Of a stretch of DNA of 64,000 nucleotides, positions 1 through 64,000 are shown in pieces. The position numbers and the translations under genes are program-made. The stretch spans positions 2,560,001 through 2,624,000 of the forward strand of contig NZ_CP156082.1 of the NCBI RefSeq assembly GCF_039830145.1, read 5' to 3'. The notes under the pieces were generated by a model that saw only the letters and a program-made list of their open reading frames with translations, made no database searches and was not told where the DNA came from. This DNA comes from Croceibacterium sp. TMG7-5b_MA50. GTDB taxonomy: Bacteria; Pseudomonadota; Alphaproteobacteria; Sphingomonadales; Sphingomonadaceae. Each line of letters opens with the position of its first letter. Within the stretch, counting starts at the first letter, position 1.

Positions 1-2
1 TT

Positions 3-1208
3 GCGGAGCCTGGGGAGACGATGCTGGCGCGCCTGTCCGCTGCGGTAGGCGATCCCGCGCTGCCCGGTCCCGCGATCAGCGAGGCGGCCATGCGCCGGGC
101 GATCCGGCGGCAGCCCGAACTGGTCGAATGGCTGGTGCTGCTGCACGACGCCCATGCCCGCGGACAGGCGCAATTGCGCACGCTGGACGATGCGCTGGAG
201 CGTGGCGATGCCAACGCCCTGCCGTGGGACGAGGTGCGCGACTGGTTCCACGCACAGGGCAATTACATCGACGCGCTGGACCGGGAGGCGGAGCGGATCG
301 CGGGCGAGATCGATGCCGATGGCCAGGGCGTGGTGCAGGGCGTGCCGGCACGGCTGGCGAAGCTCGGCGTCAGCATCCGCCCCTTGCGCCAGGCCCGCGC
401 GGGTGCACCGGTGCGGCGGTTCGACCGGGCATCGCGCACGCTGATGATCGACCCCGCACTGCCGCCCGAAAGCCAGCATTTCCTGATGGCATACCAGATC
501 GTGCAACTGGAGATCGGCCGGCTGGTCAAGGCGACCATCGCCGCCTCCGGCCTCAGGTCGGAAGAGGCCCGACGGCTGCTGGCGATTGGCCTCAACAACT
601 ACACCGCCGGCGCGCTGCTGATGCCATACCGCCCCTTCCGCGCCGCCGCGCGGGAGCTGCGCCACGATGTGGACGCCCTGCGCGTCCGTTTCGGCACCAG
701 CTTCGAACAGGTGTGCCACCGCCTGTCCACGCTGCAGCGGCCGGGCGCGGCGGGGGTGCCGGTATTCTTCGGCCGGGTGGACCTGGCAGGCAACATCACC
801 AAGCGGCATTCGGCGACCCGGCTGCAATTCGCCCGCTTCGGCGGGGCCTGCCCGCTGTGGATCGTGCACGAGGCGGCGGGCATCCCCGACCGGATCCTGA
901 CGCAGCTGGCCGAAACGCCGGACGGCGCCCGCTATGTCGTCATGGCCAAGGGGCTCGTGAAGCAGTCCAGCAGCTTCGCCCGGCCCAGCCGCCGCTATGC
1001 CGTCACGCTGGGCTGCGAGGCGGAGCATGCGGCCGAGTTCGTCTATGCCGACACGCTGGATGTCGGCGGCAACGGGGCGACGCCGATCGGCATATCGTGC
1101 CGCATCTGCCCGCGCGAATTGTGCGAACAGCGCGCCTTTCCGCCGGTCGGGCGGGAGCTGATCGTCAGCGCGGACGAACGCGGAACGGTCCCCTATCGCC
1201 TGGGCTGA
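3..1208 (+). CDS. ScfR-type transcriptional regulator, C-terminal part (5' end outside window)
   Basis: The frame is open to the left edge, so the N-terminal XRE helix-turn-helix expected for this family lies outside the window. What remains is an IrrE/ImmA-like middle region followed by a DUF2083-type C-terminal domain. The end carries CRICPRELCEQRAFPP, a cysteine-containing signature typical of short-chain acyl-CoA regulators of the ScfR/RamB group. Such proteins control propionate/glyoxylate metabolism or stress genes by sensing acyl-CoA; the ligand here is inferred only from family. The ATG at 21 is internal and probably not the true start. No partner gene is visible downstream. Confidence 0.75.
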   Translation, partial: AEPGETMLARLSAAVGDPALPGPAISEAAMRRAIRRQPELVEWLVLLHDAHARGQAQLRTLDDALERGDANALPWDEVRDWFHAQGNYIDALDREAERIAGEIDADGQGVVQGVPARLAKLGVSIRPLRQARAGAPVRRFDRASRTLMIDPALPPESQHFLMAYQIVQLEIGRLVKATIAASGLRSEEARRLLAIGLNNYTAGALLMPYRPFRAAARELRHDVDALRVRFGTSFEQVCHRLSTLQRPGAAGVPVFFGRVDLAGNITKRHSATRLQFARFGGACPLWIVHEAAGIPDRILTQLAETPDGARYVVMAKGLVKQSSSFARPSRRYAVTLGCEAEHAAEFVYADTLDVGGNGATPIGISCRICPRELCEQRAFPPVGRELIVSADERGTVPYRLG

Positions 1209-1438
1209 CCGGCCGGCGCCGCCGCCCGACAGGTTCGCAGATGCGGCAATGAAAGGAAATCAGGAAACAATAGATGTCCGCTATCCGACCTTCATGGATC
1301 GGCTTGAAGGTGTATCAATTCGGGAGCATAATTGCCGGGCTGTAAAACAGGGCGAGTCGCAAAGAAGGCGATAGTCTACGGGGCAGTTCTTTATTTAATT
1401 CAGCTGTTGGCTGCCCATTCTTGTGGGAGAGATGCAGC

Positions 1439-3097
1439 ATGCCTGTGCCAGAACTGCGGGCGATCACCCGCGCCATCGTGGCGGAGCGGGCGGGATGGAC
1501 CGCGCGCGACAACCTTGTGGCCCGTCTGCCGGACGACCGCCGCCGTGCCCTGCTGGGCGTGGTGGTGGACGAACAGGCCCTCGCCTCCGCCATGGCGGAG
1601 GCGCCGCAGGCGCCCGCCGCCCCCGACTTCGCGCCCGCCGTCGATTGGCGCAACCGGAACGGCAACCACGTCACCCCGCCCAAGGACCAGGGCGGCTGCG
1701 GGTCATGCGTGTCGTTCTGCTGCGTCGGGCTGGTCGAATCCATGTGCTCCATCGAGCATGGGCAGAGGCCCGATCTGTCGGAGGCGGATTCGCACTTCTG
1801 CTCGTCCCACGGGGCCAGTTGCAGCGGCTGGTGGCCGAACGACGCGCTGGGCCAGATCCGCAGCCGCGGCGTCGTGGCGGAGGCGGACTTTCCTTATTCC
1901 TCCGCCTTCGGCAGCGGCGGCACGCCCGCCTGCCGCAACGTGGCGGACCGCAACCGCAAGATCTACAAGATCGGCAGCTTCGGCGCGCTGGTCAGCGCGA
2001 CCGACCGCAAGAACCACCTGACCAATGTGGGCCCATGTTCGGCGGTGCTGCAGGTGTTCAGCGATTTCTTCACCTATGGCAGCGGGGTGTATCGCCATGT
2101 CAGCGGCGGGTACGAAGGGCTGCATTGCGTGCTGGTGATCGGCTATTCGGAGGCGCAGCAATGCTGGATCTGCAAGAACAGCTGGGGCACCGGCTGGGGT
2201 GACGGCGGCTATTTCCGGATCGGCTACGGCCAGTGCCAGATCGACACCACCTACCCGTTCCACTGGGCGCGCGGCGTCACCCGCCCGGGTGTTAACTGGA
2301 GCGGCTGGGAAGGTCTCGGCGGTCAGATCACCTCACGCCCGCAGGCCGTGTCGTGGGGGCCGAACCGGATCGACGTGTTCGCCCGCGGTCTCGATTCCGC
2401 CGTGCATCACAAATGGTGGGACGGCAGCGGCTGGCGCGGCTGGGAAAGCATGGGCGGGCTGATCCATGGCGCGCCCGCCGTCAGCTCCTGGGCCAGCGGG
2501 CGGCTGGACGTGTTCGGGGTGGGCACCGATCACCGGCTGCACCACAAATGGTACCAGGGCGGGTGGAGCGGGTGGGAAAGCCTGGGCGGCTTCCTGACGT
2601 CCGAACCCGCAGCGGTGTCGTGGGGCCGCGACCGGATCGACGTGTTCGCGCGCGGCGGCGACAACGCGCTGTGGCACCTGTGGTGGGACGGCACGGCGTG
2701 GCGCGGCTGGGAAAGCCTGGGCGGGCAGATCTCCACCGCGCCCGGCGTATGCAGCTGGGGTCCAAACCGGATCGACGTGTTCGCGGGCGGCATGGACCAT
2801 CACCTGTGGCACCGCTGGTGGGACGGCACCGCTTGGCGCGGGTGGGAAGATCTGGGCGGCATCATTACGGAGGCGCCGGGTGCCGAATGCTGGGGCGCCA
2901 ACCGGATCGACGTGTTCGCGCGCGGCACCGACATGCACATGTACCACAAGAACTGGAACGGTTCGGCGTGGTCGGACTATGCCGACCTCGGCGGCGTGCT
3001 GGGATCGGGCGTCGGCGTCAGCAGCTGGGGCACCAACCGGCTGGACACCTTCGTCATGGGGACCGACAGCCAGATGTGGCACAAATGGACGCTGTGA
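1439..3097 (+). CDS. papain-family (C1) cysteine protease with C-terminal six-repeat beta-propeller
   Basis: The start at 1439 has a GGGAGAG ribosome site just upstream and gives 552 residues. Residues about 65-280 form a C1 peptidase: oxyanion Gln84 in KDQGGCGSC, nucleophile Cys90, His229 in [10 protein letters not shown] and Asn247 in [15 protein letters not shown]. The usual Trp after the active Cys is Val. Residues about 287-552 are six repeats of roughly 45 residues of the form WxGWExLGG...[15 protein letters not shown]...HKWWDG, matching DUF346 / PLL-type lectin propellers. There is no obvious signal peptide or membrane segment, so export is uncertain. The stop overlaps the start of a chagasin-like inhibitor gene, suggesting that protease and inhibitor are co-expressed. 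The propeller probably binds a glycan, which is inference from family. Confidence 0.88.
2297..3094 (+). repeat. six in-frame propeller repeats (about 45 codons each)
   Basis: [45 protein letters not shown] and WSDYADLGG mark the six unit starts. Each is followed by a (S/C)W(G/A)xxR(I/L)D(V/T)F strand and an HKWW-like strand. The last unit is the most divergent. Confidence 0.85.
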
Positions 3098-3402
3098 ACG
3101 CAGGGGGCGAGCAGGCGGCGATGGATGTCGAGGTGCGCGCGGGCGAGGCGTTCAACGTCGACCTGCCGCAGCTCGGCGTCGCCGGGTACCAGTGGCTGGT
3201 GGCGGAGCTGCCTGCCGGTGTCACGCTGGTGGACGACAGCACCGCGGGGCCGGGGGCGGGCGCCGCGCCCGGCACGCCGGCCCAGCGGCGCTTCCGCTTC
3301 ATGGTGGAGGCGCCGGGCCGGTACCGGGTGGTGCTGGCGGCGAAACGCGCGTGGGAGGCGCAGCCGGCCCGCCGGCAGGTGGTGGAGGTGACGGCCCGCT
3401 AG
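3085..3402 (+). CDS. chagasin-like (inhibitor family I42) cysteine protease inhibitor
   Basis: This is a 105-residue protein. Its pattern is that of I42/chagasin inhibitors: a GYQW loop in the position of the family NPTTGY loop, then [10 protein letters not shown], then KRAWE in the position of the RPW loop, ending in a VEV strand. These three loops normally plug the active site of C1 peptidases. It lies directly behind a C1 peptidase, so the natural target is probably that enzyme. ATG 3085 overlaps the protease gene by 13 nt; GTG 3094 (GTGA overlap) and ATG 3121 are alternatives. No signal peptide is seen, unlike many bacterial chagasins, so it may act in the cytoplasm as self-protection. 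Confidence 0.72.
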
Positions 3403-3692
3403 CTGCGCGCGCGGGCGTGCAGCGTCAGGCCCGCCGCGACCAGCAGCGCGGCGACCATCAGCAGCATGGGCCACACCAGCGCTGCCATGGATGCGGGATC
3501 GGCCGCGACACACAGCGCCAGCGACAGGGCACACAGTGCCGCGCCCAGCACGCGCAGCGTCACCTGCACCTCGCCCGTCAGCCGGCGCGCGCCCATCACC
3601 TGCCGCCAGTGCGCCTGCATGGCCAGCGCCAGCGCCGCCATCCCGCCGGTCGCCGCCAGCAGCGCGAGCAGCAGCAGCAGCCCGTCAGACAT
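3399..3692 (-). CDS. DUF3325 small membrane protein
   Basis: This 97-residue protein has three hydrophobic segments (about residues 4-26, 46-63 and 70-90) and a short Arg-rich cytoplasmic loop, as in DUF3325. The start MSDGLL overlaps the stop of the upstream PepSY gene by 8 nt, so it is the third gene of a leftward operon. DUF3649-PepSY-DUF3325 trios usually sit near siderophore receptors and are linked to iron uptake. The molecular role is unknown. Confidence 0.72.
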   Translation of the reverse strand: MSDGLLLLLALLAATGGMAALALAMQAHWRQVMGARRLTGEVQVTLRVLGAALCALSLALCVAADPASMAALVWPMLLMVAALLVAAGLTLHARARS

Positions 3693-5373
3693 GGGCAGGC
3701 CGGCCGTAGGCGGGCGTCGCCGCGACCATCCGGGCGGCCCGGCGGCTGAGGCGCCAGCCGGTAAACGCGGCCAGCCCGCCGCCCGCCAGCAGCACCAGAT
3801 CGACCCCGGCGACCGGCCAGTAGCCTTCGCCGATCGTCGCCAGCAGGTGGTCGCCGGTGCCCGCCCAATTGACCAGCACCGCCGCGATCGCCAGCGCACC
3901 CGCGGCCCAGCACTGCTCGCCCCAGGCGGGTGACAGCCCGGCGGCGGCGGACGGCCGGGCGCGGAACGCGGCATGGATCAGCGCCGCGATCCACGCGCCG
4001 CAGAAGATGCCGATCTGCCACTGGTTGTACGCCGCCATGCCGGCCGGCAGCATCCGGTTGGCGAGCAGCATGGCGCAGGTCGCCACCAGCATGCCGGTGA
4101 CGCTGGTCACCGCCAGCGCATCGGCGACCCGCGCGCCCGGATGGCCGGCGGCGGCATGCTTGCGGCGGCGCTTCTCCACGAAGAACAGGAAGCCGGTGGC
4201 AATGCAGGCGCAGCCCATCAGCCCGCCCGCGAACAGCAGCCAGCGCAGCGGCCAGTGGCGGAAGAACTGGAAGTGCAGGCCATACAGGAAGCCGTAGGTG
4301 CCCTGGATCGCGGTGGCAGGCGGGTTCTCGTACAACAGGCGGCCGTCCGATGCGGCGTAATGCAGCGTCTCGGCACTCGCCACCCGGTCCACCGTATCGC
4401 GGGTGATCGACACGTATGCGTCGGCATCGCCCAGGTGGGTGATCGTCACCATGCCAACGTCGCCCGGCGTACCCTTCGCCGCCCAGCGCGCCCGCGCGTC
4501 CGCCATCATCGGATCGACCGGAGCCAGGGGACCAGGCCGGCCCGACGGTTCGAACGGCAGGCCGGTGCCGGCGATCTCCACCCCCTGTTGTTTGACGAGG
4601 AGTGGGTTCATCACCTCGTTAGGGCTGGGGAAGAACATGTAGGCGAAGATCAGCAGGCCCGACAGCGTGATCAGGAACAGGAACGGCAGCGCCAGCACGC
4701 CGGTCATGTTGTGGACGTCCAGCGTCGATCGCAGCCGCGCCTTCTCGGGCCGGAAGGTGAAGAATTCGCGGAAGATCTTGCGGTGCATGACCACCCCGCT
4801 GACCAGCGCCACCAGCATCGCCATGCCCGCGGCGAACACGATCCAGTAGCCTGCGTTCTGCCATTGCAGGTGCAGCATGAAGTGCAGCGGGAAGAAGAAC
4901 CCGGTGCCCAGCGCCAGCCGGTTCTGCAGCTCCGCCGGCAGCCGCTCCCCGGTCTGCGGGTCGATCGAGGCGTAGCCGTAGACGTGCACGTGATCGAGCA
5001 GCGGGTCCGCCGGCTTGTTGGGCACGTCGAACGCGCCGTAGACCCGCCACAGCGGGTCGCGGTGATTAGTGTAGACGCCCATGTCGCCCAGGCGCAGCGC
5101 ACCCGCCGGGGGCAGGTCGCCGATCACATCACCCTGTGCGATCCGCATGCTGAGCGGATCGGGCCGGATGCCGTCGATCACCGGGCGTACCGCCCGGTCG
5201 AAGGACGGGAAGGGCGCGGCGTGGGTGCGGGTTTCGGGCACGCTCCACCGGTCAATCTCCCGGTCGAACACCGACAGCGAGCCGAAGAAGAACACCGCCA
5301 TCAGCACGAAGCCGACCATGAGGCCAACCCAAGTGTGGAGGTAGGCCATGGAGAGGCGGAAGGTCTCACGCAT
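3685..5373 (-). CDS. PepSY-associated transmembrane protein (iron/siderophore uptake type)
   Basis: This is a 562-residue inner-membrane protein. It begins with a helix-rich MRETFRLSMAYLHTWVGLM segment typical of PepSY_TM proteins (PiuB/FhuF-neighbour type). A long periplasmic PepSY region follows, then further transmembrane segments around residues 195-215, 240-265, 370-395 and the C-terminal part. Relatives are thought to reduce or release iron from imported ferric siderophores; that role is from family knowledge. It starts 6 nt after the DUF3649 stop and overlaps the DUF3325 start. A Fur-like box in front of the operon (5714-5722) fits iron repression. Confidence 0.85.
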   Translation of the reverse strand: MRETFRLSMAYLHTWVGLMVGFVLMAVFFFGSLSVFDREIDRWSVPETRTHAAPFPSFDRAVRPVIDGIRPDPLSMRIAQGDVIGDLPPAGALRLGDMGVYTNHRDPLWRVYGAFDVPNKPADPLLDHVHVYGYASIDPQTGERLPAELQNRLALGTGFFFPLHFMLHLQWQNAGYWIVFAAGMAMLVALVSGVVMHRKIFREFFTFRPEKARLRSTLDVHNMTGVLALPFLFLITLSGLLIFAYMFFPSPNEVMNPLLVKQQGVEIAGTGLPFEPSGRPGPLAPVDPMMADARARWAAKGTPGDVGMVTITHLGDADAYVSITRDTVDRVASAETLHYAASDGRLLYENPPATAIQGTYGFLYGLHFQFFRHWPLRWLLFAGGLMGCACIATGFLFFVEKRRRKHAAAGHPGARVADALAVTSVTGMLVATCAMLLANRMLPAGMAAYNQWQIGIFCGAWIAALIHAAFRARPSAAAGLSPAWGEQCWAAGALAIAAVLVNWAGTGDHLLATIGEGYWPVAGVDLVLLAGGGLAAFTGWRLSRRAARMVAATPAYGRPAHV

Positions 5374-5379
5374 GGCCGG

Positions 5380-5688
5380 TCACACCATCTGCCGGGATAC
5401 GAACCAGCATGCGGCGACCATCGCACAGCCGCCGCCGCCCAGCACCAGCCACACGACGGGCAGGCGCGGTTCGGCGAAGGCCCACAGGACCGCCGCGCCA
5501 TACAGCAGGAAGGACATGAGCCAGGCCAGGGTCTGCGCCTCGAAGAACGGCAGCCCGGCGGCGAAGCCCGCCAGCGTGATGGCGGCGGTCAGGCCATAGG
5601 CGAACAGGTAGCCGCCGATGATCGCCGCGCCGAATCGCGACAGGACGGTGGCCGATCGGGCGACAGAGACACTGGAGGCAAAGGTCAC
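5380..5688 (-). CDS. DUF3649 small membrane protein
   Basis: This protein of about 102 residues has three predicted membrane helices (FGAAIIGGYLFAYGL, LMSFLLYGAAVLWAF, WLVLGGGGCAMVAACWF), as in DUF3649. GTG at 5688 is preferred because AGAGG lies six bases upstream; GTG at 5706 or 5694 are in frame but have poor ribosome sites. It is the first gene of the DUF3649-PepSY-DUF3325 operon and lies right behind the Fur-like box. Confidence 0.7.
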   Translation of the reverse strand: MTFASSVSVARSATVLSRFGAAIIGGYLFAYGLTAAITLAGFAAGLPFFEAQTLAWLMSFLLYGAAVLWAFAEPRLPVVWLVLGGGGCAMVAACWFVSRQMV

Positions 5689-5713
5689 GGGCACCCTCTG
5701 CCTCACCCGCGAG

Positions 5714-5722
5714 TGATTATCA
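5714..5722 (-). promoter_or_regulatory. Fur-like iron box core
   Basis: Read on the minus strand, TGATAATCA matches the centre of the classical Fur box and sits about 26 bases before the start of the DUF3649 gene. The flanks match the 19-bp consensus only partly. The iron-uptake operon behind it makes the assignment plausible. Confidence 0.5.
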
Positions 5723-5733
5723 ATAGGAGGAAA

Positions 5734-6126
5734 TCAATCCCGTCGTTGCCAGGTCTCCGGCCACTCGGCCTGCGGCAAGGCGCGGATATCGCTGACGAGG
5801 CACCGCTCCGCGCCCGTGCCGCTGGCGCGCGGCACCAGCAATTGTGCCGGCCGCCCGGTGCACACCCGGTCCCCTCCGCGCGACACCAGGCCGATGGCGG
5901 TGGCGTAACTGGCATTGGGGCAACCGGGCCGCAGTGTCAGCTCGTAAGCCTGGCGGAAGCCCAGCCGCACCAGCACCTTGTCGGGCCCCGCATCGGCAAA
6001 GCCGTCCACCTGCGAACTGAAGAAGCATTCCTGCGCTGTGCCGGCCGCGGCCACGTCGCCGGTCCCGTCAGGGGCGGTGCAGGCAGCCAGAGCCGGCAGC
6101 GTGGCGAGCAGGGGGAGAAGGCGCAT
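5734..6126 (-). CDS. DUF6491-like lipoprotein
   Basis: The protein has 130 residues, with a lipoprotein signal ending LPALAAC (lipidated Cys16). The mature part has paired cysteines (Cys34, Cys69, Cys89, Cys109) and the QVDGFADAGPDKVLVR pattern seen in DUF6491 proteins of sphingomonads. The start is set at MRLLPL because the longer frame would bury the signal sequence. Function is unknown. It lies upstream of the iron operon but is separated from it by the Fur-like box. Confidence 0.65.
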   Translation of the reverse strand: MRLLPLLATLPALAACTAPDGTGDVAAAGTAQECFFSSQVDGFADAGPDKVLVRLGFRQAYELTLRPGCPNASYATAIGLVSRGGDRVCTGRPAQLLVPRASGTGAERCLVSDIRALPQAEWPETWQRRD

Positions 6127-6224
6127 GGGCTGGGTCCTTTCGGCAGGCTGGCCTGTTGCACAGTGCGCGAGCGGGCGGGCCGGTTCCGGTGGCGGATCGC
6201 GCGACCGCGCTGTACGGGGCGGGA

Positions 6225-6974
6225 ATGACGGATGGATGGCTGCTCTACATGCTGGCGGTGCCGGCGGTGATCCTGCTCGGCCTGTCGAAGGGCGGGTTCG
6301 CGGGGATGGGCGCGCTCGCCATGCCGATGCTGGCACTGGTGGTCGATCCGGTGCGCGCCGCCGCCATCCTGCTGCCGATCCTGATTGCGCAGGACGCGGT
6401 CGGCGTCTGGGCGTTCCGCCGCAGCGTGGACTGGCGGCTGATCGGCTGGATGATGCCGGGCGCGCTGCTGGGGGTCTGGCTGGGCTACGTCTTCGCGGCC
6501 AGCCTGTCCGCCGCCACGGTGATGACCATGGTGGGCGCGATCTCCATCACCTTTGGCCTGTACCGCCTGTGGGCGGCGCGCCATGCGGCCCCGGTGGCCG
6601 TGCGCCGTTGGCCCGAATGGGTCGGCACGCTGTTAGGGGTGGTGTCCGGCTATACCAGCCAGATCGCCCATGCCGGGCAGCCGCCGTTCCAGGTGTGGGT
6701 GCTGCCGCGCGGCCTGCCGCGCGACGTGCTGGTCGGCACCACCGCCCTGTTCTTCGCCGCGCTGAACTGGATCAAGGTGCCCGCCTATCTGGCGCTGGGC
6801 CAGTTCAGCCCGCAGAACCTGATCGTGTCCGCCGCCCTGTTCCCGCTGGCGATTGCCGCCACCTTCGCGGGCGTGTGGCTGGTGCGGCGCGTGCCCGCCG
6901 AACGGTTCTATACCGCGATCTACTGCCTGATGGTGGCGGTCGGCGTCGCGCTGATCTGGGAAGCCGCCGCTTAG
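6225..6974 (+). CDS. TauE/SafE (TSUP) family membrane transporter
   Basis: This 249-residue polytopic protein has about eight hydrophobic helices. GLSKGGFAGMGALAMP near the N terminus and GYTSQIAHAGQPPFQVW in the middle are the paired TSUP signatures. The family exports sulfite, sulfoacetate or other small anions; the substrate here cannot be told. ATG 6225 is chosen over an upstream in-frame ATG because it begins directly before the first helix. It converges on, and overlaps by 4 nt, the rarD-like gene. Confidence 0.82.
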   Translation: MTDGWLLYMLAVPAVILLGLSKGGFAGMGALAMPMLALVVDPVRAAAILLPILIAQDAVGVWAFRRSVDWRLIGWMMPGALLGVWLGYVFAASLSAATVMTMVGAISITFGLYRLWAARHAAPVAVRRWPEWVGTLLGVVSGYTSQIAHAGQPPFQVWVLPRGLPRDVLVGTTALFFAALNWIKVPAYLALGQFSPQNLIVSAALFPLAIAATFAGVWLVRRVPAERFYTAIYCLMVAVGVALIWEAAA

Positions 6975-7864
6975 GCCGCCACGCGGTTGCGCCGCGCCAG
7001 CAGGTTGCCCGCGACATAGACAGCAAGGCCCGCCCAGATCAGGCCGAAGCTCGCGATGCGGCGCGCGTCCAGCGTTTCCCCGAACAGGGTGATCGCCAGC
7101 ACGAATTGCAGCGACGGCGCGATGAACTGCAACAGGCCCAGCGTGGTCAGGCGCAGCGCGCGGGCAGCCGCGGCGAACAGCAGCAGCGGCACGGTGGTGA
7201 CCGCGCCCGCCAGCACCAGCAGCGCGGTCAGCCCGGCTTCCTGCCCGAAGCTCATCCCGCCATGTCCCGCCAGCCACCACAGGTAGCCGAGCGCGATCGG
7301 CGCCAGCAGCATGGTCTCCACCGTCAGGCCGGACAGCGCGTCCACCGGCGCCAGTTTGCGGATCAGGCCGTAGAAGGCGAAGCTGAGCGCGATCGACAGG
7401 CTGAGCCACAGGCCGGTGCCCGCATCCAGCGCCAGCACCGCGACGCCAGCGCCCGCCAGCACCACGGCGGCCGCCTGCGCCCGGCGCAGCCGTTCGCCCA
7501 GCAGCGCCACGCCCAGCGCGATGTTGATGAGAGGGTTCAGGAAATAGGCCATGCTGGCCGCCAGCACCTGATGGTGCTGCACCGCCCAGACATACAGCAG
7601 CCAGTTGGCCGCGATCAGCGCTGCGCTCGCCGCCAGCATCGCCAGCACGCGCGGCGCCGTCAGCGCCTGCCACACCGCGCCGCCGCGGCGGGCCAGCAGC
7701 ACCAGCGGCAGCAGCAGCACGACCGACCAGACCACGCGTTGCGCCACGATCTCCGTCCCCGCCACGCTGGCGACGAAATGGAAATAGACCGGCAGCAGGC
7801 CCCACAACACGTAAGCGCCCACCCCGCTCGCCAAACCGCGGCGGCTTTCCGGCATGTCGGTCAT
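6971..7864 (-). CDS. rarD: RarD-type EamA family transporter
   Basis: This 297-residue protein has ten predicted helices in two EamA halves. The RarD hallmarks GVGAYVLWGLLPVYFHFV at the start, IAANWLLYVWAV, and FFLNPLIN-like FLNPLINIALGV are all visible. RarD proteins are putative drug/metabolite exporters; the substrate is unknown. ATG 7864 and ATG 7855 are both possible starts. Confidence 0.85.
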   Translation of the reverse strand: MTDMPESRRGLASGVGAYVLWGLLPVYFHFVASVAGTEIVAQRVVWSVVLLLPLVLLARRGGAVWQALTAPRVLAMLAASAALIAANWLLYVWAVQHHQVLAASMAYFLNPLINIALGVALLGERLRRAQAAAVVLAGAGVAVLALDAGTGLWLSLSIALSFAFYGLIRKLAPVDALSGLTVETMLLAPIALGYLWWLAGHGGMSFGQEAGLTALLVLAGAVTTVPLLLFAAAARALRLTTLGLLQFIAPSLQFVLAITLFGETLDARRIASFGLIWAGLAVYVAGNLLARRNRVAA

Positions 7865-7943
7865 GGTTCTTGTGCACCTGCGAGAAGAAGCGTCGCTGTC
7901 GCCCTGCGCCGGGCGCGCCGCCCTGTCCAGCGGGCTTGTGCTT

Positions 7944-8807
7944 TCAGGGGCGAAAGCCCGCCAGCAGCAGCGCCCCGTCCAGCGGATCGCCCTCCGGCTC
8001 GCTCAGCCGCGCGACGGTACGGGCGCGCAGCCATGGGCGCATGCGCGGGGCCAGGCCGCCGACCAGCGCGCAGGCCGGTGCGCCGCGGGCGAAGATGGTG
8101 TCGATGAACCGTTCCAGGTGGCTTGCCGCCTCCTCCACGATGGCGCGCGCATTGGGATCGCCCGCTTCCGCATGGTCCATCACCAGCGGGGCAAAGGCGC
8201 CGTAATCGCGCGGGGTCGCGCCATCCATCCAGGCGATCGCCTGCGCAGCATCGTGGTTCCAGCGCTCGCTGACCGCCAGGCTCAGCTCCGTGGCGCGGGT
8301 GCGCCCGTCCAGGGCCCGCAGCGCGTGGCGCATGGCCGACAGACCCAGCGCCGCGCCGCTCCCCTCGTCGGAGATGGGGAAGCCGTATCCGCCCAGCGTG
8401 AAATCCTCACCACCGACGCGCAGCTGCACCGCGCTGCCGGTGCCTACGATCAGGATCGCCCCGTCGCGCCCGCCATGCGCGCCCAGATTGGCGATCAGCG
8501 CGTCGGTGGCGAAGGCGATGCTGGCAAAGCCGAAGGGCAGCGCGGCCAGTTCCGCCCGCACGTCCGCCCGGCCGAGCCCGGCGATGCCCATGCCGGCGCG
8601 TACCTCCCCGCGCTGCCCGGCCGTCACGCCCGCCTGCGCCAGCGCCTGCCCGGTGATGTCCAGCAGCCGGGCGTGCAGCGCATCCGCGCCGATGCTGGCA
8701 TTGGCGGTGCCGTGCGCCTGTGCGCTGCCGATCACCGCGCCGCCCGCATCCACCAGCCGCGCGCGACAATTGCTGCCCCCCGCGTCGACACCCAGGTAGA
8801 AGGTCAT
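7944..8807 (-). CDS. BadF/BadG-type sugar kinase (GlcNAc/MurNAc kinase candidate)
   Basis: A 287-residue ASKHA-fold kinase. The N-terminal phosphate loop GVDAGGSNCRARL and the second loop IVGTGSAVQLRVGG are clear, as is EGSGAALG. BadF-type members phosphorylate N-acetylglucosamine, glucosamine or, in clostridial MurK, N-acetylmuramic acid. It is transcribed away from murQ, whose substrate is MurNAc-6-phosphate, so a MurK-like role supplying that substrate is a reasonable inference. AAGGTGG lies just before ATG 8807, which decides the start. Plain GlcNAc kinase activity is the main alternative. Confidence 0.8.
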   Translation of the reverse strand: MTFYLGVDAGGSNCRARLVDAGGAVIGSAQAHGTANASIGADALHARLLDITGQALAQAGVTAGQRGEVRAGMGIAGLGRADVRAELAALPFGFASIAFATDALIANLGAHGGRDGAILIVGTGSAVQLRVGGEDFTLGGYGFPISDEGSGAALGLSAMRHALRALDGRTRATELSLAVSERWNHDAAQAIAWMDGATPRDYGAFAPLVMDHAEAGDPNARAIVEEAASHLERFIDTIFARGAPACALVGGLAPRMRPWLRARTVARLSEPEGDPLDGALLLAGFRP

Positions 8808-8852
8808 GTGCCACCTTTCCGTCAGCCAGTGAGGCGCGATACCAGCCCGGCA

Positions 8853-8864
8853 TGACAAATGTCA
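8853..8864. promoter_or_regulatory. inverted repeat TGACA-AA-TGTCA in the kinase/murQ divergent region
   Basis: A perfect 5-bp inverted repeat with a 2-base centre lies between two divergently transcribed cell-wall sugar genes, where a shared regulator would bind. No regulator gene lies next to it. Confidence 0.35.
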
Positions 8865-8888
8865 GCGGAGCCCGCAGATGGCCCATGC

Positions 8889-8907
8889 CCTGCATCTATG
8901 GTGCAGG
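8889..8907. promoter_or_regulatory. inverted repeat CCTGCA-N7-TGCAGG upstream of murQ
   Basis: This is a perfect 6-bp inverted repeat with a 7-base spacer, about 40 bases before the murQ start. It could be an operator or a small hairpin in the murQ leader. Confidence 0.35.
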
Positions 8908-8947
8908 CGGTGGCGTGCGCGGGTGGCTGCGATACACAGGAGGCGCG

Positions 8948-9835
8948 ATGAACACCGAAGCGTGCGACCCCCGCTACCGCGAGCTGGAACAATGGCCGAC
9001 CGCGCAGGCGATTGCCGCCATGTGGGAAGGGCAATTGGCGGCCGTGGCCGCGATCGGCCCGGCCGTGCCCGCGATCGCGGCGGCGGCGGAAGATGCCGCC
9101 ATGCGGCTGGGCCGCCACGATGCGGGCCGGCTGGTCTATGCGGGCGCGGGCACATCCGCCCGGCTGGCGGTGCTCGACGGGACGGAGCTGGGCCCGACCT
9201 TCAGCTGGCCGGCGGCGCGGGTGGCATACCTGCCGGCGGGCGGCATGGCGGCGGTGACGCAGGCGGTCGAGGGGGCGGAGGACGACGTGGCGGCGGCGGG
9301 CGCGGCGGTGGCGGCGGCGCGGATCGGCCCCGTCGACGTGGTGGTTGCGGTCGCCGCCAGCGGCCGCACGCCGTTCACCTGCGCCATTGTGCAGGCCGCG
9401 CGGGCGATGGGCGCGCTGACGATCGCCATCGCCAACAGCCCCGACACTCCGCTGCTGGCCGGTGCCGACCACCCGCTGTGCGCCCCTACCGGGGCGGAGG
9501 TGCTGGCCGGATCGACCCGGATGAAGGCGGGCACCGCGCAGAAGGCGGTGCTGAACCTGCTGTCCACCGCCATCATGCTGCGGCTGGGGCGGGTCCATCG
9601 CGGGCGGATGGTCGCGCTGCGCGTCGCCAATGCCAAGCTGGCGGCGCGCGCCTTGCGGCTGGTGCAGGATCTCGCCGGGCTGGACGCGCGGGAGGCGGAG
9701 CGGGCGCTGGCTCTGGCCGATGGCGACGTGCGCCTGGCGCTGCTGGTCGCCCGCGGCCTCGACCCTGATGGCGCCCGCGCGGCGCTGGCGGAGGCGGAGG
9801 GCGACGTGGGCCGCGTCCTGCGGACCGGCGCATGA
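8948..9835 (+). CDS. murQ: N-acetylmuramic acid 6-phosphate etherase
   Basis: This 295-residue SIS-domain enzyme cleaves the lactyl ether of MurNAc-6-phosphate to give GlcNAc-6-phosphate and D-lactate in the cytoplasm. Visible motifs are YAGAGTSARLAVLDGTEL followed by GPTF (SIS sugar-phosphate loop and catalytic Glu region), AVAASGRTPF, and EVLAGSTRMKAGTAQK, which is diagnostic for MurQ. The family GTSGRLG reads GTSARLA here. AGGAGG precedes ATG 8948. It is the first gene of a six-gene operon; ampG starts within its stop codon (ATGA). Confidence 0.93.
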   Translation: MNTEACDPRYRELEQWPTAQAIAAMWEGQLAAVAAIGPAVPAIAAAAEDAAMRLGRHDAGRLVYAGAGTSARLAVLDGTELGPTFSWPAARVAYLPAGGMAAVTQAVEGAEDDVAAAGAAVAAARIGPVDVVVAVAASGRTPFTCAIVQAARAMGALTIAIANSPDTPLLAGADHPLCAPTGAEVLAGSTRMKAGTAQKAVLNLLSTAIMLRLGRVHRGRMVALRVANAKLAARALRLVQDLAGLDAREAERALALADGDVRLALLVARGLDPDGARAALAEAEGDVGRVLRTGA

Positions 9836-11280
9836 CCACGCTGCCGCGCCGGGTGCTGGCGCTGTACCTGCTGCTGGGCTTTTCCGCCGGGCTGCCGTTC
9901 TACATGTTCAATGCCGTGCTGCTGCTGCGCCTGTCGCGGCACGGGGTGGATATCGTGACGATCGGCTTCTTCGCCTGGATCGCGCTGCTGCCGACCTTCA
10001 AGTTCGCCTGGGCCCCGCTGCTGGAACGCTGGGGCGTGCCGGGCTTCGACGCGTTCTGGGGCCGGCGGCGCGGCTGGATCATGCTGGCGCAGCTGGGCAT
10101 CACGGCCAGCATGGTGGCGATGGCCTTCACCGCAGACGATAGCAGCCTGCCGCTGACCGCCCTGTTCGCCACGCTGCTGGCGTTCTGGACCACCACGCTG
10201 GAGGTCGCCGCCGATGGCTGGCGGATCGAACTGGCCCCCACGGCGGAAGGCCAGGGACCGCTCGTCGCCGCGAATCTGTGGGGATACCGCAGCGCCATGG
10301 TCGCGGCGGGCAGCGGCGCGGTGCTGGTGGCGGCTTGGGCCGACTGGACCGCCGCCTATCTGGTGATCGCCGTGGCGGCCTTTGTGCCCTTCCCCGTGCT
10401 GGCCGCGATGCGAGGGGAGCCGGATGCGCCGATCGGTCGGCTGCCGGCGCTGATCGGCGGGTTGCTGGCGAGCGCGGCGATCCTGCTGGCGAGTGCCGCC
10501 GTCGCCGCGCTGACAGGCGCGGGGCTGCTGCGCGCCGCCACTGCCGCCGGGATCGGCGCGGGCAGCAATATCACGCCGGTCGTGCTGGCGGTGTGCCTGC
10601 TGCCCTTCGTGGCGCTGGCGCTCGCCCTGCCGCGCATCCGCCGCCTGCCGCGCGATGCGGACGAACGGATGAACGGCTGGATCGCCCCCTATGTGGAGCT
10701 GTTCTGGCGGCACGGCTACCGCGTGCTGGTGCTGCTCGCCTTCGTGTCGGTGTATCGCATGGGGGACGTGCTGGCGCTGACCCTGTCGCACCCCTTGTGG
10801 AACGATCGCGGTTACTCGCTGGCGCAGATCGGCGTGGCCGATGGCGTGGTGTCGCTGCTCGCCAGCATGGCCGGCGTCGCGCTGGGCGGCTGGGCGGCGG
10901 CGCGGTTGCGGCTGGGCCTGGCGCTGCTGCTGGGCGCGATCGTGGCGGGCTTGGCGAATTTCGGCTTCGTCTGGCAGACATGGCAGCCGCCCGCCGGCTG
11001 GGTGCTGTATCTGGTGGCGGCGGCGGACCAGTTCGGCAACGGCATGGCCGGCGCGGTGTTCGTGGTGTTCCTGTCGCTGCAGGTCAGCGCGAAGTACCCG
11101 GCGGCGCAATACGCCTTCCTGTCGGGTTTCGCCTTCCTGCTGCCGCGCCTGCTGGCGGGCGCATCGGGCGCGATCAGCCAGAGCATCGGCTATGACGGGT
11201 TCTTCGCGCTGGCGGGCGGTGTCACGCTGGCGGCGGTCCTGTTCCTGCCGTTCCTCCATACCGGTAGGCAGGTCGAATGA
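9832..11280 (+). CDS. ampG: AmpG-like muropeptide permease (MFS)
   Basis: This 482-residue polytopic MFS protein has about twelve to fourteen helices. The N-terminal LYLLLGFSAGLPFYMFNAVL, the KFAWAPLLERW segment and FWGRRRGWIM match AmpG permeases, which import anhydro-muropeptides from the periplasm. Translation is coupled to murQ through an ATGA overlap, and the next gene is coupled the same way, so muropeptide import and MurNAc-6P cleavage are made together. The exact substrate (disaccharide peptide or free sugar) is not decided by sequence. Confidence 0.85.
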   Translation: MTTLPRRVLALYLLLGFSAGLPFYMFNAVLLLRLSRHGVDIVTIGFFAWIALLPTFKFAWAPLLERWGVPGFDAFWGRRRGWIMLAQLGITASMVAMAFTADDSSLPLTALFATLLAFWTTTLEVAADGWRIELAPTAEGQGPLVAANLWGYRSAMVAAGSGAVLVAAWADWTAAYLVIAVAAFVPFPVLAAMRGEPDAPIGRLPALIGGLLASAAILLASAAVAALTGAGLLRAATAAGIGAGSNITPVVLAVCLLPFVALALALPRIRRLPRDADERMNGWIAPYVELFWRHGYRVLVLLAFVSVYRMGDVLALTLSHPLWNDRGYSLAQIGVADGVVSLLASMAGVALGGWAAARLRLGLALLLGAIVAGLANFGFVWQTWQPPAGWVLYLVAAADQFGNGMAGAVFVVFLSLQVSAKYPAAQYAFLSGFAFLLPRLLAGASGAISQSIGYDGFFALAGGVTLAAVLFLPFLHTGRQVE

Positions 11281-12302
11281 TGGAGCAGGTGGTGGAGGCC
11301 GGCTTCGCCCCGGCGGCGGCGCGGGTGGCGGCAGGCCGCATTCCCGGCGCGGTGCTGGGGGTGGTGACGGCGGATGGCGCGAAGGCGGTTCGGCTGGCTG
11401 GCATGGCCGCGCTGGAGCCGGTGCCGGAGGTCCTGACCCGCGATCACTGGTTCGATCTCGCCAGCGTCAGCAAGGTGATCGCCACGACCACGATGGTGCT
11501 GCACCTGGCGGAGCAATGGCAGCTCGACCTCGACCGCCCGCTGACCGACGCCATTCCCGATCTGCGGCAATATGACGTGGCGAACGCGGCGGAGCGCCGG
11601 CTGACCTTCCGCGATTGCCTGGCGCACCGCACGCATCTGCCCGCGGTGGAGCCGATCTACACCTATGGCGATGATCCCGCACGGCTGCGCGCCTTCGTGC
11701 TGCAGCGCGAATGGCGTGCCGGTCCGGCGGTCTATTCCGACATCAACTTCATCCTGCTGGGCATCGCGGTGGAGCGGATCACCGGCGCGCCCCTGAGCGA
11801 CTGGCCGCTGGGGGCGGGTCTGCAATACGGCCCCGTCACGGCACCCGCCGTCGCCACCGAACATTGCCATTGGCGCGGGCGGGTGATGCGGGGCGAGGTG
11901 CATGACGAGAACGCCTGGGCGCTGGGCGGCGCGCCGGGCCATGCCGGGCTGTTCGGCACGGTGGACGGTGTGCTGGACTGGGCGGCGGCGCTGCTGCGCG
12001 GGGAGGTGCTGGGACCGGAAGGGCAGGCGGCGATCCGCACGCCCGTCCACGGTGATCGAACCTGCGGCTGGGAACGCGCCTTTTCCGGCTGGCACGGCGG
12101 CGAGGCGTGCAGTGCGGAGACGATCGGCCATACCGGCTTCACCGGCACCGGCCTGTGGATCGACTGGCAGCGCGGCCTCGCCTGGACGCTGCTGACCAAC
12201 CGCGTGCACCCCACGCGCCATGCCGACAGCGGCATCTTCGACCTCAGGCCTGCCGTGGGTGACGCGGTGGTGCGGGCGTTTGACCAGCCGTTGGGGGCAT
12301 AG
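11277..12302 (+). CDS. class C beta-lactamase-fold serine hydrolase
   Basis: This 341-residue penicillin-binding-type hydrolase has SVSK (Ser63/Lys66), a YSD motif (Tyr154) and HTG in place of the usual KTG late in the chain. No signal peptide is present, which argues against a periplasmic AmpC-type resistance enzyme. Lying between ampG and a peptidase gene with a 4-nt overlap, it more likely acts in the cytoplasm on imported peptidoglycan peptides or esters. That role is inference; no substrate can be read from the sequence. Confidence 0.78.
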   Translation: MMEQVVEAGFAPAAARVAAGRIPGAVLGVVTADGAKAVRLAGMAALEPVPEVLTRDHWFDLASVSKVIATTTMVLHLAEQWQLDLDRPLTDAIPDLRQYDVANAAERRLTFRDCLAHRTHLPAVEPIYTYGDDPARLRAFVLQREWRAGPAVYSDINFILLGIAVERITGAPLSDWPLGAGLQYGPVTAPAVATEHCHWRGRVMRGEVHDENAWALGGAPGHAGLFGTVDGVLDWAAALLRGEVLGPEGQAAIRTPVHGDRTCGWERAFSGWHGGEACSAETIGHTGFTGTGLWIDWQRGLAWTLLTNRVHPTRHADSGIFDLRPAVGDAVVRAFDQPLGA

Positions 12303-12357
12303 CCCGATGGCATGGCGCGCTTGCACCGGGCGTCCCTCGCCCTAGTCTGCGGCGCCG

Positions 12358-14403
12358 ATGCGTTCCTTCCTGCTGCTCCTCGCCGCCGTGCTGCTGTCGC
12401 CGGCCCACGCCCTTGCGCAGAGTTCCGCTGAAGCCGCCGCCACCGATCTGCTGGCCCGGCACATGGCCGCGCCGTTTGCCGGCGGTCTGGTCGGCGCGGA
12501 CGACGCGCCGGTCTTCGCCTGGGTGGAGAACCGGGGCGGCGCGCGCAACGTGCTGGTGGCGACACCCGGGCAGGCGGCGCGCGCGGTGACCGCCTATACC
12601 GGGGACGAGGGGATCGAGATTTCGGGCGTGGCGCTCAGTCCCGATGGCCGGCGCGTCGCCTTCGTGCGCGGGGGCGATGCGGAATGGCCGGGGCGCAGCG
12701 CGCCCAATACCGGCCTGTTGCCGATCGCGCCGCGCCCCACCGTCTGGCTGGTGCCGGCCGCCGGGGGCGATCCGGTGCGGCTGGGCGAGGGCCATGCACC
12801 CGTGTTCAGCGCCGATGGCCGACAGGTGGCGTGGGCCAGCGGCGGGACGGCGTGGCTGCATGATGGCGCGGAGGCACGACGGATCGCGCAACTGCCAGGC
12901 AGCGTGGACGACCTGTCCTTCAGCCCCGACGGAACCCGCCTGCTGCTGCGCGATGTCCGTGGCGGGCACGCGCTGGTCGGCGTGCTGCCGCTGGATGCCG
13001 GCTCGCTGAACGGGGGGCCGCTGGTCTATGCGACGGCGGCGCTGGCGTACCAGGGTGATCCGGTGTGGTCGCCCGATGGCCGGCACTTCGCCTTTATCCA
13101 GTTCCGTGAGCCACCCGGCGACGATCCGAGCGCGGCCGGCTGGTGGTCCGTCCGCGTCGCCGATGCCGCCACCGGCGCGGTGCGGACCGTCTGGTCGGCG
13201 GCGGGCGGCGAAGGCGCGCGGTTCTACGGCACGCGCGGGCAGAACCTGTACTGGACCGCGAATGGCACGCTGCTATTCTCGTCGGAGGCGAGCGGCTTCC
13301 TGCATGTGCTGGCGGTACCGGCGGCGGGCGGGACGGCGCGAGACCTGACGCCTGATGCCGGCGAGGTGGAGCATTTCCTGCCCGCCGCCGACGCCCTGAT
13401 CTATAGCGCGGGCGGTGGCGATCCCGACGGGCGGCAGGTGTGGCGCGTGCCGCTGACGGGCGGCACGGCACGGCGAATGACCCCGCCGGAGCAGCTCGCC
13501 TTCATGCCCGTGGCGGGCGGCGACACGCTGGCAGCCCTGGCCGCCGACTGGGACAGCCCGGTCCATCCCGTGCTGGTGGAGGGCATGGCGCCGCTTTCCG
13601 CCGCGTTGGACCTGCCGGCCATGGTGGAGCCGGAGATCGTCACCTACGAGGCGGCCGATGGCGTCGCCGTCCATGCGCAATTGTTCCGCGCGGCAGGCGA
13701 GGGACAGCGCCCGGCGCTGGTGTTCGTGCATGGCGGTCCGCGGCGGCAGATGCTGCCGGGCTTCCACCCGTATTACTATTACCACAACGCCTACCTGATG
13801 AACCAGGCGCTGGCCCGTGCCGGGTACCACGTCCTGTCGGTCAATTATCGCAGCGGCACCAATTATGGCCGCGCTTTCCGGGAGGCGCCGGAGACCGGGC
13901 GCGGCGGCGCAGCCGAGTACCGCGACGTGCTGGCCGGTGGGCGCTGGCTGGGGGCGCAGGGCTTCGTCGACCCCGACAGGATCGGCATCTGGGGCGGCAG
14001 CTGGGGCGGGTACCTGACCGCGCTGGCCCTGGCGCGCGACAGCGACCTGTTCGCCGCCGGGGTGGACCTGCACGGCGTCCACACCCTGCTGCGTCCCGCG
14101 CCGACCGATGTCGCGCCGGCAGAGGCGGAGCGGGCGCGGCAATTGCAGTGGGACAGTTCGCCGATGGCGGCGCTCGACCGCTGGCGCTCCCCCGTGCTGC
14201 TGGTCCATGGCGATGACGATGCCAACGTGCCGTTCAGCCAGTCGCTGCTGCTGGCGCGCGAGCTGCACGCGCGCGGCGTGCCGTTCGAGGAGCTGGCCTG
14301 GCCGAACGAGCGGCACGACTTCTTCCGCAACGATCACTGGCTGGCGACCTATCGCGCCAGCATCGACTTCCTGGACCGGCATCTGAAAGGGCCCGCACGG
14401 TGA
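12358..14403 (+). CDS. prolyl oligopeptidase-family (S9) exported peptidase
   Basis: The protein has 681 residues with a signal peptide (MRSFLLLLAAVLLSPAHALAQ). Residues about 40-420 form a WD-like propeller with several SPDG repeats. The C-terminal alpha/beta hydrolase domain has Ser548 in GGSWGGY, an Asp in GDDDANVPF (619-621) and His653 in ERHDFF. S9 enzymes cleave short peptides after Pro or other residues, and some act on acyl-amino acids. It lies 55 nt after the serine hydrolase and overlaps the amidohydrolase start, so it belongs to the operon and probably trims peptides in the periplasm. Confidence 0.87.
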   Translation: MRSFLLLLAAVLLSPAHALAQSSAEAAATDLLARHMAAPFAGGLVGADDAPVFAWVENRGGARNVLVATPGQAARAVTAYTGDEGIEISGVALSPDGRRVAFVRGGDAEWPGRSAPNTGLLPIAPRPTVWLVPAAGGDPVRLGEGHAPVFSADGRQVAWASGGTAWLHDGAEARRIAQLPGSVDDLSFSPDGTRLLLRDVRGGHALVGVLPLDAGSLNGGPLVYATAALAYQGDPVWSPDGRHFAFIQFREPPGDDPSAAGWWSVRVADAATGAVRTVWSAAGGEGARFYGTRGQNLYWTANGTLLFSSEASGFLHVLAVPAAGGTARDLTPDAGEVEHFLPAADALIYSAGGGDPDGRQVWRVPLTGGTARRMTPPEQLAFMPVAGGDTLAALAADWDSPVHPVLVEGMAPLSAALDLPAMVEPEIVTYEAADGVAVHAQLFRAAGEGQRPALVFVHGGPRRQMLPGFHPYYYYHNAYLMNQALARAGYHVLSVNYRSGTNYGRAFREAPETGRGGAAEYRDVLAGGRWLGAQGFVDPDRIGIWGGSWGGYLTALALARDSDLFAAGVDLHGVHTLLRPAPTDVAPAEAERARQLQWDSSPMAALDRWRSPVLLVHGDDDANVPFSQSLLLARELHARGVPFEELAWPNERHDFFRNDHWLATYRASIDFLDRHLKGPAR

Positions 14404-16238
14404 GGCTGCTGGCCGCCCTGCTGCTGCTGATGCCGGTGCCAGCGCTGGCACAGACGGTGCTGATCCGCGATGCGCGCGTGTTCGACGGGACCGGTACGCC
14501 CGCCTACCCGGCGGATGTGCTGGTGCAGGATGGGCGGATCGCGGCGGTCGGCCCGGACCTCGACCGGCCCCGCGGAGCCGTGCTGGTGCGGGCGCGGGGC
14601 ATGACGCTGATCCCCGGCCTGCACGATCTGCACACCCACCTGCGCGCCAGCGGGCATGGCGGGCCGGAGGATATGGGCAAGGCGTGGCTCGCCCATCTGC
14701 TGAACGGCGTCACCACGGTGAACGATTATTCCGTCAGCGGGGAGATGATCGGCCCCATCCGCGCGCTGACCGCCCGGTCGGGCGCGAACGGGCAGATGTG
14801 GGCGCCGCACCTGAACCTGGCGGTGCGCACCGGCGTGCCGGGCGGGCATGGCACGGAATATGGCTGGGGCGACGCCTTCACGCTGAAGGCCGCGACCGCG
14901 CGCGCCGCGCACCGGGCGATGGAACGCGCGCTGCCCTACAAGCCCGACGTCATCAAGGCGTTCACCGATGGCTGGCGCTATGGCCGGGGCAATGACCTCA
15001 ACGACATGAATGTGGAGACATTGGCGGCGATGGTCGCCGATGCCCATGCGGCGGGCGTGCCGGTGGTGACGCATACCGTCACCTATGGCGGGGCCATGGA
15101 TGTGGCGCGCGCCGGGGCCGATGCGGTGGTGCATGGCGTGGCGGACGTGCCGGTGGACGACGCGCTGATCGACGCCTTCCGGCAGCACGGCACCGCCTAT
15201 GTCGCCACGCTGGCAGTGTACGAGCCGCAGGCGGTGCGGCGGTTCGATCCTGCCGAGTGGGCGGGCCTGCCACCGGCCGCAAGGGCGCGGGAGGAACGCG
15301 CCCGCCGCGCGGCGCAGCCGGCGGCGGGGGTCATCTCCGCTGCCAATGCCCATCGCTGGCAGGTGCTGGGCGCCAACATGGCCGCGATCCGCGCCGCCGG
15401 CATTCCGGCGGGGATCGGCACCGATGCCGGGATCGGCGGGGTCTATCACGGCCAGTCCGCCGTGCGCGAGGTGGCCCTGCTGGTTGAACGCGGCGGCTAT
15501 TCCGCAGGCGAGGCGCTGGTCGCCGCCACCGCCACCAGCGCCGCGATCATGGGCCAGGCGGACGGGCACGGCACCATCGCGCCGGGCATGCGCGCGGACC
15601 TGGTGCTGGTGGATGGCCGGCCCGATCAGGACATCGCCGACCTGTGGCACACGAAGCGCGTGTGGCTGTCCGGCAGGGAGGTGCCGCTGACGCGGTTGCG
15701 CCGGCAGCTGGAGGACACGGCCATGACGCCCATGCCGGTCGTCGCCATGACCGGCCCGATCTGGACGCAGGCGCGCAGCGACGGCCGCACCGATCTCGGC
15801 ACGCTGCCGGTCGATGCCAGCGAGGCGGGCGCGGATCACAGCCGCATCGCGCTGCACCAGCCCGGCACCGATGGGGCGGACGGCGTGTTCATGATGGCGC
15901 AGTTCGGCGCCGCGCCACAGCCTTACGCGCAGGCGGTGGTGCCGCTGACGCCGGGCGCGGTGGCGCTGGCCGATGCGAGCGGGTTCGCCGGCATCGCCTT
16001 CACCGCCAGCGGCGCGGGCGAGTATCGGCTGCTGCTGGAAACCTATGGCGCGAATGGCGGCGACTGGCCGGCGGCCACGTTCACCGCGGGGGCGCAGGCG
16101 GCGGAGGTGCGGCTGCCGTTCAGCGCCTTCGCCAAGGCGCCCGACCTCGACGCGCTGCGGGCGTTGCGCTTCCAGTTGAACGGGCAGCCGGGCGGGACCG
16201 CGTGGCTGGAGCTGGACGATCTGAGATTCTACCGCTGA
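14400..16238 (+). CDS. exported amidohydrolase with C-terminal CIA30-like domain
   Basis: The protein has 612 residues and a signal peptide ending PALAQ. The metal-dependent hydrolase barrel shows HDLHTH (His78, His80), VIKAF (likely carboxylated Lys), THTVTYGG, VVHGVAD and GTDAG, the ordered ligands of the imidazolonepropionase/prolidase-like amidohydrolase group. Residues about 455-612 resemble the CIA30 / galactose-binding fold (LPFSAFAK, LRFQLNG, LELDDLRFYR). A GTG start at 14400 overlaps the S9 stop (GTGA). A di- or acyl-peptide substrate is likely; the CIA30-like tail may bind carbohydrate. Both are inferences. Confidence 0.83.
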   Translation: MRLLAALLLLMPVPALAQTVLIRDARVFDGTGTPAYPADVLVQDGRIAAVGPDLDRPRGAVLVRARGMTLIPGLHDLHTHLRASGHGGPEDMGKAWLAHLLNGVTTVNDYSVSGEMIGPIRALTARSGANGQMWAPHLNLAVRTGVPGGHGTEYGWGDAFTLKAATARAAHRAMERALPYKPDVIKAFTDGWRYGRGNDLNDMNVETLAAMVADAHAAGVPVVTHTVTYGGAMDVARAGADAVVHGVADVPVDDALIDAFRQHGTAYVATLAVYEPQAVRRFDPAEWAGLPPAARAREERARRAAQPAAGVISAANAHRWQVLGANMAAIRAAGIPAGIGTDAGIGGVYHGQSAVREVALLVERGGYSAGEALVAATATSAAIMGQADGHGTIAPGMRADLVLVDGRPDQDIADLWHTKRVWLSGREVPLTRLRRQLEDTAMTPMPVVAMTGPIWTQARSDGRTDLGTLPVDASEAGADHSRIALHQPGTDGADGVFMMAQFGAAPQPYAQAVVPLTPGAVALADASGFAGIAFTASGAGEYRLLLETYGANGGDWPAATFTAGAQAAEVRLPFSAFAKAPDLDALRALRFQLNGQPGGTAWLELDDLRFYR

Positions 16239-17659
16239 TGCGCCGGTTGCTGCTGGTCGCCGCGTTGCTGCCGCTGCCGGCGCTGGCGCAGGCACCCCTG
16301 ACGCAGGAGGTGGCGGCGATCCTGGGGGAGGCGCCCGCCGGCACCCGCTTTGGCCTGCTGGTGGAGACGCAGGCGGGGGAGGAGATCGTGGCGGTGTCGC
16401 CCGATAACCGGTTCGTGCCGGCATCCAACACCAAGCTGTTCACCACGCTGGGCGCCTATCCCGTGCTGGCGGAGCTGCAGGCGGCGGCGCGGGGCACGGC
16501 GGTGCGGCTGGTGCCCGCCGGCGACGGCATGGTGGACGTGGTGCTGGTGGGCCATGGCGATCCAGCGCTGTCCAGTGCGCCCGGTTGCACCGTGCAATGC
16601 CTCACCACCCTGGCCGATGCGGTGGCCGGGGAGATGGACGGCGCAACGCGGCGAGTGCGCCATGTGGTGGGTGACGACAGCTGGTACCCGGACGAGCGGT
16701 GGCCTTCCGGCATGAGCTGGAACAATATCCCCAGCCGTTCCGGCACCGCGACCAGCGCGCTGACGCTGGACGACAACGAGGCGTTGCTGACCATCACACC
16801 CGGCGCGGCGGGCGAGGCGGCGACCGTCGAGGGCAGCGGGTACTACACGATCGACAACCGCGTGCGGACGGTGCCGGGCAGCGCGGAGGCGGTGGCGTTC
16901 GAGCGCCTGCCGTTCGACCGGGTGTTGCGGCTGAGCGGTACGATCGGTGCCGAAAGCGGCCCGGTCACGCTGCGCGGCGGGATCGACGATCCGGCGCATC
17001 ATGCCGCCTGGCACCTCGCCCGCCTGCTGCGCCAGCGCGGCGTGGCGATCGCGGGGGAGGTGCAGGCGCGGCACCTGCCGGCGGAGGCGGCGGACGCGCA
17101 GGCGCCGGAAGAAGCATCGCTGCTGGAACTGCCGGCATCCCCCGTGACGGAGGATGTGGTGGTCATCAACAAGGTCAGCCAAAACCTCCATGCCGAATTG
17201 CTGCTGCGTCGGCTGGGCCGGCTGGCGGCCAGCGGGTCGGTGGCGGACGGGCAGGCTGCGCTGCATGCCACACTGGACGAGCCAGCTAAGGGTGCCGGCT
17301 GGTACCTGGCCGACGGGTCCGGCATGTCGAACTACAACCGGGTCACGCCGCGCGCCGTCGTGGCGCTGCTGCACTGGGCGGGGGCGCAGCCCTGGGGGGA
17401 GGCGTGGCGGGCCAGCCTGCCGGTCGCGGGGCAGGACGGCACCTTGCGCAGCCGCTTCGCCGCAACGCCGCTGGCCGGGCGGCTGTGGGCCAAGACCGGA
17501 TCGCTGAACGCCGCGCGCGCGCTCAGTGGCACGATGCAGGCGGCGAGTGGGCGGGTGCTGGTGTTCTCAGCCTTCGCCAACGACATGCCGCCAGGCGGCG
17601 ACGCGGCGGCGACCGCCGTGCTGGACCGCGCGCTGCTGGCGATCGCCGCCGCGAACTGA
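16238..17659 (+). CDS. dacB: D-alanyl-D-alanine carboxypeptidase/endopeptidase (PBP4 type)
   Basis: The protein has 473 residues with a signal peptide ending PALAQA. The three penicilloyl-transferase motifs are intact: SNTK (Ser63/Lys66), SGMSNYN (SxN) and AKTGS (KTG). A PBP4-type insertion lies between motifs 1 and 2, including SWNNIPS near Trp-rich 160. It trims D-Ala from stem peptides or opens D-Ala-mDAP cross-links in the periplasm, releasing material the upstream permease could import. The start overlaps the amidohydrolase stop (TGATG), making it the last gene of the murQ operon. Confidence 0.9.
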   Translation: MRRLLLVAALLPLPALAQAPLTQEVAAILGEAPAGTRFGLLVETQAGEEIVAVSPDNRFVPASNTKLFTTLGAYPVLAELQAAARGTAVRLVPAGDGMVDVVLVGHGDPALSSAPGCTVQCLTTLADAVAGEMDGATRRVRHVVGDDSWYPDERWPSGMSWNNIPSRSGTATSALTLDDNEALLTITPGAAGEAATVEGSGYYTIDNRVRTVPGSAEAVAFERLPFDRVLRLSGTIGAESGPVTLRGGIDDPAHHAAWHLARLLRQRGVAIAGEVQARHLPAEAADAQAPEEASLLELPASPVTEDVVVINKVSQNLHAELLLRRLGRLAASGSVADGQAALHATLDEPAKGAGWYLADGSGMSNYNRVTPRAVVALLHWAGAQPWGEAWRASLPVAGQDGTLRSRFAATPLAGRLWAKTGSLNAARALSGTMQAASGRVLVFSAFANDMPPGGDAAATAVLDRALLAIAAAN

Positions 17660-17779
17660 CCGTTCCGCTCCTGCGTATCATAGCGGGGGGTTATGGCATG
17701 GCCCGCCGCTCGCCCGAGCGACGTTGAACTTTATGCGCAGGGTTTATGGCTCATCCCGCCATCACGCCCGGCGGTTCTA

Positions 17780-17807
17780 TTGACGGACCCCGCCTGCCCT
17801 GTAACTT
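17780..17807 (+). promoter_or_regulatory. candidate promoter for the TonB-dependent receptor gene
   Basis: TTGACG, a 16-base spacer and TAACTT lie about 130 bases upstream of the receptor start in a 275-base gap that otherwise shows no gene. The match is modest. Confidence 0.3.
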
Positions 17808-17934
17808 TCCGGTAACGAAGCGGGGCATCCGGCGGCGATCCGGGGCAGGTCGGGCCGCTTTCGCGCAAGAAATCGGACCGCCCGCCATGCGCATCATCAG
17901 GGAGATGCCCGGCGGGACAACAGGGGACTTACCA

Positions 17935-20784
17935 ATGTCTGCACGCCATCGCGCATCCACCGGCCGCCTCGATCGCCGTCGTCTCGCCACAAGCGGCGCG
18001 CTGCTGGCGCTGGCGATCGGGCTGGTCCAGCCGGCAGCGGCGCAGCAGACCACGACCGACAGTGCCGCGCCCAGCGAGCCGATCGTCGTCACCGGTTCGC
18101 GCATCGTCAACAGCGGGGCGGAGGCGCCGACACCGCTGACCGTGCTGTCGGCGGAGGATATCCAGAACCAGTCCCCCACCAACAACATCGCCGACTTCGT
18201 GAACCAGATTCCGGCGCTGGCCGGCAGCACCCGCCCGGCGAACAGCCGCCTCGCCATCTCTAGCGGGCTTGCCGGCATCAACGCGCTGAACCTGCGCGCG
18301 CTGGGGGAGATCCGTACGCTGGTGCTGCTGGACGGTCGCCGCTCGGTCGGCAGCACGGTGACCGGCCTGGTCGATGTGAACACCTTCCCGCAGCAATTGG
18401 TGGAGCGGGTGGAGGTCGTCACCGGTGGCGCGTCCGCCGCCTATGGCTCCGACGCGGTGGCAGGTGTCGTCAACTTCGTGCTCGACAAGGATTTCACCGG
18501 ACTGCGCGCCAGCGTGGACAGCGGCATGACGACGCGCGGCGACGGGCAGAACTATTCGCTGCAGGTATCAGCGGGCGTGCCGTTCGCGGACGGGCGCGGG
18601 CATCTGCTGCTGAGCGGCGAATATGCCCATCGCGACGGCATCTTCAGCGTGAACCCGCGCGATCGCGAGTGGAACTTCGGCGGGCCGCGCTACGTGGTGA
18701 ACCCGGCCTATGCCGCGGGCAACGCCCAGCCCTATTTCCTGCTGGAGGGGCCCGCCGGCACCAACAACGCGCTGCCCGGCGGCATCATCAACGCGCAGGT
18801 GGGCGGCACCCCCAACAGCCTGCGCGGCGTCTATTTCGGCGGTAACGGCGTGGTCGGCCGCTACAATTACGGCACGCAATACGGCACCACCACGGTCGGC
18901 GGCGACTGGGCGCTGGCCGACAATGGCCAGAATATCGGCATCGATGCCGATGATGACCGGCGCAACATCTTCGGCCGGCTGTCGTTCGAGGTGGCGCCAT
19001 GGGCGACGGTGTTCGCCGAAGCGTCGTATAACTGGCAGGAATCGCTGTTCAACGCCGGCCCGCAGCTGATGACGACACGGACGCTCAGCGGCAGCAACGC
19101 CTATCTGCAGCAGGCGCTGGGCGCCGCCGCGCTGGCGGGCGTCACCAGCGTGACGCTGGGCACCACCGCACTCGACCTGCCGTACCGCAAGAATAACAAC
19201 CGGCGCGAAGTGCAGCGTTACGCCATCGGGGCGGAGGGGACGTTCGGCGCCTTCGGCAACGATGCGGTCTGGGACATCTACGCCCAATATGGCGAGACCG
19301 ACGCGCACGAGCAGTTGCGCGACATCATGAACACCGCTGCCATGAACCTGGCGGTGGATGCGGTCGCCGGGCCGGGCGGCACGATCGTGTGCCGTTCCAC
19401 CCTGACCAACCCGGGGAATGGCTGCCAGCCGCTGAACCTGCTGGGTGTCGGCGTCGCCAGCCAAGGCGCGATCGACTACGTGCTGGGCGATCCGTACCGT
19501 GACCAGGAACTGAAGCAGACGGTGGTGGGCGCGAACCTGTCCGTCACCCCGTTCGCCACCTGGGCGGGCGATGTCGGCATTGCCGTGGGTGCCGAGTACC
19601 GCAAGGAAGAGGTGTCGGGCTTCGTCCCGACGGAGTTCCAGACGGGTTGGTCGGTCGGCAATTTCCTGCCGACCTTCGGCAGCTACAATGTGAAGGAAGC
19701 CTATCTGGAGGCGCTGGTGCCCGTAGGTGCCGGCATCGTGCTGAACGGGGCGGTGCGCGCGACGGATTATTCCACCAGCGGATACGTCACCACCTGGAAG
19801 GCGGGCGCCGTGTGGGAGCCGATCCCCGATATCCGCCTGCGCGTCACGCAATCGCGCGACATCCGCGCGCCCAACCTCAACGAACTGTTCCAGAGCGGCA
19901 CCAGCCGTACCAACACGCTGACCGACCCGTTCACCAACCGCACCGGCGTCACCTTCCGGGAGACGACCACCGGCAATCTGGCGCTGGAGCCAGAGAAGGC
20001 GGATTCGACCGTCGTGGGTGCGGTGTTGCAGCCGTCCTTCATCCCGGGCCTGTCGCTCAGCGTCGACTGGTTCCAGATCAAGGTGAAGGATTCGATCGGT
20101 CAGTTCTTCGCACAGGACATCATCAACCGCTGCTTCGAAGGGTTCACCAGCTTCTGCGCCGGCTATGGCCCGGACCCGACGGGGGAGCGGGAGCTGTTCT
20201 TCCGCGCCAGCCCGTTCAACTTCAGCCGGGTGATCACGCGGGGCGTCGATTTCGACCTCGCTTACGCCCTGCCGCTGGACGAGCTGTTCGCTGGCAACGA
20301 TGCCACGCTGCGCCTGCGGGGCCTTGTCACCCGTTACATCGACAATGTGGTGGATGACGGGATCACCCAGCCGATCGACACGGTGGGGTCGCTGGCGGGC
20401 GCGGGCCCGTCCAAGTGGATCTATCGCGCCGCGGTCACCTATGATTCGCCGAGCTGGTCGCTGGCGGGCGTGGTGCGCGGGGTGGGCGACGGCACCTATT
20501 CCAACGCCTACATCGCCTGCGATGCGGGCAGTTGCCCTGCCTACACCACTGTGCGGCCGACCGCGGTCAGCAACGATGTGGAGGGTGCGACCTATGTCGA
20601 CCTGAACTTCACCGCGCGCGTCGCCGACACCAGGCTGGGCGAGGCGGAGGCCTTCGTGCAGTTCACCAATCTGTTCGATGCCGATCCGATCGTCCTGCCC
20701 GAAAGCGGGCTGGCGGCCAATTCGACCTATTCGGACCTGCTGGGTCGCAGCTTCCGCGTAGGCGTCCGGATCGAGCTGGACTAG
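17935..20784 (+). CDS. TonB-dependent outer-membrane receptor
   Basis: The protein has 949 residues with a long signal region ending QPAAAQ. A plug domain (about residues 45-170) starts at PIVVTGSRI, and DGRRSVGS, VERVEVVTGGASAAYGSDAVAGVVNF and later barrel signatures such as SRDIRAPNLNELFQSG are typical of sphingomonad receptors in the oligopeptide/saccharide class. ATG 17935 is preferred to upstream in-frame ATGs because the signal peptide then follows closely. It sits directly after the murQ-dacB operon and before the D-amino acid genes, so muropeptide or peptide uptake is possible but unproven. Confidence 0.9.
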   Translation: MSARHRASTGRLDRRRLATSGALLALAIGLVQPAAAQQTTTDSAAPSEPIVVTGSRIVNSGAEAPTPLTVLSAEDIQNQSPTNNIADFVNQIPALAGSTRPANSRLAISSGLAGINALNLRALGEIRTLVLLDGRRSVGSTVTGLVDVNTFPQQLVERVEVVTGGASAAYGSDAVAGVVNFVLDKDFTGLRASVDSGMTTRGDGQNYSLQVSAGVPFADGRGHLLLSGEYAHRDGIFSVNPRDREWNFGGPRYVVNPAYAAGNAQPYFLLEGPAGTNNALPGGIINAQVGGTPNSLRGVYFGGNGVVGRYNYGTQYGTTTVGGDWALADNGQNIGIDADDDRRNIFGRLSFEVAPWATVFAEASYNWQESLFNAGPQLMTTRTLSGSNAYLQQALGAAALAGVTSVTLGTTALDLPYRKNNNRREVQRYAIGAEGTFGAFGNDAVWDIYAQYGETDAHEQLRDIMNTAAMNLAVDAVAGPGGTIVCRSTLTNPGNGCQPLNLLGVGVASQGAIDYVLGDPYRDQELKQTVVGANLSVTPFATWAGDVGIAVGAEYRKEEVSGFVPTEFQTGWSVGNFLPTFGSYNVKEAYLEALVPVGAGIVLNGAVRATDYSTSGYVTTWKAGAVWEPIPDIRLRVTQSRDIRAPNLNELFQSGTSRTNTLTDPFTNRTGVTFRETTTGNLALEPEKADSTVVGAVLQPSFIPGLSLSVDWFQIKVKDSIGQFFAQDIINRCFEGFTSFCAGYGPDPTGERELFFRASPFNFSRVITRGVDFDLAYALPLDELFAGNDATLRLRGLVTRYIDNVVDDGITQPIDTVGSLAGAGPSKWIYRAAVTYDSPSWSLAGVVRGVGDGTYSNAYIACDAGSCPAYTTVRPTAVSNDVEGATYVDLNFTARVADTRLGEAEAFVQFTNLFDADPIVLPESGLAANSTYSDLLGRSFRVGVRIELD

Positions 20785-22109
20785 GCCGCCACGGCGGGCT
20801 GTGCCGGGGTTCCCTGAGGAATCCCGGCCGGCAGCATGCCGTTGCGCCGCGCGACGATCAGCGGCACCAGCGCCTGCCCCGCGACGTTCACCGCGGTGCG
20901 ACCCATGTCGAGAATCGGATCGATCGCCAGCAGCAGGCCGACACCTTCCAGCGGCAGGCCCAGCGTGGACAGCGTCAGGCTGAGCATCACCACCGCACCG
21001 GTCAGCCCGGCGGTTGCGGCGGAGCCGAGCACGGCGACCAGCACGATCAGCCCGTAATCGACCGGCGCCAGCGCGATGCCGTAGAACTGCGCCACGAAGA
21101 TCGCCGCCACCGCCGGATAGATCGCGGCACAGCCGTCCATCTTGGTGGTGGAGCCCAACGGCACGGCAAAGGCGGCATAGGCGGCGGGAACGCCCAGACC
21201 CTGTTCCGTCACGCTCTGCGTCACGGGCAGCGTGCCGACGGAGGAGCGGGAGACGAAGCCGAGCTGGATCGCCGGCCACGCCGCACGGAAGAAGGCGGTG
21301 GGCGAGAGGCCGTTCATGCGCAGCAGCAGCGGGTAGACCACGCCGATCACCAGCGCGAGGCCGAGATAGACCGCCAGCACGAACGAACCGAGCGAGCCCA
21401 GCGCATCCCAGCCATAGCGCGCGATCGCATCGCCGATCAGCGCGGCCGTGCCGATCGGCGTCAGCCGGATGACCCAGAACAGCAGCCGGCGGAAGACCGC
21501 GAGGGCGGAGGCGTTGAAGGCGAGGAAGCCCTCTCCCGCCGGCCCGACACGCACGGCGGCGGCGCCAATGGCGACGGCGATCACGATCAGTTGCAGCACA
21601 TTGAAGGACAGGGCGGTCGCCGGCGGGTCCCCTTCGATCAGGGTCGTCGTGGCGGCGAGGCCCAGCGCGTTGGCGGGGACGAGACCCTGCAGGAAGGTCA
21701 GCCAGCTGCCGGTGGTGGCAGGCGCCGCGGCGCTGGCCGGATCGACCCCGGCGGTCAGACCGGGTTGCAGCACGAGGCCGAGCGCGATGCCGATGCTGAC
21801 CGCGATCAGCGCGGTCAGCGCGAACCACAGCAGCGTCTGCACCACCAGCCGCGCGGCGTTAGCGAGATCCTTCAGCGCGGCGATGGACCCGACGATGGCG
21901 GTGAACACCAGCGGTGGCACCAGCGCGCGCAGCAATTGCACAAAGATCGCGCCGATCGTGCGCAAGGCTTCGGCCAGCGCGCTGCCATCGCCGGCGGACC
22001 GGGCCACGAAGCCGAGGGCGACCCCGACCGCAAGCCCGAGCATGACCTGCACGCCGAAGGACGGCAGCCGCAGCGCGGATTGCCGGGGGGAACCTGAGGT
22101 CGGCTGCAT
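20781..22109 (-). CDS. dicarboxylate/amino acid:cation symporter (SDF family), copy 1
   Basis: About 442 residues, polytopic. SRSSVGTLPVTQS is the serine-rich re-entrant loop (HP1) and SAATAGLTGAVVMLSLTL with DPILDMGRTAVNVAGQ are the HP2/TM8 signatures of glutamate/aspartate/dicarboxylate symporters. The start at 22109 has GGAG six bases upstream; GTG 22133 and ATG 22121 are in-frame alternatives. It lies downstream of a D-aminoacylase gene, separated by an inverted repeat. Glutamate or aspartate, possibly including D-forms, is the inferred cargo. Confidence 0.85.
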   Translation of the reverse strand: MQPTSGSPRQSALRLPSFGVQVMLGLAVGVALGFVARSAGDGSALAEALRTIGAIFVQLLRALVPPLVFTAIVGSIAALKDLANAARLVVQTLLWFALTALIAVSIGIALGLVLQPGLTAGVDPASAAAPATTGSWLTFLQGLVPANALGLAATTTLIEGDPPATALSFNVLQLIVIAVAIGAAAVRVGPAGEGFLAFNASALAVFRRLLFWVIRLTPIGTAALIGDAIARYGWDALGSLGSFVLAVYLGLALVIGVVYPLLLRMNGLSPTAFFRAAWPAIQLGFVSRSSVGTLPVTQSVTEQGLGVPAAYAAFAVPLGSTTKMDGCAAIYPAVAAIFVAQFYGIALAPVDYGLIVLVAVLGSAATAGLTGAVVMLSLTLSTLGLPLEGVGLLLAIDPILDMGRTAVNVAGQALVPLIVARRNGMLPAGIPQGTPAQPAVAA

Positions 22110-22162
22110 CTGTCGCTCCATCGGACCGGGCACCTTGCTACGTCCCGCATCTGCTTTCTCTA

Positions 22163-22175
22163 TCTACTTGGTAGA
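22163..22175. promoter_or_regulatory. operator-like inverted repeat before the symporter gene
   Basis: TCTAC-TTG-GTAGA is a perfect 5-bp inverted repeat in an unusually AT-rich patch between the D-aminoacylase stop and the symporter start. It suggests independent control of the transporter. Confidence 0.35.
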
Positions 22176-22194
22176 GAATAGCGTCAAGAGCGGT

Positions 22195-23787
22195 CTACGG
22201 GCAGCCGGCGGGTCGGGGGCGGAGCAGCACGCGGCCGGCGGCCGTGCCGGTCGGGTGGCTGCCGTCCACCGCCAGCACGCCGTTCACGAACAAAGCCGTC
22301 ACCCCCTTGGCAAGTTCCCGCGGGCGCACATAGTCCGCACGCGGCGCGTATTCGGCCGGATCGAACACCAGCACGTCCGCGAAGAAGCCGGGGCGCAGAT
22401 AGCCGCGTTCTGCCACCCGGTAGATGTCGGCGACGCGGCCGGTGGACTGGCGGATGAAGGTCGCAAGGTCGATCACCTGCCGCTCCACGACGTAGCGGCG
22501 GTACTTTTCCGGATAGGTCGCGAACATGCGCGGGTGGCCGTTGGAGCCGTCCGACGCCGTCACCATCCACGGCTGGCGCATCAGCAGGTCGACATCGTCC
22601 TGCCGCATGTTGAACGATGCGACGCTGGTGGCCCGCGGCATCCGCTCGCGCGTGGCGCGTTCGATGATGCGCAGCGCCGCGTCGCGCGGGTCGATACTCC
22701 ACCTGTCGGCCATCTGCTGCAACGTGCGGCCGGTCCATTCATGGCCCTCGTCCGTCAGCAGCAGCGCCTGCGCCCCGCCGCGCCGCCGCAGGTTCTCCGC
22801 CATCTCGGCGCGGATGCGCTGCGCGGTGGCGGGATCGGCCAGCCGGTCGAGCAGGGCGGCATTGCCGCCATCGACCGCCCAGCGCGGCAGCAGCGCGGCA
22901 TCGAGGCTGCTGCCGCTGGCGAGCCAGGGATACTGGTCGGCGGTCACGTCCTGCCCCGCGGCGCGCGCGGCGTCTATGCGGGCGATAACCTCGCCCGCCT
23001 GTCCCTGCACGTCCTGCCCGAGCGCCTTCAAGTGCGCGAAATGGACCGGCAGGCCCGCCTCCCGCCCGATGCGCAGCACTTCCTCCACGGAGGCCATGAG
23101 GCCGATCGTATAGCTCGATTCGTCGCGCTGATGCGTGTCGTACAGGCCCCCGCGACGGGCGGCCTCCCGCGCAACGGCGATCACCTCTTCCGTCGTGGCG
23201 AAGCTTTGCGGGGCGTAGAACAGCCCGGCGGAAAGGCCCGTCGCGCCTTCGCACATGCCTTTCGCGACGAGGGCCTGCATCTGCCGCAGTTCGGCTGCGT
23301 CGGGCGCGCCTGCATCCTGCCCCAGCACCCGTTCGCGCACCGCGCCGAAGCCGACGAACGGCACGACATTGGTGCCGATGCCCGAAGCCTGCAACTGTGC
23401 CGCGTCCTGCGCCACGTCGGGCGTACCGCCGCCATCGACGCCGATCATCACGGTCGAAACGCCCTGGTTCAGCCAGGCGGCGTTGACGCGCTGCGCCGGC
23501 TCACTCGCCCGCAGGAAGATGTCGGCGTGGGTATGCGGGTCGATGAAGCCGGGCGTGACGATCCGGCCTGCCGCCTCCATCACCCGTTCCGCCGTGCCGG
23601 GGAAGTGGGGACCGACATAGGTGATCCGATCGCCCGTAAGTGCGACGTCGCCAGTCATGGGCGCGGCGTCGCTGCCGTCGTACACGGTGCCGCCGCGGAT
23701 CAGGACGTCCGCCTGCATCGGCGGCGTCGTGCCGGCGCAGGCGGCGAGCGAAAGGGCCAGGGCGAGCAGCGGCAGGCGATGGAGCAT
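22195..23787 (-). CDS. N-acyl-D-amino-acid deacylase (D-aminoacylase), lipoprotein
   Basis: The protein has 530 residues. A lipoprotein signal (LALSLAAC, start at ATG 23787) is followed by an amidohydrolase: GFIDPHTHAD metal site, the GATGLSAGLFYAP segment, and TASDGSNGHPRMF near the C-terminal part, as in D-aminoacylases. These zinc enzymes release free D-amino acids from N-acyl-D-amino acids. A position anchored outside the cytoplasm beside D-glutamate genes fits release of D-amino acids from peptidoglycan-derived or other acylated compounds. It is transcribed divergently from the LysR gene. Confidence 0.87.
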   Translation of the reverse strand: MLHRLPLLALALSLAACAGTTPPMQADVLIRGGTVYDGSDAAPMTGDVALTGDRITYVGPHFPGTAERVMEAAGRIVTPGFIDPHTHADIFLRASEPAQRVNAAWLNQGVSTVMIGVDGGGTPDVAQDAAQLQASGIGTNVVPFVGFGAVRERVLGQDAGAPDAAELRQMQALVAKGMCEGATGLSAGLFYAPQSFATTEEVIAVAREAARRGGLYDTHQRDESSYTIGLMASVEEVLRIGREAGLPVHFAHLKALGQDVQGQAGEVIARIDAARAAGQDVTADQYPWLASGSSLDAALLPRWAVDGGNAALLDRLADPATAQRIRAEMAENLRRRGGAQALLLTDEGHEWTGRTLQQMADRWSIDPRDAALRIIERATRERMPRATSVASFNMRQDDVDLLMRQPWMVTASDGSNGHPRMFATYPEKYRRYVVERQVIDLATFIRQSTGRVADIYRVAERGYLRPGFFADVLVFDPAEYAPRADYVRPRELAKGVTALFVNGVLAVDGSHPTGTAAGRVLLRPRPAGCP

Positions 23788-23899
23788 GACGGCAGCATCG
23801 AACCGTGCCGCGCCGCCGTCCAGCGCCGCTTGCATGAATGGCGTATAGACCGCGTGCATGGCTGCGCTATGCTGCCGTTCGGGAAGGAGGGCCGCCAAC

Positions 23900-24784
23900 A
23901 TGAACCTGCGTCAGCTGGAGGTATTCCACGCGGTGTACCAGCATGGTTCGGTCAGCGCGGCGGCGCGCGCACTGGGCGTGTCGCAACCCTCCGTCACCAA
24001 GGTGCTGGCCCATGCGGAACGGGCCGCCGGGCTGACCCTGTTCGACCGGACGCGCGGCCGGCTGGTGCCGACGGAGGATGCGCGCACTCTGTTCAACGAG
24101 TTTGCCGACATCCAAGACCGGGTCCGGTCCTTGCGGCAGGCGTGCCAGACCATGCGGCAGGGGCGCGGCAATCTGCTGCGGGTGGCGGCGCTGCCGTCGC
24201 TGGGGCTGCACGCGATCCCCGATGCGGTGGCGCGCTTCATCGCCACGCGCGACGACGTGCTGTGCGACCTGCAGACGCTGCACCATGACGAGATGATCCG
24301 CCGGTTGTACGAACGCGCAACCGATATCGCCATCAGCTTCGACGTGCCGCCCGGTGCCCCCGTGGCGCATCGCGTGATCGGGGAGGGGGAGCTGGTGGTG
24401 CTGTTCCGCCCGGCCGACTGGCCTGACGCGCCAGCGCGCCTGCACCTGGCGGACCTTGCCGGCCGACGCTTCATCAGCCCGGTGCAGAGCGGCCCAGTCG
24501 GGCGGATGCTGGAAGGCGAGCTGCGCCGGCAGGACGTGGTGCTGGAGGAGGTGGTGTCCGCCCGCACATACTACATCGCGGCGGCGCTGGTGCAGGCGGG
24601 CGTGGGCATGGCGATCGTGGACAATTTCACCGCCGGCTTCTGGCACAATGCGGGGCTTGCCAGCCGGCCGCTGCAACCGGCGATCACCTTTGACATCAAT
24701 GCCGTGTCGCTGGCCGACCGGCCGCCGGGCGTGCTGGCGGCTGCGTTCCTGGACGTGCTGGCGGGCGTGCTGGAGGAACTATAA
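23900..24784 (+). CDS. LysR-family transcriptional regulator
   Basis: The protein has 294 residues. An N-terminal winged helix-turn-helix (MNLRQLEVFHAVYQHGSVSA through LGVSQPSVTKVL) is followed by a substrate-binding domain with VVLFRPADWP and VQAGVGMAIVDNF. AAGGAGG lies before ATG 23900. It is divergent from the D-aminoacylase gene and lies 77 nt before dgcN on the same strand. It is therefore the obvious regulator of the D-amino acid genes and possibly counterpart to regulators described beside dgcN-dgcA elsewhere (inference). Confidence 0.87.
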   Translation: MNLRQLEVFHAVYQHGSVSAAARALGVSQPSVTKVLAHAERAAGLTLFDRTRGRLVPTEDARTLFNEFADIQDRVRSLRQACQTMRQGRGNLLRVAALPSLGLHAIPDAVARFIATRDDVLCDLQTLHHDEMIRRLYERATDIAISFDVPPGAPVAHRVIGEGELVVLFRPADWPDAPARLHLADLAGRRFISPVQSGPVGRMLEGELRRQDVVLEEVVSARTYYIAAALVQAGVGMAIVDNFTAGFWHNAGLASRPLQPAITFDINAVSLADRPPGVLAAAFLDVLAGVLEEL

Positions 24785-24861
24785 CCTGCTGTCATGGGGG
24801 TGCGTGGGCGCGCGGAGCGGAGCGCGTTAGGGTGGCGCCCCGCTTCGAGGACCGACCGCCG

Positions 24862-25860
24862 ATGATCGCCACGCCGTACCTGCTCTATCTGGGCCATGCC
24901 GACGATCCGGTCGGCATCAAGACGTCGCGCGGATTGGCGGTGTTCCGGCCGGAGAGCTGCGTCGGCGAGTTCCGGCATGATGATTGCCCGCTGACACTGG
25001 GCCTGCCGCGCCTGTCGCTGGATGAAGCGGTGGCGGCGGGTGCGCGGACGCTGGTCCTGGGGATCGCCAATGCCGGCGGCGTGCTGGGCGATGCGCTGGT
25101 GAGGGATGCGGTGGCCGCGCTGGAGGCGGGGCTGGACGTCGCCGCCGGGCTGCACCAGCGCTTGGCGGACAATCCGCTGATCGCCGCCGCCGCCGCCCGC
25201 ACCGGGCGCCGCCTGCACGACGTGCGCGATGCGCCCGCCGGGCTGCCGGTCGGCACCGGCTACCCCCGTGCCGGGCGGCGGCTGCTGACGGTGGGAACCG
25301 ATTGTTCGGTGGGGAAGATGTATGCCAGCCTGGCGCTGGTCGCGGGGCTCCGGGCGAAGGGACTACCGGCGGATTTCCGCGCCACCGGGCAGACCGGCAT
25401 CCTGATCGCGGGCGCCGGCGTGCCGCTGGACGCCGTGGTGGCCGATTTCATCTCCGGCGCGATCGAGCAACTGGCACCGGCGCGCGATGACGGGGGCTGG
25501 GACGTGATCGAGGGGCAGGGATCGCTGTTCCATCCCTCCTTCGCCGGCGTCAGCACGGGTCTGCTGCACGGGGCGCAGGCCGGGGTGCTGGTGCTGTGCC
25601 ACGATCCCGCGCGCCCGCATGTGCGCGGCCTGCCCGGACGGGCGCTGCCGACGATCGCGGAGTGCATCGCGGCGAACCTGCAGGTGGCGCGGCTGACCAG
25701 CCCGGCGGTGCGGATGGGTGGCATCGCGCTCAACACCGTATCGCTGGACGAGGACGCCGCGAGGGCCATGTGCGCGGCGCTGGCGGAGGAGCATGGTCTG
25801 GCGTGCAGCGATCCGCACCGGTTCGGCGTGGATGATCTGATCGACGGGGTGCTGGCATGA
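24862..25860 (+). CDS. dgcN: DUF1611 protein, D-glutamate N-acetyltransferase (DgcN type)
   Basis: The protein has 332 residues. It begins MIATPYLLYLGHADD and has a P-loop-like VGTDCSVGKMYASLAL, the DUF1611 hallmark, plus EGQGSLFHPSFAGVSTGLLHG. Members next to an epimerase-like gene are known as DgcN, which acetylates D-glutamate with acetyl-CoA before racemisation. The gene pair with the following epimerase homolog (ATGA overlap) supports this call over an uncharacterised DUF1611 role. GAGGA upstream of ATG 24862 decides the start; GTG 24832 is the longer alternative. Confidence 0.78.
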   Translation: MIATPYLLYLGHADDPVGIKTSRGLAVFRPESCVGEFRHDDCPLTLGLPRLSLDEAVAAGARTLVLGIANAGGVLGDALVRDAVAALEAGLDVAAGLHQRLADNPLIAAAAARTGRRLHDVRDAPAGLPVGTGYPRAGRRLLTVGTDCSVGKMYASLALVAGLRAKGLPADFRATGQTGILIAGAGVPLDAVVADFISGAIEQLAPARDDGGWDVIEGQGSLFHPSFAGVSTGLLHGAQAGVLVLCHDPARPHVRGLPGRALPTIAECIAANLQVARLTSPAVRMGGIALNTVSLDEDAARAMCAALAEEHGLACSDPHRFGVDDLIDGVLA

Positions 25861-26834
25861 GGACCGTGCAGGCGCGGGCCGAAAGCTTCCCGCTGGCGCG
25901 GCCGTTCCGCATCAGCCGGGGCACAACGCTGACCGCCAATGTGGTGGCGGTGACGGTGACGGAGAACGGCCACACCGGCTTCGGCGAGTGTGTGCCCTAT
26001 ACCCGTTACCGCGAGACGGTGGAGAGCACGCTGGCGGCGATCGCCGGGGTGCGCGGCGCTTTGGAGGCGGGCGCCGGCCGGGCGGAGCTGCTGACGCTGC
26101 TGCCCGCGGGTGCGGCGCGCAACGCGCTCGATTGCGCGCTGTGGGATCTGGAGGCGCAAGGAGCGGGGCAGGGCCTGCTGCCGACCACGCCGATCGCCAC
26201 CGCGCTGACCGTGACGATCGACACGCCGGACAAGATGGCGGAGCAGGCGCGCGCGCTGGCGGGTGTGCCGCTCATCAAGGTGAAGCTGGACCGCGACATG
26301 ATCGCCGAGCGGCTGGCCGCGGTGCGCGGCGCCGCGCCGGGACCGCGGCTGATCGTCGATCCCAATGAAAGCTGGACAATTGCCGAGGTGGAAGGCCTGC
26401 AGGGCGTTATGCAGGAACAGCGGGTCGATCTGCTGGAACAGCCCTTGCCCGCAGGCGACGACACGGCGTTGCAGGACTATACCGGCACGATCCCGATCGC
26501 GGCGGACGAGAGTGTGCATATCGCCGCCGACCTCGCCACCCTGCCGCGCGGCTACAGCGTGGTGAACATCAAGCTGGACAAGGCGGGTGGGCTGACCGCC
26601 GCGCTGGAATTGGCCGACGCGGCGGAAGCTGCCGGCTACACGCTGATGACCGGATGCATGGTGTGCTCGTCCCTGTCGATCGCGCCCGCGATGCTGCCGG
26701 CGGCGCGCAGCCGGTTCGTCGATCTGGACGGGCCGGTCTGGCTGCTGCAGGACCGGCCTGGCGGCGTGACCGTGACGGACGGCATGCTGCACCCGCCTGC
26801 TCCCGGTTTCTGGGGCGGCGGGCAGCCGCGCTGA
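25857..26834 (+). CDS. dgcA: enolase-superfamily epimerase, N-acetyl-D-glutamate racemase (DgcA type)
   Basis: The protein has 325 residues of the muconate-lactonising/dipeptide epimerase group. IKVKLD holds the catalytic KxK lysines, VDPNESW, LLEQPLP and ADESVH supply the metal ligands, and VNIKLDKAGGL the second catalytic lysine. Classical members epimerise L-Ala-D/L-Glu. Those coupled to DUF1611 act as N-acetyl-D-glutamate racemases (DgcA). The 4-nt overlap with dgcN favours the second role, giving N-acetyl-L-glutamate for ordinary catabolism. L-Ala-D-Glu epimerase activity in murein peptide recycling remains the alternative. Confidence 0.8.
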   Translation: MRTVQARAESFPLARPFRISRGTTLTANVVAVTVTENGHTGFGECVPYTRYRETVESTLAAIAGVRGALEAGAGRAELLTLLPAGAARNALDCALWDLEAQGAGQGLLPTTPIATALTVTIDTPDKMAEQARALAGVPLIKVKLDRDMIAERLAAVRGAAPGPRLIVDPNESWTIAEVEGLQGVMQEQRVDLLEQPLPAGDDTALQDYTGTIPIAADESVHIAADLATLPRGYSVVNIKLDKAGGLTAALELADAAEAAGYTLMTGCMVCSSLSIAPAMLPAARSRFVDLDGPVWLLQDRPGGVTVTDGMLHPPAPGFWGGGQPR

Positions 26835-26845
26835 GGAGATTGCGA

Positions 26846-28063
26846 TTGCCCCATCTGCTCCGCCGCTGGCTCGCCGTTCCACTGTGGCAGCGGGTGGTGG
26901 GGGCGTTGCTGGCGGGCGTCGCGCTGGGTCTGCTGTGGCCGGCGGGCGCGACCGGCATCGCGGTGCTGGGCGAGCTGTTCGTGCGGCTGATCCGGATGCT
27001 GGTGGTCCCCGTGGTGTTCGTCAGCCTGTCGGCCGGCGTCGCGGCACTCGGCGATCCGAAACGGCTGGGGTCGGTCGGCGGGCGGACGGTCGCGCTGTTC
27101 GCCTTCACCACCCTGTGCGCGGTCGCCATCGGCATGGCGCTGGGCCTGCTGGTGCAGCCGGGGGCAGGCGCGGCGATCGGCAGCGCGACCGACTTCGCGT
27201 TGGGCACGCCGGTGTCGGTGCATGACCAGCTGGTGGGCATCGTGCCGCTGAACATCGTCGCCGCGCTGATGGATGGCGACATGCTGGCGATCATCTTCTT
27301 CGCGGTGCTGCTGGGCTGCGGGATCGTGCTGGCGGGCGATGAAGGCCGGCCGCTGGCGGCGGTGCTGGAATCGGCGGGGCGGGTGCTGTTCCGCCTGGTC
27401 GGCGTGGTGATGGAGCTGACGCCATTCGGCGTGCTGGCGCTGATCGCCAATGCCGTGGCCGCGAACGGCGTGGCGGTGTTCGCCAACATCGCGCTGCTGG
27501 CGCTATGCGTGGCGGCGGGAGTGCTGGCGCAGATCGTGGCGGTCCACCTGCCGCTGCTGCGGCTGGTCGCGCGGCGCGGCCTCGTGCGCTTCTTCCGCGA
27601 TGCGGCCGATGCGCTGGTGGTGGCGTTCTCCACGGCATCCAGCGCGGCCACGTTGCCCGTGGCATTGCGAATTGCGGTCGAGGACATGCGCTTGCTGCCG
27701 GCGGTGGCGGGCACGGTGCTGCCGGTGGGGGCGAGCATCGGCAAGGACGGAACGGCGATGTATGTCGGGCTGCTGGCTGTGTTCAGCCTGCAGGCGCTGG
27801 GATACCAGCCGGATCTGCTGACGCTGCTGCTGGTGCTGGGCACCGGCGCGCTGGCGGCGTTCGGCACTGCGCCGATCCCGTCCGCGTCGCTGTTCATGCT
27901 GGCCGCGGTGTTGAGTGCGGTCGGCGTTCCGGGGGAGCAGACCGCGCTGGTCGTCGGCTTCGTTCTGCCGTTCGACCGGCTGCTGGACATGACGCGCACC
28001 GTGGCGAGCGCCAACGCCAACCTGACGGTGACCGCTTGCGTGGCGCGGCTGGACGCCGGTTAG
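26846..28063 (+). CDS. dicarboxylate/amino acid:cation symporter (SDF family), copy 2
   Basis: The protein has 405 residues. STASSAATLPVAL is the HP1 serine motif, ASIGKDGTAMYVG and FDRLLDMTRTVASANANLT the TM7/TM8 signatures. No ATG fits: TTG at 26846 follows GAGGAG by about 7 bases and is the likely start (TTG 26840 is also in frame). It begins 11 nt after dgcA, so it is probably the third gene of a dgcN-dgcA-transporter operon and may import D-glutamate (inference). Confidence 0.83.
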   Translation: MPHLLRRWLAVPLWQRVVGALLAGVALGLLWPAGATGIAVLGELFVRLIRMLVVPVVFVSLSAGVAALGDPKRLGSVGGRTVALFAFTTLCAVAIGMALGLLVQPGAGAAIGSATDFALGTPVSVHDQLVGIVPLNIVAALMDGDMLAIIFFAVLLGCGIVLAGDEGRPLAAVLESAGRVLFRLVGVVMELTPFGVLALIANAVAANGVAVFANIALLALCVAAGVLAQIVAVHLPLLRLVARRGLVRFFRDAADALVVAFSTASSAATLPVALRIAVEDMRLLPAVAGTVLPVGASIGKDGTAMYVGLLAVFSLQALGYQPDLLTLLLVLGTGALAAFGTAPIPSASLFMLAAVLSAVGVPGEQTALVVGFVLPFDRLLDMTRTVASANANLTVTACVARLDAG

Positions 28064-28695
28064 GCGATCAGGCCCGCCTCCGCCCGGCATTCGTCGCGCG
28101 TCTCCTCGCCTCCGCCACCCAGGAACATCAGCGCCAGGAAACCGCCGACCACGGCCACGGCGAAGCCTGCGGTGACGAGGCCGAGATACTTGTCGATGAA
28201 CCGCTTGATCGGGGCACCGAACAGGCGGAACAGCACGCCCACGATCATGAAGCTGATCGACCTGCTGACGATGCTGGCGAGAATGAAGGTGCCGATGTTC
28301 ATGCCGATGAAGCCGGCGGTGATCGTCAGCAGCTTGAACGGGATGGGCGTCGCACCCTTGATCATGATGATCTCCGCCCCGTAGGCCCGGAGATAGCAGG
28401 CGGCGACGGGGAAGCTTTCGGTCATGCCGAGCAGCGCCAGCAATTCCGTGCCGATCGTATCGTACAGCGCATAGCCGATAGCATAGCCGAGCAGCCCGCC
28501 GATCACCGAGGCAGCGGTGGCGATCGCGGCGTAGCGGATCGCACGGGCCGGATTGGCGAGGCACATCAGCCCCAGCAACGGATGCGGGGGGATCGGGAAG
28601 AAGCTGGCCTCCATAAAGGAGAACAGCGCCAGCCAACCGGTGGCATGGGGGTGCGCCGCCTTGGCCATCACCCATTCGTACAATTTGCGCAGCAT
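28060..28695 (-). CDS. DedA/YqaA-type membrane protein (VTT domain)
   Basis: The protein has 211 residues and five or six helices. FSFMEASFFPIPPHPLLGLM and GYAIGYALYDTIG, then GATPIPFKLLTITAGF, match the DedA/VTT family in which paired proline motifs form re-entrant loops. DedA proteins help lipid-carrier or phospholipid flipping; the exact lipid is unknown. The start is placed at MLRKLYEW; the longer frame begins in a non-membrane stretch. It converges on and overlaps the symporter stop by 4 nt and marks the left boundary of the GTA cluster. Confidence 0.8.
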   Translation of the reverse strand: MLRKLYEWVMAKAAHPHATGWLALFSFMEASFFPIPPHPLLGLMCLANPARAIRYAAIATAASVIGGLLGYAIGYALYDTIGTELLALLGMTESFPVAACYLRAYGAEIIMIKGATPIPFKLLTITAGFIGMNIGTFILASIVSRSISFMIVGVLFRLFGAPIKRFIDKYLGLVTAGFAVAVVGGFLALMFLGGGGEETRDECRAEAGLIA

Positions 28696-28760
28696 GATGC
28701 CCCCGGGTGTCTCGCCTGTCCGGCGGAGGGTTACAGCCCCTTCGCACCTGCGGCAAGCAA

Positions 28761-28772
28761 GGTTCACGAACC
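28761..28772. promoter_or_regulatory. inverted repeat GGTTC-AC-GAACC upstream of the GTA promoter
   Basis: This is a perfect 5-bp inverted repeat with a 2-base centre, about 20 bases before the -35 of the candidate GTA promoter, a fitting place for an activator site. Confidence 0.35.
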
Positions 28773-28789
28773 ACAATGGTTATTCATGC

Positions 28790-28818
28790 TTGACATCGTC
28801 ACGCTGTTTGGTTAGTGA
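28790..28818 (+). promoter_or_regulatory. candidate promoter of the GTA cluster
   Basis: A consensus TTGACA (28790-28795), a 17-base spacer and TAGTGA (28813-28818) lie about 90 bases before the first GTA gene. The 213-base gap between the DedA gene and TerS holds no other gene. Confidence 0.45.
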
Positions 28819-28908
28819 AGAGGAACATCGCGATAGACCGATTCGGGACGCACCCGCCGCCACGCAGCGGCCGCGAGGGTGGCGCCCACATCAATCACGG
28901 GGGTTTTC

Positions 28909-29412
28909 ATGACACAGGCCGGAGACGGCGCGCCGGAGGCGTGCCGCAGCAGCTGCATGTCCGATGACGAGCGGCAGAGATTTCTGACCACCCTCAGCGA
29001 GACATCGAATGTGGACGTCTCCGCCGCGGCGGCGGAGGTCAGCGTGTCGACGGTGCACCGCGTACGGGCCGAGAACCCCGACTTCGCCGCAGCCTGGCAG
29101 GCCGCACTGGATGACGGGTACGACCGGCTGGAACTGGAGCTGCTCTACCGGCTGCGCAGCGGCCGGGTGGAAGAGCAGGACGAGACCGGCGCCAAGCGCA
29201 AATACGACATCGCGACCGGCTTCCGCATCCTGTCCGCCCACCGGCAGCGACAGCAGGCGGAAGGTGGCGGGGCCGCGGGGCTGGGCAGCGAAGCGGCGGT
29301 GATCGCCGCCATCGATGCGCGCCTTGACGAACTGCGCGAACGCCGGCGGGTGGACAATGCGGCCTTGGCGGCCGCCGCAGCGGCGCTGCAGGTGCAAGAT
29401 GACATCGCCTGA
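28909..29412 (+). CDS. GTA/phage small terminase-like protein (TerS)
   Basis: This 167-residue protein precedes and overlaps TerL by 14 nt. FLTTLSETSNVDVSAAAAEV followed by STVHRVRAENPDFAAAW is a helix-turn-helix-like segment seen in small terminase subunits of GTA clusters. Residues about 120-167 are alanine-rich and helical. It would bind DNA and present it to TerL; in GTAs this step is non-specific for sequence. ATG 28909 has only a weak G-rich ribosome site, and ATG 28957 is an alternative start. Confidence 0.65.
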   Translation: MTQAGDGAPEACRSSCMSDDERQRFLTTLSETSNVDVSAAAAEVSVSTVHRVRAENPDFAAAWQAALDDGYDRLELELLYRLRSGRVEEQDETGAKRKYDIATGFRILSAHRQRQQAEGGGAAGLGSEAAVIAAIDARLDELRERRRVDNAALAAAAAALQVQDDIA

Positions 29413-30757
29413 CGAGCGGCTGCTGGTGGCCGAGCGGCAGGGATTCTGGCGCGGCCTGGACGATGAAAGTTTTGGCGCATTGCTGGACGGAATGGACCCG
29501 CAGCAGCGCACCATGCTGCTATATCACTGGCGCCTGCATGCCCGGGCCGAGCAGCTCCAGCCGCTGGGGGACTGGCGGTTGTGGCTGATCATGGCTGGGC
29601 GTGGCTTCGGCAAGAGCCGGGCCGGCGCGGAATGGGTGCGAGAAGTGGCCAAGGCCGACCCCCATGCCCGCATCGCGCTGGTCGGAGCGAACCTGCCTGA
29701 AGTGCGGGCGGTGATGGTGGAGGGCGACAACGGCGTGCTGGCCTGCAGCCCGCCGCTGTGGCCGGCCCCACGGTTCGAACCGTCGCTGCGCCGGATCACC
29801 TTTCCCAGCGGGGCGCAGGCATATCTGTACTCCGCGGCGGAACCCGACTCCTTGCGTGGACCACAGCATTCGCATGCCTGGTGCGACGAGATCGGCAAGT
29901 GGGACAGCACGGGGGAACGGGCGACCATGGCCTGGGACAACCTGCAATTGGGCATGCGCCTAGGCACGAACCCCCGCGTGCTGGCCACGACCACGCCCCG
30001 CGCGGTGCCGCTCGTCCGCAGGCTGCATGCCCAGGCGCAAAAGCCGGGCGGCGTGTTGATCCAGGGGAGCACAATGGACAATGCCCGCAACCTGCCCGCC
30101 AGCTACCTGCTGAACATGCAGGAGCAGTATGGCGGCACCACGCTGGGTCGGCAGGAATTGAACGGCGAGTTGCTGACCGACGTGGAAGGCGCGCTGTGGA
30201 GCCGAGCGCTGATCGAGCGGCTGCGGATCCCGTTGGTGCCCGGCGTGCTGAAGCGGGTGGTAGTGGGCGTCGACCCGCCAGCCAGTGCCCGCGGCGACGA
30301 ATGCGGCATCGTGGTGGCGGGCGTGTTGGAAGGTCCACGCTATGTGGTGCTGGCGGATGTCAGCGTTGCCAAGGCCAGCCCCGAACGCTGGGCCAGGGCG
30401 GTGGCAGCCACGGTCACCGAATGGCAGGCCTGCCGCGTAGTCGCCGAGAGCAACCAGGGCGGCGACATGGTGGAAAGCGTGCTGCGTGCCGCCGACTGCC
30501 AGATGCCGGTCAAACAGGTGAAGGCCACCACCAGCAAGAGCGCCCGGGCCGAGCCCGTGTCGACCTTGTACGAAGGCGGCAAGGTCCACCATGTCGGCGT
30601 GTTTCCGACGCTGGAGGACCAGCTGTGCGGCATGATCATGGGCGGCGGTTATGAAGGACCGGGGCGCAGCCCCGACCGGGCCGACGCGTTGATCTGGGCC
30701 ATGATGGACCTGGTCGAAGGCGAGGCAAGGCGGCCGCCGCGCGTATTGCAGCTGTAA
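29399..30757 (+). CDS. GTA/phage terminase large subunit
   Basis: The protein has 452 residues. The ATPase Walker A is IMAGRGFGKSRAGAEW, and a Walker B-like segment is AWCDEIGKWD. The coupling motif region is VLATTTPRAVP. The nuclease domain shows VVGVDPPAS, ESNQGGDMV and the acidic SPDRADALIWAM. It cuts and packages DNA into proheads. ATG 29399 overlaps TerS by 14 nt. It is the first well-conserved gene of the cluster and strongly resembles gp2 of Rhodobacter-type GTAs. Confidence 0.92.
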   Translation: MTSPDERLLVAERQGFWRGLDDESFGALLDGMDPQQRTMLLYHWRLHARAEQLQPLGDWRLWLIMAGRGFGKSRAGAEWVREVAKADPHARIALVGANLPEVRAVMVEGDNGVLACSPPLWPAPRFEPSLRRITFPSGAQAYLYSAAEPDSLRGPQHSHAWCDEIGKWDSTGERATMAWDNLQLGMRLGTNPRVLATTTPRAVPLVRRLHAQAQKPGGVLIQGSTMDNARNLPASYLLNMQEQYGGTTLGRQELNGELLTDVEGALWSRALIERLRIPLVPGVLKRVVVGVDPPASARGDECGIVVAGVLEGPRYVVLADVSVAKASPERWARAVAATVTEWQACRVVAESNQGGDMVESVLRAADCQMPVKQVKATTSKSARAEPVSTLYEGGKVHHVGVFPTLEDQLCGMIMGGGYEGPGRSPDRADALIWAMMDLVEGEARRPPRVLQL

Positions 30758-30786
30758 CCCCGTCGCCACCCAAGTTGACGGTTTGG

Positions 30787-30819
30787 ACCGGCCGCTCCTG
30801 ACGGAGCCGGCCGGTTTTT
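30787..30819 (+). terminator. rho-independent terminator-like hairpin between TerL and portal genes
   Basis: A 12-bp stem (ACCGGCCGCTCC paired with GGAG-C bulge-CGGCCGGT), a TGAC loop and a following TTTTTC lie in the 85-base gap. Full termination would cut off the rest of the operon, so it may act as an attenuator. Confidence 0.75.
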
Positions 30820-30842
30820 CTTTGCCACAAGGAACTCGGGCA

Positions 30843-32009
30843 ATGTCTCTTTTCGATAGCCTGCGCTCCGCCTTCAAGGCGGGCGGCGGGACGCGCGTGC
30901 CGCTGACGCATGGCTACGTCCCGCCCTATGCGATGGCGCTGGGCGTGCAGCCCGCGCGCATCGCGTTCGAATATCGCCGCGGCGTGCGCGACGCCTTCCT
31001 GGACAATCCGGTGGCCCAGCGCGCGGTCCGGATCGTCGCCGACGGCGTCGCCGCGGCGCCGCTGACGATCAGCGATGCCCGCGTCCGCCGCCTGATCGGG
31101 GCGCATTCGGCCGGGCAGTCGCTGCTGGAGACGCTGGCCGCGCAGCTGGTGCTGCACGGCAACGCCTTCGTCCAGATTATGCGCGACGAGAACGGCGCCC
31201 CGGCTGAGCTGTTCGCGCTGCGGCCCGAACGCATGGCGGTGGTGGCCGGCGCGGACGGCTGGCCCGTCGCCTATGATTATGGTGTGGGCGGCAGCACGGT
31301 GCGCCTGCCGGTGGAGGATGCCGATGGCTGGCCCACGGTGATTCACCTGAAGGCGTTCCACCCAGCGGACGACCATTACGGCGCCGGCTGCCTGTCCGCC
31401 GCCGAAGGTGCGGTGCAGATCCACAATGCGGCGGCTGCCTGGAACAAGGCGCTGCTGGACAATGCGGCCCGCCCGTCGGGCGCGCTGGTCTATGCCAATG
31501 GCGACAGCAGCCATCTGGCCCCTGAGCAGTTCGACCGGCTCAAGGAGGAACTGGCCCAGGCGTTCAGCGGCAGCGGCAATGCCGGGCGTCCCATGCTGCT
31601 GGAAGGCGGCCTGCAGTGGCAGAGCCTGTCGATGAGCCCGGCGGAAATGGATTTCGCCGAGCTGAAGGCGGCAGCGGCGCGCGATATCGCGCTTGCGTTC
31701 GGTGTGCCCCCGATGCTGCTGGGCCTGCCGGGCGACAACACCTACGCCAATTACCGCGAGGCGAGCAAAGCGCTGTGGCGGCTGACGCTGCTGCCGCTGG
31801 CGGGAAAGATCCTGACCGGCCTGCAGGAAGGGCTGACGCCGTGGTTCCCGCGGCTGAGCCTGGCGGTGGACCTGGATCGCGTGCCGGCGCTCGCCGAGGA
31901 TCGCGAGCGGTTGTGGGCGCAGGTGAGCGGCGCGGACTTCCTAGACGCGGACGAGAAGCGCGCATTGCTGGGCCTGCCGCCGCGCAAGGGCGGGGAGCCG
32001 GTGCGGTGA
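30843..32009 (+). CDS. GTA/HK97-type portal protein
   Basis: The protein has 388 residues. The core PVAQRAVRIVADGVAAAPL, GNAFVQIMRDENG, LRPERMAVV, GVPPMLLGLPGDNTYANYRE and ALWRLTLLPL pattern is the HK97-type portal family (DNA entry/exit ring at one capsid vertex). ATG 30843 begins MSLFDSLRSAF after AAGGA. The downstream gene starts inside its stop codon (GTGA). Confidence 0.92.
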   Translation: MSLFDSLRSAFKAGGGTRVPLTHGYVPPYAMALGVQPARIAFEYRRGVRDAFLDNPVAQRAVRIVADGVAAAPLTISDARVRRLIGAHSAGQSLLETLAAQLVLHGNAFVQIMRDENGAPAELFALRPERMAVVAGADGWPVAYDYGVGGSTVRLPVEDADGWPTVIHLKAFHPADDHYGAGCLSAAEGAVQIHNAAAAWNKALLDNAARPSGALVYANGDSSHLAPEQFDRLKEELAQAFSGSGNAGRPMLLEGGLQWQSLSMSPAEMDFAELKAAAARDIALAFGVPPMLLGLPGDNTYANYREASKALWRLTLLPLAGKILTGLQEGLTPWFPRLSLAVDLDRVPALAEDRERLWAQVSGADFLDADEKRALLGLPPRKGGEPVR

Positions 32010-32317
32010 CCCGGCGCGAGGACATGCTGGCTGGGCTGATCGCCCAGGCCGGCGCAAGCGGCGCCGATCTGGTGACGCTGCGCGCCATCATCGAGGAAGC
32101 GAGCGAGCTGGGCGCCGAGCGCGTGTTGACCCGGCTGAACCTGGGCGACGACCGCGCGCAGGACGACATCGACGAATTGCGCGACCTGCTGGGCGCGTGG
32201 CGCGCGGCGAAGTCGAGCGCGTGGAAGGCGGCCATCGAATGGTTGGTGCGCGGGCTGATGGCGGTGCTGCTGATCGGCATCGCGGTGCGGCTGAACGTGC
32301 CGGAGATGCTGAAATGA
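32006..32317 (+). CDS. small membrane-anchored GTA protein (DUF6127-like)
   Basis: The protein has 103 residues. An amphipathic helical N-terminal half (GADLVTLRAIIEEASELGAE, DDIDELRDLLGAWRAAKSS) is followed by one membrane segment near the C terminus (LVRGLMAVLLIGIAVRL). GTG 32006 overlaps the portal stop and ATG 32024 is an alternative. It occupies the gp3.5 position between portal and protease in Rhodobacter-type GTA clusters. Its role is unknown; a membrane anchor for prohead assembly is only a guess. Confidence 0.6.
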   Translation: MTRREDMLAGLIAQAGASGADLVTLRAIIEEASELGAERVLTRLNLGDDRAQDDIDELRDLLGAWRAAKSSAWKAAIEWLVRGLMAVLLIGIAVRLNVPEMLK

Positions 32318-32724
32318 CGGCGATCGACAAACCCCTGCGCTTCGCCGGCTATGCCGCGTTGTTCGATATCCCTGACGGTGCCCGCGACGTGATCCGTCCG
32401 GGAGCCTTCGCTCGCACGCTGGCCGCCCGCCGCGAGCCGGTGCCGCTGTTCTGGCAGCATCGCCCGCAGCAGCGGATCGGCACGGTGGAGCTGCTGGCGG
32501 AAGACGCCCGTGGCCTGCGGGTGATCGCCCAGATCGACAACCCGCTGAGCCGCGCCGCCGCCGAGCTGACCGCCCGCCGTGTAAGCGGGTTGTCGTTCGG
32601 CTACTTCGCGCGTGCCGCAACCGCTTTCCCCGCTGGACGCCTGCTTGAGGACATCGACCTGTTCGAGGTCAGCCTCGTCACCCGCCCGCTCCAGCCGGGA
32701 GCGCGGGTTCACCTGATCGGGTGA
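32314..32724 (+). CDS. HK97-family prohead protease
   Basis: The protein has 136 residues. It begins MTAIDKPLRFAGYAALFDIP and has PVPLFWQHRP (catalytic His region) and RRVSGLSFGYFA (catalytic Ser region) of U35 serine proteases. It cleaves the capsid delta domain during prohead maturation. Its start overlaps the upstream stop (ATGA). A perfect 14-bp hairpin lies just after the gene. Confidence 0.88.
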   Translation: MTAIDKPLRFAGYAALFDIPDGARDVIRPGAFARTLAARREPVPLFWQHRPQQRIGTVELLAEDARGLRVIAQIDNPLSRAAAELTARRVSGLSFGYFARAATAFPAGRLLEDIDLFEVSLVTRPLQPGARVHLIG

Positions 32725-32735
32725 ACCCGTCGCAA

Positions 32736-32770
32736 GCCGCCAACCGGAACGGAAACTTCCGGTTGGCGGC
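32736..32770 (+). terminator. perfect 14-bp hairpin after the prohead protease gene
   Basis: GCCGCCAACCGGAA and TTCCGGTTGGCGGC pair without mismatch around a 7-base loop. No T-run follows, so RNA processing, stability or attenuation is as likely as termination. Confidence 0.6.
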
Positions 32771-32849
32771 ACTCTGCCTGCCCCGACCCATCCCCTGTTC
32801 ACAACCCACCCCGCCGGGCGCCGCCCGGCATCAATGGAGACTACCTGCC

Positions 32850-33197
32850 ATGACCATGACCATGCCCGTCGCCGGCCTCCGCATCACCCGTGACCTGCGC
32901 GCCGCCGAGGCAGCGCTGGACGAAGCGCTGCTGAAGCACAACGCGCTGTTCGCGACGCTGCTGACCGCTCGCCAGAACATCGAGGAAGCCGGCCCGTTCT
33001 CCGGCCACGAAGTCCTGCTGCGCCTGGTTAAGTCGCAGCAGACCCTGCTGGCAGCCGGCAGCGACCTGGCCCGCGTGCATGGCGGCCTAAGCGACATGGG
33101 TCGCGAAATGGGTGCCGCCATCCACGATTGCCCGCCGAACCAGCCGATGGGCTTCATCGAGGGTGAGGGCGAGGACCTGGTGCGCGCCGCGGCCTGA
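32850..33197 (+). CDS. small helical protein between protease and capsid genes (unknown)
   Basis: The protein has 115 residues and starts at ATG 32850 after ATGGAGA. It is mostly helical (RDLRAAEAALDEALLKHNAL, HEVLLRLVKSQQTLLAAGSD) with a more open C terminus (HDCPPNQPMGFIEGEGEDL). I do not recognise a family. It stands alone between two hairpins and between protease and capsid, a place where scaffolding or decoration proteins are found in tailed phages; Rhodobacter-type GTAs have no gene here as far as I know. A scaffold-like or capsid-associated role is inference from position only. Confidence 0.7.
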   Translation: MTMTMPVAGLRITRDLRAAEAALDEALLKHNALFATLLTARQNIEEAGPFSGHEVLLRLVKSQQTLLAAGSDLARVHGGLSDMGREMGAAIHDCPPNQPMGFIEGEGEDLVRAAA

Positions 33198-33216
33198 GCC
33201 GCGCCGGCAGGTCGGT

Positions 33217-33246
33217 GGGGCCGGGGCAACGGATCGCCCCGGCCCC
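33217..33246 (+). terminator. perfect 11-bp GC hairpin upstream of the capsid gene
   Basis: GGGGCCGGGGC and GCCCCGGCCCC pair perfectly around an 8-base loop in the 138-base gap before the capsid gene. There is no T-run; it may stabilise the capsid mRNA 5' end or attenuate transcription. Confidence 0.55.
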
Positions 33247-33335
33247 GATCGAGGCCGGCCAACCCGCTGACCACCGACTGCATCCCCGCTGCGCCTGCAG
33301 CGACGAATTCTTCCCAACCGAAAGGCTAGTGCCAC

Positions 33336-34472
33336 ATGAGTTCCCCCAACGATCAGGACGTGCTGGCCGCGTCCTTCGACATCGTCGCGCGTCAGGACCG
33401 CACCGATGATGCCATTGCCGAGCTGCGTACCGAGATCGACGAGGTGAAGGCCCGTATTGCCCGACTGGGCCGCACCGGCGTTTCGCGCGTTGCGCTGGCC
33501 GCCGGTGAGCGCGGTGTCGAGGTCAAGGGCTTCGTCGAGGGTTACCTGCGGCAGGGCCGCGAGACCGAGCTGAAGGGCCTGAACAGCGCGACCGGGACCG
33601 AAGGCGGCTTTGCCGTGCCTTCCGAGATCGATGTGGCGATCGCCGCAACGGTGAAGGCGATCAGCCCGCTTCGCCAGGTGGCGCAGGTGGTGAGCGTCGG
33701 CAGCGCCGGTTACCGCAAGCTGGTGAGCACCGGCGGTGCGGCCAGTGGCTGGGTCAGCGAGATGGCGCCGCGTCCTGCGACCAATACCTCCGCCTTCAAG
33801 GAGGTGAGCCCGCCGAGCGGCGAGCTGTATGCCAACCCGGCCGCCAGCCAGACCATGCTGGACGATGCCGCGTTCGACCTGGAAAGCTGGCTGACTGCCG
33901 AGATCGCAGTCGAGTTCGCCCGCGCGGAAGGCGCAGCCTTCATCAACGGCACCGGCAAGAACCAGCCGCTGGGTATCCTGCGGATGCCGACGGCCGACAT
34001 GCGCGATGACGAGCGCGCCTTCGGCACGCTGGAATACATCAAATCCGGCGCCGATGACGGTTTCGATGTCGGGCCCGACCTGAAGCTGGTGGACATGATC
34101 CATTCGTTGAAGTCGAACCTGCGCCAGGGTGCGTGCTGGCTGATGAACAGCCGGACGCTGGCGGAGCTGCGCAAGCTGAAGACGGCCGATGGCGCCTTTG
34201 TCTGGCAGGCGAGCCTGTCGGAGGGGCAGCCCGACCGCCTGCTGGGCTATCCGGTGATCGAGGCCGAGGACATGCCCGACATCGACATCGGCGAATATCC
34301 GATCGCCTTCGGCAACTTCCAGGCCGGCTATCTGATCACGGAGCGTTCCGCGACGAGCATCCTGCGCGATCCGTTCACGAACAAGCCGTTCGTCCACTTC
34401 TACGCCACCAAGCGCGTGGGCGGCCAGGTGCTGGATTCGAACGCCATCAAGCTGCTGCGCATCGAAGCATAA
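33336..34472 (+). CDS. HK97-fold major capsid protein
   Basis: The protein has 378 residues. Residues about 1-55 form a coiled-coil delta domain (AELRTEIDEVKARIARL) that serves as internal scaffold and is removed by the protease. The mature part contains GLNSATGTEGGFAVPSEID, a hallmark of HK97 capsids, and ends TNKPFVHFYATKRVGGQVLD. AAAGG lies 11 bases before ATG 33336. The gene is flanked by strong hairpins on both sides, consistent with separate control of the most abundant structural protein. Confidence 0.93.
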   Translation: MSSPNDQDVLAASFDIVARQDRTDDAIAELRTEIDEVKARIARLGRTGVSRVALAAGERGVEVKGFVEGYLRQGRETELKGLNSATGTEGGFAVPSEIDVAIAATVKAISPLRQVAQVVSVGSAGYRKLVSTGGAASGWVSEMAPRPATNTSAFKEVSPPSGELYANPAASQTMLDDAAFDLESWLTAEIAVEFARAEGAAFINGTGKNQPLGILRMPTADMRDDERAFGTLEYIKSGADDGFDVGPDLKLVDMIHSLKSNLRQGACWLMNSRTLAELRKLKTADGAFVWQASLSEGQPDRLLGYPVIEAEDMPDIDIGEYPIAFGNFQAGYLITERSATSILRDPFTNKPFVHFYATKRVGGQVLDSNAIKLLRIEA

Positions 34473-34483
34473 GCGAGCAGCTG

Positions 34484-34524
34484 GCGGGTCGGCGAAGGGT
34501 GCCCCTTTCCCCGCGCCGACCCGC
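34484..34524 (+). terminator. terminator-like hairpin after the capsid gene
   Basis: GCGGGTCGGCG pairs perfectly with CGCCGACCCGC across a 19-base loop, 11 bases after the capsid stop, followed by TTTGCTTGC. It probably ends or reduces transcription after the capsid gene. Confidence 0.65.
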
Positions 34525-34603
34525 TTTGCTTGCGCCCATGCCGCCCGCTCGAACGGGTCGGCCGCACGGACGCATCGGATTTCTTCCAGACATGGAGACC
34601 GCC

Positions 34604-35149
34604 ATGAAGCGGGCAATCGTCACGCCGGCCGACATGGCGGGCGCGGCTCTCGACGAGCTCAAATCCTGGCTCGCCATCACCACCACGCGCGACGATTCCT
34701 ACCTGACCACCCTGCTGCATGCCGCCACGGACATGTGCGAGGCGTTCACCGGGTTGATGCCGTTGTCGGCGACATGCGAGGAAATGCTGGCACCGGGTAC
34801 CGGATGGCAGGCGCTGCGCACCCGGCCCGTGCAGTCGATCCTGCAGGTGGACCGGCGCGACGCGGCCGGCACGCTGTCCACCATGCCGGTGGCCGATTAC
34901 GCGATCGACCTCGAGAGTGAGGGCGGCGGCCGCGTGCGGCTGTTGCGCGATGGCGGCGGCGTGGCGGTTGTCCGCTTCGTCGCGGGTCTGGCCGGCGAAT
35001 GGTCGACCCTGCCTGCCAGCCTGCGCCACGGAATCGTGCGCCTTGCCGCCGACCAGTTCGAGCAGCGTGGCACCGCGGCGGCGCGCACCGCTCCGCCGGC
35101 CTGCGTGGTGGCGCTGTGGCAACCATGGCGCCGGTTGCGCCTGCGATGA
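34604..35149 (+). CDS. head-tail connector/adaptor protein (phiE125 gp8-like)
   Basis: The protein has 181 residues. The N-terminal ALDELKSWLAITTTRDDSYL and AATDMCEAFTG is the signature of gp6/phiE125 gp8-type adaptor proteins that sit under the portal. The rest is beta-rich, with a helical segment LPASLRHGIVRLAADQFE. GGAG six bases before ATG 34604 decides the start; ATG 34592 is also in frame. It is the first gene after the post-capsid hairpin. Confidence 0.82.
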   Translation: MKRAIVTPADMAGAALDELKSWLAITTTRDDSYLTTLLHAATDMCEAFTGLMPLSATCEEMLAPGTGWQALRTRPVQSILQVDRRDAAGTLSTMPVADYAIDLESEGGGRVRLLRDGGGVAVVRFVAGLAGEWSTLPASLRHGIVRLAADQFEQRGTAAARTAPPACVVALWQPWRRLRLR

Positions 35150-35304
35150 ACCAGCCATTCGCAAGCGGCGCAGATGCCGCGATCGAGCGACTGACGATCA
35201 AGGCCGAGCAGATCGCTCACGCCAATGCGGAGCGGCGCGCCGGCGCCAGCAGCGCCTGGCACCGGCCGGACATGCTGTGGCCGCTGGAAGCGCGCACCGA
35301 CTGA
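35146..35304 (+). CDS. 52-residue protein in the head-closure (gp7) position
   Basis: ATG 35146 overlaps the adaptor stop (ATGA) and the gene ends 11 nt before the next start, so it is clearly embedded in the operon. Its single helical stretch (DAAIERLTIKAEQIAHANAE) and ending WHRPDMLWPLEARTD do not resemble the roughly 110-residue head-closure proteins expected here. Function is unknown; it may have replaced, or be unrelated to, the stopper protein. Confidence 0.55.
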   Translation: MNQPFASGADAAIERLTIKAEQIAHANAERRAGASSAWHRPDMLWPLEARTD

Positions 35305-35315
35305 AGGGACCCCTG

Positions 35316-35714
35316 ATGGAAAACGAACTGCGTATCGCGCTGATCGATTGGCTGCGGACCGACGCGGTGCTGGCCGAGGCGGTGAACATCGTGGCGGAGG
35401 AGCATCCGCGGCAGGTCAGCGCACCCTCTATCGGCCTGGTGGCAAGCGCCAGTACCGACTGGAGCACCAAGACGGAGCATGGCCGCGAGGTGCGGATCGC
35501 GCTGCAATACCGTTCTCGCGGCGACGAACCGGCAGAAGCCGGTCGTGTCGTTGCAGCTATTGAACGGCGGGTTGAAAGCCTGCCCCGCCGCCAGCCCGGC
35601 TGGCAGGTGGTGAGCATCACCTTCCTGCGGGCCCGCGCCGAACAGCGCCCCCGGCAGGACCGCGCCATCCTGCTGGAATACCGATTCCGCATGCTTTCAG
35701 GAGAACTGCCATGA
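35316..35714 (+). CDS. DUF3168 tail terminator-like protein
   Basis: The protein has 132 residues. LRIALIDWLRTDAVLAEAVN, ASAPSIGLV-like APSIGLVASAS and the C-terminal YRFRML match DUF3168 (gp8 of Rhodobacter-type GTAs), a ring that stops tail tube growth. GAAGGGA precedes ATG 35316. Its stop overlaps the tail tube gene start. Confidence 0.82.
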   Translation: MENELRIALIDWLRTDAVLAEAVNIVAEEHPRQVSAPSIGLVASASTDWSTKTEHGREVRIALQYRSRGDEPAEAGRVVAAIERRVESLPRRQPGWQVVSITFLRARAEQRPRQDRAILLEYRFRMLSGELP

Positions 35715-36112
35715 CTGCCCAGAAGGGTTCCGCCTTCCTGCTGAAGATCGCGGGGGAAGAATCCACCTATCGTACCGTTGCCGGCCTGCGGACGACGCAG
35801 ATGTCGATCAATGGCGATGCCGTGGTGGTGACGCACAAGGAATCGGGCGGCTGGCGCGAGCTGCTGTCCGGTGCCGGTTCGCGCCACGTCTCGGTCAGCG
35901 CGGCGGGCATTTTCCTGGGCAGCGAGGCGGAGAACGCCATTCGCGCCCATGCGCTGGCCGGCACCGTGGCGCCATACGAGCTGTCGTTCGAGCATGGCGA
36001 GAAGCTGCAGGGCACGTTCCTAGTGCAGCGCCTCGACTATGCCGGCGATTTCAATGGCGAGCGCAACTACACGCTGCAGCTGGAGAGCAGTGGTCCGGTG
36101 GTGCCGGCGTGA
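35711..36112 (+). CDS. major tail tube protein (TP901-1 family)
   Basis: The protein has 133 residues. KGSAFLLKIAG, TYRTVAGLRTTQMSING, SGWRELL-like SGGWRELLSGAG and ESSGPV ending are typical of TP901-1/GTA gp9 tail tube proteins. ATGA overlap with DUF3168 upstream and GTGA overlap with the chaperone downstream indicate coupled synthesis. Confidence 0.88.
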   Translation: MTAQKGSAFLLKIAGEESTYRTVAGLRTTQMSINGDAVVVTHKESGGWRELLSGAGSRHVSVSAAGIFLGSEAENAIRAHALAGTVAPYELSFEHGEKLQGTFLVQRLDYAGDFNGERNYTLQLESSGPVVPA

Positions 36113-36426
36113 TCGCCGGTCCGGCGGCAAATCCCATCCGCGGCGAGGCTGAAATGGTGATTGGCGGCGTACCGCATCTGCTGCGCCCGACCTTTGCCGC
36201 GCTGGTTGCGGCCGAGGCGGAGCTGGGCTCGCTGTTCGCGCTGGTTGACCGGGCAAGCGACGGGGCCTTGCGGCTGGACGAGATGGCCGCGTTGTTCTGG
36301 CATTGCCTGGCAGATAGGGATGAGGTTGCGCGCGAGGCGGTGGGGCAGGCGGTAGTGGCGCAGGGGCTGGCGGCATGTGCCCGGCCCCTTGCCATGTTGC
36401 TGCGCCAGATCCTGCAGGGGGCCTGA
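36109..36426 (+). CDS. tail assembly chaperone, GTA gp10 type
   Basis: The protein has 105 residues with a GTG start overlapping the tail tube stop. NPIRGEAEMVIGGVPHLLRP, TFAALVAAEAELGSLFALVD and MAALFWHCL match the GTA-gp10 tail-assembly-chaperone group (Phage_TAC_11). It would bind the tape measure protein during tail assembly. Confidence 0.8.
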   Translation: MIAGPAANPIRGEAEMVIGGVPHLLRPTFAALVAAEAELGSLFALVDRASDGALRLDEMAALFWHCLADRDEVAREAVGQAVVAQGLAACARPLAMLLRQILQGA

Positions 36427-36621
36427 GTGAGCTCCTTCACCGCTGTCGCAGCGCGGCTGGCCGGGCTGGTCCCGGCCGTTTTGGGGTGGCGGCCAGACGA
36501 GTTCTGGACCGCCACCCCGGCGGAGGTAGCCGCCATCCTGGCACCGCAGACACCCGCTGGGGCCGTGCAGGGCCTTGGCCGCGGCGAACTGAATCAATTG
36601 CTGGAGCGGGATCATGGATGA
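36427..36621 (+). CDS. small tail assembly chaperone (TAC_6/rcc01693 type)
   Basis: The protein has 64 residues and a GTG start immediately after the upstream stop. GWRPDEFWTATPAEVAAIL is the family signature of the second, shorter tail chaperone in Rhodobacter-type GTAs. It is encoded separately rather than by frameshift. It overlaps the tape measure start by 8 nt. Confidence 0.8.
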   Translation: MSSFTAVAARLAGLVPAVLGWRPDEFWTATPAEVAAILAPQTPAGAVQGLGRGELNQLLERDHG

Positions 36622-37189
36622 CGAAACCGAAACGCTGATGATCGATGTGCGCGCCAGCACGGCGGGCCTGCGCGCCGATCTGCAAGCGATGCGCGGCACC
36701 CTGGTAAGCGCGGTGGACAGCGCGGGCGCAGAGGCCGGCGCCGCGCTGGAGCGCGGCCTGCTGGGTGCGATCCGCCGGGGCAGCCTGGGGTTCGATGACC
36801 TGAAGCGTGCCGCGCTGAGCGCCATGGACGAGATTGCCGCAGGTGCGGTGGAGCGTGGCATCGGTTCACTGGTCGGCCCGGCCGCAACCGGCGCGCAAGG
36901 CTCCCTGACCGGGTTGCTGGCTGGCGCCGCGGGCGCGCTGCTTGGCCTGCCGGGTCGCGCGACCGGCGGGCCAGTGTCGCCTGGCCGACCCTATTGGGTA
37001 GGCGAGCGCGGACCGGAGATGTTCGTGCCGACCGCGGCCGGGCGGGTCGAAGTACCCGCAGGAGTCCCGCGAGAGGTGCGCGTGTCTATCCAATTGCAGC
37101 AGCCACGCGGCGGGGAAGCGCCAACCGCGTTGCGCCGATCGCAGCGGCAGATCGCCAGCCACATCCGCCGCTCCCTGCGCGCAGTCTGA
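36614..37189 (+). CDS. very short tail tape measure protein (GTA gp11 type)
   Basis: The protein has 191 residues. Helical N-terminal half (DVRASTAGLRADLQAMRGTL, DLKRAALSAMDEIAAGAVE), a hydrophobic glycine-rich middle (LLAGAAGALLGLPG) and VGERGPEMFVPTAAGRV, the conserved tape-measure C-terminal motif. Length is like the short GTA gp11 proteins and far below typical siphophage tape measures, so a short tail is expected. Confidence 0.82.
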   Translation: MDDETETLMIDVRASTAGLRADLQAMRGTLVSAVDSAGAEAGAALERGLLGAIRRGSLGFDDLKRAALSAMDEIAAGAVERGIGSLVGPAATGAQGSLTGLLAGAAGALLGLPGRATGGPVSPGRPYWVGERGPEMFVPTAAGRVEVPAGVPREVRVSIQLQQPRGGEAPTALRRSQRQIASHIRRSLRAV

Positions 37190-37208
37190 CAGAAAGAGGA
37201 TTGGTCCG

Positions 37209-39530
37209 ATGGCATTCTGGCTTGCTCGCCGCCGTGATGGGCAGCAGACCGACTGGCTGCAGCGGTTCGACCCGCGGTTCTGGAGCGTGGACTTTCCACG
37301 CCCGAGCATGGCTAGCATCGTCGACACCGCGCCTGACGCGCTGCGTATCGAGGCCGAGTTCCACAACCGGAACGCGCTGGCCGGGCTGATCTGGGATAGC
37401 GTCGACAACTATGACCACCCGCTGATCGGATACGGCACTGACCGCGACTATTCGCATACCGTGCTGAGCTTCCACTGGCGTAGCGGGGGCGTGCTGCCGC
37501 TGGATGCGGTGCATGGGCCGACGCTGACGATTGAGGGTCGCGATGCCGCTGGTGCCAAGGCGACCTGGCTCGTGCGGCTGTGGAACTATGCCGAAGGATC
37601 ACCGGACGACGCGACCATCGTGCTGCCATTCTCCGCCCTGAAGGCGGGATGGGAAGCTGAAGGGCCGCAGGTCGATCCGCGGTTGATCGATCGCATGTTC
37701 ATCTCCCTGGTGCCGGCCGGCTACGATCCGGCGGATGCCGGGCTGTTGCCGGCGCGGATCGATGGGTGGGTCGAACTGAGCCAAATCCGCTGCGACGGCG
37801 AGCGGGCGCTGATTGCGCTGGGCGATGCGATGTTGCCGCCGCATGGCGAGCATGCGGCGAGCGGCTACGACGATTGCTACCATGTCACCCCTGCCCGGCT
37901 GCTGCGCGGCGTGCGGGCGCTGGGCTATCGCGGACCGTTGCTGCATTATCTGGGCATGAGCCACTTCTTCCGGCTGGTGCCGGGAGAGGGCGGTCGGCTG
38001 GAGGTGGCGCGCGACGGTGCGCTGTGCGGGCCTGCGACAGCATGGCACCGCAGCTTCTTCACCAAGGCCAGAGCATTGCGCTTCGCGCCGATCGCCTCCT
38101 TGTCCTACGAGGTGCTGGACCAGCATTGTCCCGCGGAGTGGCGGCAATTGTTCGCCGACGGTTCGCCCGGCCTGACCGGATGGGAACCGCCATCAGCGTT
38201 GCTGTCGCCTTGCAACGCGGCCGCCATGGGCTGGCTGCAGGCGGTGGCGGGCAATTTCGTGCGGCTGATGGCGGAGGCTGACGTACCGGTCTCCTTCCAG
38301 ATCGGCGAGCCATGGTGGTGGGCGCTGCCAGATGGCCGGGTCGCGTTGTACGATGCGGCGGCGCGGTCGGCCTTCAGCGACAAGGCGGCGGAAATCACCG
38401 ACATGGCGGCACCGATGTCACCGGCGCAGGTGGCCGTGCTGGACCGGGCTGGCGAGGCGCTGGCCGCCTCCACGGCGGCGCTGCGCGACGCGGTGCGCGC
38501 GGCGGCGGGCGGCGTGGCGGAGGTCATGCTGCTGCTGTTCACGCCGACGATCCTGGCGCGGCACCACCCCGAACTGCCGCGGGCGAACTGCCCGACGGGT
38601 TGGGCGTGGCCAGCCTATGACCGGCTGCAGCTGGAGGATTACGACTGGCTTACGGCAGGGCACGAGGCGGATCGCCGCGCAGCCTACGCCGCGATGGCGG
38701 AGCGGCTCAGCTACCCGTTGGCGGTGCAGGATTACCTGGCCGGGTTCGTGCTGCGGGCCGACGATGCGAGCCGGATGTGGCCGCTGATCGATGCAGGGCT
38801 GGACGAGGCCGCAGCGCGCGGAGTGCCGCGGCGTTTCGTCTGGGCGATGCCGCAGATCAACCGGGATGGCTATACGCGGCTGCGGCCTGCGGGAGACGAC
38901 AACATGCAGGCGTTCGATGATCTGCCCTATCCTCTGGCACTTGGCCAGGATGCGGGGGTGAGTGCGGAATTTTCTACCTCCGTGTCACTTACTGCATCAG
39001 GGCACGAGCGGCGTGCCAGCCACTGGCAGGATGCACGCCTGCATTTCGACGTAGGTCCCGGCATCCGGTCTGACGCGGAACTGGGCACGCTGCTCGCCTT
39101 CTTTCGGGCGCGGCGCGGTGCCGCACGCGGCTTCCGCCTGCGTGACCCGTTCGATCACAGCAGCAACGGCATGACCGGCTTGCCTGGCCCGTTCGATCAG
39201 CTGATCGGCATCGGCGACGGCAGATCGGCGCGGTTCCGGCTGGTAAAGACCTATGGCGGAGCGGACCCCCAGCAGCGCGTGATTACCCGGCCAGTTGCCA
39301 GCAGCATCAGCGTGAGTGTCGGCGGGGTGGTCACCGACAAGTGGTCGCTGGAGGAGCACGGCCGGATCGTGCTGCGCGATGCGCCGCCAGAGGGTAGCGA
39401 GGTTCGCGCAGGATTCCTGTTCGACGTGCCCGTGCGCTTCGCCAGCGACCGGCTGGACATCGTGGGCGCTGCCTTTGCGGCGGGGGAAGCACCCTCCGTC
39501 CCGCTGGTCGAGGTACGGGAAGCGACATGA
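37209..39530 (+). CDS. enlarged GTA gp12: about 560-residue N-terminal module fused to DUF2460
   Basis: The protein has 773 residues. Only about residues 565-773 (AFDDLPYPLALGQ through RHWQDAR-like SHWQDARLHFDVG, LGTLLAFFRARRGAARGFRL) correspond to DUF2460/TIGR02217, the distal tail protein gp12, which is about 200 residues in Rhodobacter GTA. The first 560 residues hold no phage family I recognise. They contain LLHYLGMSHFFRLV, SFQIGEPWWWALPDGRVALY and WAWPAYDRLQLEDYDW, aromatic and acidic loops reminiscent of TIM-barrel glycoside-hydrolase-like proteins. It may bind or cut a cell-surface glycan (inference). Confidence 0.83.
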   Translation: MAFWLARRRDGQQTDWLQRFDPRFWSVDFPRPSMASIVDTAPDALRIEAEFHNRNALAGLIWDSVDNYDHPLIGYGTDRDYSHTVLSFHWRSGGVLPLDAVHGPTLTIEGRDAAGAKATWLVRLWNYAEGSPDDATIVLPFSALKAGWEAEGPQVDPRLIDRMFISLVPAGYDPADAGLLPARIDGWVELSQIRCDGERALIALGDAMLPPHGEHAASGYDDCYHVTPARLLRGVRALGYRGPLLHYLGMSHFFRLVPGEGGRLEVARDGALCGPATAWHRSFFTKARALRFAPIASLSYEVLDQHCPAEWRQLFADGSPGLTGWEPPSALLSPCNAAAMGWLQAVAGNFVRLMAEADVPVSFQIGEPWWWALPDGRVALYDAAARSAFSDKAAEITDMAAPMSPAQVAVLDRAGEALAASTAALRDAVRAAAGGVAEVMLLLFTPTILARHHPELPRANCPTGWAWPAYDRLQLEDYDWLTAGHEADRRAAYAAMAERLSYPLAVQDYLAGFVLRADDASRMWPLIDAGLDEAAARGVPRRFVWAMPQINRDGYTRLRPAGDDNMQAFDDLPYPLALGQDAGVSAEFSTSVSLTASGHERRASHWQDARLHFDVGPGIRSDAELGTLLAFFRARRGAARGFRLRDPFDHSSNGMTGLPGPFDQLIGIGDGRSARFRLVKTYGGADPQQRVITRPVASSISVSVGGVVTDKWSLEEHGRIVLRDAPPEGSEVRAGFLFDVPVRFASDRLDIVGAAFAAGEAPSVPLVEVREAT

Positions 39531-40348
39531 CGCGGCGGTTCTTTGCCAGCGAGCTGGAAGGTGTCGCGACCTTCTGGCGCATCGATCGACGCGATGGAGT
39601 CACGATCGGGCTGACCAATCATGATCGGGACCTGTGGATCGAAGGGCTGTGCCACCAGGCGAGTCCCGGCATGGTGCCGAGCGCCATCCGCCGCACTCGC
39701 GACCTGTCGCCTGACAGCGCGGAAGTAGCCGGTGCCCTGTGCGCATCGGGGCTATGCCCGGATGATCTGGCGGCAGGGCGGTTCGACAATGCGACGATCA
39801 GGGTCGGCCTGGTCGATTGGGAAACGGGCGAGCACATGGTGCTCTATCGTGGAAGGCTGGGCGAGGTGTCACAGGGGCGGGGCGGCTTCCAGGCGGAACT
39901 GCTGGGCGCGAAGGCGGCACTGGACGTGGATGTGGTGCCGCGTACCACTCCCCTGTGCCGGGCCATCTTCTGCGGCCCTGGCTGCACCTTGTCCGCCGCG
40001 ATGCACACGCATGAGGCGGTGATCGGCAGCATCGATGTGGAGCGAGGCGCGGTCATCCTTGCCGATGGCCCGGCGGCGGAGCTGCTGGCGGGCGGCTGGA
40101 TGCGACTGGCCGATGGCGCAGTGACCGGCATGATCCTGCCGATCGTCGGCGTGGAAGAGGATGCGGTGCTGCTGGGGCGGGTGTTGCCGCATGATCTGGC
40201 GCCTGGCGACCCGGTCATCGTGCGCGAAGGATGCGACCGGACGCTGGCCACATGTCATGACCGGTTCGCCAATGCGGTGAACTTTCGTGGCGAGCCGTTC
40301 CTGCCGGGCAACGATCTTGTCACCCGCCATGGCGGGATGGCGAGATGA
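39527..40348 (+). CDS. DUF2163 tail hub protein (GTA gp13 type)
   Basis: The protein has 273 residues. It begins MTRRFFASELEGVATFWRI and has LTNHDRDLWIEG and the C-terminal DRTLATCHDRFANAVNFRGEP typical of DUF2163/BR0599 hub proteins. Cysteines in LCRAIFCGPGC and CDRTLATC lie where lambda gpL-type hubs bind an iron-sulfur cluster; binding here is by family analogy. It overlaps gp12 and gp14 genes by 4 nt each. Confidence 0.88.
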   Translation: MTRRFFASELEGVATFWRIDRRDGVTIGLTNHDRDLWIEGLCHQASPGMVPSAIRRTRDLSPDSAEVAGALCASGLCPDDLAAGRFDNATIRVGLVDWETGEHMVLYRGRLGEVSQGRGGFQAELLGAKAALDVDVVPRTTPLCRAIFCGPGCTLSAAMHTHEAVIGSIDVERGAVILADGPAAELLAGGWMRLADGAVTGMILPIVGVEEDAVLLGRVLPHDLAPGDPVIVREGCDRTLATCHDRFANAVNFRGEPFLPGNDLVTRHGGMAR

Positions 40349-40758
40349 GCCCGGCAGAGCGCAGGCGGCTGATTGCCGAAGCTGCCGAGCGGCTGGTAGA
40401 TGTACCGTTTCGGCTAGGTGGCCGTGACCGGGCGCACGGCCTGGATTGCGTGGGTGTGGTGGTGACGGCGTTGGCGGCATGTGTCGACGGGCCAATCGCG
40501 GTGCCACCTTATGCAATGCGCCGAACCCACCTGCGGCCGTTCGACCGGCGGGCCGAGGAGCATGGCCTGCAGCCTGCGAGCGGCCGGCGAGCTGCGGGCG
40601 ACATCCTGGTCTACAGGGTCGGAACGGCGCAGTTCCATGCCGCAATCGTGCTGGACGATGTGCGCATCGTTCACGCCCATGCCGGTCTGCGACGGGTCGT
40701 GTCCGGCCCCGTGCCGAGTGAATGGGCGCTTGTGCGCCAATGGCGGCTACTAACCTGA
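40345..40758 (+). CDS. NlpC/P60 cell-wall peptidase of the tail (GTA gp14 type)
   Basis: The protein has 137 residues. The catalytic Cys lies in HGLDCVGVV, and the His in the TAQFHAAIVLDD segment, as in NlpC/P60 peptidases. GTA gp14 enzymes are tail-tip endopeptidases that cut stem peptides to let DNA through the recipient wall. Coupled to gp13 by an ATGA overlap. Confidence 0.86.
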   Translation: MSPAERRRLIAEAAERLVDVPFRLGGRDRAHGLDCVGVVVTALAACVDGPIAVPPYAMRRTHLRPFDRRAEEHGLQPASGRRAAGDILVYRVGTAQFHAAIVLDDVRIVHAHAGLRRVVSGPVPSEWALVRQWRLLT

Positions 40759-40771
40759 TTGGTGCATCATC

Positions 40772-42934
40772 ATGGCTACACTGCTTCTTTCCACGCTGGG
40801 CACAGCCGTCGGCGGCCCGCTGGGCGGTGCTGCCGGAGCGTTGCTGGGCAACCAGGTCGATCGCACGCTGGGCGGCTCTGCCATCCGGAACGGTGCAAGG
40901 CTGCAGGATCTGACCGCGACAACCTCCGCCTATGGTCAGGCAGTGCCGCGGCATTTCGGGCGGGTGCGGGCACCGGGAACCATCATCTGGGCAACCGAGC
41001 TTGCCGAACAGCGCGCGGTGGATGGAGGCGGGAAGGGGCAGCCGGCCGTGACCTCGTACAGCTACACCGTCTCCTTTGCCGTGGCGCTGGCGAGCCGGCC
41101 GATCGTCGGTCTCGGGCGCGTGTGGGCCGATGGTCAACTGCTGCGCGGAGCAGCCGGCGACCTGAAGGTGGGCGGCGTCCTGCGGGTGCATGGAGGTCAT
41201 GGCGACCAGCAGCCCGACCCGCTGATCGCTGCCGACATCGGTGACGCCTGTCCCGCCTTTCGCGGCATCGCCTACTGCGTGTTCGAGGGGTTGCAGCTGG
41301 CATCGTTCGGCAACCGCATCCCGGCGTTGACGTTCGAGATTTTAGCCGACGACGAGGAGGTGACCCTTGCCGAAGTGATCGAGCCGGCGGGAGGGGAGGC
41401 GCAGGCAGCTACCGCATTTCCGGGTCTGATCGGCTGGAGCCACGATGGCGGCAGCCTCGCGGGGCAACTGGACGAGATCGGCCAATTGTACCCGCTATGC
41501 ATCCGGCATGGTGAGAAGGGGATCGAGATCGCCGGTTGCGGCGATGAGGAGGCGGCGATCATGCTGCCTGAGGCCGCACTGTCGAGCGACGTTGCGGACG
41601 ACGGGACCCTGCTGCTGGCCGGACTTTCGCGCCGGAACACCGAGGCTGCCGTACCCGCAGGCATCCGCTATTACGACGTGGCGCGTGACCACCAGATCGG
41701 CACGCAGCTGACAGGAGCCCGCAGCCCAGGCTTCAACCTGCTCGACTTCGCCGGCACGATGGAGTCGGGCTCCGCCCGGCTGCTCGCAAACCGTATGCGG
41801 CAGCGGATCGAGGCGCGATCCGACGGGGCCGTGTGGCGGATGGTCGAACTTGATCCGCAGATCGCGCCGGGAGCGATCGTTCAACTGCCGGACCGCCCCG
41901 GGCGTTGGTGCGTCGAGACCTGGGAACTGGATGCACAAGGCGTCGTCGTGGAGCTTGTCAGCGTGCCACCGGTCGCGGCGCAGGCTTCCGGCACTGATGC
42001 CGGCGCTGCCCTGCCGCAGCCCGACGAGCCGACCGGCCCGACGATCCTTGCCGCGCTGGAACTACCGCCATTCTCCGCCACAGACCAAGGGCGGCAGATC
42101 CATGCCGCGGTTTCGGCCGATGCAAATGGCTGGTCCGGTGCGGCATTATACCGCGAGTATGATGGCGATCTTGTCACCGTCGGCCACGCCCGCGCGCCGC
42201 GTAGCAGGGTTGGCGTGGTGCTGACGGCTTTGGCGCCATCGAGCAGTATGCTGCTGGACCGCGACAGCTTCGTGGACGTCCGGATCGCGGCCGACCTGCC
42301 GCTGGACAGCGTCAGCGCCGATGATCTCGCGGCCGGTGCCAATCGTGCGCTGATCGGCGAGGAGATCATCCAGTTCGTAAAGGCCGATCCATTGGGTAAT
42401 GGAGGCTGGCGCCTGACCGGCCTGTTGCGTGGACGGGGCGGAACCGAGCAGGCGGCGCGGCAGGGGCAGGCGGCGGGCGGTGGCTTCGTGCTGCTGGATG
42501 AAACCCTGGTTCCGATCGACATGCGTCAGGTGCCGCCATCAGGCATGGTGCGGCTTGCGGCGATCGGGCTGGCGGACGACGAGCCGGCGATGGCAGACGT
42601 CGCGAATACCGGCGGTTCGATCCGGCCTATGACGCCGGTGCATCTGCGCCGCGTCGATGCGGCTGATGGCGCTATTCGCTTCCGGTGGACGGAACGGATC
42701 AGCGGAGCATGGTCGTGGCCGGATGTACCGGCCGCAACCGGCGTTGCCCGCTGGCAGGTCGGCATCGGTCCTGCGGACGCCCCGGTCACGGCCTGGTTTG
42801 TCGAAGGCAGCATGTTGGATCTGCCGGCCGCAACGCTGCGCGACCTAAAGGATCGGCACGCCGCTCAGCCAATGTGGGTGCGTCAGGTCGGTCGTGAAGC
42901 GATGTCCGATCCCCTGACGCTGATGTCCCTTTGA
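40772..42934 (+). CDS. tail tip/host-specificity protein (GTA gp15 type, short form)
   Basis: The protein has 720 residues. The N terminus has a glycine-rich hydrophobic hairpin (GTAVGGPLGGAAGALLG), then NGARLQDLTATTSAYGQAVP and GRVRAPGTIIWAT as in phage-tail gp15 proteins. A mid-region matching Phage-tail_3 and fibronectin-like C-terminal segments (RFRWTERISGAWSW) follow. Compared with the roughly 1300-residue gp15 of Rhodobacter GTA, the N-terminal TIM-barrel-like domain is absent. The long gp12 just upstream may supply an equivalent function (inference). Confidence 0.86.
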   Translation: MATLLLSTLGTAVGGPLGGAAGALLGNQVDRTLGGSAIRNGARLQDLTATTSAYGQAVPRHFGRVRAPGTIIWATELAEQRAVDGGGKGQPAVTSYSYTVSFAVALASRPIVGLGRVWADGQLLRGAAGDLKVGGVLRVHGGHGDQQPDPLIAADIGDACPAFRGIAYCVFEGLQLASFGNRIPALTFEILADDEEVTLAEVIEPAGGEAQAATAFPGLIGWSHDGGSLAGQLDEIGQLYPLCIRHGEKGIEIAGCGDEEAAIMLPEAALSSDVADDGTLLLAGLSRRNTEAAVPAGIRYYDVARDHQIGTQLTGARSPGFNLLDFAGTMESGSARLLANRMRQRIEARSDGAVWRMVELDPQIAPGAIVQLPDRPGRWCVETWELDAQGVVVELVSVPPVAAQASGTDAGAALPQPDEPTGPTILAALELPPFSATDQGRQIHAAVSADANGWSGAALYREYDGDLVTVGHARAPRSRVGVVLTALAPSSSMLLDRDSFVDVRIAADLPLDSVSADDLAAGANRALIGEEIIQFVKADPLGNGGWRLTGLLRGRGGTEQAARQGQAAGGGFVLLDETLVPIDMRQVPPSGMVRLAAIGLADDEPAMADVANTGGSIRPMTPVHLRRVDAADGAIRFRWTERISGAWSWPDVPAATGVARWQVGIGPADAPVTAWFVEGSMLDLPAATLRDLKDRHAAQPMWVRQVGREAMSDPLTLMSL

Positions 42935-42953
42935 AGTAGCTGGAGTTAACGTC

Positions 42954-43427
42954 ATGGCCGATACGATAAGCTTCGCAGCGACCAGCGCACGGCACGGGCT
43001 GCCGCTGATCTTCCCCGGTCAGGTACAGAAGGAGTTCTTCGTCAACGAAGCCCACGCCCTGATCGATGCACTGCTGCATCCCGTGCTCCTGGGCACGGCG
43101 ACCTCCCCGCCGTCAAACATGCAGGACGGCGATTGCTGGATCGTCGGCGCCGGCGCCACGGGTGAATGGGCGGGACGGGCCAACATGCTCGCCTGCCGCC
43201 AGGCGGGAACGTGGCTGTACGCGAAGCCATGCGAAGGGCTGAAGGCGTACGATCGTAAGACGGGGCAGGAACTGCGGTACAGCAACGGCCGGTGGTCCGG
43301 GGCCGTGGCGGTGACCAAGGTTCAGGGCGGGGCCACGGTCGATGCGGAAGCGCGCAGTGCGATCGCCGGATTGATCGCGGCGCTGACGCATGCCGGCATT
43401 CTGCCTGCGGCAGATCAGGCGGCGTAA
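42954..43427 (+). CDS. DUF2793 protein, last gene of the GTA cluster
   Basis: The protein has 157 residues. GLPLIFPGQVQKEFFVNEAHALIDALL is the DUF2793 signature; GDCWIVGAGATGEWAG and WLYAKPCEGLKAYD follow. DUF2793 proteins are found at the end of GTA/prophage tail clusters in sphingomonads and may be tail-fibre or receptor-binding parts. It converges on queC with a 13-nt overlap, so the cluster stops sharply at a housekeeping gene. Confidence 0.82.
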   Translation: MADTISFAATSARHGLPLIFPGQVQKEFFVNEAHALIDALLHPVLLGTATSPPSNMQDGDCWIVGAGATGEWAGRANMLACRQAGTWLYAKPCEGLKAYDRKTGQELRYSNGRWSGAVAVTKVQGGATVDAEARSAIAGLIAALTHAGILPAADQAA

Positions 43428-44098
43428 CGCGTCGTGTCAGTCAGGTGGGCTTCGGCGAACCCCTTCTTGCGAAGACGGCAGCTGTCGCACGTTCCGCAGG
43501 CGAGGCCATCCGGCGTGGGATCGTAGCAGGACCAACTGATGCCCGGATCAAGGCCGAGCGCGGCAGCCTCTTGCGCAATGCGGGCCTTGTTCCAGTGCTG
43601 CAATGGGGTATGGATGGTCACGCCATCGCCTTCCACCCCGGCGCGGGTCGCCAAATTTGCGGTCGCGACGAAGCTGGCGATGAATTCCGGACGGCAATCC
43701 GGATAGCCGGAATAGTCGAGTGCATTTACGCCGATGAAGATGTCGCGTGCGCCGACTGCTTCCGCCCAGCCCATCGCGAGTGAAAGGAAGATCATGTTGC
43801 GCGCAGGGACGTAGGTCACCGGGATGTCGTCGGTCAGTCCATCCTTCGGCACGGCGATGTCGCTGGTGAGGGCCGAGCCGCCGAACTGCCGCAGGTTGAG
43901 CGGCAAGGTCACGTGGCGGGAGACGCCTAGTACCTTCGCAATGGTGGCGGCCGCCGCCAGCTCGCACCGATGGCGCTGATTGTAGTCGATGGTCAACGCG
44001 TGAACGTCAAACCCGGCCTGCCGGGCGAGCCCGGCGGCCACCATCGAGTCGAGGCCGCCCGAAAGCAGCACGACCGCCTTGCGCGTCCTGGTCATCAT
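43415..44098 (-). CDS. queC: 7-cyano-7-deazaguanine synthase
   Basis: The protein has 227 residues. VVLLSGGLDSMVAAGLA is the ATP-binding PP-loop, YVPARNMIFLSLAMGWAE is QueC-specific, and the zinc cysteines lie in SCYDP and GTCDSCRLRKKGF. It converts 7-carboxy-7-deazaguanine to preQ0 for tRNA queuosine. It is the last gene of a leftward argD-argF-hslO-queC operon and starts 1 nt after the hslO stop. Confidence 0.95.
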   Translation of the reverse strand: MMTRTRKAVVLLSGGLDSMVAAGLARQAGFDVHALTIDYNQRHRCELAAAATIAKVLGVSRHVTLPLNLRQFGGSALTSDIAVPKDGLTDDIPVTYVPARNMIFLSLAMGWAEAVGARDIFIGVNALDYSGYPDCRPEFIASFVATANLATRAGVEGDGVTIHTPLQHWNKARIAQEAAALGLDPGISWSCYDPTPDGLACGTCDSCRLRKKGFAEAHLTDTTRYAA

Positions 44099-44099
44099 G

Positions 44100-45008
44100 T
44101 CAGTCCTGAATAGCGAACTGGCGGGAGCAGAACTGGCAATCGACCAGGATCACGCCATCCTCGTTCTGCATCTCGCGCCGGTCTTCCTTGGGAAAGCGCG
44201 AAAGCACGTCGTCGAAGTGCTCCAGGGAGCAGCGGCAGCCTTTCTGCAGCATCTCCGTTTCGTGCACGACGATTGTATCCTCGTCAGGAAAGAGGCGGCG
44301 CAGGGCGGGGCGGAATGCGACCTCCTCCAGCAAGACGCTCGGCGCATCGGCAGCCTTCGACAACTGGCTGACACAGGTCCAGCCGAATTCATCGTCCAGG
44401 TTGTCGAGCCGGGTGCGACCTTCCTCCCCATCGGGCAGATATTGCAGCAGCGTGCCCGAGGCTGTCGCGCCGTCCGGCCTGATATCGACCGCGGTTTCGA
44501 GCATGGTCGGGATCTGTTCGCTTTGTACGAAGTACTGGCGCACCACCTGGGTCAGCGAAGTGCCGCGAAGTTCCACGATGCCCTGATACCGCTCCTTGCT
44601 GGCGGCCATGTCGAAGGTGACGACCAGCCGTCCATCGCCAAACAGGCGGCCGAAATCAGGCAGGCGGTCGTGCTGCAGGACAGCGTCGTCGCGAAACTGG
44701 ACATAGCCGCGCACACGCGATTCGCGAAAGTCGCAGACCAGCAGTTCGACGATGCCGGAGGCGGACTGTACCTGCATGGTCAGCTGCCCACTGCTCTTGC
44801 TGATGAGGGTTCCCATCAGCGTCGTCAGGATCAGCGCCTCTGCAAGCAAGCGACGGATGGCGGGCGGGTAGGCATGGGCCTGTAGGATGTCATCCAGTAC
44901 CGGGCCAATCCGTGCGATGCGGCCGCGCACACTCTTTTCGGGCAGGCTGAAGGACAGCACCTGATCGACGTCGGGGGTGTAAGTGAACTCGATATCCATC
45001 GAGGGCAT
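44100..45008 (-). CDS. hslO: Hsp33 redox-regulated chaperone
   Basis: The protein has 302 residues. The C-terminal zinc site is CRC...CQFC (KGCRCSLEHFDD, VDCQFCSRQF). The GTLISKSSGQLTMQVQSASG core and IGPVLDDILQAHAYPPAIRRLL are Hsp33 signatures. On oxidative stress zinc is released and the chaperone binds unfolding proteins. ATG 45008 or ATG 44999 may be the start. The downstream gene glutamyl-queuosine synthetase elsewhere in the window shows that queuosine metabolism is active here too. Confidence 0.94.
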   Translation of the reverse strand: MPSMDIEFTYTPDVDQVLSFSLPEKSVRGRIARIGPVLDDILQAHAYPPAIRRLLAEALILTTLMGTLISKSSGQLTMQVQSASGIVELLVCDFRESRVRGYVQFRDDAVLQHDRLPDFGRLFGDGRLVVTFDMAASKERYQGIVELRGTSLTQVVRQYFVQSEQIPTMLETAVDIRPDGATASGTLLQYLPDGEEGRTRLDNLDDEFGWTCVSQLSKAADAPSVLLEEVAFRPALRRLFPDEDTIVVHETEMLQKGCRCSLEHFDDVLSRFPKEDRREMQNEDGVILVDCQFCSRQFAIQD

Positions 45009-45059
45009 ATGGGCACTGCGCCGTGGCAGAGAAGAGGGTTGCCACGGCGCGAAGCCTTG

Positions 45060-45992
45060 TCAGTTCAGCAAGCCGAAGCACCAGAGCAGAACCGACTTCT
45101 GCGCATGGATGCGGTTCTCTGCCTCGTCGAAGACGCGAGACTGCGGGCCTTCGAACACGCTTTCGCTGACCTCCTCCCCCACATGCGCGGGCAGGCAGTG
45201 CAGGAATACAGCGTCTGGCCTCGCCAGAGCGAGCAGTTGATCGTTCACCTGATAGGGTGCGAGCGCCGCCAGCTTTTCCTGCTGATGCTCTTGCCCCATT
45301 GAAATCCAGGTGTCGGTGACAAGGACGTCCGCATCGCGCGCGGCAAGCGATGGGTCGGCAGTCAGCGTGATCTGCGCGCCACCCGCCCGTGCGGCGGCGA
45401 TCGTGCGCTCGTCGGGACAGTAACCATCAGGCGCTGCAATGCGCAGGTCAAAGCGCAGCAGCCCTGCGGCCTCGATCAGTGAATGGAGCACATTGTTGCA
45501 GTCGCCGAACCAGGCCACCTGCTGGCCGGTGAGAGGACGCTCGTTTTCATGCAGGGTGAGCAGGTCGGCGACGATCTGACACGGATGCGACAGATCGGTC
45601 AGGCCATTTATGACCGGCACCGTGGCGTGCCGTGCCATCTCCAGCAGCTTGGCATGATCATCCGTCCGGATCATGATGGCATCAACCATGCGGCTGAGCA
45701 CGCGCGCAGTATCGGCGATCGATTCCCCGCGGCCGAGTTGCATCCCCGCACTGTCGAGCACCAGAGCGCTGCCGCCGAGCTGGCGCATGGCGATGTCGAA
45801 GCTGACCCGTGTGCGAGTTGAGCTTTTTTCGAAGATCATGGCCAGTACATGCCCGGCGAGCGGCTGGTCGGCATCTGGCCGAGCCTTCGGCAGTCCTGCG
45901 CGGGCAGCCTTGCGGTTCGCGGCGCCCTCGATCATCCGCTGCAGCGTGGCGGGCTGGAGATCCTTGAGATCCAGAAAATGACGAACCGACAT
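45060..45992 (-). CDS. argF: ornithine carbamoyltransferase
   Basis: The protein has 310 residues. The carbamoyl-phosphate site [27 protein letters not shown] and the ornithine-binding [11 protein letters not shown] are complete. It makes citrulline in arginine synthesis. It overlaps the argD stop by one base and has hslO 51 nt downstream. Confidence 0.96.
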
Positions 45993-47182
45993 CAGGCCGC
46001 CTGCGGCAGATCGTAGCTGGCCGCGCCGGCGGACAGCAGAGTGAAGAATTCCTTGATCTCCGCCTCGCCAATAATCAGCGGCGGCAGCAGGCGCAGCGTG
46101 TTGTCACCCGCCGCAACTGTGAGGAGTCGGTGATTGTCACGCAGGTGCTGCATGAAGCCGCGCGGTTCGACCTTGAGCTTCAGGCCAAGCATGAGACCAA
46201 CACCACGCACTTCCTCAAAGAGGTCCGGATAGTTGCCGATGAATTGAATGAGGCGGCTCTTCAGTCGCTCCCCCGTTGTGCGCACCTGATTAAGGAAAGC
46301 CGGGTCGCCCACGACGTCCAGTACGGCGTTGCCGGCTGCCATGGCCAGAGGATTGCCGCCATAGGTGGAACCATGGGTTCCGAAAGTCATGCCGCGAGCA
46401 GCCTTCTCGGTCGCGAGGCAGGCACCCAGCGGGAACCCGCCGCCGATCCCCTTCGCCGTGGCTAGGATGTCCGGCCGCAGATTGTATTGTTCGTGCAGAT
46501 ACATGGTGCCGGTGCGGGCGACGCCCGTCTGCACTTCATCCAGGACGAGCATCAGGTCATGTTCGTCTGCCAGGTTGCGCAAGCCCTGCAGGAAAGCTGG
46601 CGTCGCTTGCCGGATGCCGCCTTCGCCCTGCATTGGTTCTACCAAGAAGCCCGCGGTTTGTGGGCCTATCGCTGCTTTGACGCCTTCAAGGTCGCCGAAT
46701 TCGACATAGCGGAAGCCGGGCAGCAGCGGGCTGAAACCGCTGTGCATCTTGGCTTGGTTGGAGGCGCTGATCGTCGCCATCGTACGACCGTGAAAGGCGT
46801 TGTCGAAGGTGATCAATTCATACCGGTCGGCATCGCCGCCATGCTGGTGATAGGCGCGCGCCGTCTTGATCGCGCACTCCACAGCTTCCGCACCCGAATT
46901 GGTGAAGAACACCGTGTCGGCGAAGGTCAGGTCGACAAGCCGCCGCGCGAGCGACTCGCCCTGTGGGCTGCCGTAGAGGTTTGACACGTGCATCAGCGTG
47001 GCAGCCTGTTGCTGGATCGCGCTAATAAGGCCCGGATGCGAATGCCCAAGCAGGTTAACGGCTATGCCGGCGGCGAAATCCAGGTAGCGGGTGCCGTCTT
47101 CCCCGATCAAGTGGCAATGATCGCCACGCACCGGACGCACGGCGCATCTGGGATACACGGGCATCAGCGGCGTAATGGTCAT
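45992..47182 (-). CDS. argD: acetylornithine aminotransferase
   Basis: The protein has 396 residues, PLP fold type [33 protein letters not shown] and the PLP lysine in [15 protein letters not shown] are clear. It transaminates N-acetylglutamate semialdehyde to N-acetylornithine, and in many alphaproteobacteria also serves lysine synthesis. It is the first gene of the operon. A cold-shock gene terminator lies about 40 bases upstream. Confidence 0.95.
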
Positions 47183-47220
47183 GGCAGTGATCCTGATCGC
47201 AGGTCTTCAGAAAGGATAAT

Positions 47221-47250
47221 GGCGGCCCTTCCGAAATGGGAAGGGCCGCC
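47221..47250 (-). terminator. perfect 12-bp terminator hairpin after the cold-shock gene
   Basis: GGCGGCCCTTCC pairs perfectly with GGAAGGGCCGCC across a 6-base loop; read leftward it is followed by ATTATCCTTTCT. It lies between the cold-shock gene stop and the argD start, separating the two transcripts. Confidence 0.7.
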
Positions 47251-47319
47251 GATCAAGGTCGCGGTGCTGGTCGTAGCCGGTATGTCCGGCCGCGGCGGTT
47301 CAGCCAACCGCCGGCATGG

Positions 47320-48123
47320 TTACCCCTGAGCGGGCACCAAATTCACCGCGGAGAACTTGCCGCGTCGATCGATCTCCAGATCGAATTCGAACCGGTCGCC
47401 CTCGTTGATGCCGGGCAGACCCGAGCGTTCCACGGCGCTGATGTGGACAAAGGCATCTTCCTTGCCATCGTCGCGCGTGATGAAGCCGAAGCCCTTCATG
47501 GCGTTGAAGAACTTGACCGTGCCGCTGGCGCGTTCCCCGGTCAGCTGACGCTGCGGGTTGCTGTCCTGCTGTCGCGGCGCGGCATCAGTCACCGGGATCA
47601 CGTCACCACTGATCTGCAAATCCGCCGCGGAGATCTTGCCACCACGATCGACGAGATTGAAGGCGACCTCCTGCCCTTCGGCAAGGCCGGTGAGCCCGGC
47701 GCGTTCGACTTGGCTGATGTGCACGAACACGTCCGCGCCGCCCTCATCGCGCTGAATGAAGCCGAAGCCCTTCTGCGCATTGAAGAACTTCACCTTGCCC
47801 TGACCGGCGCCGACGACCTGGGCAGGCATGCCACCAGCGCCGCCGCCGCCACGTGGGCCGCCACCGAAGCCGCCGCCACCGCGCGGGCCGCCGCCGAAGC
47901 CGCCGCCACGCGGTCCACCGCCGCCACGATCACCGCCGCCGAATCGGTCACCGCCACCACCGAAGCGATCGCCGCCACCACCGAAGCGGTCACCGCCGCC
48001 ACCCCAACTGTCGCCACCACCGAAGCGATCGCCGCCGCCGCTCATGAACGGGTCGAAACCTTCTTCGCCGAAGCTATCCCGCTTGTCGCGTCCCCGGCCG
48101 CGACGGCCTTTTTCGTAACCCAT
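47320..48123 (-). CDS. glycine-rich protein with two cold-shock domains
   Basis: The protein has 267 residues. A basic start (GYEKGRRGRGRDKR), then a Gly-rich stretch with four DRF and several PRGGG units (about 30-98), then two cold-shock domains at about 108-173 and 200-264. Each has the RNA-binding pairs KGFGFI and FVHI. Double-CSD proteins with RGG-like tails bind single-stranded RNA; RNA chaperone activity is likely by family. The 5' leader is structured (hairpin at 48188-48205) and a strong terminator follows the gene. Confidence 0.9.
   Translation of the reverse strand: MGYEKGRRGRGRDKRDSFGEEGFDPFMSGGGDRFGGGDSWGGGGDRFGGGGDRFGGGGDRFGGGDRGGGGPRGGGFGGGPRGGGGFGGGPRGGGGAGGMPAQVVGAGQGKVKFFNAQKGFGFIQRDEGGADVFVHISQVERAGLTGLAEGQEVAFNLVDRGGKISAADLQISGDVIPVTDAAPRQQDSNPQRQLTGERASGTVKFFNAMKGFGFITRDDGKEDAFVHISAVERSGLPGINEGDRFEFDLEIDRRGKFSAVNLVPAQG
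47830..48039 (-). repeat. Gly-rich repeats (DRFGGGG / PRGGG) in the cold-shock protein
   Basis: Coding repeats of GGGDRF and GGGPRGGG units. They create long false open frames of His/Arg or Pro on the other strand, which should not be annotated. Confidence 0.8.
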
Positions 48124-48187
48124 TACCCGAACGTACCCTTGCTCTCGTCCGCAACTGCCCCGCAGACGGGATTGTCACCCGCGGGCA

Positions 48188-48205
48188 GCGGACGCGCATG
48201 TCCGC
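48188..48205 (-). promoter_or_regulatory. hairpin in the 5' leader of the cold-shock gene
   Basis: GCGGAC and GTCCGC form a 6-bp stem around a 6-base loop in the leader, between the candidate promoter and the start codon. Cold-shock mRNAs often carry structured leaders that respond to temperature. Confidence 0.35.
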
Positions 48206-48225
48206 CACTCCACATCAATGGCTAT

Positions 48226-48254
48226 AGCTTACAAATTCCGCCAGTGCGAAACAA
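48226..48254 (-). promoter_or_regulatory. candidate promoter of the cold-shock gene
   Basis: Read leftward, TTGTTT, a 17-base spacer and TAAGCT lie in an AT-rich patch, implying a leader of roughly 100 bases before ATG 48123. The rest of this 228-base gap shows no gene. Confidence 0.35.
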
Positions 48255-48351
48255 TAAAATCGCTACTCGTCCGAATGGGTCGAAATGCATGGCAACTTGC
48301 CTGTCCCATAAGCCGGCCGCTACACGCGGACGAGGCGACCGAGGAGGACCT

Positions 48352-48795
48352 GTGAGCGCGTTTGTTGAACTGGAACCGGGCTTTTGCGTCAGCCCGCAGA
48401 TCGATGCGGACGATGTGAAGCGGGCGGCGGAAAGCGGGTTCGCGCTGATCGTGAACAACCGCCCCGATGGCGAGGAGGACGCGCAGCCGACCGGCGCGGA
48501 CTTGGCAGAGCAGGCGCGGTGCCTGGGTCTGATATGGGTCGATATTCCCGTGACCCATGCCGGCTTCTCCGCCTCTCAGCTGGAGCGTCTGGCCGAGGCG
48601 CTGGACGACGCTGCCGGACCGGTGCTCGCCTATTGCCGTTCCGGCACCCGCTCCACCATGTTGTGGGCGCTGACGAAAGCGCGCGCGGGGCGTCACCCGG
48701 CCGAATTGCAGGAGCGGGCGGCCGAGGCGGGTTACGATCTCACCGCCCTACGGCCGCTGCTGGATCAGCAGGCGGCCAGGGCGCCGGGCCGCTAG
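48352..48795 (+). CDS. TIGR01244/DUF442 sulfur-transferase or phosphatase-like protein
   Basis: The protein has 147 residues. GTG 48352 is preceded by GAGGAGG, which decides the start. FALIVNNRPDGEEDAQP and VLAYCRSGTRSTMLWAL (Cys-x5-Arg loop) are the DUF442 (beta-lactamase hydrolase-like N-terminal) signatures. Relatives act as sulfur transferases in sulfide handling or as phosphatases; here there is no attached metallo-hydrolase domain. It converges on the serine palmitoyltransferase gene with 4-nt overlap. Confidence 0.8.
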   Translation: MSAFVELEPGFCVSPQIDADDVKRAAESGFALIVNNRPDGEEDAQPTGADLAEQARCLGLIWVDIPVTHAGFSASQLERLAEALDDAAGPVLAYCRSGTRSTMLWALTKARAGRHPAELQERAAEAGYDLTALRPLLDQQAARAPGR

Positions 48796-50042
48796 ACGAT
48801 CCCGACCGCGCGGCCCGCGCGTTCGAACATGCCGAGGATTGTCTCGACCTCTTCCTCGCTATGTTCGGCACACAGCGAGCAGCGCAGCAGCGTCATGCCG
48901 GCCGGAGTCGCTGGCGGACGCGCAAGGTTCACGTACAGCCCCTCCCGCAGCAGCGCCTCCCACATGGCGGCGCCCTTTTCCAGATCAGGCATGATCACGG
49001 CGACGATCGCGCTCTGCGCTTCCTTCGTCCCGAGCGTGAAACCGTGTGCACGGAGGCCGGCATGCAGCCGCCGCGAATTACGCCACAACCGCTCACGCTT
49101 GTCCGCGCCGCCCATAAGCTTGCGGATGCTGGTCGCCGCGGTCGCCACAACCGACGGCGGCAGGCTGGCGGTGAAGACGTAGGGGCGGCACACCAAACGT
49201 AGGATCTCGAACTTGGGATGGTTGCTGACACAAAAACCGCCAACCGTGCCGACGCTCTTGGAAAAGGTGCCGATCACGAAATCTACATCGTCCAGCACGC
49301 CCTGGTCCTCGGCCACACCGCGACCATTCGGGCCGATGAAGCCCATCGAATGCGCCTCGTCCACCAGCACCATCGCGTCGTATTTCTTGGCGACCGCAAT
49401 CATCTCCTTGAGCGGAGCAATGTCGCCTAGCATGGAATAAACGCCTTCCAGCACGACCAGCTTGCCTGCGCCTTCGGGAATGCGGCGCAGGCGCTTCTCC
49501 ATCGCGTCCAGGTCATTGTGCTTGAATGGCACGACCTCCGCATTGCCGAGCGCACATCCATCCCAGATGCTGGCATGACTATCGATGTCGAGGACGATGT
49601 AGTCGCCCTTGCCCGCCATCGTGCTGATGATGCCGAGATTGGCCTGGTACCCGGTGGAGAACACCATGGCGCCGTCCATGCCGTAGAACTCGCGCAGGGC
49701 CTGCTCGACCTCCCGATGGCCCTGGTAGGTGCCGTTCAGCACGCGGCTGCCGGTGGTGCCGCTGCCGAACTGGTCCAGCGCATCCTTGCCCGCCGCGACG
49801 ACGTCCCGGTCGAAGGTCATGCCCATGTAATTGTAGGTGCCGAGCAGGATTGTGTCGCGCCCGTTGCAGATGGCGCGTGTCGGGCTGAGCACCCGTTCCA
49901 TCACCAGATTGAACGGATCGGTGACCCCGCTGTCCAGCAGCGCGGTCCGCATGCCAATCACGTCATCAAACTTGCTGAACAGATCGCGGCCTTCGCCGAC
50001 GATCACCTCTGGCCGATCCGCCTCGTTCACGCCCTCGCTCAT
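48792..50042 (-). CDS. spt: serine palmitoyltransferase
   Basis: The protein has 416 residues of the alpha-oxoamine synthase family, soluble and without a membrane anchor as in Sphingomonas Spt. GTYNYMGM, GSGTTGSRVLNGTY, DSHASIWDG, DEAHSMGFIG and the PLP lysine in GTFSKSVGTVGG are all present. It condenses L-serine with a palmitoyl thioester to 3-ketosphinganine, the first step of sphingolipid synthesis. Its start overlaps the ACP gene stop, suggesting acyl-ACP as the donor. Confidence 0.93.
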   Translation of the reverse strand: MSEGVNEADRPEVIVGEGRDLFSKFDDVIGMRTALLDSGVTDPFNLVMERVLSPTRAICNGRDTILLGTYNYMGMTFDRDVVAAGKDALDQFGSGTTGSRVLNGTYQGHREVEQALREFYGMDGAMVFSTGYQANLGIISTMAGKGDYIVLDIDSHASIWDGCALGNAEVVPFKHNDLDAMEKRLRRIPEGAGKLVVLEGVYSMLGDIAPLKEMIAVAKKYDAMVLVDEAHSMGFIGPNGRGVAEDQGVLDDVDFVIGTFSKSVGTVGGFCVSNHPKFEILRLVCRPYVFTASLPPSVVATAATSIRKLMGGADKRERLWRNSRRLHAGLRAHGFTLGTKEAQSAIVAVIMPDLEKGAAMWEALLREGLYVNLARPPATPAGMTLLRCSLCAEHSEEEVETILGMFERAGRAVGIV

Positions 50043-50290
50043 CAGGCGGCATCCCCGGTGAGCTTGCAGACGGCATCGACGAGCTGCCCGTAGTTCTCGA
50101 TCTCGGCCTGTTGGTTCATGCTGATGATGATGTCGAACTCGTCCTCGATCGCAGCGACGAAATCCATCACGGTCAGGCTGTCGAATTCCAGGTCGCCGGC
50201 AAAGGTCGTCGCGTCGGTAATCGTGACATCCTTCTTGTTGAACGGTTCGATCAGCGTCCTGATACGGCTGTCGATGGCGGCGCGGTCCAT
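50042..50290 (-). CDS. acyl carrier protein of the sphingolipid pathway
   Basis: The protein has 82 residues. GDLEFDSLTVMDFVAAIED carries the phosphopantetheine Ser38 in DSL. It is strongly acidic and its stop overlaps the serine palmitoyltransferase start by one base. A dedicated ACP beside spt is a known arrangement in sphingolipid-making alphaproteobacteria; it would deliver the acyl chain to the synthase (inference from pairing). ATG 50290 is chosen over a longer frame because the domain begins there. Confidence 0.88.
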   Translation of the reverse strand: MDRAAIDSRIRTLIEPFNKKDVTITDATTFAGDLEFDSLTVMDFVAAIEDEFDIIISMNQQAEIENYGQLVDAVCKLTGDAA

Positions 50291-50431
50291 GGCATAAACT
50301 TTCGTTGGCAACAGGTTCGCGGGCAAAGCGGCGGGCACGACGCATGTCAAGCGAAGCGTATTCCGGCCGCCTCGACAAGCGGGATGCGATGCCCCATCTG
50401 GCGCGGAGCTGAACAACGGGATCGCCTTTGC

Positions 50432-50707
50432 GTGCTGCGCACCCCATCATCCGAACCACGCGACGCGGCCGAACTGGCGCTGGAGGCGCTCGGCTGGCTG
50501 CTGGCGGACAGCCTGCGGGCGCAGCGCTTCCTCGACCTAACCGGCCTTACGCCGGATTCGCTGCGCGGGTCTCTGCATCACTGCGCCACGCAGGCGGCCG
50601 TGCTGGATTTCCTGGCAGCGCATGAGCCTGATCTAGAAGCGGCCGCCGATTCGCTGGGCATCGCGCCTCAGGAACTTGCTGCCGCACGCGCACGGCTTGC
50701 CTGCTGA
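50432..50707 (+). CDS. DUF3572 protein
   Basis: About 91 residues from GTG 50432. AAELALEALGWLLADSLRAQRFLDLTGL and VLDFLAAHEPDLEAAADSLGI are the DUF3572 pattern of a small helical protein of unknown function. The ribosome site is weak, so the exact start is uncertain. It abuts the HAD gene (1-nt overlap), so the two are probably co-expressed. Confidence 0.68.
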   Translation: MLRTPSSEPRDAAELALEALGWLLADSLRAQRFLDLTGLTPDSLRGSLHHCATQAAVLDFLAAHEPDLEAAADSLGIAPQELAAARARLAC

Positions 50708-51333
50708 TGGCCCGCCCGCTCGTCATCTCCGACTGCGACGAGGTCCTGCTGCATATGGTGCGGCATTTCCGCGACTGGCTGGACGTGGAGCATGGCGTTA
50801 GCTTCAGCATGGAAGGAGCGCCGTTCGCCGAATCGATGCGGCGGGGCGAGGCGTTGCTGGAAGCGGAGGAGATGTGGCGGCTGCTGCACGGCTTCTTCGA
50901 TACGGAAATGCCGCGACAGACCGCGATCGACGGCGCCGTTGAGGCGATGGTCGAACTGCAACGCCATGCCGATGTGGTGATCCTGACCAACCTGCAGGAC
51001 CGTTACGGCGATGCGCGGCTGAAGCAGTTGCGTGCGTTCGGTCTGGACGTGCCGGTATACACCAACCAGGGGCCGAAGGGCGTGCGCATCCGGCAGATCG
51101 CAGAGGCGCACGGCGCGGCCCGCGCCATCTTCATCGACGATCTGGCGCAGCACCATGCCTCCGCCGCGGAGCATATGCCGGACATCACCCGGCTGCATTT
51201 CTGCGGCGAGCCGGCCATTGCTCCGCATGTCCCCTGCGCTCTTGTCGCCGGCCATGCGCATGCCCGGATCGACAACTGGGCCGAAGCGGTGCCATGGCTG
51301 ATCGATCAGCTGCACACGAAGGAGCCCCGATGA
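50707..51333 (+). CDS. HAD-superfamily hydrolase
   Basis: The protein has 208 residues. Motif I is ISDCDEVLLHM (DxD), motif II VVILTNLQDRYG and motif IV FIDDLAQHH. The cap is small and helical. The substrate is unknown. It lies between DUF3572 and RidA genes with tight overlaps at both ends, suggesting a three-gene operon. Confidence 0.82.
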   Translation: MARPLVISDCDEVLLHMVRHFRDWLDVEHGVSFSMEGAPFAESMRRGEALLEAEEMWRLLHGFFDTEMPRQTAIDGAVEAMVELQRHADVVILTNLQDRYGDARLKQLRAFGLDVPVYTNQGPKGVRIRQIAEAHGAARAIFIDDLAQHHASAAEHMPDITRLHFCGEPAIAPHVPCALVAGHAHARIDNWAEAVPWLIDQLHTKEPR

Positions 51334-51785
51334 CCATTCATGCCCGCCTCGCCGAACTCGGCCTCACGCTGCCCAAGGCGGCGGCGCCGGTCGCGTCTTA
51401 TGTGCCTGTCGTGGTGGCCGGCAACATCGCCTACCTGTCCGGGCAGTTGCCGTTCATCGACGGGCAGCTGGTGACCGGCCGCCTGGGTGAGAGCGTCGCC
51501 ACCGAACAGGGCGGCGATGCGGCGCGCGCCTGCGGGCTGATGATCCTGGCGCAACTGGATGCGGCCGGCCTGCTCGACCGGGTGGAGCGGGTGGTGAAGC
51601 TGGGCGCCTTCGTGAATTCGACGGCCGATTTCACCGACCAGCCCAAGGTCGCCAATGGCGCCTCCGACCTTATGGTTCAGGTGTTCGGCGATGCCGGCAA
51701 GCATGCCCGCAGCGCGGTTGGCGTGCCCGCCCTGCCGCTGGGGGCGGCGGTGGAAGTCGACGCGGTCATTGCATTGCGCGACTGA
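51330..51785 (+). CDS. RidA-family protein (YjgF/YER057c)
   Basis: The protein has 151 residues. LAELGLTLPKAAAPVASYVP, YLSGQLPFIDG and ARSAVGVPALPLGAAVEVDAV are typical of the longer RidA-like subgroup. Its C-terminal VPALPLGAAVE carries no arginine where true RidA has the catalytic R of ARxxxxVxxLP, so imine deaminase activity is not assured. ATGA overlap with the HAD gene. Confidence 0.82.
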   Translation: MTIHARLAELGLTLPKAAAPVASYVPVVVAGNIAYLSGQLPFIDGQLVTGRLGESVATEQGGDAARACGLMILAQLDAAGLLDRVERVVKLGAFVNSTADFTDQPKVANGASDLMVQVFGDAGKHARSAVGVPALPLGAAVEVDAVIALRD

Positions 51786-51832
51786 GCGCCGCTCTCGCAA
51801 TAATGGCGGGTGATCCCTAAACTTGGGGCTGC

Positions 51833-52960
51833 ATGCCCGAACTGGTCGCCCGCCTCGCCCCCAGCTTTGCCTCGCTCGATCCGGTCCAGTGGGATGCGCT
51901 GGCCGGGCGCAACCCGTTCGTGCGCCACGCCTTCCTCCTCTCGCTGGAAGAATCAGGCAGCATCGGCCCGCGTACGGGATGGAGCCCGGCGCCAATCGTG
52001 CTGGAGGATGGCGAGGGCACGCTGCTGGGTGCCATGCCCTCCTGCCTGAAATCGCACAGCCAGGGCGAATATGTGTTCGACCATGCCTGGGCCGATGCGT
52101 GGGAGCGGGCGGGCGGCGACTATTATCCCAAGCTGCAGATCGCCGCGCCTTTCACCCCCGCCACCGGTCCGCGCCTGCTGCTGCGGGATGATGCCCATGC
52201 CGCCCCGCTGCTGCGCGCGGCCGAGCAATTGTGCCTGCAGAACGGCATCTCCGGCGCGCACGCGACCTTTGTGGAGCCTGCGCAACTGTCCCTGTTCGAA
52301 CAGGCCGGCTGGCTGGCGCGCAGCGACATCCAGTTCCACTGGGAGAATCGCGGCTACGCCACCTTCGATGATTTCCTGGGGCAATTGTCCAGCGCCAAGC
52401 GCAAGAACCTGCGCAAGGAACGTGCACGCGCTCAGGAAGGCGTCGACATCCGAAGCTTTACCGGCGCGGCAATCACGGAGGCGCATTGGGACGCCTTCTG
52501 GGTGTTCTACCAGGACACCGGCGCGCGTAAATGGGGTCGCCCCTACCTGACGCGCGAGGCATTCAGCCTGTTCGGCCAGCGGATGGCTGACGAGATGCTG
52601 CTGGTCTTCGCCTATGATGATGACGAGCCGATTGCCGGCGCGCTGAACTTCATCGGCCCCGATGCGCTGTATGGCCGCTACTGGGGCTGTACGGTCGACA
52701 AGCCGTTCCTGCATTTCGAGCTGTGCTATTACCAGGCGATCGACCACGCCATTGCGCGCGGTCTGGCCCGGGTGGAGGCGGGCGCGCAGGGCGGGCACAA
52801 GCTGGTGCGCGGTTACGAGCCGGTGCAGACCTGGTCGATGCACTTCATTGCCGATCCCGGCTTCCGCCGCGCCATCGCCGATTACCTGGAGCAGGAGCGG
52901 GCCGGCATCGCCGCCGACCAGCTGGTGCTGAACGCGCGTACCCCGTTCCGCAAGGTTTGA
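51833..52960 (+). CDS. FemAB-like / GNAT-fold acyltransferase (DUF482 type)
   Basis: The protein has 375 residues. HAFLLSLEESGSIGPRTGW near the start, then FVFDHAWADAWERAGGDYYPKLQ-like VFDHAWADAWERAGGDYYPK, SSAKRKNLRKERARA and ARKWGRPYLTREAF mark the DUF482/FemAB-like family in double-GNAT fold. Such proteins may transfer aminoacyl or acyl groups in cell-envelope or lipid pathways. The role here is unknown. Confidence 0.78.
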   Translation: MPELVARLAPSFASLDPVQWDALAGRNPFVRHAFLLSLEESGSIGPRTGWSPAPIVLEDGEGTLLGAMPSCLKSHSQGEYVFDHAWADAWERAGGDYYPKLQIAAPFTPATGPRLLLRDDAHAAPLLRAAEQLCLQNGISGAHATFVEPAQLSLFEQAGWLARSDIQFHWENRGYATFDDFLGQLSSAKRKNLRKERARAQEGVDIRSFTGAAITEAHWDAFWVFYQDTGARKWGRPYLTREAFSLFGQRMADEMLLVFAYDDDEPIAGALNFIGPDALYGRYWGCTVDKPFLHFELCYYQAIDHAIARGLARVEAGAQGGHKLVRGYEPVQTWSMHFIADPGFRRAIADYLEQERAGIAADQLVLNARTPFRKV

Positions 52961-52971
52961 AGGCGCCACCC

Positions 52972-53820
52972 GTGCCGGTCACCCGCTTCGCACCCAGCCC
53001 TAACGGCCCGCTCCATCTGGGCCATGCGCTGAGCGCGGTCGTTTCGCACGACCTCGCCGGGCCGGACGGCACCTTTCTGTTGCGAATCGAGGATATCGAT
53101 GGCGATCGCTCCCGTGCGGATCTCGCCACCACCTTCCGCGCCGATCTCGCTTGGCTAGGCCTTCGCTGGCGGGAGGTGCCGGCACAGTCCACCCGCATCG
53201 CCGCCTATCGCGCCGCTGCCGACCGACTGCGCGGGTTGGGCCTGCTCTACTCCTGCGCCTGCACCCGCAGCGAGATCGCCGCATCCGCCACGATCATCGG
53301 CGCCGAAGGGCCGGTCTATCCCGGCACCTGCCGCGACCGCCCGCCCGATCCCGCGCTTCCTGCTGCCTGGCGACTCGATGTTCCGGCGGCGCTGCGGATC
53401 ACCGGCCCGCTCACCTGGCATGACGCTCTCGCCGGCGAGCAGCAGGCGCGGCCCCAATTGCTCGGCGATGTGGTGCTGGTGCGCAAGGATCCCTCGACGC
53501 CCGCCAGTTATCATCTCGCCGCCACGCTGGACGACGCGGCGGATGGGGTCACGCTGGTTACACGCGGGGCCGACCTGTTCGCCGCAACCCACATCCACCG
53601 CCTGTTGCAGGCGCTGCTGGACCTGCCGGTTCCGCGCTGGCACCACCATGCGCTGCTTGCCGAACCAGACGGGCGCAAGCTGGCAAAGCGCCGCGGCTCC
53701 CCCGCGCTAGCCGACCTGCGGTTGGCGGGGGAGGATGGCCGCGCGCTCGCCAGGTCCCTGCGCGACGGGCGCTTTCCCGCTGGCCTGCATCTGACGCGAA
53801 GCGTAGGGTGCTATCCATGA
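52972..53820 (+). CDS. gluQ: glutamyl-Q tRNA(Asp) synthetase
   Basis: About 282 residues. RFAPSPNGPLHLGHALS is the HIGH-type motif and KLAKRRGS replaces KMSKS. Zinc-type cysteines lie in CACTRSEI and PGTCRDR. It lacks the anticodon-binding domain of GluRS, as expected for an enzyme that glutamylates queuosine 34 on tRNA(Asp). GTG 52972 with AAGG upstream is preferred; TTG 52957, overlapping the previous stop, is the alternative. Fits with queC in the same window. Confidence 0.9.
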   Translation: MPVTRFAPSPNGPLHLGHALSAVVSHDLAGPDGTFLLRIEDIDGDRSRADLATTFRADLAWLGLRWREVPAQSTRIAAYRAAADRLRGLGLLYSCACTRSEIAASATIIGAEGPVYPGTCRDRPPDPALPAAWRLDVPAALRITGPLTWHDALAGEQQARPQLLGDVVLVRKDPSTPASYHLAATLDDAADGVTLVTRGADLFAATHIHRLLQALLDLPVPRWHHHALLAEPDGRKLAKRRGSPALADLRLAGEDGRALARSLRDGRFPAGLHLTRSVGCYP

Positions 53821-54044
53821 ACACGGTCCTTGTCGTCCTCATCATCATCCTGGCGCTGTTGGTGGTGCTCTCCCTCGTGCGGGGCGTCATCGCCTTCCTG
53901 CAGACCACCAAGATCGATCTGGAGAGCGGCGGCACCAACGCTGTCGAGCTGCAGCAGCGCCAGAACAAGATGATGTTCAACCGGATCAAGTATCAGGCGC
54001 TCGCCATCGTGGTCGTTACGATCCTGCTGCTGCTGAACCGCTAG
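53817..54044 (+). CDS. HIG1-domain small membrane protein
   Basis: The protein has 75 residues and two membrane helices (VLVVLIIILALLVVLSLVRG and YQALAIVVVTILLLLNR) joined by a polar loop with QQRQNKMMFNRIKYQ, the HIG1 twin-helix pattern. Bacterial members associate with respiratory complexes in known cases. Start overlaps the gluQ stop (ATGA). Confidence 0.78.
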   Translation: MNTVLVVLIIILALLVVLSLVRGVIAFLQTTKIDLESGGTNAVELQQRQNKMMFNRIKYQALAIVVVTILLLLNR

Positions 54045-54099
54045 CCGCGCCACCCCCCGCCCGCTACGGACCGGGGGAAACAGGCGACAGGAGCAGGCG

Positions 54100-54969
54100 A
54101 TGGAAACGATCGGCATCATCGGGGCGGGCCAGATGGGCGCCGGGATCGCGCAGGTGGTCGCCGCCAGCGGCCGCCGCGTCATCCTGACCGATCGGGACCT
54201 CGCCATTGCCGAACAGGCGCGCGCCGGCATCGGCAAGCGGCTGCAGCGGCTGGTGGAGAAGGACAAGCTCGGCAGCGCCGATGCCGAGGCTGCGCTCGCC
54301 CGGATCGAACCGGCGGGTGATTACTCCCCCATGGCGAACGCCGCCCTCATCATCGAGGCCGCGACGGAGAACGAGCGGATCAAGCAGACGATCTTCGCCG
54401 ATGCGGCAAAGGTCCTGGCGCCCGATGCGGTGCTGGCCAGCAACACCTCCTCCATCTCGATCACCCGCATGGCGGCGGGCGTGCCCGATCCGGCGCGATT
54501 CATCGGGCTGCATTTCTTCAACCCGGTGCCGGTGATGGGGCTGGTCGAGTTGATCCCGGGCCTCGCAACCGATCCGGCGGTCGTCGATCGCATGCGCGCC
54601 TTCGCCGCCGATCTGGGCAAGCAGGTGGTGATGAGCCGGGACGCGCCCGGCTTCATCGTCAACCGCGTGCTGATGCCGATGATCAACGAGGCAGTGTTCG
54701 TCGCTGGCGACGGCACCGCCAGCATCGCCGACATCGACGCCGGGTGCCGGCTGGGCCTCAATCACCCGATGGGCCCGCTGGAACTTGCGGACTTCATCGG
54801 GCTCGACACCTGTCTGGAGATCATGCGCGTGCTGTTCACCGGCACCGGCGACACCAAGTACCGGCCCGCGCCGCTGCTGGTGCAATATGTCGATGCCGGG
54901 TGGCTGGGAAAGAAGACCGGCCGCGGCTTCTACGACTGGACTGGTGCGGAGAAGCTGCCGACGCGCTGA
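54100..54969 (+). CDS. 3-hydroxybutyryl-CoA dehydrogenase
   Basis: The protein has 289 residues. GIIGAGQMGAGIAQVVAASG is the NAD-binding loop; SNTSSISITRMA, FIGLHFFNPVPVM and GFIVNRVLMPMINEAV are signatures of short 3-hydroxyacyl-CoA dehydrogenases. It interconverts acetoacetyl-CoA and 3-hydroxybutyryl-CoA in fatty acid or polyhydroxybutyrate metabolism. It is preceded by GACAGGAGCAG. Confidence 0.93.
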   Translation: METIGIIGAGQMGAGIAQVVAASGRRVILTDRDLAIAEQARAGIGKRLQRLVEKDKLGSADAEAALARIEPAGDYSPMANAALIIEAATENERIKQTIFADAAKVLAPDAVLASNTSSISITRMAAGVPDPARFIGLHFFNPVPVMGLVELIPGLATDPAVVDRMRAFAADLGKQVVMSRDAPGFIVNRVLMPMINEAVFVAGDGTASIADIDAGCRLGLNHPMGPLELADFIGLDTCLEIMRVLFTGTGDTKYRPAPLLVQYVDAGWLGKKTGRGFYDWTGAEKLPTR

Positions 54970-55025
54970 GCGGGAGGGAACGGCGTCCACCGGATGCGGG
55001 TTGTCAGGGGCAAAGGAGATTCCCC

Positions 55026-55349
55026 ATGATCGACCGTATCACCGCCGATGACGCGCCGCTGACCAACAACGAACAGGATGACGAGGGCGAGCAGACCCGG
55101 ACCGTCGCCGACGAGGCCCTGCGGGGCGAAGGCCGCGCTGCCAGCCCGCTCGACAGCATCAAGCCCGATGACGAGGGCGAGGTGATGGACGATTCCTCGC
55201 AGGATCTGGTCGATCACATGCGCGACATGGAACAGTCTGGCCGGATCGACATGGATGCCTTCCGCGGCGAGGACAATCACGACGACAACGAGGACAAGTT
55301 CGGCCCCGGCAGCAAGATCGACCCCGATCTGCCTAGCGACGGCAGCTAA
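55026..55349 (+). CDS. very acidic 107-residue protein (unknown)
   Basis: ATG 55026 follows AAAGGAG. The chain is rich in Asp and Glu, nearly without hydrophobic stretches (DEGEVMDDSSQDLVDHM, DNHDDNEDKFGPGSKID), and is probably disordered. I know no family; similar short acidic proteins occur in sphingomonads. It ends at a hairpin shared with the convergent hydroxylase gene. Confidence 0.7.
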   Translation: MIDRITADDAPLTNNEQDDEGEQTRTVADEALRGEGRAASPLDSIKPDDEGEVMDDSSQDLVDHMRDMEQSGRIDMDAFRGEDNHDDNEDKFGPGSKIDPDLPSDGS

Positions 55350-55354
55350 GCACC

Positions 55355-55393
55355 CGGGCAGGTCGGCGGGCCGATCAGTCCGCCACCTGCCCG
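55355..55393. terminator. hairpin at a convergent gene junction
   Basis: CGGGCAGGT pairs with ACCTGCCCG and GGCGG with CCGCC, with a single bulge and a 10-base loop. It overlaps the end of the hydroxylase gene and lies just after the acidic protein gene, so it may stop both transcripts. No T-run is present. Confidence 0.5.
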
Positions 55394-56679
55394 CCGGTGC
55401 CGGGATCGAACCCGCTGGCATCGGCCACGTCCATGAACCGGCGCAGCAGATCACGCTCCGTCCCGGTCAGATATGGGTTCCAGACATCGAAGATCAGTAC
55501 GACGCGCGGCTCGCCACTGTCATTCCACGCCTCGTGCTCGATCGTGTCGTCAAAGACGAACGCCTCGCCCTCACGCCACTCGCGCGTCTCCCCGCCCACC
55601 CGGAACCCGCAGCCGGGCGGCACGATCAGCGGCAGGTGGACGATGCTGCGGGTGTTGCTGACGCCGCTATGCGCGGGCAGCCGGGTGCGCGGACGCAGGA
55701 TGGAGAAGAACGCGGTCGGTGCCCTGCGCGGCATGTCGGCGAGCGGCAGACTCTCCAGCAGGGCGGCGGTGCGCGGCGCGCGCGCGCAGGCATCGTCGTG
55801 CCGCTGCCCGAAGCGCCGCAGATACAGCACGCTCCAGTCCGGCGATCCGCGCAAGGGACTCCACCGGCTGGGAGGAGCGCCCGGTGCCTCCTCCACATAC
55901 GGGACAAGCCCTGCGCCATCTCCGGCCAGCAGGAACTTCGCCTCCGCCCGGATGGCGGGGAACGCCCCTTCCAGTTGCGGCAGCCAGGGGAAGTGCTCGC
56001 GCCCGAAGAACTCCTCCGCCGGCAGGAACGGGAAGTGCATGCCGTGGCATTCGTTGACGTAGATGCGCCGCCGCCCCAGCAGCGTATCGACGCAGGCATC
56101 GAACCGGCGGGTCTCGCTCTGGCCCAACGTCGCGCGATCGGGGGCGAGACCTGCCGTCACGAAATCGGCGAAGCCGCGCATCCCGGTGGTGACCGCCGCG
56201 CGCGCATGGTCCAGCACGGCCGCGAACTGCGGCGCGGGGTCGGCGATCCCTTCGGTCAGCCGCAGCAGCGTGTTCCAGCGATGCACCGCCTGCGCCTGCT
56301 CACCCATCCGTTCGTGCAATTGCGCCAGCCGGACGATCCCGCCGATATGCCGCCGGTCCCGGTCGAGCACGCGCAGCAGCGCATCACGCTCCCCCGCATC
56401 GTCGCCCTGCTGCCGGCGTGCGGTGGCGACGTTGATCCACAGCTCGGCCGCCTGCGGGTCCGCATCGGCGGCGGCGGTGAAATGCCGTTCCGCCTCCGCC
56501 GGCTCCCCGGTGTTCAGCGCCAGCACGCCTAGCGCATTATGCGCCGCCGCATGACCGGGCGCCGCGTCCAGCGCCGCCTGGTATGCCGCGCGCGCGGCGG
56601 CCACGTCACCACGGCGTGCCGCTTCCTGACCTGCGGCCAGCGATCGCTGCAGGTCAGATGGCAAGGGGGATGCCGTCAA
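55375..56679 (-). CDS. TPR protein with aspartyl/asparaginyl beta-hydroxylase domain
   Basis: The protein has 434 residues. Tetratricopeptide-like repeats at about 10-150 (AAHNALGVLALNTGEPAEAE, WINVATARRQQGDDAGE) precede an AspH-type 2-oxoglutarate/iron oxygenase domain at about 240-415 (HSGVSNTRSIVHLPLIVP, GEAFVFDDTIEHEAWND, RVVLIFDVWNP). Two His in the second and third segments are likely iron ligands. TTG 56679 overlaps the upstream stop (TTGA), which decides the start. It may hydroxylate a protein or small peptide; the target is unknown. Confidence 0.85.
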   Translation of the reverse strand: MTASPLPSDLQRSLAAGQEAARRGDVAAARAAYQAALDAAPGHAAAHNALGVLALNTGEPAEAERHFTAAADADPQAAELWINVATARRQQGDDAGERDALLRVLDRDRRHIGGIVRLAQLHERMGEQAQAVHRWNTLLRLTEGIADPAPQFAAVLDHARAAVTTGMRGFADFVTAGLAPDRATLGQSETRRFDACVDTLLGRRRIYVNECHGMHFPFLPAEEFFGREHFPWLPQLEGAFPAIRAEAKFLLAGDGAGLVPYVEEAPGAPPSRWSPLRGSPDWSVLYLRRFGQRHDDACARAPRTAALLESLPLADMPRRAPTAFFSILRPRTRLPAHSGVSNTRSIVHLPLIVPPGCGFRVGGETREWREGEAFVFDDTIEHEAWNDSGEPRVVLIFDVWNPYLTGTERDLLRRFMDVADASGFDPGTGGQVAD

Positions 56680-56972
56680 TTGCTGACCATGCCGCCCCGG
56701 CCACGATCGACCACGTCATTGCCGTGGGCCCTTGCCGCTTCGGCCAACCGATCCCACTCGGCGGCGGTGCGGCATTCGCGCCGGCTGGCGATCATCGAAC
56801 CCGTCGGCGTCGATCGCTTGCAGATCCGCTTGTTCGCGGCGGCCGTGGTCTCGGCCTCGGCTGCGACCGCGGCGGTCTGAACGGCTTCCGTAGCGGTGGA
56901 GGCCGCGACCGGCTGCGCGGCCTGATCGGGCGCCAGCATCAGCAGGCCGGTGGCGATGACGGAAAGCAACAT
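56676..56972 (-). CDS. small exported protein (unknown)
   Basis: The protein has 98 residues with a signal-like N terminus (MLLSVIATGLLMLAPDQ) and a short mature part holding Cys pairs (KRICKRSTPTG, SRRECRTAAEWDRL). The pattern resembles small exported proteins of sphingomonads without a known role. It overlaps the hydroxylase gene (TTGA), so they form an operon. Confidence 0.65.
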   Translation of the reverse strand: MLLSVIATGLLMLAPDQAAQPVAASTATEAVQTAAVAAEAETTAAANKRICKRSTPTGSMIASRRECRTAAEWDRLAEAARAHGNDVVDRGRGGMVSN

Positions 56973-57087
56973 GGCGGATGGTTCCCTCGGATGAGTGCTG
57001 CCGACAGATAAACATGCAAATGTCACAAAGGCAAAGGCGTTCACGCCGGCCCTGTTCGCCTGTGCCGGGCCGTGGCATCGCTGCCGC

Positions 57088-58101
57088 ATGACTGTTCCGG
57101 CCGAACGCGTGCGCGATCCCGAATGGCTGCTGCACCGCTACGACGCGGTGGGCGACGCCTTCCACTATGTCCCGGCAAACCGCGCGCTGCGCGAAAGCGC
57201 CGTGTTCCTGACCGATGCGCAATTGGCCGGTGCCGTGCGGGCGCCGGCCCCGGTACGCAGGCAGGCGGCGCTGGCCGCGGCAGGCGGGCAACCTGCGCCG
57301 CTGAAGCTGATCCTCCATTCCGCCTTCTGCTGCTCCACGCTGCTGGCCCGCGCATTCGAGGTGCCGGGCATCGCCCATGCGCTGAAGGAGCCGGTCGTGC
57401 TGAACGACATCGCCGGATGGCGCCGACGCGGCGGCGCGCCCCGCGACGTGGCGGCGCGGCTGGGGGATGCGCTGCACCTGCTCGGCGCCGCGCTGCCGGC
57501 GGGGGAGGCGCTGGTGGTGAAGCCGTCCAACGCGGTGAACGCGTTGGCGCCGGCCATGCTGGCGCTGCGCGCAGATGCGCGCGCCGTGCTGCTCCACGCA
57601 CCGCTTCCGACCTTCCTCGCCTCCGTGGCGTCCAAGGGGCTGGAAGGACGGTTGTGGGTGCGCGAGCTTTATACCAAGCTCGCGGCGGACGGATTGTGCG
57701 ACCTCGCGGTGGAGCCGACGGACCCGCTGCGGCATAGCGACCTGCAGATCGCCGCCCTGGGCTGGCTGGCGCAGCACCGGCTGTTCGCCGGCCTGGTCGA
57801 TCGATTCGGGTCGCGCGTGCGTACGCTGGACAGCGCGACCCTGCTAGCGCGCCCGGCCGATGCCGTCGGCGCCACGGCCGGCCTGTTCGACCTCGCAATC
57901 GATGCCCCTGCAATCGCGGCCGGTCCTGCCTTCACCCGTCACTCCAAGACCGGCACCAGTTTCGGCAGCGGCGAACGCGGCGCGGTCCATGACAATGCGC
58001 GTGCCACGCATGGCGAGGAGATCGCGCTGGTGGAACGCTGGGCCATGGCCGTGGCAGAGGCGAACGGCATCCCGCTGGGTTTGCCCGGAGCGCTGCTCTG
58101 A
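57088..58101 (+). CDS. P-loop sulfotransferase-like protein (uncertain)
   Basis: The protein has 337 residues. LHSAFCCSTLLARAF (about 76-90) resembles the phosphate loop of sulfotransferase-like proteins, but a full family match is not evident to me. ATG 57088 is the start closest to the conserved block. It diverges from the hydroxylase operon by 115 bases and precedes a large TonB-dependent receptor on the other strand, so it may belong to the same surface-related group. Substrate unknown. Confidence 0.6.
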   Translation: MTVPAERVRDPEWLLHRYDAVGDAFHYVPANRALRESAVFLTDAQLAGAVRAPAPVRRQAALAAAGGQPAPLKLILHSAFCCSTLLARAFEVPGIAHALKEPVVLNDIAGWRRRGGAPRDVAARLGDALHLLGAALPAGEALVVKPSNAVNALAPAMLALRADARAVLLHAPLPTFLASVASKGLEGRLWVRELYTKLAADGLCDLAVEPTDPLRHSDLQIAALGWLAQHRLFAGLVDRFGSRVRTLDSATLLARPADAVGATAGLFDLAIDAPAIAAGPAFTRHSKTGTSFGSGERGAVHDNARATHGEEIALVERWAMAVAEANGIPLGLPGALL

Positions 58102-58110
58102 CACGAAAAA

Positions 58111-58136
58111 GGGCGGCCCTGTTGCCAGGACCGCCC
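58111..58136 (-). terminator. bidirectional terminator between the P-loop gene and the TonB receptor
   Basis: GGGCGGCCCTG pairs with CAGGACCGCCC (one mismatch) around a 4-base loop. Read leftward it is followed by TTTTT, a good terminator for the receptor gene; rightward it is followed only by CCCTTTC. Confidence 0.75.
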
Positions 58137-58169
58137 CCTTTCAGTCTCTCTTGTGGCGAGCGCGTGCGA

Positions 58170-61100
58170 TCAGAACCGCAGGCGCGCACCGACCAGGAAC
58201 CGGCGACCGACCGGGTCATAGGTCGACGGGAAGGTGTTGCCGCTGTTCTGCGACGTCGTCCCGATCGTGTTGCCGACCAGCGGCGGATCCTTGTCGAACA
58301 GGTTGGCGATCTGCGCCGTGTAGGTCAGGTACTCGCCATGCTGGTAACGCGCCGTCAGGTCGAAGTAGTCGTACGCTTCGATCTGGTTGAAGTCGTAGTC
58401 ACCGCGGCCGACACTCGGCACCGGACCGGAATAGGCCGGATCGCTGTCCGCGAACTCGTACTCCATCTCGCCGATGTGGCGCCACAGCAGCGACACGTCC
58501 AGGGCATCGAACGTCAGCGTGGTGCGCTGCGTCCAGCTGAACTCCGGCTGCAGCGAACCACCGATGGCGCCGCAATTGCTGGAATACAGACCCACGCAAT
58601 CACGGTTGATGCTGCTGGGCGAGAACACGTTCGCGTTGAACGTGTTCTGGTTCGTCCAGTTGCCGATGAAGCCCAGCGACAGGCCGAACCAGTCGAAGTC
58701 GCGGGTGTAGTTCACCACCAGGTCGATACCGTCGGTTTCGAACAGACCCTGGTTGGAGAAGCTGATCGGCAGGCCCGGCGTGGTGTTGTAGTCACCCGAC
58801 AGCGACCCGTCGATCGGGTTGCGGCGGATGGCGGTGCAAGCCGGGTTGCTGGTGCTGAGGTTCGCGACGAAGCAGGCATCGATCACGTCGCCCGGGGTCG
58901 GCGTGCTGATCGCGTCCTCGATCTTGATGTTGTAGTAGTCGATCGAGGCGTTGAAGCCCGGCAGCGCGTCCGGCTGGAACACGGCACCCACGGTCCAGCT
59001 GTTGGACTTCTCCGGCTGCAGGTTCAGGTTGCCGCCGCCGATCGTGTTGGCCTGGCCGCTGGTCGGCACCGCGATGGCGCCGATCTGGCCCACCGGGGCA
59101 CCCTGCGCGATACACACGTCACGCAGCGCGCCGGTCGGGACCGGCCGGCCGGGGATCGGCACGCCCGCATCGTCCAGGTTGGCGCACGGATCGTCGGACA
59201 GGTTGGTCAGCACGGTGTTGATCGGGCTGAACAGCTCGTTGATGTTCGGCGCGCGGACCGCACGGCTATACGTGCCGCGGAACTTCAGGCCGCTGAACGG
59301 TTCGTACTGGCCGCCGACCTTCCAGGTCGTCGTCTCATAGCCCGGCTTGCCCGGCGCATCGACGCGGTACTCCGAATAACGGATGCCACCTTCCAGCTGC
59401 AGCAGCTCGATGCCGGGACGATCGGACGCGAGCGGCACGATGGTCTCGCCGATCAGCTCCCACACGTCATAGCCGCCGGTGATATTCGGGTTCGCGCCGC
59501 CGGCGCCGCCCAGATCACCCGATGCCGACAGCGAATCGGACAGGCTGGACGCGTCGTACTTGCGGTACTCGGCCGCCGCGGCGAAGCTCACCTGCTCGGC
59601 CGCCCACGGCGAACCGAAGCCGGCGCCGCCGCTGATGCCGCCATGCGCCTGGAACTGGCTCACCTGCACCTGCGAGATGCTGGTGCCGGTCAGGAACGCC
59701 ACCGCGTCCTGGCTGATCGAGCCTTCCGGGCCGAACCAGTTGACGGGAACGCAGCCGAACGAATCGTCCTGGCACGCGGCGGTGCCATCGGCGTTGCGGG
59801 TCACCAGCAGGGACTGCTGCACGCGCGAATTCAGCGTGTAGCCGGTGATGATCTGCTGGTTCTGGCTCTCACCATAGGTGCCGTACACGTCGTACTGCAG
59901 GTCATCGGTGATGTTGCCGCGCACGCCCGCACGGTAATCGAAGAAGGTCGTCGTGTACTCGGAGACACGCGGGCCGACTTCGGTGGCGCGGCGGAAGATG
60001 GAGGTGCTGACCTCGCGATAGGCGGCGTCACCGGGGTTGGCGGTGGCCGCGGCGTTGCACTCCGCCTGGCTGAACAGCGGGGTGTAGCCCACGCCCGGGG
60101 TGGTGTCGAAGGCGCAGAACGCGTTGCGCTGCGCGGTCGACAGGAACGGGTTGTTCAGGCTGACGTCGACGCCCAGGCCGAAGGCGCCGGACGGGGCGAT
60201 GATCGTGCTGACGGAGTTCTTGGAGAAGATCGCCCGGTTGTAGACCTCGACACTGTCAGACACTTCGTAGTTCGCGGCGCCAAAGGCGTTGAACCGCTCG
60301 AACGGCGTCAGGAAGATGTTGTCGGGGTTGAAGTTGAACGGATCGAACGCCGCGGTGGAGCGGAAGCCCGTGCCGTCCGCCGTCACCTGCCGCGTGCCCT
60401 GCACGATCGGGCCGCCGGTCACCGAATCGGCGCCGGTGGGGTTGATGCCGCTGAAGCGCGACGGGACGGACGTGCCCGAACCGCCGATGCCACCGGTGAA
60501 CGAATCGACCTGGCTGCGGGAGATGTCGCGATCGCCCTGGAACACCGGATCGACCGACTGGTAGCCGATGGACAGCACCGCGTTGCCGCGATTGTCGTCG
60601 AAGTTGGCGCCCACCGTCAGGTCGGCCTTGAAGCTCTTGCCGTCGCCCGCCTCGGGGATGCCGCCCTGGACGCTGAGGTCGATGCCGGCGAAGTCGGTGC
60701 GGGTGATGAAGTTGACGATACCGGCGATCGCGTCGGCACCATAGGTGGTGGAGGCACCGCCCGTCAGCGTCTCGACCCGCTGCACCAGCGCCAGCGGAAT
60801 GTTGTTGAGGTCGAACTGGCCCGACAGGGTGCCGGGCGTCAGGCGCACGCCGTCCAGCAGCACCAGGTTGCGGTTCGGGCCAAGGCCGCGAAGGTCGACG
60901 AAGGACGCGCCGCCATTGCCGTTGTTCACAGAGGAGCCGATGGAAGGCACCACGCCCGGCAGCTCGCGCAGCAGCTCTTCGGCGAGCGTGCTCTGCTGCA
61001 GGTCGATCTCGTCAGCGCCGATCACGTTGACCGGGTTGGCGGCCAGGAGGTTCGGGTTGCGGATCAGCGAGCCGGTGACGACGATCGCATTGTCATCGGG

Positions 61101-61259
61101 CAGGGTGACGTCCTGCGTGGTGACCTGTGCGCTCGCGGTGTTGGGCGTGCCGGCGACGGCGCCCGGCGATTGCGGTGCTACTTGGGCAAAGGCCGGTGTG
61201 GCGATCGTGCCAACCAGCAGGGTCGAAGCAAGCAGCTTCTGACGCGTCAGCTTCCTCAT
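58170..61259 (-). CDS. large TonB-dependent outer-membrane receptor
   Basis: The protein has 1029 residues with a signal peptide ending TPAFAQ. Plug domain: AIVVTGSLIRNPNLL, LLDGVRLTPGTLSG, RVETLTGGASTTYGADAIAGIVNF. Barrel: TYSRAVRAPNINELFSP, and a final aromatic Phe (VGARLRF), the usual assembly signal. The size and Asn/Gly-rich plug fit sphingomonad receptors for oligosaccharides, peptides or other large substrates. No specific ligand can be read. Start at MRKLTRQ, with a longer frame rejected because it would precede the signal peptide. Confidence 0.92.
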   Translation of the reverse strand: MRKLTRQKLLASTLLVGTIATPAFAQVAPQSPGAVAGTPNTASAQVTTQDVTLPDDNAIVVTGSLIRNPNLLAANPVNVIGADEIDLQQSTLAEELLRELPGVVPSIGSSVNNGNGGASFVDLRGLGPNRNLVLLDGVRLTPGTLSGQFDLNNIPLALVQRVETLTGGASTTYGADAIAGIVNFITRTDFAGIDLSVQGGIPEAGDGKSFKADLTVGANFDDNRGNAVLSIGYQSVDPVFQGDRDISRSQVDSFTGGIGGSGTSVPSRFSGINPTGADSVTGGPIVQGTRQVTADGTGFRSTAAFDPFNFNPDNIFLTPFERFNAFGAANYEVSDSVEVYNRAIFSKNSVSTIIAPSGAFGLGVDVSLNNPFLSTAQRNAFCAFDTTPGVGYTPLFSQAECNAAATANPGDAAYREVSTSIFRRATEVGPRVSEYTTTFFDYRAGVRGNITDDLQYDVYGTYGESQNQQIITGYTLNSRVQQSLLVTRNADGTAACQDDSFGCVPVNWFGPEGSISQDAVAFLTGTSISQVQVSQFQAHGGISGGAGFGSPWAAEQVSFAAAAEYRKYDASSLSDSLSASGDLGGAGGANPNITGGYDVWELIGETIVPLASDRPGIELLQLEGGIRYSEYRVDAPGKPGYETTTWKVGGQYEPFSGLKFRGTYSRAVRAPNINELFSPINTVLTNLSDDPCANLDDAGVPIPGRPVPTGALRDVCIAQGAPVGQIGAIAVPTSGQANTIGGGNLNLQPEKSNSWTVGAVFQPDALPGFNASIDYYNIKIEDAISTPTPGDVIDACFVANLSTSNPACTAIRRNPIDGSLSGDYNTTPGLPISFSNQGLFETDGIDLVVNYTRDFDWFGLSLGFIGNWTNQNTFNANVFSPSSINRDCVGLYSSNCGAIGGSLQPEFSWTQRTTLTFDALDVSLLWRHIGEMEYEFADSDPAYSGPVPSVGRGDYDFNQIEAYDYFDLTARYQHGEYLTYTAQIANLFDKDPPLVGNTIGTTSQNSGNTFPSTYDPVGRRFLVGARLRF

Positions 61260-61384
61260 GAGTCCTGAAGTCCCTTTTTGTCGCGGTGGCCGTCCAATTT
61301 GCGGCGCGCGCGTATCCATCGCAGGTTTGAGCGACTGGTAATCTGTCTATTGCTGCGGTGCGGTTGCGTGAAATGGAATTGTGC

Positions 61385-61395
61385 TGATAGTATCA
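61385..61395. promoter_or_regulatory. palindrome TGATA-G-TATCA upstream of the receptor gene
   Basis: A perfect 5-bp inverted repeat with a one-base centre in an AT-rich stretch of the 211-base divergent gap. A plausible operator; the regulator is not in the window. Confidence 0.3.
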
Positions 61396-61470
61396 TCTTA
61401 CACAAGATCGTGGCATTTGCGTCACACCAGCGACAATGTGGCATTGCCGCGACACGCATCAGGAGGGTGC

Positions 61471-62016
61471 ATGACCGGAAGACATGCGGCGATGGGCATG
61501 ATGGCCATCACCTTGATGGTTGCGCCGCTGCAACATGCTGCAGCGCAACAGAAAAGCGCCGGCGCAGCGTCCGCCACCGGCCTGTCCCAGCGGCTGGCCG
61601 CGTGCCGCGCGATCACGGACGATACGGCACGGCTGGCCTGCTTCGATGCCGCGGCAGCGGCCCTGGCCGGGGCGGAAGCTGCGGGAGAGGTGCGGCTGGT
61701 GGACCGCGCCACCGTGCAGGAGGCGCGCCGCGCGGTCTTCGGCTTCTCCCTGCCAAGGATCAACCTGCTGGGCGATGACGAGGACGAAGGGGCCCGGGTG
61801 CGCGAGATCAGCGGCACGCTGGCTGAGGTGCGCCCGTTCTCCCGCGGGCTGCACCTGTTGGTGCTGGCCGACGGATCGCGCTGGCAGACGACGGAGGAGC
61901 GGACCAACTTCTTCCCGCGCTCCGGCGATACCATCACCATCGCCGCCGGCGCGCTCGGCAGCTATGTCGCCCGGATCGACGACGGGCGCAGCATCCGGGT
62001 GAAGCGGATCAACTGA
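61471..62016 (+). CDS. exported protein of unknown function
   Basis: The protein has 181 residues with a signal peptide (MGMMAITLMVAPLQHAAA). GLSQRLAACRAITDDTARLACFDAAAAAL is a short Cys-containing helical motif often seen in small exported alphaproteobacterial proteins, followed by a beta-rich half (LLVLADGSRWQTTEE, GSYVARIDDGRSIRVKRIN). AGGAGGG precedes ATG 61471 at a short spacing; ATG 61492 is the alternative. Divergent from the receptor gene; function unknown. Confidence 0.7.
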   Translation: MTGRHAAMGMMAITLMVAPLQHAAAQQKSAGAASATGLSQRLAACRAITDDTARLACFDAAAAALAGAEAAGEVRLVDRATVQEARRAVFGFSLPRINLLGDDEDEGARVREISGTLAEVRPFSRGLHLLVLADGSRWQTTEERTNFFPRSGDTITIAAGALGSYVARIDDGRSIRVKRIN

Positions 62017-62058
62017 TCCGCCGCGTCGCCAATCGTCCTTTCAGGAGCAGTCCCAGCC

Positions 62059-63900
62059 ATGCCTTCGACCCGCCACCTCCTCGCCGGCCTGCTAGCCGCC
62101 AGCGCCCTCTGCCTGCCGGCGTCCGCGCAGCAGGCCGCCGCGCCCGCCCCCGCCGCGCCCGCGCCGTCCGCCACCGCGGCCGAGGATGCGCGGCTCAACG
62201 CGTTCCTGGACGAGGCGTTCATGGCTACCGTCGCCCTCAGCCCGGAATCGCTGACCAGCCTGGGGATCAAGACCGGCTACGACCGGCTGGACGACTACAC
62301 CCCCGCAGGGGACGAGCGTGCGCTGGCGCTGCGCGAGAGCCATCTGGTGCAGTTGCGGCGTGATTTCGATCCCGCCCGGCTCGGCCCGGCGGCGCAGCTC
62401 AGCTACCGCCTGTTCGAACAGTCGGTGGAGGAGGAGCGGCGGCAGTTCCCCTGGATCAACCATGCCTTCCCGGTGTCCACCAATGGCAGCCCCGCCGGCT
62501 CTATCCCGGTGTTCCTGATCAACCAGCACAAGATCGACAGTGCCGACAATGCCCGCGCCTACATCGCCCGCATCGTGGAAACTGAGCGCGTGATGGGCGA
62601 GGTGGCCGCCCGGATGCGCGCGCAGGCCGTGGCCGGCATCGTGCCGCCGCAGATGGTTTTCGAACCCGCGCGCGCCGATGCGAAGCTCGTCATCACCGGC
62701 GCCCCGTTCGACGATGGCGCGGACAGCACGGTGCTGGCCGACTTCCGCGAGAAGGTGGGCAAGCTTGACCTGCCCGCGGCCGAGCGGGACGCGCTGGTGG
62801 CACAGGCGAGCGCTGCTTTGACGGGCCCGTTCCGCCGCGGGTTCGACACCCTGTTCGCCGCGCTGGACGAGATCGAGCCGCAGGCGAGCGGCAACAATGG
62901 CGCGTGGAGCCTGCCGGATGGGGGCGAGTACTACCAGGCGCGGCTGCGCTACTACACCACCACCGACATGAGCGCGGACGAGATCCACCAGCTCGGCCTC
63001 GATCAGGTGGCGGCGATCCGGACGGAGATGGAGGCGGAGATGCGGCAGATCGGCTTTGCCGGCACGCTCGACCAGTTCATCGCCGCGGTGCGTACCGATC
63101 CGCAATACCGCTTCCCCAACGATGAAGCCGGGCGGGAACAGTACCTGACGGAATCGCGCGCAGTGATCGCGCGGATGATGGAACGCGCGCCGCAATACTT
63201 CCACCGCCTGCCCGAAGCCGCGCTGGAGGTCCGCGCGGTGGAACCTTGGCGGCAGGAAACCGCCAGCGTCGCATTCTACAACCGCCCCGCGCCCGATGGC
63301 TCGCGCCCCGGCATCTTCTACGTCAACCTCGCCGACATGACGCAGGTGTCGCGCCTGCAGGTCGCCAGCATCGCCAGCCACGAAGGCGCGCCGGGGCACC
63401 ATTTCCAGATCGCGCGCGCAATGGAGCTGCCCGGCCTGCCGATGTTCCGCCGGCTGGGCTTTTACGGCAGCTATATCGAAGGCTGGGGTCTCTACAGCGA
63501 GCGGCTGGCCGGCGAGATGGGCGCGTATGAGACGGCTGAGCAGCGCTTCGGCATGCTGGCGCTGCAGATGTGGCGCGCGATCCGCATGGTGGCGGACACC
63601 GGCATGCATTCCAAGCGGTGGTCGCGCGAGCAGGCGATCGACTATTTCCGGGCGAACTCCCCGGTATCGGAACGCGACATCGTGAAGGAGATCGACCGCT
63701 ACCTCAACAATCCGGGGCAGGCGACCAGCTACATGGTTGGGCAGCTGCACATAGATGCCCTGCGCAAGAAGGCGGAAGGCGCGCTGGGCGACCGGTTCGA
63801 TCTGCGCGACTTCCACGAGGTCGTGCTGGGCAACGGTCCCCTGCCACTGGACGTGCTGACGGCTGAGGTCGACACTTACATCGCCAGCAAGCAGGGCTGA
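62059..63900 (+). CDS. DUF885 exported metallohydrolase
   Basis: The protein has 613 residues with a signal peptide ending PASAQQ. SHEGAPGHHFQ carries the zinc-type HExxxGHH motif of DUF885 proteins, which resemble M32/thermolysin-like metallopeptidases. GFYGSYIEGWGLYSE downstream supplies the Glu ligand. Many sphingomonads carry several such genes for peptide or other hydrolysis in the periplasm. RBS-like AGGAG is at 62042-62046. Confidence 0.87.
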   Translation: MPSTRHLLAGLLAASALCLPASAQQAAAPAPAAPAPSATAAEDARLNAFLDEAFMATVALSPESLTSLGIKTGYDRLDDYTPAGDERALALRESHLVQLRRDFDPARLGPAAQLSYRLFEQSVEEERRQFPWINHAFPVSTNGSPAGSIPVFLINQHKIDSADNARAYIARIVETERVMGEVAARMRAQAVAGIVPPQMVFEPARADAKLVITGAPFDDGADSTVLADFREKVGKLDLPAAERDALVAQASAALTGPFRRGFDTLFAALDEIEPQASGNNGAWSLPDGGEYYQARLRYYTTTDMSADEIHQLGLDQVAAIRTEMEAEMRQIGFAGTLDQFIAAVRTDPQYRFPNDEAGREQYLTESRAVIARMMERAPQYFHRLPEAALEVRAVEPWRQETASVAFYNRPAPDGSRPGIFYVNLADMTQVSRLQVASIASHEGAPGHHFQIARAMELPGLPMFRRLGFYGSYIEGWGLYSERLAGEMGAYETAEQRFGMLALQMWRAIRMVADTGMHSKRWSREQAIDYFRANSPVSERDIVKEIDRYLNNPGQATSYMVGQLHIDALRKKAEGALGDRFDLRDFHEVVLGNGPLPLDVLTAEVDTYIASKQG

Positions 63901-63916
63901 ACAGACTAACCAGAAT

Positions 63917-63948
63917 GGATCGATGTTTCCCCGGGGAAACATCGATCC
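63917..63948. terminator. 32-bp perfect palindrome at the DUF885 gene end
   Basis: The half site GGATCGATGTTTCCCC is followed directly by its exact complement, giving a 14-bp stem with a CCGG loop in RNA. It lies 16 bases after the stop codon, followed by GGTTCTTC. A bidirectional terminator is the most economical reading. Confidence 0.65.
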
Positions 63949-63954
63949 GGTTCT

Positions 63955-64000
63955 TCAGCCAAGCATCTGCGTCGTGATCAGGCGCTCCAGCACGGTCAGC
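63955..64000 (-). CDS. possible C-terminal end of a leftward gene (cut by window edge)
   Basis: Read leftward from the edge, one frame gives LTVLERLITTQMLG and a stop at 63955-63957, ending just before the palindrome. The helical composition and position fit the tail of a gene, but 14 codons cannot identify it. Confidence 0.3.
   Translation of the reverse strand, partial: LTVLERLITTQMLG

Follow-up and report, generated by a model that had tools for sequence, protein, structure and literature searches.

Large amounts of organic carbon and nitrogen reside in peptidoglycan, and to our knowledge its use as food, beyond self-recycling, is understood in few organisms. In Tannerella forsythia, the ampG-ybbC-murTKQ genes, encoding AmpG, a MurNAc transporter, a MurNAc kinase and MurQ, are described as lying on one transcript that serves scavenged wall fragments (PMC5388701). 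The murQRP-amiE-nagZ cluster of Bacillus subtilis is described as grouping MurQ with the serine hydrolase AmiE (PMC5061867). The enzymes of the DgcN-DgcA pathway are listed as EC 2.3.1.312 and 5.1.1.25 (PMC11747546), and Pseudoalteromonas CF6-2 is reported to grow with peptidoglycan as its only source of both carbon and nitrogen, and to use D-Glu as its only nitrogen source (PMC6962226). In sphingomonads, the mlr cluster for microcystin, a D-Glu-containing peptide, is described as encoding the serine hydrolase MlrB, MFS-type MlrD and D-aminoacylase-like MlrF (PMC12474180, PMC6256522).

The island analyzed here lies at 7944-28063 of a 64,000-nucleotide stretch (the window) of the Croceibacterium sp. 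TMG7-5b_MA50 genome. Judging from its genes, the island set looks suited to using the sugar and D-glutamate of bacterial wall pieces as food, and a similar set is found, reshuffled, in many related genera of soil and water bacteria. The literature searched yielded no published description of this gene combination. Like the T. forsythia operon, the island pairs an AmpG type, a kinase and MurQ, but it also encodes DgcN, DgcA, a LysR regulator, SDF symporters, PBP4, a TonB-dependent receptor and a PF00144 hydrolase, none of which is named in the parts of that operon's description used here. The murQRP-amiE-nagZ cluster of B. subtilis and murQP-yfeW of Escherichia coli similarly join MurQ to a serine hydrolase (AmiE and YfeW, respectively). 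Unlike the island, these clusters depend on PTS import of MurNAc, AmiE is extracellular, and the passages describing them name no D-Glu gene. Conversely, DgcR-DgcN-DgcA of Pseudoalteromonas CF6-2 and marine Rhodobacteraceae are of the same gene types as those of the island. In CF6-2, they are grouped with genes for a TonB receptor, a D-aminoacylase-like protein and an M14 carboxypeptidase, and no MurQ, AmpG-like or PF00144 gene is annotated in the 25-kb CF6-2 stretch. The MurNAc gene groups of Microvirga and Deinococcus contain a BadF-type kinase, PF00144 and MurQ, as in the island, along with GntR; unlike the island, they include AnmK (plus NagZ in Deinococcus), and neither DgcN nor DgcA was among their matches. 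Compared by description only, the mlr proteins differ from those of the island: MlrB is said to have a signal peptide and a mass of 59 kDa, and MlrD a PTR2 domain. Because these descriptions differ, two suggestions were dropped as unsupported, albeit not disproved: that MlrD corresponds to the island permease and MlrB to the PF00144 protein, and that the mlr cluster arose from the island.

Gene content and proposed function of the island

Profile searches of the window located every family that the earlier note had listed, from the kinase to dgcA, at 7944-28063. The order given there was partly wrong: the symporters do not precede the D-Glu block but flank it (SDF1, D-aminoacylase-like, LysR, dgcN, dgcA, SDF2). 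The genes are as follows, with some starts chosen by eye.

7944..8807, minus strand: BadF-family amino-sugar kinase, candidate MurNAc/GlcNAc kinase (PF01869, 99.6 bits)
8948..9835, plus strand: MurQ, predicted MurNAc-6-phosphate etherase (NF003915, 314 bits)
9832..11280, plus strand: AmpG-like MFS permease, candidate muropeptide importer (TIGR00901, 321 bits)
11277..12302, plus strand: cytoplasmic PF00144 serine hydrolase, candidate MurNAc-L-Ala amidase (PF00144, 111 bits)
12358..14403, plus strand: S9 peptidase (PF00326, 135.6 bits; signal-like N-terminus by eye)
14400..16238, plus strand: amidohydrolase, Xaa-Pro dipeptidase-like (PF01979, 71.6 bits; signal-like N-terminus by eye)
16238..17659, plus strand: PBP4-type D-Ala-D-Ala carboxypeptidase/endopeptidase (TIGR00666, 184 bits; cut-off, 107.8)
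17746..20784, plus strand: TonB-dependent receptor (PF00593, PF07715; likely start ~17935 by eye)
20781..22133, minus strand: SDF symporter 1 (PF00375, 311.8 bits)
22195..23787, minus strand: D-aminoacylase-superfamily lipoprotein, candidate D-Glu releaser from peptides (PF07969)
23900..24784, plus strand: LysR regulator, DgcR-like (PF03466, PF00126)
24862..25860 (start by eye), plus strand: DgcN, predicted D-glutamate N-acetyltransferase (NF041892, 495 bits; cut-off, 480)
25857..26834, plus strand: DgcA, predicted N-acetyl-D-glutamate racemase (NF042940, 414 bits; cut-off, 400)
26840..28063 (start approximate), plus strand: SDF symporter 2 (PF00375, 318 bits)

Gene overlaps of 1 to 4 bases connect MurQ, the permease and PF00144 into one run, S9, the amidohydrolase and PBP4 into another, and DgcN to DgcA. 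The PBP4 protein exceeds the cut-off of its family (184 versus 108), the amidohydrolase falls far below that of NF051886 (84.6 bits versus 500), and a signal-like stretch follows M64 of the TonB receptor. No muramidase or lytic transglycosylase was recognized among the island genes. In G+C content, the island blocks (0.675-0.739) do not stand out clearly against the rest of the window (0.632-0.720).

The kinase matches the BadF family but misses the NagK equivalog cut-off (NF046058, 212 bits versus 370), which makes it a candidate MurNAc kinase (MurK). Among its closest PDB matches are a probable GlcNAc kinase (1zc6, 118 bits) and a MurNAc/GlcNAc kinase (8zo3, 49 bits), and its homologues in relatives adjoin NagA, NagB-like or MurQ genes. 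MurQ scores above the cut-off of the subfamily model NF003915 (314 versus 168) and below those of the equivalog model TIGR00274 (239.7 versus 302) and of NF009222 (252 versus 255).

The island is probably, at odds that we put near 0.7, a dedicated peptidoglycan-utilization locus separate from the recycling of the cell's own wall; the gene families with their linkage and overlaps and the recurring motif are observed, and the foreign origin of the wall, the inducer and all substrates are what we infer. Wall fragments would enter via the TonB receptor. Their stem peptides would be trimmed in the periplasm by PBP4 together with the S9 peptidase, the D-aminoacylase-like lipoprotein and the amidohydrolase, yielding D-Ala and D-Glu. 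The SDF symporters would import acidic amino acids, including D-Glu, and the AmpG-like permease would import muropeptides, in which the cytoplasmic PF00144 hydrolase would cleave the bond between MurNAc and peptide. MurNAc-6-P would then be formed by the BadF kinase and converted by MurQ to GlcNAc-6-P and D-lactate, which may be served by NagA and a D-lactate dehydrogenase homologue encoded elsewhere. DgcN and DgcA would turn D-Glu into N-acetyl-L-Glu, and the DgcR-like LysR may switch the set on upon D-Glu, through a T-N11-A operator. Such a locus would contribute a putative new family of amidases and perhaps a switch that senses D-Glu.

The PF00144 hydrolase as the candidate amidase

Sequence and gene context make the PF00144 protein a candidate muropeptide (MurNAc-L-Ala) amidase, joining the sugar limb to the peptide and D-Glu limb. 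Over 303 residues, it shares 27% identity with E. coli YfeW, and VHDE and GHTG motifs are common to both; YfeW was the one MurNAc-linked serine hydrolase used for sequence comparison. Relatives of the PF00144 gene adjoin AnmK, NagZ or MurQ genes in Microvirga, Mariluticola and Deinococcus, and it is on account of these neighbors that the island protein is read as an amidase. In Microvirga, MurQ accompanies the PF00144 gene in all 17 loci, 16 of which carry PF00144 directly 3' of AnmK, and in one Deinococcus the gene is grouped with AnmK, NagZ, a BadF protein and MurQ. Counting against a fixed tie, MurQ was seen near PF00144 in just 9 of 50 Sphingomonadales-type loci (20 kb or more around PF00144; with flanks of 10 kb, a lower bound). 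The PF00144 fold is found inside murQ/anmK/nagZ gene groups, as expected of an AmiE type; B. subtilis AmiE is presumably a PF00144 protein as well.

The same locus could instead employ the PF00144 protein as a stem-peptide DL-peptidase or an O-acetyl-MurNAc esterase, which we consider rather unlikely but a serious contender. Its PDB relatives include Lip3 (chain 9sn1, a DL-peptidase by title) and D-amino acid amidase. In a Foldseek search with a middling structure model (11-row alignment; mean pLDDT, 68), esterases, lovastatin-type enzymes, beta-lactamases and D-amino acid amidase scored alike at the top, so that function was not discriminated. In Deinococcus and Microvirga, the gene lies between AnmK and either NagZ or MurQ, a position that an amidase fits best, and AmiE is described within the murQ cluster of B. 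subtilis (PMC5061867).

The D-glutamate limb

By family cut-offs, the genes of the DgcN-DgcA D-glutamate pathway are present in the island: both proteins exceed their equivalog thresholds (495 versus 480 and 414 versus 400), and the genes are adjacent, with a 4-base overlap. Assignment of DgcA as an L-Ala-D/L-Glu epimerase was rejected, given that it scores 322 against that model, under the cut-off of 343; DLDG and what we take to be the catalytic-lysine pattern are kept in both families and do not discriminate. The LysR gene adjoins dgcN, as expected of a DgcR type, and its product is 37% identical to the annotated DgcR of Pseudoalteromonas CF6-2.

The D-aminoacylase-like protein matches PDB 1m7j (211 bits), the metal-binding residues of which we take to be HxH, Cys, His, His and Asp. 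HxH, both His and Asp are kept, whereas the window protein has Asp at the Cys position, as do all 23 further homologues with coverage of the site (1 of 24 lacks it). The earlier label of D-aminoacylase was abandoned for want of this cysteine ligand. A lipobox (LAAC) was identified by eye in the translation.

Linkage of the island parts across genomes

Linkage was assessed in 99 evenly drawn Sphingomonadaceae genomes, where MurQ is present in 11, the AmpG-like permease in 9, and close DgcN in 15 (matches of ≥61% identity; 8 of the 23 DgcN-positive genomes fell below this value and were left out). Close DgcN occurs in 8 of the 9 permease genomes (Fisher p = 3e-7), 7 of which carry the two genes no more than 21 kb apart. 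MurQ lies within 16 kb of close DgcN, in shuffled orders, in all five genomes with both. The island parts recur jointly over many genera with reshuffled gene order, the comparison among relatives that the earlier note had proposed, and their linkage is not due to chance.

A plasmid of Sphingobium yanoikuyae carries most of the set, including both limbs, together with nagA, dld and genes for an SIS protein, GntR and penicillin acylase. Proteins annotated here as "serine hydrolase," "amidohydrolase" or "penicillin acylase" may form one wall-degrading program. If one locus covers sugar, peptide and D-Glu, with a recurrent operator-like motif and a copy on a plasmid, the consumption of walls would become accessible to genetic tests in ordinary environmental sphingomonads. 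A LysA-like DAP decarboxylase was considered as an island member and rejected as too rare (4 of 22 genomes; 5 of 81 loci).

The claim that one locus handles sugar, stem peptide and D-amino acids held for the joint recurrence of the parts, but the MurNAc limb (kinase and MurQ) is detachable and is often missing or away from the core. Among 397 genomes, 29 are murQ positive, not counting matches weaker than E = 1e-30, which were taken for SIS-domain proteins (for example, GlmS). DgcN is present in 19 of these; the two genes lie within 30 kb in 11, are apart in 4 (G245, G155, G210 and G379), and in another 4 contig ends hide the distance (G183, G226, G302 and G383). The core occurs without MurQ in G047, G012, G039 and G042, the first three of which also lack NagA over the cut-off. 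These genomes, along with a penicillin amidase gene that recurs in 16 of 22 genomes examined, would suit a core (permease, PF00144, PBP4, TonB, D-aminoacylase-like, LysR, DgcN, DgcA and SDF) whose substrates are not peptidoglycan but other D-amino-acid peptides, or else N-acyl-D-amino acids, with the kinase and MurQ as a separate amino-sugar module attached in some lineages. This interpretation appears improbable: PBP4 and an AmpG-like permease belong to the core itself, the PF00144 gene is linked outside Sphingomonadales to AnmK, NagZ and MurQ, and in the window MurQ, the permease and PF00144 form one overlapping run.

Relation to the cell's own wall recycling

In E. coli, AmpG, MurQ and NagA are wall-recycling proteins, and the presence of these types could indicate that the island recycles the cell's own turnover products, which is quite improbable on several grounds. 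The genome encodes, elsewhere, a second AmpG homologue, to which the island permease is 28% identical, and an Amidase_2 (AmpD-type) protein, and a search of the genome for AnmK gave no match, leaving self-made anhydroMurNAc without a known route into MurQ. Together, these observations favor a dedicated catabolic set over self-recycling. Furthermore, only 9 of the 99 family genomes encode the permease, the S. yanoikuyae copy is on a plasmid, and D-Glu catabolism would presumably destroy what recycling saves.

The island permease scores 321 against TIGR00901, under the AmpG cut-off of 350, and is therefore called AmpG-like. NagA and a homologue of the D-lactate dehydrogenase Dld are encoded elsewhere in the genome; Dld homologues were found in 5 of the 21 genomes searched. 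Around the second AmpG homologue (L244), few genes were callable by base composition.

An operator-like motif recurs at island promoters

A motif (ATAACC-N4-GGCAT) learned at the promoter of the LysR regulator in relatives (18 promoter stretches, two of which, L129 and L169, are one record) recurs at other island promoters. Sites with at most one mismatch number 53 in 60 island loci, whereas 20 shuffles gave 8.3 on average and 14 at most. The window and the motif-defining loci are counted among the 60, and 11 of the 53 sites belong to the defining promoter class. No such site is found at any island promoter in 24 of the 60 loci, and just 4 loci combine one on the D-Glu side with one on the muropeptide side. 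In the window, 6 of the 7 near-matches (up to two mismatches, a threshold picked after the one-mismatch matches were known) are intergenic (p = 1e-8), against a mean of 0.17 and a maximum of 2 in 300 intergenic-only shuffles. The sites in the window are the following.

8839..8853, plus strand: operator-like site, 2 mismatches, between the kinase and MurQ
12299..12313, plus strand: operator-like site, 1 mismatch, before S9
17680..17694, minus strand: operator-like site, 2 mismatches, before TonB
17733..17747, minus strand: operator-like site, 2 mismatches, before TonB
17764..17778, minus strand: operator-like site, 2 mismatches, before the likely TonB start
23845..23859, plus strand: weak operator-like site, 3 mismatches, between the D-aminoacylase-like gene and LysR
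24781..24795, plus strand: operator-like site, 1 mismatch, before DgcN

A more ambitious version of the peptidoglycan-utilization reading is tentative, with the odds somewhat against it: the locus would be mobile and co-regulated, with D-Glu, an amino acid that is a hallmark of bacterial wall, as the inducer of whole-muropeptide uptake and digestion, LysR presumably binding the motif, and PF00144 as a new serine amidase that takes the place of AmpD/AmiE in connecting the catabolism of sugar with that of peptide. That the genes are chance neighbors with no common role is very improbable, even though each module is found alone in some genomes, because the permease-DgcN co-occurrence (Fisher p = 3e-7) and the other linkage counts, the clustering conserved despite shuffled order and the recurrent motif all contradict it.

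The Croceibacterium genome itself (G000) contains no exact copy of the motif. Exact sites inside islands number 12, half of them (6 of 12) at promoters outside the motif definition, and the weak site at 23845..23859 lies where relatives have the strong one.

The island splits into a core and a sugar limb

Pfam and NCBIfam scans of the window recovered every gene type that the earlier note had named for the island (7944-28063). The genes, in order, are as follows.

Left part
Minus strand: BadF kinase
Plus strand: MurQ
9832-11280, plus strand: AmpG-like permease (below the TIGR00901 cut-off)
11277-12302, plus strand: PF00144 cytoplasmic serine hydrolase
Plus strand: S9 peptidase
Plus strand: amidohydrolase
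Plus strand: PBP4
Plus strand: TonB receptor
Right part
Minus strand: SDF symporter
Minus strand: D-aminoacylase-like protein
Plus strand: LysR
Plus strand: DgcN
Plus strand: DgcA
Plus strand: second SDF symporter

Start/stop overlaps of 1 to 4 bases (MurQ/permease, permease/PF00144, S9/amidohydrolase, amidohydrolase/PBP4, and DgcN/DgcA) make multi-gene transcripts likely. The earlier note took the island for a single locus handling the sugar, stem peptide, and D-amino acid parts of murein. Its peptidoglycan-utilization interpretation is largely right, but the single unit was not upheld: the island should be split into a peptide/D-Glu core, which recurs, and a sugar limb that can detach (BadF kinase and MurQ), the two being joined by the permease and a candidate amidase and perhaps also by one LysR regulon. 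The observation itself holds up, with a linkage both stronger and broader than the earlier note could have known. The individual enzyme kinds are already known; what looks new is this variation, their combination in one locus. No paper treating dgcN and murQ together was found in the open-licence literature searched, which is not proof of absence, and none of the titles and abstract starts listed there (DgcN/DgcA, MurNAc/murQ, D-glutamate, Sphingomonadales) describes the island.

In a sample of 99 genomes drawn evenly across Sphingomonadaceae and spanning 94 genera, 11 have a MurQ orthologue, 23 have DgcN (15 as a close copy, ≥61% identical), and 9 have the permease. Close DgcN is present in 8 of the 9 permease genomes (one-sided Fisher P = 3e-7), and MurQ co-occurs with DgcN (P = 0.011) and with the permease (P = 0.008), these values being a guide only because the genomes are related. 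The permease and DgcN lie within 21 kb of each other in 7 of the 9 genomes; they are 1.3 Mb apart in G091, and permease genome G027 has no DgcN match. All five genomes with both MurQ and close DgcN carry the pair 2 to 16 kb apart. In a larger set of 397 genomes, MurQ was found in 29, of which 19 also have DgcN: by coordinates, 11 have the two within 30 kb, 4 have them apart (by 179 kb on the same contig or far off on different contigs), and in the remaining 4 contig ends mask the spacing. The permease, at ≥59%, is present in 17 of the 29, and DgcN accompanies it in all 17, versus 2 of the 12 others. DgcN is multiplied in two single genomes, with eleven homologues in G253 and seven in G085; these may be paralogues that act on other D-amino acids.

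Window proteins were compared with stretches of ∼4 to 80 kb around MurQ and DgcN, and a second sample centered on the PF00144 gene took the best 80 named loci of 575 confirmed. This gene order comparison, suggested in the earlier note, revealed one set recurring in many arrangements, shuffled in, for example, Sphingobium, Sphingopyxis, Sphingomonas, Novosphingobium, Tsuneonella, and Polymorphobacter. Of 60 loci of Sphingomonadales type, 50 have ≥20 kb available. Among these 50, the permease is present in 45, some gene of the D-Glu side (DgcN, DgcA, or D-aminoacylase-like) in 42, PBP4 in 39, and MurQ in only 9, all lower bounds because the flanks are 10 kb. Other genes recur with the set but were not seen in this window's island: a penicillin amidase in 16 of 22 genomes, a GntR/UTRA regulator in 7, and, in 15, NagA with an SIS protein, which adjoin the kinase and MurQ, often between these two. 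MurQ yields GlcNAc-6-P and D-lactate, so that a D-lactate dehydrogenase fits MurQ; a search of 21 genomes found a Dld homologue in 5, and it adjoins the kinase in G351 and G112. In a few genomes (loci L174, L177, L180, L207, and L218), a diaminopimelate decarboxylase-like gene adjoins the island and could process stem-peptide DAP or be a chance neighbor.

On a Sphingobium yanoikuyae plasmid, 24 kb holds SDF, dgcA, dgcN, LysR, D-aminoacylase-like, TonB, penicillin acylase, dacB, two serine hydrolase, and permease genes, together with GntR, MurQ, SIS, nagA, dld, and BadF kinase genes; the S9 gene and amidohydrolase are absent from the matches to window proteins in this stretch. The set can thus sit on a secondary replicon. 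In this plasmid (p-A-Sy, 371 kb), both limbs lie near an annotated tyrosine recombinase.

The PF00144 protein as hinge

The most telling gene of the island is that of the PF00144 protein. Beyond Sphingomonadales, in Microvirga (17 loci among the best 80 of 575), proteins 61 to 65% identical to it are encoded alongside MurQ in every locus and immediately 3' of AnmK in 16; at ≥40%, none of these 17 loci matches DgcN, DgcA, the D-aminoacylase-like protein, or the permease. Deinococcus sp. KNUC1210 encodes a 49% identical protein between AnmK and NagZ, with an annotated BadF protein and MurQ downstream, and in Mariluticola a 57% identical protein precedes AnmK, with a DgcA gene ∼6 kb away. A Mariluticola halotolerans plasmid carries a compact group of DgcA, GntR, an ABC transporter (oligopeptide type), PF00144 hydrolase, and AnmK, with ABC import in place of AmpG. 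Escherichia coli YfeW, whose gene is the third in murQP-yfeW, has 27% identity to the island protein across 303 residues, and the VHDE and GHTG motifs are common to both. The Bacillus subtilis murQ cluster includes the amidase AmiE, according to PMC5061867. Most simply, the PF00144 protein is read as a candidate cytoplasmic MurNAc-L-Ala amidase; it may instead be a peptidase of the stem peptide or an esterase.

D-Glu catabolism and self-recycling

DgcN and DgcA both score above equivalog cut-offs. In alignment, DgcA retains the catalytic pattern seen in the L-Ala-D/L-Glu epimerase 1jpd, which makes dipeptide epimerase activity possible. The D-aminoacylase-like protein, an apparent lipoprotein, keeps HxH, two His, and Asp; its assignment as a D-aminoacylase was rejected because the Cys ligand position is Asp, as in all 23 other homologues covering the site. 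A 45% identical protein in Pseudoalteromonas sp. CF6-2 is grouped with TonB, M14 carboxypeptidase, dgcR, dgcN, and dgcA. The nearest experimental anchor for the island is the growth of this strain on peptidoglycan as sole C and N source and on D-Glu as sole N source, as stated in PMC6962226.

The source genome (3.24 Mb, two contigs) also encodes a second AmpG homologue (28 to 32% identical), an Amidase_2 protein, a Dld homologue on contig 2, and, elsewhere, NagA immediately 3' of an ORF resembling the SIS type by eye. AnmK, found in 4 of 15 genomes tested, has no match in this genome. No route is known from self-made anhydroMurNAc to MurQ without AnmK, so the BadF kinase, by phosphorylating MurNAc, should be the supplier of MurNAc-6-P. 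These features favor an island that is distinct from the recycling of the cell's own wall. Caulobacter, in contrast, recycles via AmgK and MurU without MurQ, according to PMC13046382.

An operator-like motif

Alignment of the D-aminoacylase-like/LysR divergent promoters (18 stretches, two from one record) yielded the motif ATAACC-N4-GGCAT, which resembles a LysR box in its T-N11-A form. With ≤1 mismatch, 53 sites were found in 60 island loci, versus a mean of 8.3 (maximum, 14) in 20 shuffles. Control loci (17 from Microvirga and one alphaproteobacterial MAG) gave 5 sites (shuffle mean, 2.1; maximum, 5), and 12 stretches from six MurQ-only genomes gave 1 (mean, 3.1; maximum, 7). The motif-defining promoter class accounts for 11 of the 53 sites, and most of the other 42 precede the permease, S9, PBP4, or the penicillin-amidase/TonB pair. 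Two counts disfavor a tight regulon: in 24 of the 60 loci the island promoters lack any such site, and sites on the D-Glu side and the muropeptide side together occur in only 4.

Across whole genomes, 25 with island genes contain 21 exact copies (reversed-pattern control, 2), and 25 without the permease contain 10 (control, 5). Twelve of the 21 fall inside island stretches, 6 of them at promoters outside the motif-defining set, for which a rough Poisson value is 5e-11, assuming 0.4 background matches per genome and an island occupying 0.75% of it.

The window's own genome has no exact copy; in two genomes of the same genus, G183 and G226, the island does contain exact copies. The window island contains 7 near-matches (≤2 mismatches), a total reachable by 20-kb shuffles (mean, 2.6; maximum, 8 in 100), and the remaining 43.9 kb likewise contains 7. 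With the TonB start taken as 17893, 6 of the island's 7 are intergenic (at ORF start 17746, one TonB site is coding and another straddles the start), intergenic DNA being 3.4% of the island (binomial P = 1e-8); shuffled intergenic island DNA averaged 0.17 matches and never exceeded 2 in 300 shuffles. Of these six sites, three lie ahead of TonB and one each ahead of the kinase/MurQ pair, S9, and DgcN.

Neighbors of the island

Directly 3' of the island lies a gene transfer agent-like cluster (29315-42934) with terminase, portal, capsid, a DUF2460 tail protein with a TIM-barrel sheath domain, and phiJL001 Gp84-type and Rcc01698-like proteins. At 1421-3402, a chagasin-type I42 inhibitor domain comes after a papain-type C1 protease with DUF346 repeats, making a neighboring enzyme-inhibitor pair.
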